This document shows, piece by piece, positions 1-64,000 of a stretch of 64,000 nucleotides of DNA. The first letter of the stretch is position 1. Each line of letters starts with the position of its first letter. Source of the stretch: Paramacrobiotus metropolitanus. Its lineage: Eukaryota > Tardigrada > Eutardigrada > Parachela > Macrobiotidae. Both the position numbers and the translations under genes were made by a program. The stretch covers positions 434,001-498,000 of the forward strand of contig NW_026570223.1 of assembly GCF_019649055.1 (NCBI RefSeq), read 5' to 3'. The notes below the pieces were generated by a model. That model saw nothing but the letters and a program-made list of their open reading frames with translations, had not been told where the DNA came from and ran no database searches.

Positions 1-1816
1 TTATCATTTACCTGTAATATATACAGGTATCTTTCTATACAGTCGTACATTATGCAGGCAAAGGGAACATCAGTGTCGTCGTTTGGCTGCCCACTTTCCA
101 CGTTAGACGCAGCCAATCGTCTTCACAATGACCCAAGCTATCGCTATTCCACTAACATTTACATTTTTCACACTAACCGGCCAAACCACTACGCTCCGCT
201 GCCAGCTAACACTGTATAATCATTCCATTTTCTAAATCAATCGTTCTGCCATGCTTAACTGCCAATGGAATTTGTTGTTGCAGTCGTAGCGACTACAAAG
301 CACTGAAAAACATCGGCAACTATGCTCTTAAGACAGTTTTCTTGTGACTGTTTCAAAGCGTAGCAAAATACTTGATAACGATCTATCTAATTCTACTTGA
401 AAGGCAATTCTTTCTAATTTTAATTTCGGCAACCACTTCAGAGATTACGGGACGTAAATAATTAATTTGTTGAAACCAGCCGGTAATTTTATTAGCAATT
501 GTATATGCAAAATTTGTTACAGCATTCTCCATTAACTTTAAGCGTAAATGTTGTTGGCACGGTGCAACTTTAGTTTGGTGCTACAACTTCCAGTAGTACT
601 TCCAATAGTTCCTTCCAATAGCATTAAATTTAGCAACCGAAATTTTGCTAGCCAAAATTGTACTTGCCTTTCGTAAACCGTCATCTGTAAATTGATGGTG
701 CAATTTCTGGAATATTATTGATGGAAACAAATTTCATAAACATATGCGTTGCTCGGCCGGTTAATTATGTACATATTGTAGTCCTACTGCATACGCGCAC
801 AGGTAGGCAGCAGTACCAAGTCAACCTTGAGTGGCAACGGGGACTGTTTAGATGGCTGTTGGGAATTATCTATCGCAGTCAGCTCATAGCGCAGCACTTG
901 ACTGCAACGCATCCATTGAGATTGTATTACTAGAAATTCTTCCAATCGTTCAGGTCGTTGCATGTATTAGGCTCGCCGACGGCGGGGATACAATTACTCA
1001 AGCCGGCTTTTCCGCTTAATTCAAGAGCCCGCCGAATAGCATGTCGACCGTTAATTCTCCAAATATGCACGCTTGTCGTCAGTCATCCGTTGTATATTAT
1101 TCTGTTGGCTATTCTCTTGTATGGATTTAAGCGCCCTAATGTACGGCATCTGTAACATTGCATTGTGTAACAAAATACGAGCACTGGAATCATCGGAGTC
1201 GATTGCCAGACCGGTAGTAATTATGAAGAGTTCACGAAGAAAAAGTCAGTTCAGTTACTGTATATCTATTTCCTGCGTTTCAGATTTAAGAAATTAAGCA
1301 GCCAGAGTCGTTAGCTAATTTGCCACTGCGTTAACTTCTCAAAGAAAACGCATCTGTTTAAATATTTTATAAACAAAAAATTAAGGTTTTGGCCAGATTC
1401 TTCATAAGTATATACGCATAACGAAAACTGGTACGCCAGATTTTTTGCTTTGTGGCTGCGCTACTTTTACTCTATCTTTGTAAGCCTATATGTATGCTCA
1501 TGCACACTGCAGCACACATATGATATACATTTTCGTCAGCATTTTATTTCAACTGACGCAACCAGTTCGCTACAGTTTCAGTTTACACAAAGTGGAAAAG
1601 GAAAATTAATGACAGTGAATGTTTTCCCCGCTACATCCACACAAATGTTTGACAATCGGCCAGTAATGGGCCAATAATGCGACACTGATGGATGACGCGG
1701 CAAGCAGCCTAACGGCAACAATACACAAACACACACACACAATCAACCAACGACATATGTGCACACTCTCCGGTTTCCCTTGTCAGAGATACATCCCGTC
1801 CCCGCAAAAGGAGGAT
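1..1816. other. No gene recognised (left edge)
   Basis: AT-rich sequence with only short open frames and no recognisable domain. The last part is downstream of the minus-strand forkhead gene and probably holds its 3' UTR. A short CA-rich run (acacacacac) lies near 1730. Confidence 0.5.
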
Positions 1817-4012
1817 TTACTTCCCCAACAGATTATAACCATGATGCAATCCCGCTGCGGCGGCGGCTGCTGCCGGGGAAGACATCCCGTAACCCGGCAT
1901 CTGATGAGCGATGGCCAAATGTTGGCTCATGTCGGCGGAATGGACGTTGGATAATATTTGCGCGGCGGCAGCAGCGGCGGCCGACGGCGGGAACAGCACA
2001 TACGGGCTGCACGGCACGGGGAAGAAGGACGCGCTGGGCGGGAAGGCCCCGCGCGGAAGGTACGCCGCCACGGGAGCGGTGGACCACAGAGGGAAGGGTG
2101 GAAAAAACGCCGAGGGTGGTAAGGTACCGAGCGGCCGGTTAGAAGGCGGGACTTTGCCCTCGGGTGAGGCGCGGGAGGCGGTGCGCGGAGTGTCGTGACG
2201 CTTAGGCGGCCGGTGACGGCGTGGGGCGTCCTCTGAATGCGGTTTCACGGGGGTATCGTCCAGGAGATCATCGATTAGGAAGGAGCTCTGACGCGCACGG
2301 ACGTTGCCTGTTAAATAATTAATATTAGTAGTAGTTCTTTATTGTCGCACCCTGTTTCTTTTAAGATATGAATTAGAGCATACCGTATACGCCGATTACA
2401 CAAAAATACAACTTCAGTGTAGTTTGCATGGCTAGAATATCGCCGCGGGGTTTGTCTTATCACAACTGATTAGCTATTATTTTATACCTAAGAAATACTG
2501 TTTACATTGGAAAAAAGGAAAAATGCCTAACTGCTTTATGAATTGTTATCCAACAATTATGATCCCCGGCATTGTTGACGCATTAATAATTTATTATTCT
2601 CAAAGGTGTGCGATTTTCTGTGCAATAAAAATATACTTGGTAACATGCTGTACACTGGTAGTGGTGATCAAAAAGCGCTAAGTTGTTGAAAGGCTAATTA
2701 TACAAGTGTTTTGATAACGCTAACACACAGACACCACTATACGCATGCGGTAACCGAAGCGTTGGTGAAGGTTTTGAGAAAACATCTTCAACGTGTAGTT
2801 AATGTGTTACTCAATGCGGCAATGAGTAAACAGCCAATGAAGGCTGCCCGCATCGCTCCTAATCTAAACACAAACACAACACCCGCTGACTATTGTACAG
2901 CGCTTTAAATGGACAGCCGATTAGTTAGTGCATCGCGACAGCCGGGTCAGCGCCGGCCACCGCCAGCCAGTGGCCGTCGAGTGTGTAACGAGGACACTCA
3001 ACTAGCCAACAAACATAACCGAAGGTTTCCTGCTTGTACACAGCCAGTCATCGCGGCTGTGTATATGCTGCTGGAGTCGGCAAGCAGTTAGTTGCCCGTG
3101 TCCGATTGCTTACGTGGCCTCACCGTCGGCTGTCAACACTCTCTAACACGACCTCAAATGTGATGCAGATTAAAGTTTATCTTTTATGCACGGGGAGCCG
3201 GTCTCGCGCAGGCTGTACGCTGTAAAACTGTTTGACACACGGGCTTGCCGGCCGAAAAAAATGAAGTAAAATCAGTAAATTATATATTTCAACGGCTCTT
3301 TAATTTTGTGTTGCATAAAATTTATTCTACATATTACAGACTTGATAAGTTGTGACTATTAGTTGTGACTTTAGGGTACTACTCAAGCGTAAAACGCTCT
3401 CTCACACGCTTTCAGATGTCAAGCAACTTCTTCTCGTGTAATTACGATGTACCCGTCCTTGTTTATAAGTAGAAACATATAGCCCAAAGAACAACTTGGT
3501 TTACCTGTTTTGCACTCTTCATTGCTCCGGTACATTCCACCGGTCTCCACGTTAATCTTCGCAGCAGAACTCTTACTCCCGCATTTCCTATGCAGCCGCT
3601 TTCTCCGGCGGCGGAATACTCCATCGGCGAATGTGTAGTCACTGGACTCATTAAGCATCCAGTAGTTGTCTTTGCCCCACGGCCGATTGGGATCGCGCAG
3701 CACTTTTTGGAAGCACTCGTTCAGCGACAAATTATGCCGGACGGAATTCCGCCAACCGGTATATTCTCCACGGAAGAAGGGAAATTTCTTCATGAGATAG
3801 TCGTTAATCTCCGCGAGGGTCAGTTTGCCGGTTTGTGAATCACGGATGGCCATGGCGATGAGGGCGATGTAGCTGAAGGGCGGTTTAGGACGGCGTTGGT
3901 AGGCCGCTTTGTTACATGTGGATTTCGTTGGGGATGATTCGGACCCGGTCTCGGAGTTGTCCATATTTGTACTGGGCTCACTGAAGAATCGTGAAGATGG
4001 TACAGTAATCAA
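1817..4012 (-). CDS. foxq1: Forkhead-box transcription factor, FoxQ1-like
   Basis: Nuclear DNA-binding transcription factor. Proposed CDS: complement(join(1817..2307,3505..4012)), 332 aa. Exon 1 carries a complete forkhead (winged-helix) domain at residues ~43-140, with KPPFSYIALIAMAIRDS, GWRNSVRHNLSLNECF and RPWGKDNYWML, then a basic wing RRRRKRLHRK. The block EYTGWRNSVRHNLSL plus SDYTFADGVFRRRRKRL is typical of FoxQ1 rather than FoxQ2 or other classes; this rests on remembered family consensus. Exon 2 joins in phase 1 (ACAG|GTAAAC donor, TTTAACAG acceptor) and restores an SSFLIDDLL motif, like the FxIxxIL co-repressor-type motif of other Fox proteins, followed by Pro-rich and poly-Ala stretches. 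Met17 is an alternative start. Exon 2 is markedly GC-rich compared with its surroundings. The class assignment is less certain than the family. Confidence 0.88.
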
Positions 4013-6700
4013 AATTGAATTCTGGAGGCTTGTATGCTCTTATTGTTATAGTTTTTTACAGTAACAGGTTAAGTTGTTCCCTTTTTTAAGAAGATTGCGT
4101 AAATATTAATTAATGTTCAATCTGTTTATTTATTTAGCGTAACACTGATATCTGATACAGATTATCTTTGTTTGGAAAACCAAAATTTTATTGTACATTT
4201 AATTCTATTACTTCAATTACAATGAGGTTCCTTCTTCGCAACTTAGAAGCCAGTACGTCAGATAATATGCAATATGCAAAGTTACGCAATACTGCAGTCG
4301 CTAAATCATGAGCGCTTTATCCCATCCTTTTAATTTAATTTATTACTGAAGGATTTATTCTTCTTGCAGAAATTGTTTTTAGCTATTAACAGGGGTTAAA
4401 AAGTTAGCGTAGATTGCACAAACTGTTGATAAGCAATCGAAAAGCAAAAATAATCAAAAGCGGCTGGGAGCATTTGACTTACCGTTTTTCCACAATATGA
4501 CACAGTTCCGTCACCGCACCACAAATGCCCCCAACAGGACTCTGTGTATGGGATCGCGCTTCAATGGGCATGATTAAGAAAAATTGTTGAGGTTTTAGCC
4601 TAGCGATAATCTCCGCTAAACAAGCATACAATGTCAAGCGGCCATGAAAGGGCCCGTCAACGTGTATTTAAAACTCCTGAGTGTGTAATAGACCGGCTAT
4701 ACAACGTAACACACTGCAGAAAGAAAAGCCCCCAATGAATAAACTGCCGGGGTGTCGTCGTCGAGTTAAGTTGCACTGCAAAACCGCAATGGGCAATCTG
4801 TCAAAAGTATTGCTTCCTTTAAGCCAGCCAATGGGTGTACGGGATGTCGTATAGGCAGCGTCAGCGACAGCCGGTTTTCGGTATCGCGTTTATCCCGCCT
4901 CCACATGTACTCGTACACTCTCACACACACAAACAGCTGGGCTATCATGACCGGCAGTTAAATGGCCAACAGGGGCTGATTGTCAAAGGTTACGCTCAAG
5001 TGCTCACCGTTTAGCTTTCATCGCCACGGTAAATGGTTAGTGTACACCAAGGCATAGTTTACCACGATGACGCGGATTATGTTTGAAGCAATGCTGGCGT
5101 ATTGGCGGTGTAATTCGCAGCCAGAGTAAAGAAACTCGTGCTTTACTGCTTAATGTATGGAAATTTTTTAAATATTTGCTACGTAAATTTGGCCTGAGTA
5201 CCTTCTGTTATTGTGCAATATATGAATTTCCACTGAGAAAAACGATACTGTATCATCCCAGTGCCGCACAATGACGCTGTCTAAGAAAAAAACTCACCAA
5301 TCAGTAACAAATGCTTAAGCACACTAGATTGCCCAAACTTTTTGGGTTGTGTAACATTTAGCGGGTACTTCAAGTTTTAAAATTCTTTTAGAATTATTGA
5401 GTACTCGTAGAAGCGTATTACAAAAACTGCCCAAAACCAGGTATTGTGTTCTGGTATAAGAACACGATACACTGGCAGCATGTTTTACGACAAAACGTTT
5501 TCGTGGTAAAAAGAGTACAAACCGTTCATTGGGTAACTGTTCTGATTTAATTAACTAATGTACGACTACGCGTTTTATGATTCCCCCACACATGCACCGC
5601 TGAGCAACAGGTAGCCGCGCGGTAGCACCCTCCATCTGCTGCTACGCCGGTATTTCACATATGAGTTACGAGTCAAGTCGTTGATGGGGCTCTTGACGCG
5701 CTGAACTGTGTGTCTGAAGGAGTCTGTAGCCTGGGCCAAACTGGCTGCGGGGGGCGTTTGTCTAACGTGTCTAACGTGGCTGTTTGTCTAACGTGGCCCA
5801 CGGCTGTAACAAAAACTTTACCTCCAGCCTGGGATATGATATACAAGTCGACACTACTGCAAATACATCACCTGCGCATATATACGGTAGATGATGATGG
5901 CAGGTAGCGCTGAGCCGTCCAGTGTAAACAAACAGTCTCACATCCATCACCATTGGCCGCTGCTGTCACGCTGCAGCGTAGTGGATGTGTGTATATAGAC
6001 ACGGCAGTACTGGCTACTTGTTGATGCCCGGTGGATGATGACTGTGAGAAACACAAAGTACAATCAAGCACACCGGCCTCCCATCCATTATCCGCCACTA
6101 AAGTAGCAACATTTTCGCACACTCTACATCGCGCCACTGTGGGCTTCCTTATTTTTCAAAGAGAACCGCAAGCGCGATTCGCGAAGCGAGCATCAAACCG
6201 AAATATCTTCAGGTATCGTTTCTTGCTTTCTCGGCCTTCGTTTCTTCGTTTCCTTTTCAGTCTTCAATATCGTTTCTTGCTTTCTCAGCCTGTTAATTGA
6301 TTTAACTCCTAGGGACGCAAGCGTATTCTATGATCGGGTAAAGGAAAGGTCACACATACTTTTTTATTATATAGCCATCTTGTATCGATAACGATATACA
6401 TAAAATAAATTCCGGTGACCAAGCTAACCGGCCTAAAACTTTTTCATGCTAAGTTTGTTTTCTTCTTAAGACGCCTAATGGTAGGTTTTGAGGGGTAAAC
6501 GCTTAGTGTACGATATATTTTAACAAAGAATGTGCACTTCGTGCTTTCGGCATAAACGAAGTTTCTGAAGTGCGCATTACATTGGTATGTTGGGAACGGC
6601 CAGGTCCGGCGAAGCTGTATGATAATAATTATTTATGCTGAGTTGATGCATATTTACAAGTCAAGTGGACATTTTCTCCATACATATCATAATTCGGCAA

Positions 6701-6763
6701 AACTTAACTCGGCTTGGCAGTTGTGTATCCAGTGCTAGCACGACAAGGTACTTGTGTGGTTGT
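6701..6763 (+). repeat. Dispersed 63-bp repeat, copy 1
   Basis: The segment beginning aacttaactcggcttggcag and ending cttgtgtggttgt recurs almost exactly (one mismatch seen) at 7966-8028 in the same orientation. It has no coding character. Confidence 0.85.
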
Positions 6764-7917
6764 GAAGCAAAGTTATTATTAGTCGCGCAACGTTTACTTA
6801 TCGAAGATAGTGGATTCTCTTAGCTAAACCCTGTGTAGTTGATGCTCCGTCGTCAGTGACACCTACTTAAGAAAACTGCTTAGCAGATTGTTATGCGAGA
6901 GGCCACCTGAAGAGCGGGGACGTGTAGATACATATTGCGTGTTGTATTTTATGAGAGCGGCGACGCGGCTTCTCATCCAAAATATTGTCATTAATGCTCA
7001 CTCGGCACATAACTTATCGCACTCACCTACCATGCTACGTGTTTGCACGCCGGTGAAATAGTCGGATAAAAATGAAAGTTAAAAATTGCAATGGTTTATC
7101 GATTTTTTATGCCGCTCGCTAAGCTTGTACCGTATTGTATGTAATTCGTCGTTTGGAGAAATGAAGATGCAGTATAAGATTTCTTACACGGTATAAATAA
7201 GATAAACACAGTTGTGTAAAACAAAAGATTAAAATAATAGATGCCTAATACAGTTTTCCATACAACATAATTTGGCTACAGGTACACAACATCCGACTGA
7301 AGATACGCACACAGAAGCTTCACTCATTTTGAGGTGGTTTAAATCGGTAGGCAAAACACGGCAATGCAAGGAAAAGCTGCGACCTCTGGCTGCGCTGAAA
7401 ACTCTGCCTTTTAATCCAGGAAACGATCGAAAACTTGGCTGCTATTTTACTGTTTGATAATTTAATAAAGTAGTGTTATGGCGAATGCATGCCCTTGCGC
7501 AAGTAATAAATCAGTCATTAAAGAAAATTAATTTCCTTTACAGCACTAATCCTCATGTTTGTAGTCGAAGCTATATAGCTTTGACCACAAACAGGAGGAT
7601 TAGTTAGCAAAGATATATCTTTGCGTTCCATTTGTTTATTTCGTCTATGTTTGCAGTTAGAGACGCCGATTCGCCACCAAAGACGCCGATCCAAACGCAG
7701 CCGGAAGTACAGTTGTACCGTACAACCACTCTGATTCAATTTAATTATGCTAACACTGGCAAAATGCCGGCATGTATATACGTTTATATATATGTGCGTA
7801 ATACATGATCACGCACGCCATAAAGAAGCCCGCGAAATTTTAATTATAAGATACTCGTATTATGTAGCCGCAGGGACGTACATACATTTGCATTGGTCCG
7901 ATAAATGGCAAAGATAC

Positions 7918-7965
7918 AGTTACAATTAGTTACAATTAGATACAGTTACAATTAGATACAGTTAC
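7918..7965 (+). repeat. Short tandem repeat, ttacaattaga type
   Basis: Imperfect tandem copies of a 9-15 bp unit (tacaattag, atacagttacaattag) run directly into repeat copy 2 of the 63-bp segment. Confidence 0.75.
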
Positions 7966-8028
7966 AACTTAACTCCGCTTGGCAGTTGTGTATCCAGTGC
8001 TAGCACGACAAGGTACTTGTGTGGTTGT
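7966..8028 (+). repeat. Dispersed 63-bp repeat, copy 2
   Basis: Near-identical to 6701-6763. It is bracketed by two occurrences of gtccgataaatg (near 7896 and 8027), so this copy together with the short tandem repeat may be an insertion with a duplicated flank. The flank reading is inference. Confidence 0.8.
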
Positions 8029-8159
8029 CCGATAAATGACAGTTATTTTTTTATTGATTTTATTTTATTAACGGAAATAGCTTTCGATACGCCTGAAAAT
8101 TCTTTTCATTAATTTTGAAAGTTTTATGCTTTTTTGGGTTGATTCTTTGAAAGAAAATT

Positions 8160-8235
8160 CGACCAACCTAGGAATCGAACCCAGGACAGACAGTTCTTAA
8201 GCCTAACGTACTACTACCAAGCTATACGCAACTAA
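8160..8235 (-). other. tRNA-like promoter relic (possible SINE or pseudo-tRNA)
   Basis: On the minus strand the sequence has a B-box-like GGTTCGATTCC with a pairable T-arm (CTGGG TTCGATT CCTAG) and an A-box-like TAGCTTGGTAGTAGTACG. The acceptor stem does not pair and no proper anticodon stem forms. It therefore looks like a tRNA-derived repeat or decayed tRNA, not a functional tRNA gene. Confidence 0.35.
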
Positions 8236-11142
8236 GATTAAAATGTGAAATTGTTTTTATCGAACCATAGTTCAAGACTCCATCGACGGAGATATGATCA
8301 GCACACACGCACATAATTTATTGCAATGCAGAATATCGTACGGTATACTTGTATTGTACAATTTGTAGATTTCAGGGTGGAATGGCTCATGGTCAGGTAA
8401 ACTCCAGGTCAGTTAATGATTATATAACAGGTGAATCCCATGAGTTCCATATTGGGAAACACGATGCAAAATGAGTGCGCACCATATGGGAAGCGGTTCA
8501 CAAAACTGCTACCGCGGACACTATATCTTTCAAGTCACCGCTTTCATCAACATTAATCTATTACTGATCGTGAATATACCTGTGCAAAAATAGTATATAT
8601 CAGTGAGTGGTGGTATCGAAACCGAAGGTACCAAGAACTTCCTAGCTACATCACTTTAACGGGCAAGTAGCCAACCGGGGCCTGAGTTAGCGGCCAGTAA
8701 AGCTGACCATAAGAAGAGCCGGCTTCCCTTCATTAACATGTCGCAAACGCGAAATGGTTAACAGAGAAAACAGATATGGTTAACAGAAAAACAGATGGGT
8801 TGGATGTGTACTAAAAAAAGCGTTCTCTCTCAGTCGGTGGTATTGTTAGGAAATGAAATGGCATTTAGCATGGATGCAGCTAAATCATCCAGAGAAAGAT
8901 CGGTCGCATCCGTTCGAAGGAGCTGGGATAATCACATGTGGCCGCAGCACCGCGTGTAAAGCACTGTATGCGTATGGCGAACAGCAGAGAAGACAAGAGA
9001 GAAAGAGCGGGAACGCATGTCATTCAGTCTTCAGATTACGTACGTTTACTACGTTAACAGCAGCAACACTTAAAAGGTAAAACTTAATTTTTAAGCTCGG
9101 TTTTTTTGTGCTTCTCCAGGTACTAATTTTTTTATTTTTCGTCACATGAAATGTACGTATTGGTTTACAATACTAAGCGCTCATCGTTTCGACAAGTAAA
9201 AGACCGACAATGTATCCAAATAATGGAAACGCTTTTGGCGCATGGAATTATTCGATGATTTCGATCGCGAGCTGACCCAAGCTCCCGTCTTGAGTCCTTC
9301 AGTGACGTCAACAGGGGGGCATGGTCCAGCACAGAAACAAGAGCAAATTTATAACAGCTTAATAATGGCTTTACCGGATGAGAGCGATTACGTACTTTGT
9401 TTGTAAAAAAGACCAGGAAATGGCAGTTCCTTAAATGCAATTAAATCGCTAAGCGGAGTTATAGTGCAGTCCGTGCTTCACCAGAGTTTATCTCTCTTGT
9501 TTACTATTTTGCATTTTTGGACAAAGCCATGATTGTACTAAACATGGTGAGTGTGTGAGAAAACTTGTTAAACATGTCTACAATAATTATAATTCAAGAA
9601 TTCCATTTAACCAATAGCTTGTTAGATGCACGTGATATAAACGCCAAGTTTAATACAAATATTCCGTGCCCAAATCTAATATGAAGTTGTTTGAACTACG
9701 TAAAAGAAGTGGAAGAGCAATTGCGAATGGGAATAATTACAGTAGTATTCCCGCATGCGCGATGGACCGTCATATTGATTCAATGAATACGAGAACGTCA
9801 TCCCAGATCCGGCCGTTAGTACCACTTCCAGTGTGAACTTGAATATGACCACTTGCACTGTGGTGTGTAATCGGTTACCTTCTGTGTTCGACTCCGCGAT
9901 CTGAACAGTAAAGCAACAAGAATGTTTGTAGAGTTTACTAAATTACTACTACCATTAAGAATAATCATAACCTTAATTACCACAGCTCTCTAAGAAACCA
10001 TTAGTAGCAATTTACACTATACAGCAAGCTCTTACTTCTGCCATCATGCAGTGGATCTCTAGGTCAAGGAAGAGCAACATCCCGATGGAATGGATTAAGT
10101 CCCAGAGTTCCAAGTTTCCAAAAGTGCCAAAACGATTTATGCCGTTTCTGTCATCGCTGCGCTGCTTTTATATGGAATTTTTTGCCACAAATCCACTGAC
10201 ACCTCTAGCACTTATACCAAAAACTGGGGGTGTACTGTTCGTTTTCCGAACATTCTGGAAAAATCTAGCATGTAGACATTACCCGGGGACTTTTTTCCAC
10301 CGTACGCCTGCCACTCCCGTTATTGTCGCATGTAGCCATCAAGTCGAAACCCATTAACCTTGTACGATTGCATTGGTTTAATACCTGGAACACGTGCAGT
10401 ACCTACATATTATAGCTAACGCATTCCCACGATGCAAATTTATTTACACAAACCCGATTTTTTCACGGAGCAAAGCTTACCATTGTTAGTCCCGGATAAA
10501 ATCTTGTTTGATGTCGGTAACCAATGGGATAACACTTTGGGATGAATGAACTGGCAGAGTCCAGATTACCCATTCCGATTTTCCGCATGGTTTTCGTTGG
10601 GAAGGTCCGCTACCCATGGGTTCACGCAGTTGATATCAGTGTGGCGCTTGCAGACCTGCGGTTACACTTCTCGACTGACAAGTAACCCCTGCTGCCAGAA
10701 AGTGACGTTTGGCAGCCTATTATAGCACACTGGAACAAGGTTCCGTAGGTCAAAGGTCACCATTATTCCTGTTGTTCTGTTTGGGAACAGTAAACTGGAA
10801 ATGATCGAAAGTCATTGGAGCCGTTTGCGCTACAATGCATCACCACTAGGTCCGGCCACTGTGCATCCGGTGCCGGGCGCAGCATACGTTACGGAAAACA
10901 TCGTGCAGTGCGTGTGACGTTGCCGTGCACCAGACTTTATAGTGCAACGTCTAACCTTCCACCGTGCTTAGTAATACCAAACGGAGACTGCGCTAAATGG
11001 CTCCAATTTGCATGTACGTACAAGTACTACGAGTAGTATATAAGTAAGAAAACGCGTTGTTATAATCTGCATGTGTTAGTAGTACGTACAACAGCGTCGC
11101 CATTGGTTAACTGTTGTAGATTTTATGTTTTAGGCGTACAGT

Positions 11143-11207
11143 AACTGCCTATTAATTACACGACGATTAATATTAAATATTAATCGTCGTGTAATTAATA
11201 GGCAGTT
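11143..11207. repeat. Perfect 65-nt palindrome (32-bp arms, 1-nt centre)
   Basis: The sequence starting aactgcctattaattacacg reads the same on both strands around position 11175, with no mismatch over 32 base pairs. No TIR element or gene is visible around it. Confidence 0.9.
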
Positions 11208-12407
11208 GTGGTAGCCCGGCGGTACTGCTGGGCAGCCGGTTGCGTTAAATGCGGTTCATTAACCGCACTGAATGTAACCGCATGTTCCGAGGCGAACAGT
11301 AGAAGTACCACCGAACCACAAAAACGTCGTTAATTTCCCGACGAACCAAAATCCGTCTGAACGGGCAAACAACTAACCGGGCCGACAAGCTGACGGCAAA
11401 ATCTAAATCGGAAAAGTCATGTCAGTTTAGGACTGGCTTCTCTTTTTTGCCTGTGTAAGCTCTGTGCATTGCAACTGAAGTGTTGTTGCTTGTGGCAACC
11501 ACCGAAGCCTTACAACAGTTTTGGTCGAACATAGGGTGTGCCTCTTGTGATCAACCAGAAGGCTTGAAAAGCACGTAAAATTCGCATAAGACATTTTATG
11601 GAACTCACGGACGGCCCGTGCCGAGAAAATGTTTTAGCTGAAAGAAAATGCGCTAGTCGAGAAAATTTTTGTGTATGAAATTTTTGTGCTCAAATTGCCG
11701 AAGAAAAAATTTTTGGGAGAAATTAGCTAAGAAAATTCTGCATTCTACGTAATTAAGACTGCTTATAACAACGGATCAATATTCCTGTTCAGTACTGTAT
11801 CTGTATGGTATGCTGTAAGACGTTGTCTGTCTTATCTATCTAACTGCTCACTGCTGTATTCGATGTTCTACTTCGAATAACTGTTTTTAGAAATTAAATA
11901 ATATAATTAAATAGTATTAACTTTCTAGTTACATATTTCTTTCAAAGAAGTTTTTTTTGTAAATTGTAATACTGGCAACCGAGCTTTTTGTTCAGCGGAC
12001 ATAATTTCGCCGAACCTTTGCGCACGCGGAAGCCTCTAAAAAGATTTGAAATACCAAAAATGTTTTCGAATTTCAACCATGGTTTAGTGCAATTTTTTTT
12101 CATTGCGAAACCCTACTCGTACTCGTAGTAAAAGCTGAATAATAATCCGGCGCATGTACGCAGCTGTACATGGAAACTGGCGAACACTAAATTTTTTAAG
12201 CCCATAACGCCGCACATGTTGCCCATACTTAACCGTTCATTAACTGCATGCAGAGCGTGTATACAGTTATTAAATTTTACTAGGTCGTAGACATTAGCCA
12301 GCGTTATAATTCATGATTGAAATTTAATTATAATTCTACGAAAAATACGGGTGCAATCGCAGCAGATATTCTTCCCGTACAAAATTTTAGTGTTTGCATT
12401 GAATGAT

Positions 12408-13539
12408 TTACAATCTTTGATACCAGCGTTTGGCAACAACCTGAGCGACTTTGAATGTCTTAACTAATTCGTCACCATCGACATGCCAAATATCCACAAT
12501 GGTCTTATTGTATCCCGGCATCGTGACGTCCATGGTCAGATCCGTGCTCGCTTGTTCGGTATATTTGAACTGCAAAAACGTAAACTGATGCCAGATTTTT
12601 CTATAGTATAAAACTGCGCTAGTGGCTGATATCCCCATATTACTCGTCGGCAATAAGACAAAATATTAGTGCGCGGGACGCAAATGCTCGTATTTAAAAA
12701 CCACGTAATCTTTACGCAGAACACAAGATGATGCTCCGATCCACGCAAATTAATCCATCAAACGAAATACATAGTATAGCTATTCCCTAACTTGTAATCC
12801 AGATTATTGAAATTTACGTTAATAAATAAAGTAACTTATTTGAGAAGTGATATTGTTGATCGTATCCAGTTTTGCACATAAATAAAAAAAATTATAGCAT
12901 GAAAGTGCCAAAACTTCCACATATTTACCGTGAATTCAGTGCCGTTGTAAGAAGATTTGCCCTCTTCGCCCAACTTAAAACATATATGCTTCTTATAGTT
13001 GACTTCCGGAGCGGCAATTTTATGGTGGAATTTATCGCCTTCTTTCCATAGCTCGTGAGTGGTTGCCGGATCGTGGACGTCGTGATTCGGCAGACCTAAC
13101 ATTACGGGAAAATGTCATTTGCCGATGGTGTTCTTCAATACGAAAGGCGAAAGCACGAATGTTTTTCCATTACGAAAACACGAATATAATGTTCGAACAT
13201 TGTTTCGCCATACCTAAAGCTTTCATGAAATCTTCAAAATGCTCCTGTCGTCCCGTTGATTTCCATTTTCCAATCCATAGATGCTCGTTGTCCTTGGCGA
13301 TGGTGGCCGGACTGGGGTGATCCTCCGCCGAAACCGCGGCGATAATCACTATACACAGAACAGCGGTTATTTATTCGTCATGGAGAAATTACTACAATGG
13401 TGATATTTTGTGTACAACGATGTTCTCCATAATTGCAAATACTTTAGAAAAGTAACGCCTCTACGCAGTACTGGGCTATTAGCAACAGAATAATGGAGGA
13501 TAAAAAATTACCGAGTGCGAAAATGAAAGCTGCGTTCAT
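12408..13539 (-). CDS. SAHS: SAHS-A, secretory abundant heat-soluble protein
   Basis: Secreted lipocalin/FABP-like barrel protein of the tardigrade SAHS family; family members stay soluble on heating and are tied to anhydrobiosis. Proposed CDS: complement(join(12408..12569,12929..13095,13214..13348,13512..13539)), 163 aa. Exon 1 gives MNAAFIFAL and exon 2 completes the signal peptide (VIIAAVSA). Then come LWIGKWKSTGRQEHFEDF, HELWKEGDKFHHKIAAPE, FKLGEEGKSSYNGTEF and WHVDGDELVKTFKV with the terminal AKRWYQRL. Intron phases are 1, 1, 0, as in all six paralogues. It is the most downstream member and ends at the Arg-Leu after the conserved AKRW. The segment ASTDLTMDVTMPGYNKTIVD is more divergent than in SAHS-B or SAHS-F. 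Confidence 0.9.
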
Positions 13540-13595
13540 TGTGAACGATAAAAAGTTAAATTCCGGGTAATTAATCCAAAGGGTTGCTTAGTATT

Positions 13596-13602
13596 TTTTA
13601 TA
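13596..13602 (-). promoter_or_regulatory. Candidate TATA box of SAHS-A
   Basis: TATAAAA on the minus strand about 57 nt upstream of the SAHS-A ATG, in a position matching the clearer TATA boxes of SAHS-C, F and G. The surrounding DNA is AT-rich, so a chance match is possible. Confidence 0.45.
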
Positions 13603-14162
13603 ATTATTACGAACACCCCTGTGCGTATCAAAAGACTGTAATATGGGATACTGCGTATAAATTTTTCTGCTTTGCCGGCTACCATATTATTTATTACAAG
13701 CATTTGGCCCAGGAACCCGTGACCTTTGCTCTGCTCTAATCAGATCATCCGATCGGCTGTAAGATATATTTTACCCTAGTTATTTGAGTTCCTAAAGTTT
13801 ACAAGCATTGACAACTACAAAAAATTCTATTTCCGCGGCGTGTTTTAAACCGGCCAGTTCATTTTATTTTTACCGACGCATTTCTGGTTTATCGCTTCTT
13901 CTGATCGTCTGAGCTGTCTAACGTGTACTCGTATCCCCGTAATAAGTACATTTGCACACGAAAAGGATTTCTAATATCTAGATGTATGTTATGGTACGAG
14001 AACTGATACATAATTAACGCAAAGTAAACAAGCGGTTATGGTCATGCATTTCACGCACACTGGTAGTCCACAATTACGATAAAACTTATCAGCAGCTTTC
14101 TGACATTAGGAGCGTTGTATAATTAAAATTAGCTCGTTATTATTTTAATAACATGGAACAAA

Positions 14163-15868
14163 TCAGGTATTGGATGGCTTAGACGTGGCTTTCGCAAACC
14201 ATCGCTTGGCTTCCACGTTGTCCACTTTGTAAGTTTTAACGAGCTGCTCGCCTTCCACATGGTAGGTGTCATGCACTACTTTGTCCTTAGCCGGCACTTT
14301 CACTTCCACGTGCAAATCTTTGTTTTCCTCCGTGTACTTATACTGCAAACAAAAAAAAAGATAAAATTAGTGATGTAAATTAAGCATCCGTATGTAAAGT
14401 ACATATTTATTGCACTTGTACAACATGAAAATGATCTAAGTTGCAGATTGCCTTTTTGTATTCAACTACTCTACGGTATTTTGGAAACATCGCTGTTTGC
14501 ACAAAGTATGTCTTTACAGGTGCCCCGAAAAAAGGTTGAACCCTGATTTATTTAAGTTAGTTCGATTATGGCGGTTTTGTAAATTTCTTGTGCTGTACTT
14601 ACTACTTAATTATGGGATACAGAACAACTAGAATATGGCTTAAGGATAAGATTAATACGTAATTTTAAATTTTGTCATTAATAACAATGCAATCTTTGGA
14701 TGCTGAATCACTGACTATCCCTACACGCGCTAGCTTCCGGTGGTTGTCAACGAATTTTGATATATACCTTGAATTCGGTGTTGTTCCACGTAAGGGTTCC
14801 TTCCTCTCCTAGTTTGAATTCCACAAATTTCTTGAAGTCTTTTTCTGTGACCGCAATGCCGTGATGGAAATGGTCATCTTCCTTCCAGAATTTATGGTAT
14901 ACCTTGTTGTCGGCTCCGTAATGCGCCAAACCTTTGAATACGCTTTGATGTCGTGATTTAACAGACACAATATATGATATACATATAATTATACCTATAT
15001 ATAACTACGAGTATATTTTTTTATAGTGTACAATACCGTAGCGTACAATAGTTTTTTATAGTGTACAATATTGTACGGTATGTACCAAGATGTTTGATAA
15101 AGTTTTCAAAATTTTCATGGCGACCGTCAATGGATTCCCATCTGCCGATCCACGGATGCGCAGGATCAGCAGCAATATCTTTGGGATCGTTTTGCCCATG
15201 GCCAATAACACACGCAATCAGGCCTGCAAAGTTGAATAAATAAGAACGGCAACGTGCACCTTCAAATGATCCGCGATTTTGCATACTTTATTGGTGAAAA
15301 GCGAAGTTCCTAATGGAAATCTGATCCATCTGTATATACGTACTCGTAAATCCAATGGCACAGCACAAAACCCCACAATGAATACTTCTTAGACCGCAAC
15401 TACAGATACAAAATATCCTCGCACATTTATGCCAGAAGATCGAATAAAATTAATACTGGTATCGAAAACAGTTTTATTAATGTAAGAAATGTAACATGAT
15501 CGCATCTTGCGCTCTTACCAGCCTTCATTTTATGCACGCTGCGCACAACTTTGCGTCTCAACAACTCAATTATTTATATATACGTACTTAACATACATAA
15601 TATTACATAAATAAAGCAAAAAGTAAAAAAATAAAGAAAATAAAATTAATTTTTATTCGGCTTTATTATAGGTGTATGGTGTACATACTTCGAACAATAA
15701 TCACCATTGTATGCCTGTACCTTGAGTTAACAAGTTTCCCGCTAAAGAAACATATACTCACTGCCCTTTGTAGCTTCTGTATTATGCAAAAATAAGCGTA
15801 ATTTCAAAACCCTTCACATCGTATAACAAGCAAGCCTTACCGAATATTATAGCGAAAGTACCGTACAT
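14163..15868 (-). CDS. SAHS: SAHS-B, secretory abundant heat-soluble protein
   Basis: Proposed CDS: complement(join(14163..14342,14768..14931,15086..15223,15841..15868)), 169 aa. The start exon encodes MYGTFAIIF, then exon 2 gives LIACVIGHGQ, so the signal peptide spans intron 1. Family signatures: HPWIGRWESIDGRHENFENF, KVYHKFWKEDDHFHHGIAV, EFKLGEEGTLTWNNTEFK, YKYTEENKDLHVEVKVP, YHVEGEQLVKTYKV and AKRWFAKATSKPS. Intron phases are 1, 1, 0. Intron 1 is long (about 620 bp). No clear TATA box was found at the expected distance. The product should be secreted and bind small hydrophobic ligands or stabilise extracellular material during drying; the function is taken from the family. Confidence 0.92.
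15010..15078 (+). repeat. Short tandem repeat in SAHS-B intron 2
   Basis: The unit ttttttatagtgtacaata, followed by ccgta-type spacers, occurs twice side by side. It has no coding content. Confidence 0.7.
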
Positions 15869-17587
15869 CTTCGATCTGAATCAGGGTGGTATTGTATCAA
15901 ATATCAATAAATGTTCAATCCGTGGATGTGCTACAAAGACTTTTCTGAAATATAAATCCTTCTACAGCTAGAGTAGTACTCGTAGGGATTCACGGCAGTC
16001 GTATATACGTTTTTAAAATTGTGCCGGGTAATTCACAAGGTAACTCTATGATCTTTTCTCCCCGTAATCAAATGTTACATCGTCTAAAAAAGCAAGACAG
16101 AGACCAAATTCAACTTAAGGTTTAAAGGTCAGTCGTGCATAAATTACCAGTTAAGTACATATGGCTAAAGATTTTTCACGGAAGTGCATTCTTGTAAATA
16201 TTCCATTTTTCATGTACTGTTAATGAAATTGCTTTACCTTATATATATGCGAAAATCAGGAGTGTTAAATAATAGTAAGCAACTTTTGTTAATTTTTATT
16301 TATTTGTTCTCACATGCGTTATTTTGTATCGTATATCCTTATTATAAATATTAAAGATGTACAAAAATTTGTGCGTAGACGAATTGCATGTGTTAACTGC
16401 TTTGACCTGCCGTTGCGCATTTTTTACGAAATATTCGCAGTATATGAACGGGATTTAAGAATGTTGATTAATGAGGTGCCATTATTAAAATGGACTAGGT
16501 TAACCGCTAAGTCCTCTGCATCTGTATTACCTATATGACATAGTCCATCTGGAATTACTGATTGGCATTCTTAGTGCTAATATCTTAAAGTTATAAATGT
16601 AGGTAATAGTGAGATATAATAATATACAGTACGTGCAAATTGCAATTAGAGTATACTACTCTAATGGTACATAAGTACAATACATAATTGGCTGTTCCAG
16701 GATCCGGATTGTGTTCCAGTTATTTGAAAATATATAAGCACTTGCGCAAACCGTTGAAAAATTACAATCAGTACTTCTACCTCTTATAAAACTCTTACAA
16801 ATAGTTAGTAGCGGTACAATCACTTGTACAAAAACGGAATGATTTAGGAAAGTTTTCTCTTGCCTGATATTTTTGCGTACAGAGTATAACTGCGTTTTAG
16901 AGTATCTTCAAATAGCAGGAATTCAGATAACGTTGCCACTTCTCTGTTCAAAAACATTAACCGCTTAAATAGAATTTTGACGAAATTGCATTTGAGTTGT
17001 TTGATTTGATTTGTGATGATATATTTTGCGAGTAGCCAAGCCCGTAAACGTGCACTCTCACATATTCTTATTCTAAATTTGTAAATTTGATTGTTGTATC
17101 CCAAATTTTTGCACATAAAAAATTTACTTTGGAGAAGACGCAATGTTATTTAGAATTTCGCACATCATCATAAGTATTTCTGACCAACTACATGTATGAA
17201 TACACATAAAAATGCCTTTCTACAATAATTTCACAAGTTATTCTCATCACAAAAGAAAAGCCGGAACCTATGTATTTTGCCCTTCTTGTGGTGACTGGCG
17301 AGATTGCAGTAAGCGTTAAGGCAGTAACCATTAGCGTAGCTTCTCATAATTTCCTTGTTATTTTATTTTTGAAACAATATTTCAATTCCGTTGTTCTTTG
17401 GGATTCATATACCGTCACAGATTTGTGGCTCTGGACAAAAAAATTGTTCTCTGTTTTTAAATCATCGGACTGGCGTTATTCTCATATAACTTTACACATA
17501 ATTCCAGCAAAACATCAAAACAAATTTACAGAGCTAGTACGAGAAAGAAATGCATAGTTGAGAAACCGAGACTGTGCCATAATGGAT
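15869..17587. other. Intergenic, SAHS-B to SAHS-C
   Basis: AT-rich spacer holding the SAHS-B promoter and the SAHS-C 3' UTR. I see no additional exon with SAHS motifs and no other recognisable gene. Confidence 0.5.
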
Positions 17588-19140
17588 TTAGGCATTGGCT
17601 GGTTTGGAAACGGCCTTCTTGAACCATTTCTTGGCCTTGACATCGCCGACGGTGTAGGATTTGACCAGCTCTTCGCCTTCCACATGGTACACGTCGTGGA
17701 TGGTGACGCCCTTGGCGGGGATTTTAACGTCGACATGCAGATCCTTGTCTTTCTCAGAGTAAGTAATCTGCAATATTATAGCCCATGTTTAAAAGCCTGC
17801 TGCTTGGTACTGTCTTTATAGTAGGAATTCAGATGTATTAAATTAGCTTTATAACCGATTATTCGGTCATGTTATGGTAATTTATCAACGTTAATCCATC
17901 GTAAAATGCTAGAGGAACCAGTATATGCAAAATAATGTAGAACTCTAAACTACAGCAAACTGTTTTTCAGAGCTTTACACGCTGAGCTGTATACCTGGGG
18001 TTACTGTACAAAATAAGCGCATTACTTAACATGTTTTTGCTTACTTTGAATTCGGTGTTGTTGAAGGTCAGACTCTGCTCTTCGCCGAACTTGAACTGGA
18101 CGAACTTCTTCAGCTGCTTGTCAGGAACAGCCAGACCGTGATGGAAGTGATCTCCCTCTTTCCAGAGTTTATGGTAGACTTTTTGGTTTCCGCCATATTG
18201 AGGAGCATCTAATCAACAGCAAGGAAAATGGATAACAAATCAATGTTATAATTGTACTGCTTCAGCATAACCCGGCAAAATAACAGGTTAAAGGAAGTAT
18301 AAACGATTCAAATTAAAATTAATAATAGTACTATTTCCCAATACTGCTTTTGGAATCGTTAATCGCCAATCATAAGATTGTTAATTAACGTATCAACATC
18401 ATTACGTACAATATCTGCATGTGACTATGCATTGGCATATAATGAGTACGCAGTACGCAGCAGTACCAGTACATAACAGTACGCAGAAACATAAAAGGTC
18501 ACGCTTACTGTATTATGCTAAGTAAGTTTAAGAGCAGTCAAATAAAATGAATTATAGTTAAAAAATATATAAATATGTTAAAAATATCTGATTATAATGG
18601 TGGATGTATTTTCAAATATTGTCATGATACAGTTATCCTGAATGCCATACCGAGTTTGGCAACGAGGTTGTCGAAGTTCTCCTGACGTCCGTCGATCGAT
18701 TCCCATTTGCCGATCCATGGGTGCTCTGGATCCGGGGCAATTTCTTTGGGGTCGTTGCCGTGCGCTTCATGGTGGTCAGCGACAACGAAGGCCGCCAAAC
18801 CTGCAACACAGCACAACACATTAAGACACGCGCTACAACTAACTTCAGATATCGTAAAATTCTGAGACACAATGATTTAATGAAATATTATCGTAAAATC
18901 TCGGCTGATCAATTCTAAAAAAACTATTATTAAATTACTGGTATTAAAAAAATAGCAAACGAAACAATATTTCTGCAACCAAAAATGGTCTAAGATATAT
19001 AGATCCGGCTATAGGTCTTTAAATTATAAAAAAAATTTATCGTTGGAAAAATGTACGAAATGTCAAAGTCAATATAAGGAGTGGAGCAGTATGTAATACA
19101 AGATAGACTCACCCAGGATTATAACAGCGAGGTAAGACAT
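17588..19140 (-). CDS. SAHS: SAHS-C, secretory abundant heat-soluble protein
   Basis: Proposed CDS: complement(join(17588..17767,18045..18208,18651..18800,19113..19140)), 173 aa. The start exon encodes MSYLAVIIL; exon 2 continues GLAAFVVADHHEAHGNDP. Core motifs: HPWIGKWESIDGRQENFDN, QKVYHKLWKEGDHFHHGLAV, FNNTEFK, ITYSEKDKDLHVDVKIP, YHVEGEELVKSYTVGDV and KAKKWFKKAVSKPANA. The exons are noticeably more GC-rich and codon-biased (many -C codons) than those of its neighbours, consistent with high expression. A TATA box lies 90 nt upstream of the ATG. Intron phases are 1, 1, 0. The His-rich start of the mature protein (DHHEAHG) is specific to this copy. Confidence 0.93.
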
Positions 19141-19229
19141 TGTGCACAGCGAAGGAACGTCAAAGAAAACTAGACAACCTTTTACAAGACTATCACAGCG
19201 GTAATTTGACGGCGGGACAGCAGCCGGTC

Positions 19230-19236
19230 TTTTATA
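19230..19236 (-). promoter_or_regulatory. TATA box of SAHS-C
   Basis: CTATAAAAGACCGG on the minus strand, about 90 nt upstream of the start codon in a GC-richer context (GGCTGCTGTCCCGCC follows). This leaves room for a short 5' UTR. Confidence 0.65.
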
Positions 19237-21210
19237 GGTAAAAAATTTAGGCTAACCTGTCTAGATGGTGCAGATCATGCGTTCCACTTCGGGTGTCCTT
19301 TCGCACCAGGGCTTATCGAGCAGCGGAAATCGTGAGAGGAATTTGGCGAAAACATCCATTTTTTGCAAATCAATCGAGGCAACCGATCCAAGGTTGAACT
19401 GCAGCAGAAGCAATGATAAGCCCCGCTCCAGCAATTGTAGCATGGCCACCATGGTCGATCATCACGGAAAAATGCGTGATCACAAATCGCGATTGTCGGG
19501 GTGCAAAGGACACTATCGTTGTAAATAAACAAGAAGAAAAAGAATAATCAAGGCTCAACGCCCTCCTGCCAAACTTAAATAATTTTTTCGTACTTTTCGT
19601 TTTGTTCTTGCCGGAAAATCAGCATTATTATTATCATAATTGTAATATTATCAGCAGAACGAAGATTACCGCTTCTAAGAGCCTGGTGTAAAGCTGCGTA
19701 GGAGAGCGATGTTTCTGTAGTCTATAGGGTTACCTGATTATGCTTTTTATACAATTTTGCATTTTCTGTTTTTAAAAAAACCGCAAGATTTATTGGAAGT
19801 AAAATTGACCCTTTCGAGGCCGGTTTTGTCTAAGTAAAAGATTCCAAAAAGTGCTTGTGATGTGTACGTTTATAACATGGTTTGCAAGAGTACTCGTATC
19901 AATGGGGAAAAGGTAAACGATTTAATGTACTCCACTTTTTAAACTGATTGCTAACCAGCTTACTATAGCTGCAAATCCCAGCACGGCAGTAATAAATTTG
20001 AAAATACTGTACTCGTACCCTCGTTTTGAAACGTATGTTTTTTAAGCTTGTCTGATATCAAGTGACCAGAGTAGTTTTAATTTGCGAGTAAGTGCTGAAT
20101 GGAGAAAGTTTTCGAGTGAAAAATTTACGCAGCCCTAGCTACGCAACGACTAAATTTGAGGAAAATTGTAAATAATTTAAATCTTTACTTTAATCAAATT
20201 ATGTACATTGGCGAGCTTCGCTCAATAAAAACTTTTTTTCTCAAATTATTGTGCTTGGGAATTTACAACGTAAGATAACTTGAGTAAGTTTGTCTGTAGC
20301 ATCGTGTGTAGTGTCTAGTAAAAAATGTTTGTATCGTCTTTTCCTAACCTTGGACTGAAATATGCGTACTCTAGCTGTGGAAGTTGGAAATATTATAGGC
20401 CGGCTGGAATAGCGTTACGCCGTACGCGTAGTTTTTATCAGGCGGTCCCATCGAACGAGAAGCTTATTTTGAACTTCCGGGATAGCTAATGTATATCCAC
20501 AGCTATCACTGAAATACGGATGAGAAAACATTTCCTGACTTCCAAAGTTTCATCGGATTACGCACGAGTCCTCCTTGTACAAGCATAGACAGCGAGCAAA
20601 TAACATTGCTAATATAGCGGATAATTACTCCAACCTGCTTCTCGTATATGGAACTGCATTATGCCCAAAAAAAAAGAACCATTAAGAACAAATAGGCCTT
20701 CAGCATTAAAATTGACAAACTGTGCCGTCTGTGCGCTTAATTTAATTACATTAAAACTCATATATGCTGAATGCCTAACTAAAAGACGATGAATATACAA
20801 ACTGTACAAACCCAGCTACGTGTTACTTTTTTACAATTTTAGTTAGCGTAAGTGATATGCGAAATGGGTTTACTACGTTCACACACTTTTTAATTGCTAG
20901 AATTTGTGTTCAAATGGAGAATTATTGTTTTGAATTGTGTATTGTTCGTTTTTCCTCCTCTTCTGTTTTTGAACGCAAAAAAATGTCGGCCGGAAAATGA
21001 AAAAGAATAAAAAATATTTATATTTATAAATACATTTGCAGTTGTTACAGCACGGCAAAAACGTGTAACGAGGACTACCGCAGATTATTGTTTCACTGGC
21101 TGCTTGTGCAGTTGGTACATGTACATACAGTACAATCATACAAGTAACAAAAAATAATATGAATTAACAACTGCAAATATGCAGATTTGTCTTGCCCAGC
21201 TGTTGTACAA
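19237..21210. other. Intergenic, SAHS-C to SAHS-D
   Basis: Contains the upstream region of SAHS-C and downstream region of SAHS-D. Short frames on both strands at 19260-19560 overlap each other and show no domain. Nothing else was recognised. Confidence 0.5.
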
Positions 21211-22350
21211 TTAAGGAGATTTCACTGGACTTGGCGATGTTCTCCGGAACCACCGCTTGGCTTCCCATGTGCCTCTTGTAAATGTTTTCACCAGTTCATC
21301 GCCCACCACATGATACTTGTCATGAAATTTGCTATTTTTCTTTGGTACATTCACTGTAGCGTGTAAATCACCATTTTCCTCGGTATATGTAAACTGCAAC
21401 GAAACACAGCATTTATAATTATGTATACTAAAATATACATACAGATAGCTCATTATTCCATTTGCAAATTAATTAAACCGATAACCAACAGATCTGTAAA
21501 CTTCTCAGTCCTTGCGGGATTAATTATGCTTCTGATGGGATACTTCTGATGATATATATTTCAACGAATCCCTGCATAAGAATTCGAAAGCGGCTATGGT
21601 TCTGCTGCCTTAGTGAGGATAAAAGAACTACAAGATTAATTTGTGTATACCCGATATTCTGTGCCGTTAACATTGAGTGTTGCTTCTTGTCCCAACGTAA
21701 ACTGGAATACGGCTTGAAAATTCCGCTCGGGAACAGCCACCGCATGATGAAACTGGCCACCTTCCTTCCACAGATGCCGGTACACTCTCACATTGCCGCC
21801 TTCGATATAGTGCGGAGCATCTAGCGTAACCATGCGGAATTCATAATTAATTCATTACACAAGGCCCGGCTTGCGCGTGGATAAAAAACAACGTACTTAT
21901 AATTATCGCTAGGGCTGTGCAAGTACATGTATAAGAAAAAAATAAAACAAAATCGACAGCAGCCATTACACCTACGTACATATCTGTAGTACATACTCAG
22001 GTCCTTCAACTGGTCGTCGCTGGTGGTAAATCGTCCATCCACTGATTCCCAGCTGCCAATCCACAAATGATCAGGATCCGGTTGGATGGCCTTGGGAATA
22101 GTCTGTCCTTCAATATGGGCACAACAGCACACTGTTAACCCTGTACAAAAAAAACCAATTTACTAGGTTAATTCTGAATTTCTCAGTTACAGACGCGTCT
22201 GCAAAATCTGTTGCAAGGAGATAAATGCGCTGAAAGGGACGTAAACATGAATTGCATAAAATGCCACTGGCGACCGGAAGACATTATGTGAAGTACCAAG
22301 AAAACACAGCCAACGTTACCTATGAGAATAGCCTTTCTCGCAGAGGACAT
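21211..22350 (-). CDS. SAHS: SAHS-D, divergent SAHS protein
   Basis: Proposed CDS: complement(join(21211..21393,21651..21820,21997..22140,22320..22350)), 175 aa. The start exon encodes MSSARKAILI and exon 2 GLTVCCCAHIEGQ. Motifs: DHLWIGSWESVDGRFTT, RVYRHLWKEGGQFHHAVAV, FQFTLGQEATLNVNGTEYR, FTYTEENGDLHATVNVP, YHVVGDELVKTF and EAKRWFRRTSPSPVKSP. The frame is intact with intron phases 1, 1, 0. With SAHS-E it forms a divergent pair: both have SWES instead of KWES/RWES, GQ in place of GEE, a W/R-T step after KT, and a WFRR end. Three consecutive Cys in the signal-peptide region are unusual. Confidence 0.9.
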
Positions 22351-23243
22351 CTTGTGGAAAGTTCTTTAAGGGATCTGGTGTCAGTAACTAAGAATTTTTC
22401 CACTCCGCAACATGGGAAACTGGGAATACTTACCGGGTCGTTAGTGGTGATGCGTATCAGTATCAGCCGTGTGAATCGCTAGGAGTATTGCATAAGAATG
22501 TTCAATTAATGCCGAACGACTCGCAGGAAAAGCTTAGCACGACATTTTATCAGGTCGATCTATTTAGCTACCATGCAATCTTCAAAGTCGGCAGCTTGAC
22601 TTCCGTATATTGGTCTCATAGCCAGTAACAAGTTTAATTGCAACGAAATTATTAACAAGCTTTTATTCATAAGCTTATAAAGTAAGTAAACAAACACCAA
22701 AATTTACTATTTTGAACGAGACTATTGCGAATTTTACTGTTGACGAATTTTACTATTGCTGCGGGGTGTGGAATAAAAGAGTATACGTACCTGTATAAAA
22801 TTAATTACAGTATCATATTATGATTGTACGTTGCAACTCATGCTACATAGTTGTGCATTAAGCGCTCTAAGCCAGAATCCCAGATAACGTTGTGTTATCA
22901 CAATACGTATCCTACAGAAAATAACTTTTTCTGGGTTCAAAGCGAAATGGGCGGACGGCTACCAGTCCGCAATAGCGCACCAGAAGCAATTAAAGGCCAT
23001 TGCTATCATCAAAGAACTGGGAAAGAGATTACGGCTTCATTCCGGAGAAGCCCGCTCACATGAATTTCTTCGACAGCGGCTGTCTTTAGAGATACAGCGT
23101 GGTAATGCGGTTTCTGTCATGGGCACTGTGGAGAAATGTGAAATGTTTAATGACCTTTGGTTCTCCTAAATTCGTTTAAACACATGTATAGTAATGGTTT
23201 GAATTAAAGATGGCAAAGACATTCCGCCACCAACAGGCTTCTG
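22351..23243. other. Intergenic, SAHS-D to SAHS-E
   Basis: No gene recognised. It holds the SAHS-D promoter; no clear TATA box was seen at the expected distance. Confidence 0.45.
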
Positions 23244-24485
23244 TTATGGCCGGTTCACAGAGTCCATACTGTCATTGGCAGCGTGTCCATTGTTTTCTAA
23301 GTGACTGTGATCATCGTGTCTTGGCGGTGACTCCGTTCTCCTGAACCACCGTCTAGCCTGTAGTGTCGTCCGGGTATACGTCTTCAGCAGCTCGTCTCCA
23401 TGTACTTCAAAAACATCCGTGAATGTAATGTTGCGGTTAGGGACTTGTAAGGCTCCATGGAGGATCTTGTCGTTTTCGTTGTAGACGTACTGCATACACA
23501 CGGCAATATTAAACTCCGACACTTATTATGTGCAGCGAAACAAAAAATTAGTAGCATCAATGCCTAACTCGAGCTTCACAACCAAGTTAAGAGTTTAACC
23601 TTTCTTTCGCCAATTACGAACTAATTTTGCATGATTACCTGATAAGTAATACCGTCAATGGTTACCGTTCCTGGTTGTCCTAATGCAAATCTGAACACCT
23701 CTCGCACGTTATCATCAGGAACAAGTAGACCGCTGCAGAAATACTCCTCTTCTTTCCAAAATTCCCGGTAGGTTTTTACATTGCTCCCAGCATCGGTAAT
23801 GCGCGGGTCGGTCACTGTAATATGCATCTAGTAAGGTTTGTGAGACCGTTTTAACTTACCTTTGCGTCGCCATGTACGATGTGCAATAATTACAGTCAAT
23901 ACACAATATTAATTAATGATTTACTTGTACACATACAACAATATTACATCGCCAGTGCATCGCCCAGATAATACAATGTCATATAAAATTAAGAAAACGT
24001 ACGCACACAACATAAAATTATTGTGTTATTGAAAATATTTTCCAAATTTTCGGGTGTTTACTGTTGACGTTAGGATTGGTGTCGATATTCTGGTACCGCC
24101 CATCGATGGATTCCCAGCTGCCGATCCATGGATGGTTCGGATCTAACTGAGGCTCTCTCGGGTACTGACACTCGGTTCCCAACACACACGATACTCCTGG
24201 AACATTTGGCAGTTTACGGATTATGGGGTCTAATTTCAATGCATTTTTATCAGGTTTTGGGTACCTTTCACCGCTTTTTAAGGAAAAATATCGCAGAAAA
24301 AAAAAACTTAAGCGTGGCATTTCTTAGTTTGCATTCGTGTACATTACGTATTTTGAAATACAATGTATTAACGGTCAGTTTTTCCAGACATAGATTTGAA
24401 GGATTCTCCAAACCAATACAAGCTGAAAATCATATTGGCACGGAAAATTACCTAAGGCGGAACAAAGAATGACAATAATCATCAT
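23244..24485 (-). CDS. SAHS: SAHS-E, divergent SAHS protein with C-terminal tail
   Basis: Proposed CDS: complement(join(23244..23489,23639..23814,24062..24196,24452..24485)), 196 aa, the longest of the array. The start exon encodes MMIIVILCSAL (the second Met is an alternative). The signal peptide is followed by a mature start rich in Cys, Pro and Arg. Motifs: HPWIGSWESIDGRYQNID, KTYREFWKEEEYFCSGLLV, FRFALGQPGTVTIDGITYQ, FEVHGDELLKTYTRTTLQAR and RWFRRTESPP. It departs from the family by losing the HYHH/FHH block (YFCSG here), by lacking the TEE turn, and by adding a tail of about 25 residues (RHDDHSHLENNGHAAN...) rich in His, Asp and Asn. Intron phases 1, 1, 0 are kept. It is probably functional but specialised. 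Confidence 0.86.
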
Positions 24486-25648
24486 CTAACAAATGGTAAA
24501 AAAATTAGCCAAAAAACTGGACCGTAAAGTAAAGGAAACTAAAAAAAATTACTTGAAATAGCTGTATTCTAAGTTCTTAATTGTGGAAAGCACCAAGGAA
24601 GTTATTTCGGCTGGCGTTTCTGCAGTTACTTAATGACAGAACCGTTAACTTGGCTTTCCTATCAGATACAGACGACTTTTCCTTTGCGGTTTCACTTACT
24701 AATAATCCCTAGATCTTTTACCATAATACGAGTATATACCTAATCTCCTATCGTATTACTGCTGGCAGCGCCGTTCAAGTAAGCATGACCAACATTAGAT
24801 TATGGGAGATCATAGTTGTACCACGCAAAACGGTAGCATCCAACAGGATTACAATTAAAACCAAATTTGGAGCTATCGCATGTAGGCGAGCGATTAAGGC
24901 GTTGCACAATTCGCAAAACTCATTTGTTTTGCAATATTTCAGTAAAATTTTAACGGTATCGTCGTAATACAGTAGAAACCACAACTTTATTAAAAAGCTT
25001 TACACCACGTCAGGAAGATCAAAGCAAAATCTTAGTTAGTTCCATTACTTATTTTTGGCAAGTTGTGAAATTATTCCAGCACGATGCAGTAAAACGAAAA
25101 CCTTTATGAAGGCGTCTACATTATAGCACTGCGCATTTAAGAAAGGTCAAGGTCATCCGCTTGCGGTAGATGCCTTAATGGCTGAGCGTTACAGCATCAA
25201 AGTCCACTTCATAGGCATTGGTAAATCGATAATGACTGTGCAAATTACTTTTCAAGTGTACCAGTACATTAATTACAGTAAACTCTCCTGACCAGACCGA
25301 CAGGCATATCAAGCAACAAGATCGTAACCGTAATACATCAAGATCGTGTTTGTTGACTTTTCGCTAAATAACAGATACGAGAGCCGGCATGTAATATGTA
25401 TTCAACTTAAGAGTCTTATAAAAAGCATCAAATCTTACAAAAAGCATCAAATCTCACAAGCATTGCTGCGCATGTATTCATTACGTGTACCGACAAAAAG
25501 ACATGCGTGAATTATTCAAATCGTTGTAAAGAATCAGCAGCATGTTTGCGTGAAATGCTTTGACGTAATATTGTACAGAGAAACAAACACAGCAACTATA
25601 ATTACACCATCTAATTATGTTCAGTATGTTGTACCAAAGGCCACAAAT
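24486..25648. other. Intergenic, SAHS-E to SAHS-F; left duplication boundary
   Basis: No gene recognised. From about 25295 the sequence (ccagaccgac..., caagatcgtaacc..., gctaaataa) becomes homologous to 31905 onward. This is the left edge of the duplicated block that includes SAHS-F. Confidence 0.6.
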
Positions 25649-27020
25649 TTATGCGCTGGCTGCCGTGGTAGCCTGGTCGTGGCTTTTGCGCTTGTACCAC
25701 CGTTTGGCCTGCACATCGCCGACTTTGTACGTCTTGACCAGCTCATCGCCCTCCACATGGTATAAGTCGGTGATGACCTTATTATGTGTCAGCAAGTTAA
25801 TTTCCGCATGGAGATCTTTGCCCTCTTCGGTATATTTGTACTGTGCAAAAGAAACCCGTATTAATTAAATATGCGATGACTCTGAAGGCTCTTGTAATTA
25901 CATTATATTGGCCGCACTGTTATTCAAATAGCCAACTATTATGAAAATTATTAAAATTATTATGAAGATTATTATCGTAAAATTATAAAGGTTGTGAAAT
26001 TTTCATAATTATAAAAATTATTCTAAGACAAATTGCCTTTTATTTCTCGCTGACCTTATGGACACATCGGTTCACATACAAACTGCTTACCTTGAAATTC
26101 GTGTTGTTGAAGCTGCCGGTGCCCTCCTCGCCCAGTTTAAACTCAACGTCCAATTTGTAGTTCTTTTCCGGAACTTTGATACGATGATGATAGTGATCAC
26201 CTTCTTTCCACAGTTTATGCCAGACTTTGTGCTCGGCCGTGTAATGGGCAAAACCTAAACATAATTCAGACATGGAAAATTCTTAGTTTATTTAAAGAAC
26301 TCAATTTTTACAGTAAAGTATTGGAGATGTAGTAATTTTCACTAAATTCAGAAACCATTGTTTCCTAAACCCGCAGTACAATACACCAGGAAGTTCACTG
26401 TGAGCAGATACTTGTACATACACACCTCAAATTCTCAGAGAAAAATCGTTTGATGCAAATTACAAAAAAAAACCAGAAGTAGAAGTATGTAACAATTTAC
26501 ACCGCAAACGCATTGTGCATACTGCCACAATAGTGTTTTTGTCCTTGCAGTATGTGCGTTTATTAATTATGAGATGCCGTTACTGGTGAATTTCATTGTG
26601 CTACAGTACGGTATATGCAAAAAACTTACCTAAGGCGTTAATAAAGTTAGCAAAGTTTTCCTGGCGTCCATCGATGGATTCCCATTTGCCAATCCACGGA
26701 TGGTCGGCATCGGCAGCAATCTCATTTTGCTCCTTATGTTCGCCTTCAGCGGGTCGGCCCGACACCGCTGCCACCAGTGCTGCCAACCAATACAACGGTT
26801 AAAATGATTAAAATTTAATTTGAACTTTATAGTAATATTTTACGGCGCAAATTGATTGAGATTTAACCACCGCAAACGAAATATTAACTAATATAATTCT
26901 GGATGGAATAATTTGACGGAAATCGTACTAAGCATGACAAATTTGCAAATAATAATAATGTTAAAATGCATACTAAATAAATTGCGACATACCGATCAGA
27001 AGGAAGGCTTTAAAGGTCAT
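25649..27020 (-). CDS. SAHS: SAHS-F, secretory abundant heat-soluble protein
   Basis: Proposed CDS: complement(join(25649..25840,26091..26254,26630..26779,26993..27020)), 177 aa. The start exon encodes MTFKAFLLI; exon 2 gives ALVAAVSGRPAEGEHKEQNE, so cleavage is probably after VSG/A. Motifs: HPWIGKWESIDGRQENFANF, HKVWHKLWKEGDHYHHRIKV, EFKLGEEGTGSFNNTNFK, YKYTEEGKDLHAEINLL, YHVEGDELVKTYKVGDVQ and AKRWYKRKSHDQATTAASA. It is the closest match in the window to the canonical SAHS consensus. Its sister is SAHS-G. Intron phases are 1, 1, 0. A TATA box lies 66 nt upstream. Confidence 0.95.
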
Positions 27021-28261
27021 TTCCACAAAGACTGTTTAATATTTTGAAACAAATTAATTCTACGATCCGCAGCATTGCGGATGGGTTTTATACTGCGGAA
27101 GAAAGATGGCTGTTGCGTGATAAAATTCTCAACAACAAACAGTGCTGGGAATGGTGTTACGTGCACGTTGCAGCATATCTGTCGCTATGTGTATACAGTT
27201 CGGACTACGGATGACAGGGACTTATCGGTAGCTCTGCCATTATCAAAAGCAGATCAAGAAAAACAAAGTCGCTACCACGATGAACATTGCCGACAGTATT
27301 CGTTTGGTTATCGTGTATAGACTTTGGCAATGCTAAGATAATTTTTAATTTAAATTTAAAATTACAGTTTTATTACGAAGTATCTTTAACAAATTAATGC
27401 TTGAACTAGTGTAGTGACCTTCGATCGTGAGGGTTCTACTCGTGCGACGATAAACTGTTTTCATTGTCACCGGCAAGGTTTTTTCGAAAAGTGGCTGGTG
27501 AAAGAAAGTGCGGTAATATTAGGGATACTTGACCAGGTCGCGCTAAATGAATGAGCGTATATGATATATGGTATATTTGTATATGGTACTCGTATATTTA
27601 AAACGGTCTTCTACGGAAACTTTTGAGAAACGCTAGAATCAGAATGGTATCTGCATAAGGCTGTACGAGTACTCGAGTACCGGTTAGCAGAGTAAAAAAT
27701 TACTCGAATACCAGTTTCCTAACGCTTTTATAAGCATATGTGGTTGTTATTATTCGGTTACTCCTGGCATACTGCGGCAATACGAGTACTGTAACTAATT
27801 GATGTGAACGATGAATAATAATTATTTCCAGCCGATTATCTTAATTATTACCAGCCGATTCTCGTTGCGCCTGAAATCAGCCTTGGGCTTCGTGGGTGCA
27901 GGACCGGTGTGCACGCTGTAGGGCTATCGCCTGCCACCGTTTACTAGTTAGGCCAAATTCGTTTTCGCTAGCTCCTCATGTGTATCAGAAGTTATGATCC
28001 TGATAACGTTAGCGTTGCAAAAGTTAATTAATTAAGTTTCCAGTCCGTTTCCTTAAGTCCTTGGGGTTATAGTGGCTTCTTCTCTCTTCCTCATAACTCT
28101 TTGAATTATAGTGGACTTCGATTAATGTCCGCTGCACAGCGGTTACGGAATGCTTCATAAAAAGAATTAAAGCGGTACAGTGTACCAGTCTGTTGTTACA
28201 CGACCAAGGCGTGCCGGCAGTTAGGTTTAAGGCCACTTGGCGGCATTCTTTCTCTTGGAAC
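27021..28261. other. Divergent intergenic region, SAHS-F / LRR gene
   Basis: Upstream region of SAHS-F (minus) and of the LRR gene (plus). The first ~460 bp are shared with the upstream region of SAHS-G (33846-34300). Several short ORFs near 28024-28263 show no domain. Confidence 0.5.
27086..27092 (-). promoter_or_regulatory. TATA box of SAHS-F
   Basis: CCGCAGTATAAAACCC on the minus strand, 66 nt upstream of the ATG. The same box and flanking CTTCCGCAG are conserved upstream of SAHS-G, which supports a functional core promoter. Confidence 0.75.
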
Positions 28262-31200
28262 ATGATTGCATTTCAAATGCAGCTACCGAGAAAACTTTTA
28301 CATTTGTGGATAGTGGTGTGTTGTTGTGTAAGTGGGTGTTTTAGCGAGATCCCCAGCCTACCACGCTGCCCCCACTGGACCTGGACGCCTTGAAACCATG
28401 CATTTGCGACAACCCAAGCGTGCGCGATTTGCGCATTTCCTGTCCCGGCGTCAACCTGCCACAACTAGCCAGACGCCTGCAGTTGCTGCAGGGCACCCGC
28501 ATCGCCGTCTTCGAGGTGCGCGCCGGCGTCATCCCGGTGTGGGACGCCAACCTGGTCGGCAACATCACGCTGCTGGAGATGACGTTCGCTAACAGCCAAC
28601 TGCGCAACGTCGGCACGCGCATCCTCGACACCTCCGCCGACCAGGTCATCCGTCTGGCCCTTCCCTTTAACCTCCTGGAGGAGGTTCCGTCCGCGGTGGG
28701 GACCTTCCCGGCACTGCGCGGCCTCGATTTGTCGTATAACCGCATAGCCAGCGTTCCCCGCGACCTCCTGCGGGTTCTGGTGTCCCTCCAAGATGTTAAT
28801 TTAGCCGGCAACCTCCTGCCCAATGTCGACACCGGCGCCTTCGACGGTCTCTTCGCCCTGAGGGAGCTCAACCTGGGCGCAAACCTGCTGCAGCATATAC
28901 CCGCCTTGGGCTTCGGCTACCAGCACGGCTTGCAGGTCCTCAACGTCAGCGGCAACAATATCAGCGCAGTTTCCGGCACAGATTTGCAGAATTTGACAAA
29001 TCTCTACGTCCTGGACTTAAGCTTTAACCGCCTCGACAGCGTGGACAGTGGGGCGTTCCGCGCCAATCTGAAACTCATCTATTTATTCCTGGACCACAAC
29101 CATCTGACCTCCCTTCCCGCCGGCCTCTTCCCCATGGGAATGGCCGTGCAGAATCTGACTTTATCGCACAACCGCCTCACCACTTTCCCGTCCGACACCT
29201 GCCAGGGTCTCTCCAACTTGGTCGGCCTCGTCGTCAGCCACAACGCCCTGACGGAGGTTCCGGCGCGGCTGGTCACCAACAGCTCCCGCATCGCCGCCAT
29301 CGATTTCTCCTTCAACCCGGCACTGAACGTCATCCGCAGTCAGGCGCTGGACGGTCAAAAACACCTAAACAGTCTCTCCTTCAGTTTCTGCAACCTGACC
29401 ACCATCGAGGCCGGCGGTCTGGGCGACCTGCAAGAAGTGACGGCGTTGCACCTGGACAACAACAATCTATCGCAAATAAAGGCCGCCAGTCTGGGCTTCT
29501 TGCCGTCCGTGCAGCATCTGCAGTTGAGTTACAACAACATCTTCCAGCTGAAGCTGATGGAGATCTCAGGGTTGCTGGGCCTGATGTCGCTCAACCTGTC
29601 TCATAATTTTATCAGGACGGTGTCACCAGACGAGATGCCAAAATTACCCATGTTGATGACGTTGGATCTCAGTTATAACGGCCTGGTGGAGGTCATGCCC
29701 GGCAGTTTCAAAGATTACTTAGCGCTGCAGCGATTGTACCTCCACAACAACCTTCTCGAGGCGGTCAACTCCTCCACTTTCGGCAGCATGTACAGCCTCC
29801 TTGAAGTGGATCTCAGTAAGGCGACCATTGTTTTTTATATCTCTTTAACTTTCCTGGTATTATTTTTATTATTAGTGACCAGTGTCTCCAGTGTGTGTGT
29901 GTGTTTATTTATTAGCGACCAGTATATGGCTGTTCTTCTTATAGAAGTGCAGTATATAAGAAGTCTTATATAAGTACTACTTTATTAATTTGGAAGCAGC
30001 CGTGAGATAGTCAGTTCATCTGCGCAGATTTACATTAATTAAAATTATTGAATTTTGGACATTAAAATAACATCCAAAATCGTTATTCGAACGGCGTACG
30101 TGCATTTAGAACGTGCGTTCCGAGTGACCGCCTTTTCTCCGACTACCGCTATACTTAATCGTTATCTCAAAAGGCGGGTTCGCCGCTGACCTTTTTTCAT
30201 TTAATATTATTATACAGGTAAGAACAACATCACCAGTTTCCACCGGCTCACTGTTAGCAAACTGCGCAGTCTGCGCCGGCTCAATCTGGATAGCAACTTC
30301 ATCAGCGAATTGTGCCAGGTGCCGGTCAGCCTGGCGGTCTTATCCGCCCGCAACAACTCCATCGCCACCATCCAGGCCGCTAGCTTCCCCGTGGTGAGTG
30401 TTCTGACGACGCTGGACCTGTCCTTCAACAACATCAGCGAACTGGAACCGGGCGCTTTCCGCCGACTGGTTATCATTGAAACGGTGAAATTGCGCGGCAA
30501 CGCCCTGACGGCGGTGCCGAAGCGCGAGCTGCAGAACTACGTCATACTTCGGCAACTCGATTTGGGCCAGAACAGGATCGCCGGCGCCGATTACGACGCC
30601 TTCAGTGGACTGAAGCTGCGCATGCTATACCTGGACAACAACCAAGTACGTACATTATTCGTCGCACAGTCACTCATTTTAAATTACGTATATAACGTTG
30701 CTTTTAATTGTTAATATTTTTAAAAATAAATTTCATAATTTGTCAATATTTTGTTTAGTTAATTATTATTTTTCTAAATACTAACGCTGGTCGCTGTAGA
30801 TTGTCCGCTTTAACGAAAGCGCACTGAACGGTCTGGCGGAGCTGTCGGAACTTCGTCTGGACGGCAATCGCCTGCCGGCGTTGGACTCGCAACTCCTGCG
30901 CGGCCTGCAATCGGTGACGTCGGTAAACCTAAGCGGCAACGCCTTGAGCGACGTCACCGGCGACGTGTTCAACGACCTGTACTCGGTGCGGCATATCTCC
31001 TTGGCCGACAACGCCCTGGGTACCCTCCCGCGGCGGCTTTTCGACCGTAACAACTTTCTGGAAAGCGTGGACCTCAGCGGCAACCGCCTGCGCGTGTTCC
31101 CCACCCACCTTGAGGAGGCGGTAAACCACCTGACCTCCCTCAACGTCTCCCGCAACTTCCTGCAGGAGATCCAGCGCATCCCCGCTCTTCCGTGGCTCAC

Positions 31201-31936
31201 CGTCCTGGACTTATCGCGCAACGCCATCAAACAGTTAAACGTGCACGCCTTCTCCAAGATGCCGCGCCTGCAGCGCCTCCTACTGGACCGCAACCCTCTG
31301 GAGATCGTCGCCGATGCCGAACTGAACTCCGATCTGCAGCAACTCAGTCTGGACTACACGCTACTGCACGCGGTGCCCGTTTCCCTGTTGCTCTCTCTGG
31401 ACCAAGACAACAGCACCCTTTCCTTCCGCAACGTCAGCATCGTCTGCGACTGTCGGGCGGTGGGCCTGCAGGAGTACCTCCGGCGTCGGCGGCAGTCACA
31501 CAGCGACACCACGGCGCATCCCTTGGACGCGCTGTGTGCCGGGCCGGCCCCCGTCAACGCCACGCCAATCGTGGACGCCCCATTGGGGACCGAATGCGAG
31601 GCGTCGCGGCAGGCCATCGACAAGCTGCAGTACTCGAGGACGGTGTTAGATCTGCACGCGGTGCGAGCGGGTAGCGCGGTGATCCTCCAGTGGGACACGC
31701 TGGTGGCCGCCGACATCTTCAGCTTCGAGCTGAACGTGGAGTACGCCAACCGGTCGATGCACACGCCCATGACGCGGCTGCCATATTACATCAGCCAGTA
31801 CACCGTGTCCGACCTGTCACCCTCCACCACTTACAACGCCTGCGTCCAGAGTTTTGACTCCCGGGGGCGGATGGTCGGCTCGCCTGCCTGCAGACTGGTG
31901 CAGCTCGGCACACCAGGCCGACCAACCTCTATCTAG
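28262..31936 (+). CDS. Secreted leucine-rich-repeat protein with LRRCT and FN3 domains
   Basis: Extracellular LRR protein of the chaoptin/Toll-ectodomain style, about 1039 aa. Proposed exons: 28262..29815, 30218..30645, 30800..31936. Intron 1 is phase 1 (CTCA|GTAAGG, rejoining LDLSKNNIT) and intron 2 is phase 0 (NNQ|IVRFN). The signal peptide MIAFQMQLPRKLLHLWIVV starts at 28262. An N-terminal Cys cap (CICD...ISCPGVNL) follows, then roughly 30 LRRs of the LxxLxLxxNxL type, an LRRCT (CDCRAVGLQEYL...LCAG) near residue 875 and one FN3 domain (~944-1035). There is no transmembrane segment before the stop. The signal-peptide frame and the LRR frame differ by one base near 28345-28375: either one C is missing from a C run (CTGCCCCCACTGG) or there is a tiny intron. 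A polyadenylation signal AATAAA is at 31986. The last codons lie at a duplication boundary. Confidence 0.88.
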
Positions 31937-32652
31937 CAAGATCGTAACCATATCAGATCACAACATATTTGTTGACCTTTTGCTAAATAAAAGGGCGAAG
32001 AATAATGCCAAGATTAATAGTTTTGCAAGGCTACGTTTTGTGAAATAATTTAACAATAATCGACGATAAAACAGTTACGCAAATATCTATGCAAATACAA
32101 CGGGGAAACGCGATTTGTGTAATGGGTACGATCCCCGATCAGGACAGCATAGAGAAAATGTTTCTTTTGTAAACGCTGTGTTGTTCTGGTGCATAGTTTG
32201 TACTCGTACCATGATATTTATTAAAGGTTCTGAGACGTTACGCAACCGTGAATAGGTAAAACAGTTTGGGAGTAATTGGAGCATTTGAGCAACTGATTTT
32301 TTTGCTTGCACCTTTGGTGTATTATCATCGCTCAATAACGCATGCTAAACTGCCTGGACTTCTGAGTTCTGCCTGTCTAAATGTCATAAGAATAAGCTTC
32401 GTAAAGGTTTTCATGACTTCATCTCACCCGAAGTTTTTTCATAAACGTTTGCTCTGCCACCCGATGAACGGTGGCAACACTTCACAACAAACTGCATATT
32501 GTTAGTGAGTAACATATTGTTAGTAACATATTGTTAGTGAGTTTCAGTGAATCCACATCAGGTCTGTGTTAAATGCATTTACATAAATTGTACAGAAATA
32601 CAACCACAGCAGCGAAAATTACAGCAATTCATCTTCTAAAAAAATCAAACAC
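31937..32652. other. Intergenic, LRR gene to SAHS-G (convergent)
   Basis: LRR 3' UTR with AATAAA at 31986, and SAHS-G downstream sequence. A small tandem repeat (gtaacatattgtta) lies at about 32508-32545. No other gene. Confidence 0.5.
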
Positions 32653-33845
32653 TTAGGCACTGGCGGCCGTGGTAGCCTGGTCATGGCTCTTGCGCCTGTA
32701 CCATCGTTTGGCCTGCACATCGCCGGATTTGTACGTCTTGACCAGCTCATCACCATCCACGTGGTAGATGTCGTTGATGACCTTGTTATGTGTCAGCAAA
32801 TTTACTTCCACATGGAGATCTTTGCCCTCTTCGGTATACTTGTACTGTGCAAAATAAAAAGTAACTCACTACACGTACAAGGGTAAACACGCAGTAACGA
32901 TAGCATTTCACATTGTAATCAGACTATTATAAGCCATAAGGTATGCCTTCAACTGGTTCAACTGGTTGACCTTTAGGATATCACTTTCAGAACAGTCTTC
33001 TTACTTTGAAGTTGGTGTTGTTGAAGCTGCCGGTGCCCTCTTCGCCCAGTTTAAACTCAACATCTAGTTTGTAGTTCTTCTCTGGAACTTTGATGCGATG
33101 ATGATAATGGTCGCCTTCTTTCCACAGTTTGTGCCAAACTTTGTGCTCAGCCGTGTAATGGGCAAAACCTAAACGTGAATGACAATGAGATTATGGAATT
33201 TTTATTTTATTCAAAGATCCTAAATATATTAGGGATTACGAAAATTTAACGATTAAATTTTATAAATTTTGCAACACAGGTATTCTTACCACTGTGTCTC
33301 AAAAAGGTTTCGTTAAATGCGAGTACAAAAGCAAATTACTATATACAAAATTAGCTTAACCGCAAAATTAAATTGTGAATTTTGGCTCTTGTGACACTGC
33401 TTTAACTGAATCTGATGACGAAGCGGACTGAAAATCAATGCGCCTTATGCAAAGCAGACTTACCTAGAGCATTAACGAAATTTGCAAAATTCTCCTGGCG
33501 GCCATCGATGGATTCCCATTTGCCAAGCCAAGGATGGTCGGCATCAACTGCAATCTCATTCTGCTCCTTGTGCTCGGCATCACTAGCCGGTCGGGCCGAC
33601 ACCGCTGCCACAAGTGCTACCAAAACAGTCCAACGGTTATAAACTGGCAGAATTTTAGTATAAGATTTAGAATAATTACTTTTCAGTCCGATGTAAATCC
33701 GAGAATTTACCACCGCAAGCAAAAATTAATAAAAACTATGCAACTGAATCAAAGCTGTTAGACAAAATTAAATAATTATTTATTAATCTAATTAATACAG
33801 TGTATATTGTGACATACCGATCAGAAGGAAGGCTTTAATGATCAT
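32653..33845 (-). CDS. SAHS: SAHS-G, secretory abundant heat-soluble protein
   Basis: Proposed CDS: complement(join(32653..32844,33005..33168,33464..33616,33818..33845)), 178 aa. The start exon encodes MIIKAFLLI; exon 2 gives ALVAAVSARPASDAEHKEQN. Exon 3 encodes the same protein segment as SAHS-F (HKVWHKLWKEGDHYHHRIKV to NNTNFK). Exons 2 and 4 carry scattered substitutions (for example DLYHVEGDEL versus DIYHVDGDEL, KVGDV versus KSGDV, WYKRK versus WYRRK). Intron phases are 1, 1, 0. This is a recent duplicate of SAHS-F with an intact frame, and probably active because the TATA region is also kept. Confidence 0.95.
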
Positions 33846-33916
33846 TTTTGCGACTATTTTCCAAGATTTTTTAACAATTAAGGCAGCACTTTCAGCAAAC
33901 TGCAGCATTATGTGGA

Positions 33917-33923
33917 TTTTATA
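33917..33923 (-). promoter_or_regulatory. TATA box of SAHS-G
   Basis: CCGCAGTATAAAATCC on the minus strand, 72 nt upstream of the ATG. It is conserved with SAHS-F. Confidence 0.75.
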
Positions 33924-34624
33924 CTGCGGAAGAGAGATGGCAGTTGCGTGATAAAATTCTCAACAACAAACAGCGCTGGGAATGGTGCTATGTGCACTTC
34001 CGCATGTGTGCCGTTATCTGTACACAGTTCGGACTACGGATGACAGAGACTTATCGGTAGCTCTGACAGTTATCAAATGCACATCAAGAAAAACAAACTC
34101 GCTACGACGGTGAAGATTGCCGGAACTATCCGTTTTCTCATCGCCTGGACTTTGGCCGTGTCAAGGTAACTATATCTGTAGCTATAGTTTTATAGCAAAG
34201 TGGTTTTAACAAATTATCCTGGAAACAGTGCATTGACCTTTGGCCGCGAGAGTTTTACGGATGTAACGATAAATTGTTTTCAATGCTGTCGGCAAGGTTG
34301 TGAAATATGCTGCAATTTGTTGATAAACAGTGCCTCGGAATTCCTCATTACGAATATGCAACCATAATATTAGGAGCTCTTATATGAACTGCATTGCTGC
34401 CTCTAAATGTTTTGCAGCTTATTTGAAAAAAATTGGAATATGTTGAAATCATTTTTGTGCATGCCTATTTATTATTGCAGCTTCGGTACTTACCAGCCTG
34501 CTGAGCACAGGCACTAATACTGGCTTGTTCGATTAATCTGCACATGCAAAGAATATTTTTCAGACTTTATTATGATAATACTACAACGCACAATATTCCC
34601 GACGCTCGTTATTGAGGTGCAGTA

Positions 34625-35670
34625 CTACCCGTATAGTCGCTTAAGTGAAACACTATGTTAAGTGAATAGGCGATGGTCGTTTAAGTGAAACACCCGAAAT
34701 ATTTCATTCCACAAACCGATTTCCTTCTGGTTTTCTTCTTTACCCGATAGAGCTAGGCGTGCTCTTCACATAGTACTTGAAGTTATTTAAAAAACTTGAA
34801 TCGTTTTCTTGCAATTGCGTCGGTAAAAAAACAGTGACGAAACGCTTAAGCCACGCCACCCGAGCCACTGCACTACGCCATGATAATTACAGTCACTACC
34901 TCACATGTGCGGCTGCGCTATTTAGTTCAGATTTGTTTGTTTCTAATGCGAGTTATTTCTTTATTTCTTAAAATTATGCTTTCTGGAGTGTGATACTGAA
35001 TGATAAACAGTAATATGGATAAACGTTTAATATCAGCTTGTTCTGACGTGAAAGAAAAAGGGCTTTCGCTTTCGCTGTCCGAAAGAGCCAAGAAGAAAAA
35101 AAGCAGCACCAAAATCCAAACCAAAGAAGTCCCGTTAATCACCGCCCGCCGTCTTTCCCTGTTATGAATTTTTAGCCTGTGTTCACTAACCTGTGATTTT
35201 TTAATATTAACCTGCGATCCAACTAACCGGTGATTTGTTTTACTCGCAGAAGTTTTTTTGTTGCCGTTGATTCAGGATTTTATAAGTACAATAAAAATTT
35301 TATTGAATTAGCTGCTCTGGCGCAACACTGTCTTCGTATTTAAGTATTGTGTACATATGCAGTCTTCATAGGGGTGGCGCAGCCGCACGTGTGAGGCAGT
35401 GACTGTAATTATCATGGCGTAGTGCAGTGGCTCGGGTGGCGTGGCTTAAGCGTTTCGTCACTGTTTTTTTACCGACGCAATTGCAAGAAAACGATTCAAG
35501 TTTTTTAAATAATTTCAAGTACTATGTGAAGAGCACGCCTAGCTCTATCGGGTAAAGAAGAAAACCAGAAGGAAATCGGTTTGTGGAATGAAATATTTCG
35601 GGTGTTTCACTTAAACGACCATCGCCTATTCACTTAACATAGTGTTTCACTTAAGCGACTATACGGGTAG
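34625..35670. mobile_element. Foldback / long-TIR non-autonomous DNA transposon
   Basis: Two inverted arms of about 293 bp (34625-34919 and 35378-35670) with few differences flank about 458 bp. Ends read CTACCCGTATAGTCGCTTAA and are flanked by TA, compatible with a TA target duplication as in Tc1/mariner/pogo-type elements. The inner part has no recognisable transposase; a 71-aa frame at 34927-35142 (-) is unremarkable. The element is therefore non-autonomous. Confidence 0.88.
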
Positions 35671-35792
35671 TAGTACGTACGTCTTGTTGTTAATTAATGG
35701 CGTATTTATTAGTTCATCTTCTGATTGGTCAACCATTCCACTGAACACAATAGCAATTATAGCAATCACGTGAATCGTCTAGATACATGAAG

Positions 35793-35932
35793 AAATAATT
35801 AATTACTTACGCATTTAAGGCAATTTAGAATTTAAATTATTCGAGCATTATCAAAAGCATATCAAAAAATGAAGTATATGAGAAAATAATTAATTGCGTA
35901 TTTAAGTCAATTTAAAATTTAAATTGTTCGAG
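35793..35932 (+). repeat. Two-copy imperfect direct repeat
   Basis: aaataattaattacttacgc...ttattcgagc at about 35793-35845 recurs as aaataattaattgcgtattt...ttgttcgagc at about 35884-35932. Confidence 0.75.
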
Positions 35933-38613
35933 CTTACGGCCTACGATGTACAGTAACTATAACTGCGCTTATGTGTAAATTATTTGGACTTGTACGGAGT
36001 GCGTGCTCATGCGCACTCCAGCAGACAAAAGGGATTTGCTGTTCTCAGAGTTGTACATCCAACATACGCACTCCAGATAATACAGCTTATTATTTTGAGA
36101 AGACAAAAATTTCACGGGACTTATGTACAATACAGTAAACCAATAATTTGTCGTCATTCAGCAGTACAATGATGACGGCTTATTTGCGCACTGAATAACT
36201 GGTACATTTCAGTTCCCTATGGTACAACGCTGCGTTCTACAAATTAGGTCACATCAGCAAAAATTGCGTAATTCTGCAATATTTTCTTGTCATTATAATA
36301 TTATAGTATGCTATTTCAAGAATACTGTACGTCTTACCGTTCTGGCAATCCAGCGCTGTCTTTCATAATACGAGTAAGTGCATCCAATCGTAGCAGCGCG
36401 CAGTCATAACTAGAATGCACCGCGATGATCAGACTTTAATAAGATACGATATTTTGCAAGTTGATGTTTCATTCCGATGTACCGATGTTGAATACTGATG
36501 AAATACATCACTAATAAAAGTTATAAAAATGCATATATTATGTATACACATTCCCTTCTTCCTGCTTATTGTTAGTTAATAATAGTATATGGCCTTTGGA
36601 TTACCGTCAAATACTACTCTTCGGACAAACGTTCCCAGGAACAGCTTTTTCTCTTGGGATTACCGAATACGGACGCATTCGTGGCGTGACGAGTGCTTAT
36701 GCTTTAATTTCGAGGCTATCAAATTCGCTGTAATTTGCTTAATGCAGATGCTTTTCAAAGTCATAAACTTGTGATGAAACATCTTGCGTTCTCAAAGCGA
36801 AGTTTGCATGCTCAAGTGTGTATCTGAATATAATGCAGATCCATTTGGATTATTAATTCCGCTTTATTTATGATAAAAGACACTTTTAAAACTTTGTTCT
36901 TAGTAATTTAGCTGAAGAAATACAGCGCTAGCGACAATTGTGCCGTCCATCGTTTTTAATTTCGAATTTTTCAATAAGTGACGAGGGTAGGTAGAACCAC
37001 ATTTTACTCGTACCGAACTTTGGCATTACGAACTACCGTATTATGAGCTCACAATGTAATAAGTATATAGAAGTTACGATAAATAAATCATGCGGACTCA
37101 GTTGTCTTCGAAATACGAATAATGCAAAATAAAAAGTATAAAAGTTGTCATATGCATGAATTGGTTGGATATGCGTTATGCATACAGTAAGACATGCAGA
37201 ATTCGGTTAAGCGTAGCATTGGTTTACTCTTTATGACGCAGTAATAGAAAAATAGCTGTTTTTATAGCAATAATTTTGAATACAGCGTGATAAACGGACT
37301 GGAAGCAAACTGAAAACAAGAACAGAAATGTATCGTACTCGTACTTTCGCTTCATTAATTCATCTTATGCTTGAGCTTGCGCCACCAAAGGGCATAACTA
37401 ATGTAAATAGAAAATCCAGGGCACGATTCCCAATTTCTCACTGTTTTCTCATTAGATACGCTAAATAAAGTGACAAAGATACGTGAAATGAAAAAAAAAT
37501 GTGCTGTAAAGGCATTTTTCTATGTATATTGCGTAATTTTAGAATTGTGACCTTGACACAAAGCATTACAAAAGTATTTTGCCGAGACAGCTTGATACCA
37601 ACTGACTTGTACGAATTTGACACAATGCCTGTCGCGTCAATTACGTGTTGTTAAAATATTTACCATGTTCTTCGTTCGGTTCACGCTGCAACTGTCTGTG
37701 TTCAGCGCACAAACGAGACAAGCTAAACCAAAAAAATCCATTACACCTTTAGTGTACTCATTGTTAAACTAAGTGCTCTTAACGGACAACACTCAGTCAG
37801 ACGTCACGGCACCGGTGACAATGGCGTAATAGCGCAGTCGTTGAACATGACAAGTTGGACCACGCACAATCCGTCTGTCATTCTAAGCGCCCATTTCCAA
37901 AAATCAGCAAGGCCACCCCTTGAAATCACTCTGCCAGTCTGCCGCATAATGAGTGCAGCCTTCCGAACCGTTATTGGCGTTTTCAGTTAACGTTACGGGA
38001 TCCGTGCTGAAGTTGCGGGACATACAGCATGAAAGACCCAGCCTTTCATCGTCTCCCCTCCTTTTTTACCGGCTCTTAATTGCCGCATGGCTGATTGGCA
38101 GGAGCTTTCTAATCTGTGTACATCTCGCAACAACGGTAACTTCCCAGCAGGTTGCTCCAGCCGTACTCCGCACCGGAAGCTATTAAGGCACGAGCCGCGG
38201 CGCGCATTTCTTGTTAAATTACCCTTTGTAAATTGTGCGTGACAAGGGATGACGGTGAAAAGTTTGGCCTTTAGTTTAGGGTTTTTTAAAACTGGAATAT
38301 TGGATTAAACGTCGATTAACGAAGCTTTTTAATGCTTTCTACAAACGGACACGGTTATACAATCTCGAAAAGGTCGATGTACTTATACGAGTATATCATC
38401 AAACAGCCCAGTTTCAGTTATCGTAATAGAAAAACAACATCATCGATGCATAAGTTGCCATATATCGAATCACATGCAAAAACTATGTATTTAGTACAAT
38501 TTTCCGCACAAAAACAAGATTTCGGCATGCCCATTTATTTAACTTGATATAAATATTTGCACGCTTTACGTTTTCGCGGAATTAATCGTATTCCGTGAAC
38601 GTTAATACTTTAA

Positions 38614-39657
38614 TCACTCCGAGCCGCCCGTTTTATTGGTAAGAAAGATCAGAGCAAACATGATGGGATCCACCACGGGCAGGAGATCAAACAAGAACAG
38701 ACTGATCTGCGTCGACAACGTCCAAGTGCTGACGTCGATGAAGCCGCCTGCCGTATATATAACATTACACGGTGTCCAGCAGAGCATCACACCCGCCGTC
38801 AGGAACGTCAACAAAATAAACCCCTTATAATTCTCCGAACTCCGCCCGGTCTTCTTATCGGACGGCGCGGCGGTGGTGCCCACACTACTCGGCTGGGCAA
38901 TGGCGTTAATACTGGTATTGGTCGGGGCTTTGCGCTGCTGCCGAATCCGGTTGCGCTGCTGGCGTTTCCACACCAAGAACGGATAGAACGCCAACATCAG
39001 CACATTGGGGATGTCGTAGATAATAATCTGGATGGTCAATAACCACTGACTGACTGCCGGTGCAGTACTCAACTGGCAATTATCCGGATAGTCCGGGGTG
39101 TTGTAGGCGTGCAGGACAATCCCGGGCACGCCCATCCCGTACGCTAGAATCCACACGACAATACAGGCGCCCAGGGCGAAGCTGCGGCTGTGATGGTGGG
39201 CATAGGTCAGCGGTGATTGCACCGCCCAGATGCGGTTCAGCGCGATCAGGAGGTGGGTGTTGGTAGTGACCCCGCCCGGCACATTGATAGCGTACTGGTA
39301 TATGGCACACGCCGCATTCCCCAAAAACCACACCGGATAGATCTGGTTGGTGACGTCCAGCGGGATCTGGAAGATCAGCCAGATGATGTTGGCCGTGAGG
39401 AGATTGCCGAGGTAGATGTGGAAGGGCTGCTTTAACATACCGCGTTTAATAAAAATCCCTAAAACCAGGGAGTTGCCGATCAAACCCGAGATACAGATGA
39501 TAACTTCCAGTGCCGGGAGGACGGTCCATCTGGCCACGATCGGGATGGGTATGGAAGAGTTTGATTGGTTTTGCGGCCCGGAGTCGTTACGCTGAACGGT
39601 GGTGTTTAACATTTCCGGAGGAATATACATCATCACAGTGATTTTTTTGCCGGGCAA
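38614..39657 (-). CDS. Divergent rhodopsin-like GPCR (orphan), GPCR-1
   Basis: Single-exon seven-transmembrane receptor, 347 aa. The N-terminus (~40 aa) has several N-glycosylation sequons (NTT, NDS, NQS, NSS). TM1 carries GNSLVLGIF and TM2 LGNLLTANIIW (the usual Asp is replaced). TM3 has Cys in NAACAIYQYA and ends with NRIWAVQSP in place of DRY. TM5 is followed by YPFLVWKRQQRNRIRQQRK, a basic third loop rich in Ser/Thr, then TM6 with CWTPCN and TM7 with DPIMFALIF in place of NPxxY. It acts at the plasma membrane; no ligand can be inferred. It is related to the gene at 49535-50563 (NRxWA, PGxxL, YPFLxWK and LDP/VDP shared). Lack of introns is common for expanded receptor families. Start at 39657; the internal Met residues (positions 9 and 10) are alternatives. 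Confidence 0.85.
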   Translation of the reverse strand: MPGKKITVMMYIPPEMLNTTVQRNDSGPQNQSNSSIPIPIVARWTVLPALEVIICISGLIGNSLVLGIFIKRGMLKQPFHIYLGNLLTANIIWLIFQIPLDVTNQIYPVWFLGNAACAIYQYAINVPGGVTTNTHLLIALNRIWAVQSPLTYAHHHSRSFALGACIVVWILAYGMGVPGIVLHAYNTPDYPDNCQLSTAPAVSQWLLTIQIIIYDIPNVLMLAFYPFLVWKRQQRNRIRQQRKAPTNTSINAIAQPSSVGTTAAPSDKKTGRSSENYKGFILLTFLTAGVMLCWTPCNVIYTAGGFIDVSTWTLSTQISLFLFDLLPVVDPIMFALIFLTNKTGGSE

Positions 39658-42600
39658 CTAATCTGTCCGAGCGCACATGGAACAAATTATGGAAGATAGA
39701 TGGGTGAATGCACTAAAGACAGAGTGATGATGATGGTTTATTAACGGAATGATACACGCGGACTACGATGGAGAGCAGAATAAGACGCCGAATAGGCACT
39801 TGTCAGGCTTTATACGTGACGTGAACTGGCCGTGAACACGATGTATGCCGGCACACCTGATGACATTTCCTCATCGTTATACCGTGATATTGCCGTAATC
39901 AAGTTGCTAATCGATATGGCCGGCGATCGATGCCCATGATCGGGGGGGTACTGATTGGCCAGTCAATCGGGGATCCAGCTGGCTGTCGATTACCTGAAAC
40001 ACTCTCGACGCCGGTCTTCTATAGTCGATGCTACACTATCCTTTCTAATTCTTAGAAAAATTGGAAAGCTTCTGGTCAAGTGGAATAGCCGTTATTGCCT
40101 GATTACCGTTGACTGACATTCCAAATTATTCCTCCCCAAAAGGTATATCTGTATTCTAGAAATCACCTTTTTGAGCACTAATTGACCGTTAAGGTGCATA
40201 CTTGGAAACCGTCTTGTCTAGTTTTGCGTCAGTCTGTAAGAAAATGCTATTGCAGCTATAAAAGGAGTTGGAATCCGTCGATACGCACTGTGATATCTGA
40301 GATGTAAAAATACACACAGTGCGCCGGTTCTCCAACTGTTAAGTCATCACAATAACCTATAAACGTGGTCAATATCCCTGCGTATATTGATTCCACAATG
40401 AAGTTATAATATATTGCGGAAGGCAAAACTAAACGACATCGAGCGGGAATTATGTTTGATAGAACGCGACGCGGTTAATTTTTGATCACGTTTTCAAAAC
40501 GGCAACAGATTATTCCGCAAGGTTTCTGCTGAAATGCTTCATTAAATAAACGTGTACAACGTCAAAGGGAAATCCTGCTGTGGAGTATGCGTGGGTGTTA
40601 CCGTTCCAGTATCTGTACTGCATGCTTTCGTCAGCGCTTCCGGCATTGCATAAGTCTTTCAAAACAGACAAACATAATTTCTAAAGCACAAGTTAAACGA
40701 TGACTTGTATCCCCATGGTCGAGCTTGAATAATAATAGCAAAGGTCACCGTAGGAATCCAGGCAGAAATATAGGGAAAGCGTATTATGAGCAATAATAAA
40801 ATTATTCAAGGCAGAAAAATTGTTTCTGAACTGCAGTTCTGGTTCAACAGTTACCAGAATAATAATAATGACCTACTCCGATAATTCCCATAACTCCGTT
40901 GCAGAGTTAAACTTCGAGGAAGTTATTACCAAACCAGGCCGAGTCGGTACGACGAAACACTAGCGCGGTGCGACTCCGTGCACTGTGACATATGACAACA
41001 CGAGCTGGGAATATAAACAATACGAGGATGCCAAAACAACAACCGTCTGCTTTTATTTTTGACTTTTGAGTGACATAAAAAGCAGCTGGCGTGCGGAGAA
41101 CAATGGTGCCGCCGCATGTACCTTGATTAAAAACGGGCTTGATGTTCCGGGATCTGTACATTGTGAAAGACCAGTAGTATGGTGGCATCCCTATGTTAGT
41201 ACTAGTTATTTGTATCAGTGCGCATTATCCCAGTTTGGAATGAGACTATGGGAGTACGGGGGTTCCATTGAATTGGGACGGTTGCATGCAGACATGCCAA
41301 TAAGGAAATCCTTCGGAGCCGTCCGCAGTTTGTTTATCTGTTCAACATCACCCAGCAGTAAACCGTTGGCTAATGGTTACTGGAAAATGTGGCTGGGTTG
41401 CTTAATACCGCACACGTCAATGTACAGTGAGCGGATCGGAATGCTAAAGTAGCATGTACGTTAAGTACTGTAGCAACTTCCGGCTGTAGCACTCGAAATT
41501 TATTCAGTAACTTATTTTCTACTTGCCGAAAGCTGTCTTACAATATTATAAGCACTACTTACGTACGTACATGAATTTAGCAGATGCAGCTAAATATTAT
41601 TGTCGGTTATGTTTGTCAGCAGCAATATGCGAACTAAGCAAATGCCTGTAAAAAACAGCAATACCAACATCGCCAATGACGCTGTTGATGGGTGTGGTGT
41701 TATATTATGGGCATCGATTTGTAACTTATGTCTTGAAAAACTGGCCGCGGAGATCATTACAAATTTATTGTGCTATCTGGCCGTACTATGCTGGTAAAAT
41801 CGCATAATCTGCCGTAGGTGCATGAACTATATCACAACTGTCCCAGTTTTGCTTACGTAAATTTTGGTTGTTTTTTGGGCCTTACAGCCCTTACTGTAGT
41901 GTACCGAAGAACGTCTTTGCTAATTAATATCCGCTTTGCTAATGCAAGGCGACGTGCGTAAAGCCTCCCGGGAAAGGGTGCATCACCCTCCTCGTTACCA
42001 CACCCGTTTCCCCTTGCCTTCCGTAAATAAAGAAACTGCTACAAAGTGTCAAACATCATCATGTCACCGCCCACTGGATCACAAAACAACCGGAAGTAAA
42101 GGTACTGTTTTACTCAGTTGTGTTTATGCGACGCAATCACGTCACACTCGGCAAAATCGAAAATTCGTCACACTCGGCAATTTCGAAAATTTTCGAAACA
42201 ACAGCTGGCATGCAGCAGTCGTTTCAGTTGCCCCTTTTTCTCAAATTATAAAAATCAATTCTTCCAATGATTGTCACATTGATAACGCAACGCGTAACGG
42301 AAACGCATTCGGCAAAGCCACAATTGGAAAAAACCATCCACTACACAATTCGGCAAAATCGGCTGAGTAAAAAATCAATCCCGATACAAACACTTCGTAA
42401 TACTGAAAAGTGCGCGAAAAATTGTTTGAAAAAATGTACAAACACCGAAAGGTTAATTTTGATCGGTGGACGTTTATGTGCGTTTTTTTCTACTTCATCG
42501 CATCCAATTTACAAATGTGGTGTTCTTCCTTAGAAAATAAATAAGATCGCGCTAGCATCAGCAAAAACCTGCTTTAATCAAGAAGTGCTGCAACGCTTCG

Positions 42601-42895
42601 GTCCCACAGTGTCCGCAAAAAGCAAGAACATTTTTCTAGTGTGCTTCCATACATAGTCACAAAACAACATAAAGGCCACTCCAGTATACAAGTTTTTATA
42701 ACCCATTATTTGCGTTATCAAGGTGACTAGAATTTTTTTAAAATTTCTCATAAATCATCACAATGCAGTAAATAACAGAATCAGTACAAGAATTCATTCA
42801 TCAGGTTATTATTATTTTATGTACACCGGACATACAATATCCCTCACACCACCTCGATAAGCTTGTTGGTATGGTATGTACGGTTAATTCTTTCC
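39658..42895. other. No supported gene
   Basis: Short frames only. A 128-codon plus-strand frame at 41066-41452 and a 144-codon frame at 41936-42370 have no domain, no signal peptide and no splice support. A short direct repeat (gtcacactcggcaa...tcgaaaatt) lies at about 42142-42196. Confidence 0.45.
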
Positions 42896-43273
42896 TTAAC
42901 ACCACACATAATCCCATGACACTTTAATACGTCCAGCATCTAAACTAGCCAGTCGTCCGAAGGCAGCAGGCGACAAATCAATAGATCCACTGTTACAGCC
43001 CATACACTTGTCCACAATCTTGACCTTGACTTGATTGCCGTTGGAGTCGGCGCGGACATTGGCGCATTTGCCGCAGACCGGCGCGGTGTTCGGATTGGCC
43101 TGCCATCCATATTCCACGTGACTGACCGCGGCCACCAGTTCACCATTGTTGTTCCACCAGCCACACGCGCCCAAGCCGGTATTGTACCACGTAGCGTCCC
43201 CCCAGTAGGCCGAGGTCAAGGGTGACAACGCACACACCACTACAATAACAAGAACAGCACCCTGCAAAGACAT
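42896..43273 (-). CDS. Secreted expansin/barwin-like DPBB protein
   Basis: Small secreted double-psi beta-barrel protein, 125 aa, intronless. Signal peptide MSLQGAVLVIVVVCALSPL..SA, then YWGDATWYNTGLGACGWWNN, AAVSHVEYGW, NPNTAPVCGKCANVRA, VKIVDKCMGCNSGSIDLSP, AAFGRLASLDAGRIKVSWDY and a terminal VWC. The order GDATWYNTGLGACG ... NPVCGK ... V.DKC.GC ... DLSPAAF is that of fungal RlpA-like/barwin-like and loosenin/expansin-like proteins. Those bind or loosen polysaccharides such as cellulose or chitin without a classic hydrolase centre. A role in digesting plant or fungal walls, or in cuticle, is inference. No intron and a fungal-like sequence raise horizontal transfer, but DPBB proteins of this kind also occur in other invertebrates. 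Confidence 0.88.
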   Translation of the reverse strand: MSLQGAVLVIVVVCALSPLTSAYWGDATWYNTGLGACGWWNNNGELVAAVSHVEYGWQANPNTAPVCGKCANVRADSNGNQVKVKIVDKCMGCNSGSIDLSPAAFGRLASLDAGRIKVSWDYVWC

Positions 43274-44692
43274 TATTAATTATTTGAACAGGTAACCAAA
43301 AGCCGGTAAAATGTTAAGTACACCAATTTAATATAATTGTAATGCTAATGAGTATAATGGCAGAGCTTTCGTTAAATTCCTTTTATATACAACAACGCTG
43401 CTTTCGGTGGTAAACATCATCGTAAATTTGTTTGGCATTCGGGTCTTATTGTCTTGGGTGCAGCGATAAGTAACCTCGCATGCAATCACTTTTCCCAACA
43501 ATCGCTCCATTCAAATTAGCGCCCAACCTGGAAATACGAAAGCACCATTGCTCTATTTTGATTTAGTACCACTGCACCATAACAATCGCTTTTGATAACA
43601 GATGGGAGACCGAGTACCTACAAAACACGGGTAACTTCCAAAAGTTTAGATAATGCGGTGTAGCTGCACTATGTTAATTATGTAGTACACCTCATGCAGA
43701 TGCTTCGGTATAGTGTGTTTCTTGTGGGAATTATTCTTGCGCCGAAGTCCGAATTCACCTTTACTAATTGATTATTTCAAAATTGTGGAGGCACAAATTT
43801 ACCACGTTTACAACGAAAGTGAAACCTATACAATAAATTACATGGAATTACAAATGGAATTAATTGAATTACATGGAATTGCAAATGCGTAAAACAAAAT
43901 TCCATTTTTTTAGAACTAATATTTGCTAACAGTACGTATGCGGTATGAAATTCGTAACTTTGTACGTGGCACGTGCGCACATTTTCCTGCACGTACCTAT
44001 GTTAAAAAAATTCGCAACTATAGATACTGTACCGTTCGCAAACGTTGGTATTCTGTATCTCGGGCCGTTATTGTGTCGGGTGTTTATTGTATACTCTGCT
44101 CGTATGGACTATTTTGTCTGCATAAACAAAAGTGGATGCATAAAAAGAGAAGACCATGCCGCAATGATAAAGAGTGAATAACGAAAATGCGCTGATCATG
44201 GGGCCACCACAGTACGGTAAAAGAATACTGCCGTGTGTCGCAGTTTTTTTCTTATTGACCACTTTAATTCATAATTCCTCCATCTTCAAATTTCAGCGAG
44301 ACACAGACCGTAAACATCCACACACTACAGAGATCCCACCACAGTAATCACCGCAATATACTCTGGTATAAACCAAGATCCAAGTAAATCGGACAAAGTA
44401 ACAAAAGAGCAACAATATTTTAAACTGCAATAATCAACTACCACACATTCCTGAGACGAGGAGAGGACTGCAGGTGGAATACAACAAAAGAAACTATATA
44501 AAAATACTGTATGTACATATATGATATAAAATGTTGAGATACTTGAAAGGAATAAGATCAATACTGAGATACAATACTAAGGAAATACCAACATCATAAT
44601 GGCGACGTGCGGAAGCCAAGGAGGAAGGTGAGATACCCATCAAAGTAATACTAACGTAACACTGCATCCAACATGCATGACCACAATTTTCA
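43274..44692. other. Intergenic, DPBB gene to CCCH gene
   Basis: Promoter of the DPBB gene and 3' UTR of the CCCH gene are expected here. No further gene recognised. Confidence 0.45.
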
Positions 44693-47008
44693 TCACTGAC
44701 GGCCACCGAAATTCTCTCGCAAGTAGCTCCAACCGCCGCCGCCGACGTATCCGAGTCCCTCAAAGCTGCCCGCTTCATTAAACACCGTGCCGAATGTTCC
44801 CAGCCCTCCTGCTGAAGAAAACGGAAAATATTAGGCGTGTATTTATCCATGTACAGATATTACGTGTACAATACCAGCCTCATTTATCAGAAAATATTAC
44901 CCACAACTACAAGCCCAAATTACGCACTACAAAATTTTCAGAAAATTTCAAAATACCGCAGATACTGAGAATTTGAAACGTTATTTCTTTTAGAAAATAA
45001 TTATTCGGTAAAAACAACGCACGCACGTAAACTTGTCTCGTTTATCGGAAAACATGCCGAACCAGAAAATTATTATTATTTTAAATAAATTTGAAAATAC
45101 TTGTTTATTTAAGAAAAACATTAATTCTGGTAAACGCAGGCAGGTAACCAGTCCGCTTAATCAGCAAAAAATACCAAAAACAATGACGCGCCAGAAAACT
45201 AATTAGAAACTTAGCTAAATTTGAAAAATTATTACGTTACAGAAGAAGCATTCATTTGGCAAATGCACAGGATGCACGACATTTTCTGCTAATAAGAAAT
45301 TCGTTACGTACCGTTCGATGATAAGTCCGAACAGATGGAATAGCCCGAATCCGCACGCTCACGGCCAGCGTGAAAAGTGCCCTGCACTGACGATTCCACA
45401 CCCAGAACGAACGGCACTCCCGAACGAATGCACTTGTGCTCCATTTCAGCTACCTGCGCCAACATTTGGCAAGTGGTAAGAAAGTTGGAACTCTGCAACA
45501 GACAGGACAGATAAGCGTAAAACATCAATAAAGATAAAGGCGTTTTATACAGATACAAGTAATCCACTGTACATACGCCGCCAGAGAAAAATCCATCCAC
45601 TTCCGCACCGTTTCCGAGGAATCCCTGATCAAACCCGTCATCGCGATTCTACGACCAAATACCAATAATTAAACCAGCATAAAGAATTTCCAACAAGCTA
45701 TGCTGCTAACCTGTAACTTGTAAGTATACCTACTCGCAGTATGCTGTGCACTACTCATTCAAAAAACGTAAAGGAAAATCGTATAAACATACTTGTATGT
45801 ATAGGTTTATTATTTATAAAAGCTTACATTTTCTCTTATTCACATAGCCAACATAAGTGGATCGATTTAAAGCGCAGATTAAATGAAATAACTTTCTTAA
45901 AAGTCCAAAAATTTTCGCGCACAACCGGAGTTACTTTATGCATACTGCACAGCGTACAGATCAGCAGTACCAATTTCTCTATTCGAGTACGTATCTACGT
46001 CAAACTGCATAATTATTAAACAACAGTTCGCGTTTAATCTGAAGATCTCATCAGCACATTTCTTCCATGTGCGAATACAAGTAAACAATTCTGAATAATT
46101 TGGGATACCAATGTATGTTTTATTAGTTAATCTATTAGTTAGTTAATCAATACAGCACTATCAGTTAATCAATACGCAATTATACGGCGTTTTGAGCAAG
46201 AAATTATTGGCAGTTAAACTATGAAGAAAATTCAGAAAATGCACATCGGTAAACAAACAACGCTCCGGTTTTCATGCGCGATTATCTGGGTAAACGGCCA
46301 TTTTAATGTATTATCAACACCAGGTTATCTTCAGACAAAAAATCCAAAAAACGTGGTAAAGATAATGGCCATCGGCTGAATAAATACGCCGATAAAAAAA
46401 GCCGTAATTTTCTTATGATGTTAAATGTTAATTATATTTACAGAAATACAGTATATTAGGAGAAAATTTATTAACATTAGATTAACAAAAATACAGCATC
46501 ATGTCTGAACGTTGTATCGACTGCATAAAAGTACAGTACATACCTGCGAGAAGAAATCGACGGTCTTTCCAACGGTGGCATCCAGTTGGCGTCGGCGCTG
46601 CGCCAGGCATTCCGCACGGTTCACCACCCGAAAGGCCGCCTGCACACTGCCGTAGCGCTGCTCCGCCTGTCCCGCCCACTTCATCCACTCCTCGTCCAGC
46701 TGCGGCCACTTATCCCACGGGTGCTTAAAGTGGCATTTCTCCCCGAACTGGCAGATCTTGAAGTCCAGCACCGTCTTGCAGGGTTCGGTTTTGTAGCGCG
46801 GATTACGACGGCGCGGCTTCAGCTCGTTGGCCGTGTGCGCGTACTGGCAGTTGGCGTCCGTACATTGCTCGCCACTGTAGCACAGGGCCGTGTGGAAGAG
46901 TTTATTGCGCTGCTGGTAGCGGGGACGCGGGATGGCCCGCGTCTCCGTGTAGGTGGTCGGACGGATAAGCGGCGCGCCGGTGTAGTAGGCGCTGGAGAAG
47001 GACGCCAT
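44693..47008 (-). CDS. Tandem CCCH zinc-finger protein (TIS11/MEX-5-like)
   Basis: Predicted RNA-binding protein, 277 aa. Proposed CDS: complement(join(44693..44808,45312..45492,45577..45648,46544..47008)); intron phases 0, 0, 1. Two CCCH fingers lie in exon 1. Finger 1 is atypical, C-x5-C-x4-C-x3-H (LCYSGEQCTDANCQYAH). Finger 2 is canonical C-x8-C-x5-C-x3-H (YKTEPCKTVLDFKIC...KCHFKH). The linker is basic (NELKPRRRNPRYKTE). The layout resembles TTP/TIS11 and nematode POS-1/MEX-5 proteins, which bind AU-rich 3' UTRs and control mRNA stability or translation. The rest is low in known domains, with a Gly-rich end (GYVGGGGWSYL). The last acceptor is a tandem NAGNAG (cagcag), allowing insertion of one codon. 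A likely acceptor (ccttcacag) 10 nt upstream of the ATG implies a 5' UTR intron. Confidence 0.85.
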
Positions 47009-49534
47009 GCTGACGATTCTGTGAAGGAAAAAAGCAGAAATGGTAGAAAGTAGGTCAAGGTCGTCGCGCTGAAGAAATGTCAGCAAAATGGGAAATTCCC
47101 GACAACCGACGTTTATGCTGACATACGCGGGATTTTAAGATAGTCTCATGCGCCTAAATGTTACTTCAAGTTGGGAAAAAAAGGAATAAACGGGCAGCTG
47201 CTGTGGATAACATCAAATAACGCTGAGCAGCGATCGCAACGAGTCTGGCTGAAGTTAACGGCTCGGAACTGTGCACACGCGCTCGTTCTGTATCAGTACC
47301 TGTCTTGGCGCGTGTGGCTACGAGATTTCAAGAAAAAGTAATCAAAATTCCCAGGAAGAACCCAAACAACACGGGAAACGAAATAAACTTTGTAACGAAA
47401 AATACTAACAAAACGCAAACGGTCAACATTCAACAACGAAACACGTGGAGTGAGCGTTCCACGCCGTTAAACTCCGTCAACTTGGAAAATTTGCGGCGAT
47501 CATTTTTGGCGTGACTGCCAAGAAGCAGTCCGGCTTCTTCATGGACCGGGCATAACAGTGAGTCACACCCGTTCAGCGGACGAGCGAAGGCTTTAGAAAA
47601 ATCTTCGACGGTGCAACCTGGTACGGTGTACGGCGTACTTGGATCTTCCATCAAGTACTACGGACGTACGTAGTGCAGTACAAGTCTGTACTGATTGTTA
47701 TCGGCTTCTTATCAAAGTATCAGCGATTGTACGTTCTCGTACGTACAAGCGGTACTGCCGTGGTAACGACCTTTGGTGCAGTATTACATCATCGGTTGTC
47801 GATTTATGCAACTGATAAGGGGCCTGGCTGTTTACAACTTTCAGCTGTTTAAAATTTCAAGCGATCACTTTCGAAACTGCAAGTTCAGTACGTACTGTGT
47901 TACTGTACGTATTACCAGACCGGGAACAACTAAAGATAAATAGATAATTAATCGTAACATTAATCGGTATTCGGTACCGAGCCATTTTAACGTTTTTTAG
48001 ATAATTTTTAGTGACAGTTCACAGTTGCATACATACAGACGTTGCTGCTGTACATACTGGCAATATTTAAATAAAACGAACAATATTATATTAAATATAA
48101 ATCTGTCTGCAACGCAGTACGTACAGAAAAAAATATAAATTTCAAACCGCGGTTCGTTTTATACAGTCTCGACGTGCGCGCGTTTCTGGTATTTGGCGGC
48201 ATTTTTGGCCTTATCGTGTTTTCTGGTTTCAATAGCGCCGACGTTGTTGTTGGTTTGATCGTGATTCGTGATCAGAAGAAAACTACAACAGAGAATGCTG
48301 CAACGGCTGCATATTGCATAAGACACCATCGTCCCGCTGAACTTTAGACCAGAGAGACTGAGCGAGTTCAAGGACAGCCAGATTTTACACATGTATTTCC
48401 AATGCAGTGTTGTATGTACTCAGCTAGTGTGTACTGTAGTTTCACAATGTTGAATGCATGGGATACTTTTCCATTATTTCTATATAAATATTACAAATAT
48501 TACAATGATAGATCCGCTTATGCATAGTGAAGAATATAGTGGGATGTTAGGAAGAATCCGTGCAGTCCCAGAGATCAGCTCGCGTTATATACGTGGCCCC
48601 ATTCTGTTTGCGAAGATGTTACAGATTTCAGATTTGCATTATTTTTTTAATACTTCTATCGCTGATCATTTCACGGTTGTTTATGGCTCTTACTGTGTTG
48701 CTGGTCTGCTTCGGGAATGACAGGGAAGCGCGCAGTGGACCAGTCGAGAGGTGGTCGTTTTATTTTCAACAGAAACTCTCGGAATGCATGTTAGTGTCAT
48801 TTATTCCATTTATTTTTATCCTGTTGTATGGTAAACTGTTTAGTAAGCATTTAATTAAGTTAGTTTGTACCTTGTAGTATTTATTTCGATTTTTTTTATT
48901 TGAATTTGTTTGTTTATGATTTAATCAGAACATGGAACACATACTTCTTAGCTTCTATATGAACATAAAATATAATAAACAGTGCAATATCTATTGTTAA
49001 ATCTGCGAGTTCAGTATCAGGATTACTATATTAGATACTGGTTTTGGGTCCGAGTGTAAATTGTTGTTTTAGACTTTTTTATCGTCAGTCACCTACCTTG
49101 AGCGTCAAATAAATTTCATACTTTTATAGATATAAGTGCACGTTCAATACGTACGATCATGGTGTACAACATTGAACGTACATAGTTGTAGTCATACTTA
49201 ATTTTGTAATAGTTTTATTTGAATTGTTATGCTGGCAATGAGGCGGTATGCGTGTCTTTTTTATGCATTAAATTTGTGCATGTGTTTTGGTCCTTGTTTG
49301 TACATATTGTACTCTACAACGATACCATTTATACGTATTGTACATCTGTTGACTAATTCTTTATCTAGGTAATGCACCGTAATGCACGAGGTCAAGTAAA
49401 TACAGACACGGTAAATTTTGGGGATTATGACTATAAGCTAACTAATAATTTAATTATAACACAGTATTTAAGCAGTGGCGCGCGTCGGACAAAAGGGAAA
49501 TGAACAAAACACACAATATCGCATTTCTAAATTT
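47009..49534. other. No supported gene
   Basis: Upstream region of the CCCH gene and downstream region of GPCR-2. A 74-codon minus-strand frame at 47430-47654 (MEDPSTPYTVPGCTVED...) has protein-like composition but no domain or splice context. It could be a 5' exon or a micro-gene. Confidence 0.4.
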
Positions 49535-50563
49535 TTAGGCCAATGCCGGCACCACCGCTTCGATCCGTGAGCGACTGCTTATGCTGACCGGTACAGGTGC
49601 CGAAGGCCGACTGCTTTCCACCGAGCGTGAATGGTCGATGGCGCGCACTGTCCGCACTTGCCGCCGACCGCGGTGACCCCGTAGTTGCGCGCAGATCCAC
49701 AGCGAATAATGGTGAACATCGCTGACGCTCAGGCAAAAAAACGCCGGATCCAGAATGGCCTGCAGCGGATACAATACAGCCTGTGCTTTATACAGTGTAG
49801 CGCCCAGTCGACGGTTCGGGAAAATATCCATCAGGATAAAGTACACCATACTCACACTACAATACTGCATGCATACAGCGTCAGCAACAGGAAAGGGCGA
49901 CTGCCGGTTTCCTGATTTCGGCCGAAGGCGGTTGTGTAGTAATGCTGATCTCCCGCCCACCGCTCTCCGTCGGACATTTTTCCATAGAAGGAACGGATAA
50001 CTTACTGGAACGAGTAGTTGTGGGATATTGAAAACCACAACCGCCACGAACGTCCGCCGTGCAACCTGCCGTTGGGCGTTAAACCGGCAACCTTTGTCAA
50101 GCGGTAAACGATAATACATGGCATCCAGTATCACTCCCGGTAGTGTTATAATATGGACATACATAATCATAGCTAGATACAAAAACCATGCGGTAGAGAA
50201 ATTGTGGCGAGTTCTGTATGATTTCGGAAAAAATAAAGCCCAAGCGCGATTGACGTTAATCAGAAGATGACTGTGAAAGGTCACCGCGGTTAAAGTATAG
50301 AGCTTAATCGTGCAAGCATCGTTACCGATCCACCATGTTCCATAGGGATCAGTGAGGATGAGCATTGTGTGTTCGATTCCGATGAAGAGGATATTACTGG
50401 ATAAGAGTACAACGGTGTACACGTTGAATGGCGTGCGCAGGTATCTTTGAGTGAGAAGGAGGAGGAGGGCGCCGCAGTTTAAAAATGTATCAAATAATGC
50501 GGCAGTGGATGTACTGATAAGTCCGGTGGACAGATCATGAGCGGATAGGATACTTTTTATCAC
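49535..50563 (-). CDS. Divergent rhodopsin-like GPCR (orphan), GPCR-2
   Basis: Single-exon seven-transmembrane receptor, 342 aa, paralogue of the receptor at 38614-39657. Shared features in order: TPFNVYTVVLLSSNILF (TM2), WWIGNDACTIKLYTL with the TM3 Cys, NVNRAWALFFPKSYR after TM3 (NRAWA instead of DRY), LPGVILDAMYY (TM4), a Cys in extracellular loop 2 (DKGCRF), IPQLLVPVSYPFLLWKN (TM5) and LDPAFFCLSV (TM7). TM6 lacks the CWxP motif. The C-terminal tail is long, Arg/Ser-rich and may be phosphorylated. The N-terminus is short, without an obvious signal peptide. The receptor is highly divergent; ligand unknown. Confidence 0.8.
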   Translation of the reverse strand: MIKSILSAHDLSTGLISTSTAALFDTFLNCGALLLLLTQRYLRTPFNVYTVVLLSSNILFIGIEHTMLILTDPYGTWWIGNDACTIKLYTLTAVTFHSHLLINVNRAWALFFPKSYRTRHNFSTAWFLYLAMIMYVHIITLPGVILDAMYYRLPLDKGCRFNAQRQVARRTFVAVVVFNIPQLLVPVSYPFLLWKNVRRRAVGGRSALLHNRLRPKSGNRQSPFPVADAVCMQYCSVSMVYFILMDIFPNRRLGATLYKAQAVLYPLQAILDPAFFCLSVSDVHHYSLWICAQLRGHRGRRQVRTVRAIDHSRSVESSRPSAPVPVSISSRSRIEAVVPALA

Positions 50564-50871
50564 CGATGAATTCTTCTGCTTATATGAGTAGTTACTGTAT
50601 ATGCGGAGAGGTTTGTGGAAGATCGAATCGCAGCCATATTGACACCGTGAACGACGATGACTTTACCAAGAAACCGTTTTGCAGAAAATAAGACGTAACT
50701 CCTAAAGGCACTCGTTTTGTACCTTTATACCGGTGTAGAGGTGAATGTACTACAATGACTACATAGATACAGTACAAAGCCTAGTGATCAAAGCCCGAAA
50801 TTGTTAAATTGCTGTATTTTACTATTGTAAGGTGTCGAATTTTCTTCCTGTAAAACGGTGATAATTGATGC

Positions 50872-51025
50872 TTTTTCGGGCAGGGGGTAAAACGTGGCAG
50901 TGGCACCTGCCAGTGGCACTGCCAATGACATGGCAAGCGATAAAACCTGGAGACTCTGGCAACTGGCGCACGATAAAAAGTGGCAGATGCCGCATAAAAT
51001 GTGGCACCACGTATGAGCGGGCTGA
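50872..51025 (-). repeat. Dispersed repeat, copy 1 (minus orientation)
   Basis: The minus strand reads gtggtgccacattttatgcg, and a tggcagtgccactggcaggt core follows further along. The same sequence lies on the plus strand at 55043-55190 with moderate divergence. It has no coding function despite accidental similar frames in both copies. Confidence 0.82.
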
Positions 51026-53103
51026 AAGTGTTTGGTGAATTGAATTGTATATGGTGTCATTGAGACTTGCCAAAACAGTCAGTTTTCCGGGAAAGTGTTA
51101 ACAGCATGTGCCATGCACGAAGTGCGTAAGTGCGACGGTATATAATAAAATTTAGAAAGGTCAACTTTGAATTTGCTGTTCGCACGAACCGCCACGATAA
51201 AATGAATGAAAAGCCACATTAAAAATACAACGACGACACATCGTTAAGGTACAACACTGGAATAGAGGATGCCGGTTTTAATAAAACTGGAACCCAAGCT
51301 TTTTAACGTGGCGCTTTAAAGTTTAAACCGTTAATCTCTTATGTGCGGTAGAGTATTGAGTACAATACTGGCGCGATAGGTTATGCATCAAACCCGCCAC
51401 TTGCGTTAGGAAGGCTGTGACCTGGGTTCTTCCCTGTGTCATAACTTAAGAAACCATGCCTCCAGGGTATTACAAGCATATTGCATTATGTTTACCGGCG
51501 CCGCTATGACCATACAGAGGATGATTTCGCAATATGCTTCCAGCACGGACACAAAGTTGCAATAATTCTCTCCCTTGTTCTTTCCTTCATTTCTTGTCGC
51601 TTAGAAATACTTCAATATGTGCTTTATAATTCATCAGTAGTTGAATTCGAAAAAAGAAGTAAGTGGCACTCAAAATTGATTTTAAAGCGGAACGCCCAGT
51701 TTTCCAAACTAAAACAAATTTTTGACGAGGAAATCTTTTTGGCAGTTTCCTTATTTTCTGAAATTTGACACAGACCATCGCAATCCGTGAGGCGCAGATG
51801 TAGCTTCTTTTTTCGGACGGAAGATACGAAATTCCGTGCCGCCACTTATAAATATCGTAATAACAAAAAATCAAAACTTGGTAAAAAACGAAAACGAAGG
51901 ATGTTTGTTTTTCGAAATTATTTACCGGGACAATAATGCAGTGCATGTGGTCTCTCCCAGTGTTAAAACCACCGTAGATATCTATACTAAAAAGTCGCTT
52001 AAAAAACTTCTCAGGAAAAGCAATCTGGATTTGCAGCCCGGGGAGGAACGCAAGGGGAACAGTCAATATGGCTATCTTCCAGTTCACGAAGCTAACACAA
52101 CGTACCAGTGCCTAGAATCTCACGGAGCCAGATGTTTTCTGAAGGCTACATAATGTAACAGTTCACTAAACCTGGCAACCGTAGATTATGAATTGATGAC
52201 GATTTTTTAGCAAATTTTTAATGGAAAGCATAGGAAAACGTTTTGCGAAATGTTACAGTGTTGCGCATAGACCCTTGTCGGTTTGCAAAATCCCACCGTA
52301 TTCTAAATTGTTTTCTATTTCTTAAAATTAATTTATTATGATCGCTAAGAGAAAGGGCTTTCAAACTTAACGGCTCTAAGAATAACACATGCACGGAGAG
52401 GATGGCAATAAAATCATAAAGAAAGCATATTGCAAAATCACCCTCTGTAGTAGCAAAGATCTAGTTGTTTATGGCTTTAAACTTCAAAGTACGCAACGTA
52501 ACCTGTCTTGGCGGACTTTGTAATTCTTTTTAGTATTCGCTTGAAAAACTCTCAAACTACAAGTATACGTGCGATCTAAGCACCCAACCCTCGATTCTCA
52601 TGTCAGAACGCTATTGTTGTGGCGTACGTGTTATATTCCTCATATGTCTAACATATTTACGTGTTTTACTGTGCTCCTACGTTTAGACTTTAAAATTACT
52701 TACTGTTAATATAAATTAATACTGTGCAGTACTAAATTAAAGTTTTAGATACAGTACACCAATGACGCTAATAAGTTATTAGCGTAGTCTTTGAAATCAA
52801 CTTGACGCTTACAAATTTACACTCTACAGTACATATCACGCTCGCGGTCCGATTTCGGAAGTATATATGTAATTATGTACCAAGTTATCGGTAACATGAC
52901 CTTTTAAATTAGCCTTTGAACCATTATTATTTTTTATTTACGGTGTAATACGCATATTAAAGGTACACAGTGTATTGTAGTGTGTTCAGAGTCTCAGGCT
53001 TATTAGAAACTTTAAGGTAAAAATGTGCCAAATGTCAATAATACGAAGTACAATAATTTAAGCGTAAAGAGGTGGAACAACAAATTAACTGCTAATAACT
53101 TAC

Positions 53104-53503
53104 CCAAATTGGCATTGTAGTCGAATACTCGAATACCGAGAACACGGATACAGACTAATATAAATTTATTCTTACGTCGCGCGTCACTATGATCCTATGA
53201 TTTCTAGCCAGTTTAAAAAAGTCTACATTTCACGAACGTGACCGTAACCGCAGCCATCGGCAGGTGCCGGTAGTGTAAGACACTCTAAAAACAACGCCAC
53301 AAATCAGAATCACATGTAAACTCTTCAACGTTGATGGCACTATACGAACAGTCGGACACCGCACAGCAGGATAAAATTTACACGTACCGCTTGGGTTCAT
53401 CTGCTGCTGCGGGTTCACATGGTAATGTTCGCCCCTATATGCAACGGGCAAAATAATCAATAAGCAAAACAACAAGATAAGGTTAGCTGTTTGTGGAGCC
53501 ACC
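53104..53503 (-). CDS. Possible fragment of a small secreted-protein gene
   Basis: Weak candidate. Exon 53388..53503 starts after a good acceptor (tattcacag) and encodes a signal-peptide-like run (ANLILLFCLLIILPVAYRG) followed by EHYHVNPQQQMNPSG, then a strong donor (G|GTACGT, phase 1). A second exon 53104..53154 fits in phase (VCIRVLGIRVFDYNANLG) with a GTAAGT donor. No start exon or downstream exon could be assigned with confidence, and no family is recognised. Confidence 0.25.
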
Positions 53504-53944
53504 CTGTGAATATACAAGTGCGCATATACAAGGCGCCGGTTTTTTTGGAATAACAGCAAAGTTCACGTCCACTTGCCAGTATACCGAACAGATGGGACGA
53601 GCCGGCACTGAGTACACCAGATTAAAATTAAAACATGACACCGTTTAATGTTTACCACCATGCTGGGCTCTTGCCCGCAGTCTGTAGTCGAGACACTTTC
53701 AAAAATGCGGCTTCACTCAATTGTATTTTTTTCTGCAGACATGTTCTCGCAATGCTTTATATTGTACATGCGATTACAGCACTATAATATTTTCCTTTCC
53801 ACTCCCAAACCGTTTCTGTCCCATGATATAGGCCTGCCGTAGAGTGTTACTGGGTATGTTAAGTAGCATTATAATATTGCTTAGCATTATGAATATTTCA
53901 ATGAAATGACTGTTCATGATACCAATTTAAATTTGGGAACTGAT

Positions 53945-54158
53945 TACTGTACTGCTACCCTGCACTTGTCCATTTATTTTGCAGTGCAGGCGCACGTACG
54001 TTGTATGAGCCCATTCACGATTCACATACACGGCCTGCAACTGCGTGCAGAGAGCAGGCAGCTGACTGAACGTGAGCGGCTTTAGCTCTCACTCGCCTAC
54101 AGTGCAGTAGGCTCAAACTGTAAAAAAGCCTGGACAAGTGCAGGGTAGCAGTACAGTA
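53945..54158. mobile_element. Small TIR element (MITE-like), 214 bp
   Basis: Perfect 28-bp terminal inverted repeats: tactgtactgctaccctgca... at 53945-53972 and its reverse complement at 54131-54158. The interior has no coding potential and has secondary inverted motifs (tgcagtgcag, ctacagtgcagtag). Confidence 0.82.
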
Positions 54159-55042
54159 TGTGTGCGCTCCCTTTCGTCGTCTAAAATATCGACCGTCTTC
54201 TTAGCAGACACGACGTCGGGCTGATGTTTAACTAACTAAATCGTTCTAGTTCTTTTAAGTTGACATATTATGTATTCCTGTTTTCTTACGCCTTCTTATA
54301 TTTTCTTATGTTCTCTGATCTTTTCTCATGTTTTCTTGGTAAGTCGACCTCGTGACGGTCGACGTAGAGTTAGTCGACGAAATGACGGTGAGCCATGTGT
54401 GTGAGTGCGCATAATTCTGCATATTAGGGTGCGCTATGTGTTGAAGTACGGCTACTCGAAAAAATGCTAAAATACTTAAAAACCAGTAAAAGCATTTTAA
54501 ACTTTTTGAGCAAATCGTGCCAAATATTCTTCGGGTTTGGCAAAAGCTTTACTGCAATTAATCGTGGGTGGCGATAACTTATGGTAATGTTCCTCACAAA
54601 CTAAGCCTCCAAACGGGTGTGCGGGATAGCTTAGCTACGATGCTAATGTTGACACTTGACACTTACAGTATAACTTGTCGGTCAGCTGCACTTAATTAAT
54701 CGAATAAATCACCATGCTCAACTGTAAGGAATATTCCAGCGGTGTGCCTCCTAGATCTGGAAGTGCCGTAATTCAACTTGATTGCGCTTTCTGATAATTT
54801 TTCACTGTATCTGTGGTACTTTGCGCAAACAGCAAAATGCAATACCTCTTAAAGTATGTCCTTTCAAAATTTTATATGCCGGAGCTTACTTCCGAACTTT
54901 GCGCATGACCAATATTTGCAAACAGTTTAAAGGAAATTTTAATACTGGCAAGAGTTTCAAAAATATACAGTTGATACTGGCAAGAGTTTTAAAACTACAG
55001 TCGGCAAACACTCCGACCCGCAGCGTCACCCGTGCATACGTG

Positions 55043-55190
55043 GTGCCACATTTTATGCGGCATCTGCCGCTTTTTATCGCCTGCCAGTTGCCAGAGCCTC
55101 CAGGTTTTATTGCTTGCCATGCCATTGGCAGTGCCACTGGCAGGTGCCACCGCCACATTTTACCCCCTGCCGCTTTTTCGCTGCTTTCCA
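55043..55190 (+). repeat. Dispersed repeat, copy 2 (plus orientation)
   Basis: Counterpart of 50872-51025. Internally it contains a direct repeat (tggcagtgccac / tggcaggtgccac). Confidence 0.82.
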
Positions 55191-56287
55191 TTATCTCGAA
55201 GTGTACGAAGGAAGCCGTTATCCATAAAGCTTTGCCTTAAATCGCTCGGAGTCAGTGATGCAAACTTCCAACTGCCTAAGTAGACTCCAACTGCCTAAGT
55301 AGCAGCACCGGTAAACCAGGAAGATGGAATTTACCAGACAAATAAATATAGTATTATTTGTGTTGTATCTGTACTCTGCACCTCGATGTAAGAGGTCTCT
55401 GCGTTCATGGTATGATGTTTTGCTTTCTTGTGATGGTTTACGACCTTGTTTCATAACAACTGCACGCGTGAATCGGCAAGAAAAGAGAGCAATCCTTCCA
55501 GCGTGAGTTATAAATGGGCATTTACAGGAATCGTATATTTTCCATTGAGAAACAGAAACGAAATGCTGACGCACAATACTTGCACTAGCAGTACTCGTAC
55601 TTACTTTCAAACAGTACAAATTACTTCCACCGTTGGCAGATCAATCCAAGACACGTGCAGGCGGCCCACGTGGTAACTTCAAGTAAGTACTGTACATAAG
55701 TGACCTTTACTAGTCATAAAGATGTATGAAAGCAAATAAAGCCGTTGTGTCATCCTTAATGTTTAAAAACAATTTGTGGTTGGCTAAGTGTTGCAAATAT
55801 ACGTAAGCCATTTTAAACCACCTTAAAATCTGTACAGTAATTACAGACACCTTAAATGCTTATGCTCGTTCCCTAAGCGAAATGTTGACTCGGTAAACCG
55901 CATTTCGAAGCGCTCATTTTCGCACATCGACAGTTTGCGAGTAGGAGCAGAAAGCACGTTCGCAGTGTGAAAAATCTGCCCGATCGGTAATCAAACTATG
56001 TCTTATTATAATCCGTCCGAGGTTAAAACGACAGTTATTGGCAAAGAAACTCAAGTATTTGCACGATATAACCATCAAACCGAAAACCTTTGCTAAACGG
56101 TATGATCTTCTGATGAACCATACAGTAAACACATCTACCGAAAGCTAATACAAGCCCATTTCAAAAACAAGTGATCACCGTAACCGTGAAATCCGATAAG
56201 CAATGGTTGCAGCCATTAACCATACTACGGCGCGCTACGCTACTGAATTAAAGGGACCACTAACAGTAGAAAGCGGGTTTACGGAGT

Positions 56288-58562
56288 TTACACATCATCA
56301 AGAATGCAAATCTGCGAAGCACCGGCAGACGACAGCCTCTGCGCCACCTCCTTCAAGATGCGGTACAAAGCCGCGGCAGCCAGCGGAGTCAGCTGATTGA
56401 CGTCGAACCCCGCCAGGACGGCGACCGTCCACAGGCAACGCCGGTGCTGGCTGGATCGCGGATCGGCATTCACATAACCGTGGAGACCCTGTAAATCCAC
56501 AAAATAATATACCAGCCATGACCACCGCCACACCGATAAGAACGAGCACCTTTACCCTTTCCAGGCCGCACATGGCAAATACCCCGTGCTCGATGCACAG
56601 TGCGATCCATGCTTGCAACATGGTCCGATCCACCGGTTCCTCCACAACGATATGCTTCTCAAAGAGATCCCACAGCTGCATTTCGAGCTGTTCAGGTGGC
56701 TGGCAGCGGTGCGCATACTGCGACACGACGGCCGTCAGATTCCGGTCGGCCAGCGTGCATTTGGACCACACCACCCGCTCCACCGTGCCGCACAGTTTCA
56801 TGATACTGCCGTGACAGGACAGGATTTTGTCGATAGTGAAGTTCCGCGTAGCGGGCCAGTTACACTGGTATAGCACCAGTGTCCCGATGCGGCCGCCCCC
56901 GCTGACCGTACACAGATAGCGGATCATGCCCGCGGCATCGTAGCCGTCGCCTAGATCCATATGCGTCAGAATGATTATTTTTGTGCGACGACTGACGGTG
57001 TGTAGCAGACTGGTTAACATCCAGAATTTGTGCTCCATCCCGGACAGGGGATGGTCCTCTCTGTTCGACACATGCACATCAGGGAAGTGTGGTCCGGTGG
57101 TTAGAAGGCGGTCCCACATGGCACACACGCGCCGGCAACGCGTGCGTCCTATGGAATCCAGCGACTGAAGGACTTCCACAAGCAGCTCACTGGGTAAAGC
57201 CAGGCGATCCTCCCTAGAGTTGAAATTCAAACAGTTCGAAAGCGAACTTCTTCTTTTGCGAAAAATTAAATTCTGAAACGAAGTATAGATATTCTAACAT
57301 TTAAAAATATTAATATTTTTAATAAAATAATTAAAAATAAATTTTAAAAACAATCTAACATTTAAAAATAATATTATTTTCAATAAATTAATCCAAAATG
57401 ATTTAATAAGTGATTATGCTTCATACAACTATCGCAGTTTCCCGTACATATACGTAAAACTTCATTAATAATTCACAAGAGAGATAAGAAATATGAACAT
57501 ACGTTACTGGATTCAGCTACTCGTACTATTGGACAGAAATTAACGTGTGTGTTAAAAAGACCGGTGTTCAGTTTGGAATTTGAAATCGCCAGTTAATTCA
57601 GTGATTTTGTCGACATAATCAATTTTAATTAAAATACATTTGTTTCTAAAATTTTTCTTTTTAACCGGTTTGATATGCGCCACGTCCCGTTTAATTCTGA
57701 AATGATAGCATTTGAAGAATAAAGTACTCGTATGAACCGTCTGAATGCACACTCACCTTTCCCAGCTGGCTGTACGCTTTCGTTTCGCCGGCGGCATGAC
57801 AACCGCACTGAACGACTGCCGAGGAATAGTCTCCTCGTTATACTCCTCCAACGCTCCAAGGCACACAGCTTCCTACAAAAGTCAACATGCCGCAAAGTTT
57901 TACCGTCCTACATAACGCTAACAAAAGATGGCCGTTCAATTCAATTTGTCACGCACCAGCTGCTGCGGTTGCAGCGGATGATCCCGGGAACGCTGCACAT
58001 ACACCAGTGTGCGTCGAAGCACTTTCGTACACCAGATCGACAGCATTCGCTGTGCGTGCAACCGGCAGGTATCTTGCAGCACCGCCGACGCACCGGCCCA
58101 TACCGCGGGCAAGGGACAGCAGGTACGTCGTTCAAATTCCTTGATGCGCACACGGCGGCTGTCCAGTAAGCTGTCCGAGGGCGGTCGCCGTACCTGCTCC
58201 CGGGGCAGCAGTTCCGTGACGACGCCATGCGGCAGCTGCGCCTCCACGGTAACCCACCAGTAGAAATTGTTCTCGGAGACCGTCTCACCCGCGAACCACT
58301 GCCACGGGCCATCGGGGGACGCTCGCAGAAGGACTTGCACATTACGATCTTGAAGGGCATTTAAAAAGTACGCTGGTGGGATGGCGAGAAAGATATGTCC
58401 GTATTCGATGAACTGCGCGCGCTGACCACGACATTCCATGTCAATGATCAGTCCCTTGTCCGCCACGTCGATCACACGGCCGTGCTGCATCACATCGTCA
58501 ACGAGGATGTCCACGGCGTTCCACGCGTGCACGACCGTATCGTGCTGTCCGTAAATCTGCAT
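56288..58562 (-). CDS. F-box protein with novel N-terminal module
   Basis: Predicted substrate-recognition subunit of an SCF-type ubiquitin ligase, 526 aa. Proposed CDS: complement(join(56288..56488,56556..57213,57757..57872,57957..58562)); intron phases 0, 2, 0; the last intron is only 67 bp. Residues 1-60 (YGQHDTVVHAWNAVDIL..., then a VMQHGRVIDVADKGLIIDME stretch) look like a small barrel-type module that I do not recognise. Residues ~75-200 are undefined, with a WQWFAGETVSENNFYWWV segment. The F-box (EDRLALPSELLVEVLQSL, then RRVCAMWDRLL) starts at ~242. The C-terminal ~250 residues have irregular repeats (LILTHMDLGDG, LVLYQCNW, VVWSKCTL), possibly degenerate LRRs. The C-terminal frame after intron 3 was chosen because it ends in a compact helical segment (LTPLAAAALYRILKEVAQRL). 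Reading through that intron instead gives a different, low-quality tail. Confidence 0.82.
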
Positions 58563-59818
58563 GTTGTACGTCGCGCTGGCCTAGGGTGGGTACGGGTTGC
58601 GATTGTTGGTCAGCAGATGCAGCTACTCCTGATGGATCGACAATACATGCGAACAATCTCACGAAGTTTGGTTTTATCCAACAGCTGATCAACCCGGGAA
58701 CATTCGCACGTCCGACGGTAGTCCTTGTGCACAAACTGCATTCACAAAATGCGATGCCAAGGAACTGACAAACTCGTAATCTCTGTCAAAGGCCATAAGC
58801 TAAAATGTTTGAGAGGAGATTTAACAACCAAGTACATTTGTGCTGCACAGACGTGAGATTTTACGGTTTTACCGTTTGTCAAAATGTGCGAGCTGCACCG
58901 CCTGCGCGAGCATTACAACAAGTAACAACCGGCCAAGGCGGTTGGCGCGCTTAATTTTTCATTTTGTGGCAGCCGCCAAGTCGTGAATTTTCAGTTTTGT
59001 ACGAGTACCTTTGTGTTCTTATTTCTTAAGCAAAAACTTGAATCCATGGCTTGAAAAAATACGAGTGTAATAGTATACAGATACCATAACATACATAATC
59101 TCAGCAGTACAAATACATGTTTTTATTTTGCTGTCATAACATGTCAGCACTCTATGCAGTTAACGCTTCGCCGCTGACCAGATAAAAGTGCAGCGTTTTG
59201 TAGTATTTATATTTTGTATACGTAATTATGTAAGGACCAGCAGAAGTCTACATTAACAGATAAACTGATAAAGGTGCAATACCTAATTGACGTTACTGTA
59301 TTCTGCAGCATGCGTTCGCGGCTCATGTACCGGAACTTACAGAGAAGAAACGAGCATAGTTATTAATAACATTTTTCATTAAACTGTAGTACGAGTATAC
59401 TTGTACGTATGGCTCACCCTCCCTAATTTTCATCCTTGTTGGTTCAAGTTTTAGGCCAATAGGTTAGGAGAACTTTTACGCTCCACATATATGGCTACTA
59501 TGTATTTGGCGCGCTGTTGAGCGTATCTAGGCAGCGTAAATATAAAGCGTGCGGAAGATAACCAAAGGGTCAACAGGAAGAACATTTCGGAAGTCAACAT
59601 ATTAAACACACCAAATGCATGTGCCTTTGTTGTTAGTATCGACGGTGTCGCTGGTATGTATGTCAAATGAAGGTATACATTACACACATCCAGGTCGAAG
59701 CATCATTGAAGATTCTTGTAGGAGCACTCGTATAAAAGCATGTGAATCGGAGAACGACGTAAATTTGTTCGTATCCTTTGCAATAGAATCACAACTGTTA
59801 GTCTGCTGCAAATTCAAT
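58563..59818. other. Divergent intergenic region
   Basis: Separates the minus-strand F-box gene from the plus-strand protease gene and should hold both promoters. Nothing else recognised. Confidence 0.45.
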
Positions 59819-61489
59819 ATGGCATCGTGTGGATTTCCAATGATTCTGTTGGCCGTTATAAAGATACTATGTGGTAATCAATTCTGTATCTTTCACATAA
59901 TCCATCCGAAGTTCGAATATATTTTACTAACTCGCTACCATACGTCAGTGCTTCTAGCGTTATCGGAGGCGGCTATTACCTGCGGAATTCCTCAGATATC
60001 ACCACGATCGGATATGTCAAGAGTGAAAGGTAGTCTGTCGACTTCTGTATGCCGAATTTTGAAGCAATGAAAAGGTAACCAATTTCTTTATTTTTAGGCG
60101 GCAATGATGCGGTGCCTGGCAGTTGGCCGTGGCAGGTTCGTCTCGGCATTCGCCAGGCTAACGGCCAAGTGATGTGGAATTGCGGAGGCAGCATTTTAAC
60201 CGAGAAATATGTCGTTACTGCTGCTCATTGTTTAGTCGGGTAAATATGTATTTTCTGACTATATGTGGATTCATACCGAATATACAGTCACGGATGGCAA
60301 CACGTATAGAAATTCTCAGTTAGTATGATCTTTCTTATATAAAGTTTATAGACTTACTGGAAGAACTGGGCTTGTAAGAGAATTTCCCTCGTGTTTTTTT
60401 ATGTTCCAGTACTCTGATAGAGACATACGGACCCATTTTATCATAGCAGCCACACAAGGTTAGGGGGATCCATAAATTACGTACGCAGCGAACCAGGGAG
60501 GGAGGGGTCCAAAAAACGTGACAAGCTGTAACGGCCTCGGCGAACCCAGGGGGGAGGGGTGGTCAGCTCCAGGTATTACGATTGAGCGAACCAGGGGGTA
60601 GGGGTCAAGCAAACGTGACGGACCGCTACGAAGGGGGAGGGAGGGGTGAAAAAATCGTGGTTTTCTGCGTACGTAATTTATGGATGCTCCCTTACTATAC
60701 CCCAAATATTTTCAACATGTACGTATTTGCGGTTGCAGTGGGGTTAATGCCCAGTATATGATCCGTGCCGGTGATCACGACCAGACGCGCACCGAAGTGG
60801 CGCAAGTGGATCGCGCCGTACTGCGCATTGGTCAGCACCCGAACTACGCCGGCCAATCGGGCAACTTCAGGAACGACATTGCCATTCTCCGGCTGGCCAC
60901 CAACCTGACCTTCAAAGCCCAGATCAGTCCGGTGTGTTTGCCCATCAGCAAGGAGGATATCCCGCACGGCACCACCTGCATGGTTACCGGCTGGGGAAAG
61001 TCGGGTCCGACGGGTACCAGCTACAAACCGGCACTACAGCAGGGTCGTGTGCAGATTATCGGACGGCAGCAGTGTGCGGCGCAGTATTGGGGCAATATGG
61101 TCACCAGCAATGTCCAAGTGTGCGCCGGGACACCAGCTGGCACAGTGGATGCCTGTTCGGTATAAAATAGGAATTAATTTTTCTTTGTAATGCTCCCATG
61201 TTAACCCTATTATTTTATTTTAATTTTCTATTAGGGCGACAGTGGTGGGCCGTTAGTGTGTCAAGATCCGACTAGCCGACGCTGGGTTCTTCATGGTGTC
61301 GTCAGTTTTGGACCTCTTACAGGGTACTTTATAATTAATAGACGGTGTATCCATTTATTTATTCACGTTTGGTGTTTTTTTACGTAATTCAGTTGCGGAA
61401 ATCCGACAAAGCCGGCTGTCTATACAAGGATCACGGGATTGCTGGACTGGATCAAGACCACAACCGGAAACACTGTTTTGCAATATTAA
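59819..61489 (+). CDS. Secreted trypsin-like serine protease (S1 family)
   Basis: Extracellular endopeptidase, 294 aa. Proposed exons: 59819..59873, 59949..60029, 60098..60239, 60739..61159, 61235..61323, 61393..61489. Joining exons 1 and 2 gives a good signal peptide ([18 protein letters not shown] + VLLALSEA). A light-chain Cys (CGIPQISPR) and the activation site follow, [17 protein letters not shown]; note VKGG rather than the usual IVGG. Catalytic triad: His in VTAAHCL, Asp in NDIAIL, Ser in GDSGGPL. The residue six before the catalytic Ser is Asp (DACSGDSGG), giving trypsin-like Arg/Lys specificity. MVTGWGKSG and [13 protein letters not shown] complete the domain. Intron 3 contains a MITE (60458-60696). 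A polyadenylation signal AATAAA lies near 61778. Confidence 0.92.
60458..60696. mobile_element. Tourist/Harbinger-like MITE in protease intron 3
   Basis: Terminal inverted repeats (TIRs): GGGGGATCCATAAATTACGT... at left (60463 on) and GGGAGCATCCATAAATTACG... on the opposite strand at right (to about 60691). Each is flanked by TTA, compatible with a 3-bp target duplication. The interior has G-rich sub-repeats (cgaaccaggg, gggaggggtc, aacgtgac). The CATAAATTACGT end motif is one I know from MITEs scattered through many invertebrate genomes. There is no coding capacity. Confidence 0.85.
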
Positions 61490-62107
61490 CCCACGGTGGA
61501 CAAGGCCTGATGTCTTTCCGTTAGAAGATTAGCTGCGCTGGTTATAAAGCCATGTACTGATGCTGCACAAACTTTAAGATATCTATACAATGTCTTGATT
61601 CATTGGTTTCTTATGTTTGATCTCGCACACTACTTATAATCAACCGCCGGTGAATGTGTCGAAATAATGGATGTGTTCTTTATCTACAGATAGCAAGTAT
61701 TAACTGTTAGAGACTCAGTTGTTATATGCTGCTTCGTTCGACATCCCGGTAATTTAATGTTTCATTAGCACATATGAAATAAACATCAAGGAATTGTGCG
61801 GAGTCAAAACATTATTCGTTTTCAAATGAGCAGTTTGTTCCGATAACAAAATATTTCATTTGATATACCAGATGGTTGTAGGTTTTTTCGATAAGAAAAC
61901 AACCGAACAATTATGATTCTTACTACAAATGCAAAGGAAAATAATCCATCAATTGTCGGTCTACCGCGCTTTATAGATTGCAGTATTAATGGAGCGCAAG
62001 GTTTTCCATGCAACATTCCTGGTTTACGGACAAGCGAGTTGAGCCGGTGCGTTCACCTAAAAACCGGTGCCGGTTGATCACACAGCACACTTTTCACAAT
62101 GTGGCGG
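61490..62107. other. Convergent intergenic region
   Basis: 3' flanks of the serine protease (+) and cathepsin-like (-) genes. No further gene. Confidence 0.5.
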
Positions 62108-63927
62108 TTATGTGGCATTTACCGTGTTGCCGGAAGTGTCCATGGTTCCACACACTGGATTGCTAGATGTATCGGTACCGCAAACCAGGATATTACCGCT
62201 GCTCAGGCTCAATATGGTCTTGATGCTGCCGAACTGGGACTGGAAGGAAGTAATGTCGATTCCTTTGCCATTCTTAAATAACCATGTCGGACTGTCGGTG
62301 GCATCTATCAAAAGCGATAACTATACGTGTACCGCTATGCAGAATATTTATATAATGAAAAAATTGGCTGCATTTATAAGCGATACATATTGGTACAAGT
62401 TTATTAGTACATTGTATACCATAGGTATAAGTATCGCTGTTGAGCATCGTCTGGATGTTGGCCCCTCCAAAGGAATTGAAGTTGACACAGTTGTACTTGG
62501 TGGCACCGCTGACAATCGTGCAATCGCCAGATCCCGTTGGCTGTAATACCAAAAATGACACTGGTAATTTTCCTCAAAATGGCAGCACGTTTTTCGATGC
62601 ACTAGCCATATGTCTATGAACAACGTTACACGTACATTTTTCAGCCAGACATCATTGCCTTTGTCTCCTTTGTCCCATCCCACAATGGGTCCAGATGGGG
62701 CATCCAGGAAAACTTTACCAATGGGAACGGGATTACCGACCTGACCTACTTGACCATTCGCATCGATCTGCACTTCCACGGTACAATCACCTATAAATGT
62801 CGTCACAGTTTGGTTCAAACGCTTTTTCGAAAAGCATCTCACGGAAACCGGTATGCGTACCGCTAAAAGCGTAAGTTTGGGAATTCATATCCGAACTGTC
62901 GAGACGCACGATCTGATCGATACCGGATGAACAGAAGGAGCTCGGGCAGCTGCCGGCCACGTTGATGACAGCAGCACTGAAATCGCTTTCAATGTTGACG
63001 GCGTTCTTTCCCCGTTCGATCCAGTAGACTCCCTGATCGCCGTTCTCCACCCCCCAGGAGTTGGCAATGGTCCAGTAGGGAACTCCGTTGGAATCCGAGC
63101 ACCAGCCGATGATGCGGATGGCGTGGCCGCCCAGTTTGGTTGCCCCGTCGCCTGGTCCGCGATAGGCTCCTGAAAGTAGGCGGCGGTATTTAATATTCAC
63201 ACATTTGTACATGCATTGATACAATATACTGATATTATATAAAACTGCATTATTAACTGTATATTATGGCAGTTGCTTAAACGTAAAACATGCCAACCTT
63301 GAGTAGGTTTCCAGTCCTGCCAGTCACTCCAGTCCTCGATCCCGGCGGTAACCGGACCATTGGTCATGATTTCAATCTGAATGTCTTTCACGATCTCGTC
63401 AATTTCTGTTTGGTTTTTGGCGTCCTTTAAACTGTGCACCCAGTACGAGTCATCATCTAGAAGAATCCAATTTTAATTAACTATCCGTCAAGTGCTCATA
63501 CTGGCGACCCAGTTTTCTGGGCAAGCGCGTAATTAAACTGACTTGTATGGAAATCATCGGCAACCGTTGTCGGATTGTAATCAGGATTCGTGCAGTCCGA
63601 TGGGCAGTTAAGAGGTGCCGACTCCGATAAGTCCGGATACGGTGCACATCCCACACTGGCGGAGCCGCCGCCCGTAATGTACCCTTTGATGGCCGCATTC
63701 TGGTACGCTCTCTCGGTGTAGTATGGGTTCTTGCAGCTGCAATTGGGCAGTAGATATAATTATTTAATCTAGATAGTATTACGAAGAGTTCTTGGTACAC
63801 ACATTTGCAGTGGGGTTTCCTCCGGTCTGTAGCATGCCGCCAATTGCAGCGCTGACACATACGTCTGGTCAGACTGTCCGGATGCGATACACAGCCGATC
63901 GGATATCACGCTGGAAGATGACACAGC
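62108..63927 (-). CDS. Cathepsin-B-like cysteine protease, 5' partial, with C-terminal extension
   Basis: Papain-family (C1A) peptidase; the exons visible encode 419 aa. Proposed exons: complement(join(62108..62304,62420..62540,62636..62790,62861..63169,63298..63456,63543..63736,63803..63927)). Visible parts: ISDRLCIASGQSDQTYVSAL, GYITGGGSASVGCAPYPD, IEIMTNGPVTAGIEDW, GGHAIRIIGWCSD (catalytic His), YWTIANSWGVENGDQGVYWI (catalytic Asn) and NAVNIESDFSAAVINVAG. The catalytic Cys exon (QGxCGSCW) must lie beyond position 64000. Unlike ordinary cathepsin B, which ends after the IESE block, the frame continues through four exon junctions for ~190 residues rich in Gly, Ser, Asn and Cys. Two Trp-containing units occur there (WDKGDKGNDVWLKN and SPTWLFKNGKG, then ILVCGTDTSSNPVCG). 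Function of the extension is unknown, possibly a binding domain. Confidence 0.86.
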
Positions 63928-64000
63928 CTACAGCAGAAAAGAGCCAATCAAAACATGTTTGCCAGAAAACCGCTGTTTCAGTTTATTATGGCTTGTATGT
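63928..64000. other. Intron of the cathepsin-like gene at the window edge
   Basis: Sequence upstream of the acceptor (gctgtag on the minus strand). The preceding exons, including the active-site Cys and signal peptide, are outside the window. Confidence 0.6.

What the first reader, a model, noticed from the sequence alone, without database searches (positions are those of the whole stretch)
12408..33845. Seven-gene tandem array of tardigrade SAHS genes
Seven same-strand genes with intact frames share the HPWIGKWES, WKEGDHYHH, LGEEG..NNT, VEGDELVKTYKV and AKRW blocks. SAHS proteins are established as eutardigrade-restricted secreted proteins linked to desiccation tolerance. The array shows different ages of duplication: F/G recent, D/E old and divergent. 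It gives a full local inventory for studying how this stress family expands.
Basis: partly seen in the sequence, partly recalled or inferred. Interest (0 to 1): 0.85.

Follow-up and report, generated by a model that had tools for sequence, protein, structure and literature searches.

The report
Tardigrade secreted fatty-acid-binding gene array
Seven neighbouring tardigrade genes encode the secreted "SAHS" proteins linked to surviving drying, and their introns sit where those of ordinary fatty-acid-binding-protein genes in the same genome sit, which suggests that SAHS arose when such a gene gained an export signal.

Summary
Window 12408-33845 carries seven minus-strand genes (A-G). Each can be modelled as four GT-AG exons with an open frame and splice phases 1,1,0. 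All seven match solved RvSAHS1 (phmmer E 5e-21 to 4e-51), so they are SAHS. Array, family and clustering are ordinary: clusters are published for two other tardigrades, and 13 SAHS-like genes for the probable species, Paramacrobiotus metropolitanus.

What is new, as far as my searches go, is the gene anatomy. SAHS introns 2 and 3 match, in alignment column and phase, introns 1 and 2 of cytosolic fatty-acid-binding-protein (FABP) genes in the same genome. Four single-barrel SAHS-like genes elsewhere also keep FABP intron 3, which all seven array genes lack. The extra first intron separates a short signal-peptide exon. SAHS thus looks like an FABP gene that gained a signal-peptide exon. This conflicts with a 2012 statement that SAHS splice sites are not conserved. 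I also found a related gene encoding four barrels in one secreted chain.

Limits: no transcripts, one genome, one SAHS-like gene with a shifted intron, array monophyly unresolved. Membrane protection during drying is inferred from published relatives.

The parts
12408..13539 (-). SAHS gene A, 163 aa; exons 13539-13512 (signal peptide start), 13348-13214, 13095-12929, 12569-12408
   Evidence: splice model; RvSAHS1 E 2.7e-39, 50% identity; Y141 position is W
14163..15868 (-). SAHS gene B, 169 aa; exons 15868-15841, 15223-15086, 14931-14768, 14342-14163
   Evidence: RvSAHS1 E 3.7e-44, 56% identity
17588..19140 (-). SAHS gene C, 173 aa; exons 19140-19113 (predicted signal exon, one of five candidates), 18800-18651, 18208-18045, 17767-17588
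   Evidence: RvSAHS1 E 8.8e-43, 53% identity; R161 position is K
21211..22350 (-). SAHS gene D, 175 aa; exons 22350-22320, 22140-21997, 21820-21651, 21393-21211
   Evidence: RvSAHS1 E 1e-32, 43% identity
23244..24485 (-). SAHS gene E, 196 aa, most divergent, with a longer C-terminal tail; exons 24485-24452, 24196-24062, 23814-23639, 23489-23244
   Evidence: RvSAHS1 E 5e-21, 34% identity; PDB best hits SAHS1 and SAHS4
25649..27020 (-). SAHS gene F, 177 aa; exons 27020-26993, 26779-26630, 26254-26091, 25840-25649
   Evidence: RvSAHS1 E 4e-51, 65% identity; PDB search
32653..33845 (-). SAHS gene G, 178 aa; exons 33845-33818, 33616-33464, 33168-33005, 32844-32653
   Evidence: 92% identical to F, dS 0.60; RvSAHS1 E 5.3e-50

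Best explanation
[quoted passage not shown] SHOWN in this genome, from splice-consensus models: the barrel-coding part keeps FABP introns 1 (phase 1) and 2 (phase 0) at the alignment columns of cytosolic FABP genes; single-barrel SAHS-like genes on other contigs also keep intron 3 (phase 0); all seven array genes lack intron 3; upstream of the barrel a further phase-1 intron separates a 28-34 nt exon that starts the signal peptide. INFERRED: the founding step was gain of that signal-peptide exon, which sent an FABP barrel out of the cell; the array then grew by local duplication of a copy that had lost the last intron. INFERRED from published work on relatives: the secreted barrels accumulate outside cells or in secretory compartments and, as water is lost, protect membranes. 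The predicted ligand site is RvSAHS1-like: Y117, D139 and K150 kept in 7 of 7 genes, an aromatic residue at 141 (arginine in 4 of 6 FABPs of this genome) in 7 of 7, and R161 kept in 6 of 7. The confidence given is for identity and FABP origin; I would give the membrane-protection step about 0.6.
For: Seven intact models, phases 1,1,0. RvSAHS1 matches 7 of 7; the profile of the seven finds SAHS1 1.6e-52, SAHS4 1.6e-31, then intestinal FABP 4.5e-9 in the PDB. Intron map, same result in three MAFFT modes: FABP intron 1 in one column in 9 of 11 single-barrel SAHS/SAHS-like genes (E one column off with phase 1; C4 is the exception) and 4 of 5 intron-bearing FABP models; intron 2 in 11 of 11 and 4 of 5; intron 3 in 0 of 7 array genes, 4 of 4 dispersed single-barrel genes and 4 of 5 FABPs (the fifth, C16, one column off). 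Chance by simple counting: three of three sites about 1e-7 with 390 sites, 1e-4 if one site in ten is usable; for the two introns of an array gene 4e-5 and 4e-3. Tree: SAHS on one side, FABP on the other, 100/99 with three long rows left out. N-terminal hydrophobic peak 2.54-3.41 in 10 of 10 single-barrel SAHS/SAHS-like genes with a modelled N-terminus, at most 1.54 in 6 of 6 FABPs (the first exons of C and C41 were themselves chosen partly for hydrophobicity). Ligand-site residues. Membrane protection by SAHS: PMC11127935 (passages). The same paper describes an N-terminal intron in some R. varieornatus SAHS genes (one passage), so a separate first coding exon is not confined to this genome.
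Against: Yamaguchi 2012 (PMC3429414, passages and a figure legend seen) states that SAHS splice sites are not conserved among family members in R. varieornatus; I could not test that species. The dispersed gene on C4 has its intron 1 in phase 2, two columns away, and no exon 1 was found. FABP C107 has intron 1 seven columns away and lacks intron 2. C13 has the signal peptide in the same exon as the barrel start unless an alternative upstream exon is used. Array monophyly is not recovered (49% and 21% of 200 bootstrap trees) but not rejected either (AU p 0.30), so a single loss of intron 3 is not shown. With all 22 rows the SAHS/FABP separation is weaker (89/91). Pfam found no lipocalin/FABP match for any of the seven. 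The genes compared are related, so the counts are not independent events. There are no transcripts.
Confidence: 0.82

Rival explanations
1. The SAHS introns were inserted independently after the paralogues diverged, as Yamaguchi 2012 concluded, and coincide with FABP introns by chance or through shared insertion hot spots.
For: Published statement for R. varieornatus (PMC3429414, passages); C4 has a phase-2 intron near but not at the site.
Against: Introns coincide in column and phase across most of 11 single-barrel SAHS/SAHS-like genes and 4 of 5 intron-bearing FABP models, in three alignment modes; chance for three sites about 1e-7, or 1e-4 with strong hot spots, for two sites 4e-5 or 4e-3.
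Confidence: 0.04
2. The seven genes are SAHS and descend from FABP, but their main job is extracellular lipid carriage (storage, egg or moulting lipids), and protection during drying is secondary or limited to some copies.
For: RvSAHS1 ligand-site residues are largely kept; RvSAHS1 crystals held a putative fatty acid, and the RvSAHS4 authors suggest roles beyond dehydration (PMC5916119, passages); in H. dujardini 2 of 10 SAHS loci were differentially expressed in anhydrobiosis (PMC5531438, passage).
Against: The position of the FABP carboxylate arginine (I-FABP R106) is aromatic in 7 of 7; purified SAHS protect liposomes and bacteria from drying (PMC11127935); PMC5531438 also reports that H. 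dujardini CAHS and SAHS orthologues go from a median of 0.7 TPM to 1,916.8 TPM on induction.
Confidence: 0.3
3. Some of the seven are assembly duplicates or decaying copies rather than distinct working genes.
For: F and G are 92% identical in protein.
Against: F/G silent divergence is 0.60, and intron windows are about 37-65% identical, too far apart for alleles; dN/dS about 0.07 for F/G; all seven frames open.
Confidence: 0.02

Closest known systems
SAHS (secretory abundant heat soluble) proteins: RvSAHS1 (PDB 5xn9/5xna) and RvSAHS4 (5z4g); local clusters in Hypsibius dujardini and Ramazzottius varieornatus (PMC5531438, passage)
   Same: Sequence (34-65% identity to RvSAHS1), N-terminal signal, RvSAHS1-type ligand-site residues, local clustering
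   Different: Here splice sites are shared between paralogues and with FABP genes, contrary to the published statement for R. varieornatus
Cytosolic FABPs / intracellular lipid-binding proteins (four exons and three introns as the dominant layout; PMC3796463, passages)
   Same: Barrel sequence similarity and intron positions/phases 1 and 2; intron 3 in the dispersed relatives
   Different: Signal peptide, R106 position aromatic, last intron absent in the array
Nematode secreted FABPs (As-p18, LBP-1 to -4; recalled, from no call)
   Same: FABP barrels with a signal sequence, outside the cell
   Different: No special affinity seen: 'Fatty acid-binding protein homolog 3' (9dxi; that it is C. elegans LBP-3 is recalled) ranks far below intestinal FABP in the profile search (0.0068 against 4.5e-9)
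Nematode polyprotein allergens (ABA-1; PMC3079579, start of abstract in a listing)
   Same: Several small lipid-binding units in one chain, compared with the four-barrel gene on C14
   Different: A different fold (title); no cleavage shown for the C14 protein

Membership tests
SAHS | Sequence similarity to characterised SAHS proteins | tested here: met
   7 of 7, E 5e-21 to 4e-51 against RvSAHS1; PDB searches (F; profile; E)
SAHS | N-terminal secretory signal | tested here: met
   Hydrophobic 9-mer 2.74-3.41 in 7 of 7, with (-3,-1) cleavage candidates; simple heuristic, not SignalP, on predicted first exons
SAHS | RvSAHS1 ligand-site residues | tested here: met
   Y117, D139, K150 7 of 7; 141 aromatic 7 of 7 (Y in 5); R161 6 of 7, K in C; 163 Y/F 7 of 7
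SAHS | Heat solubility, abundance, secretion | not testable with these tools
   needs protein and expression data
SAHS | Occurs in a eutardigrade | tested here: inconclusive
   Assembly of 169.8 Mb in 533 contigs fits Paramacrobiotus sp. TYO, 170.48 Mb in 684 scaffolds (PMC8277472), and P. metropolitanus, 170 Mbp (PMC11191345); no name is given
FABP / iLBP | FABP barrel by sequence | tested here: met
   Profile of the seven finds intestinal FABP at 4.5e-9
FABP / iLBP | Match to Pfam's lipocalin/FABP models | tested here: not met
   No lipocalin/FABP match listed at E up to 1 for 7 of 7
FABP / iLBP | FABP intron positions and phases (1,0,0) | tested here: met
   Array: introns 1 and 2 in 7 of 7 (E one column off at intron 1), intron 3 absent in 7 of 7; dispersed C78, C41, C13 have all three, C4 with intron 1 shifted
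FABP / iLBP | Cytosolic, no signal peptide | tested here: not met
   so filed as SAHS derived from FABP, not as a cytosolic FABP
FABP / iLBP | R106/R126/Y128-type carboxylate motif | tested here: not met
   R106 position Y/F/W in 7 of 7; R126 kept 6 of 7; 128 Y/F 7 of 7

The most novel reading that the evidence does not exclude
A tardigrade-specific desiccation-protection family was made by exon gain: an ordinary cytosolic FABP gene acquired a tiny phase-1 signal-peptide exon, kept all three ancestral introns, and then radiated both as single barrels (the array, after losing the last intron) and as a secreted four-barrel chain that may be processed like a polyprotein. The intron map gives an ordered series of steps for the origin of SAHS.
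Probability: 0.6. Interest if true: 0.65.

Novelty: new member of a known kind. Interest (0 to 1): 0.5.

Why it matters
FABP has long been suspected as the sister of SAHS; a 2023 paper says the relationship had never been tested and then used FABPs as outgroup (PMC10799326, section 13). Shared intron positions and phases are evidence independent of short, fast-evolving protein sequences. They turn 'how did a drying-protection family arise' into testable steps (signal-exon gain, intron loss, duplication), and they run against a published statement about SAHS introns for at least one species. Ligand-site differences among the seven copies (A, C, E) name the paralogues to compare first.

Tried and rejected
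Rejected: F and G as alleles or assembly duplicates (dS 0.60). A recent conversion tract in exon 3: the exon 3 protein is identical in F and G, but nucleotide identity in 50-column windows inside it (88-92%) is like that of exon 4 (86-92%) and little above exon 2 (80-88%). Additional or decayed copies in the window: none convincing. A transposon between F and G: the open frames match leucine-rich repeats. Affinity to nematode secreted FABPs: not supported by ranking. No structure prediction was run: the proteins are spliced, and solved relatives exist.

Not resolved: array monophyly and the place of RvSAHS1/4. Rows left out: the tree dropped C14d1, C14d2 and FABP_C16 as long branches; C4 stayed untrimmed there because the trimming pattern missed it. 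The trees used mature-domain pieces of RvSAHS1, RvSAHS4 and rat I-FABP only. FABP-like loci C21 (L010) and C39 (L011) and the lipocalin hit C20 (L003) were fetched but not modelled; a weak hit on C82 (E 0.86) was not pursued. FABP C14 at 1066159 (L001) is intronless and carries no intron information. The four-barrel gene is counted apart from the 11 single-barrel genes. Of 104 window open frames listed, 10 were scanned against Pfam, besides the seven proteins.
Full report
WHAT IS THERE. The window is contig C3:434001-498000 of an unnamed assembly of 169.8 Mb in 533 contigs. Its size fits the published Paramacrobiotus sp. TYO assembly, 170,483,395 bp in 684 scaffolds (PMC8277472, passages), and the 170 Mbp genome reported for P. 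metropolitanus (PMC11191345, passages); the species name is an inference. On the minus strand between 33845 and 12408 lie seven genes, in order of transcription G, F, E, D, C, B, A. I modelled each by hand as four exons; 21 of 21 introns are GT-AG, all frames are open, and splice phases are 1, 1 and 0 in 7 of 7. The first exon is 28-34 nt and encodes the start of a hydrophobic N-terminus. Gene C's first exon was picked from five candidates.

IDENTITY. RvSAHS1 (PDB 5xn9) matches 7 of 7 with E from 4e-51 (F, 65% identical) to 5e-21 (E, 34%); the best of 2,600 shuffled sequences was 0.0012. A profile of the seven finds SAHS1 (1.6e-52), SAHS4 (1.6e-31) and then intestinal FABP (4.5e-9) in the PDB. 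Pfam listed no lipocalin/FABP match for any of the seven, as Yamaguchi 2012 reported for the first SAHS proteins. N-terminal hydrophobic peaks are 2.74-3.41 in the seven, against at most 1.54 in six cytosolic FABPs. They are SAHS.

AGES. F and G are the youngest pair (92% identical, dS 0.60, dN 0.04); of the other 44 pairs among 10 genes, dS is saturated for 40 and over 2 for 4. D and E group together (100/98) and join C and B. About 450 bases of 5' flank of F and G are still alignable at 68-94%, so the duplication carried the region upstream of the start. A plus-strand LRR gene with a weak fn3 match now lies between F and G.

THE REST OF THE FAMILY. Searches of the same assembly with F, E, C78, C41, a draft C13 protein, RvSAHS4, an FABP and Pfam's lipocalin model found no further array gene on C3, but SAHS-like genes on C78, C41, C13 and C4, a multi-barrel gene on C14, and cytosolic FABPs on C2, C67, C18, C107, C16 and C14 (intronless). 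C4, C16 and the multi-barrel gene came from weak hits (E 0.001-0.26) and were confirmed only by modelling the fetched DNA. That makes 12 SAHS-like loci; 13 are reported for P. metropolitanus (PMC13006486, passages). The tool warns that its counts are lower bounds for large families.

INTRON MAP. I aligned 7 array proteins, 4 dispersed single-barrel proteins, the first two barrels of the C14 gene and 6 FABPs in three MAFFT modes and marked every intron. FABP intron 1 (phase 1, as KAV^G in FABP C2 and NAL^G in SAHS F) falls in one column in 9 of 11 single-barrel SAHS/SAHS-like genes and 4 of 5 intron-bearing FABP models; E is one column off with phase 1, C4 two columns off with phase 2, FABP C107 seven columns off. 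FABP intron 2 (phase 0) is in one column in 11 of 11 and in 4 of 5 (C107 lacks it). FABP intron 3 (phase 0) is absent in 7 of 7 array genes, present in 4 of 4 dispersed single-barrel genes, and at that column in 4 of 5 FABPs (C16 one column off). The signal-peptide intron is phase 1 in 7 of 7 array genes, C78, C41 and the C14 gene; C13 may lack it (two possible starts) and C4's first exon was not found. Coincidence of three sites by chance is about 1e-7, or 1e-4 if only a tenth of sites can take an intron; for the two introns of an array gene the figures are 4e-5 and 4e-3. This is simple counting, and the genes are related. PMC3796463 (passages) gives four exons and three introns as the dominant FABP layout and says most invertebrate FABPs have matched intron positions; that vertebrate introns sit at these same residues is recalled, not checked.

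AGAINST PRINT. [quoted passage not shown] In this genome the opposite holds. Full-text searches for SAHS + intron + fatty acid binding + tardigrade (2 papers), SAHS + intron + tardigrade (8 papers) and SAHS + splice site + tardigrade (3 papers) list few candidates. Of the eight I looked for the intron passages in four: PMC3429414; PMC11127935, whose single sentence proposes an N-terminal intron in some R. varieornatus SAHS genes; PMC13006486, which compares exon and intron lengths; and PMC5531438, where the passages shown (12 of 19 places) give genome-wide figures. None of what I saw compares SAHS with FABP intron positions. In the other four (PMC11191345, PMC9224920, PMC8406910, PMC6889759) I did not look at intron passages. 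I therefore know of no earlier report within these searches, which miss most subscription journals.

TREE. With three long rows left out, all SAHS lie on one side and FABPs on the other at 100/99; with them in, 89/91. Array monophyly is neither recovered (49% and 21% of 200 bootstrap trees) nor rejected (AU p 0.30). So one loss of intron 3 is the simplest reading but not shown.

HOW IT LIKELY WORKS. Shown by sequence: RvSAHS1 ligand-site residues Y117, D139, K150 are kept in 7 of 7; position 141, arginine in 4 of 6 FABPs of this genome (H in C107, F in the poorly aligned C16), is Y, F or W in 7 of 7; R161 is kept in 6 of 7 and is K in C. RvSAHS4 differs at 117, 139 and 150 (PMC5916119, passages), so the array is RvSAHS1-like. 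Published: SAHS proteins protect liposomes and bacteria in drying, and an enzyme no better than BSA does (PMC11127935, passages); some genes of the expanded families, SAHS among those listed, rise in slowly dried Paramacrobiotus (PMC8277472, one passage that does not say which). Inferred: these seven are secreted barrels that shield membranes in drying animals, with copies differing in pocket chemistry.

A FOUR-BARREL RELATIVE. On C14:194763-191419 (minus) a 12-exon gene, all GT-AG, encodes 585 aa: a signal peptide and four barrels. An HMM from the other SAHS/FABP proteins finds d1 9e-16, d2 5e-6, d3 5e-16, d4 3e-6, against 0.43 for the best of 1000 shuffles; its best PDB hits are SAHS1 8.5e-7 and SAHS4 5e-5. 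Each of the four barrels is preceded by TLP or VLP, and the three joins carry RR or R-x-x-R just before it; basic residues also end ordinary FABP barrels, so cleavage is only a possibility. An intron of phase 1 stands near FABP intron 1 in 4 of 4 barrels, phase 0 at intron 2 in 3 of 4, phase 0 at intron 3 in 3 of 4; in the alignment intron 1 of the first two barrels is four columns off, and the last two were not aligned. One literature search (four papers listed, titles and abstract starts only) showed no FABP chain of this kind.

VERDICT. The array is an ordinary, well-supported member of a known family in a probably published genome. The added value is the intron evidence that SAHS is an FABP gene with a signal-peptide exon, and the multi-barrel relative.

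Noticed in passing
G000 C14:194763-191419 (minus), loci L012 and L015: 12-exon gene for a 585-aa secreted protein with four FABP/SAHS-like barrels in one chain, with FABP-type introns in the repeats; possible polyprotein.
   Followed up: partly
window 28345-31936 (+): Three long open frames with leucine-rich repeats and a weak fn3 match, an unrelated gene lying between SAHS F and G on the opposite strand.
   Followed up: partly
L002 (C2:3177300-3180300) and L011 (C39:883300-886300): The 3' half of the C2 FABP gene reappears nearly unchanged in translation on C39, with no 5' exons seen in the 3 kb fetched: a partial duplication or assembly effect (read by eye).
   Followed up: no
L001 (C14:1066159-1066572): Intronless FABP with an open frame, probably a retrocopy; intronless FABPs are reported in other invertebrates.
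   Followed up: no
L009 (C107) and L010 (C21): Pair of FABPs with intron 1 shifted about seven residues and, in the modelled C107 copy, no intron 2: a different layout from the FABPs that SAHS resembles (C21 read by eye only).
   Followed up: partly
window 3419-4039 (-), 38614-39657 (-), 49535-50662 (-), 46499-47134 (-): Flanking open frames match Forkhead, two rhodopsin-type 7TM receptors and a CCCH zinc finger.
   Followed up: no
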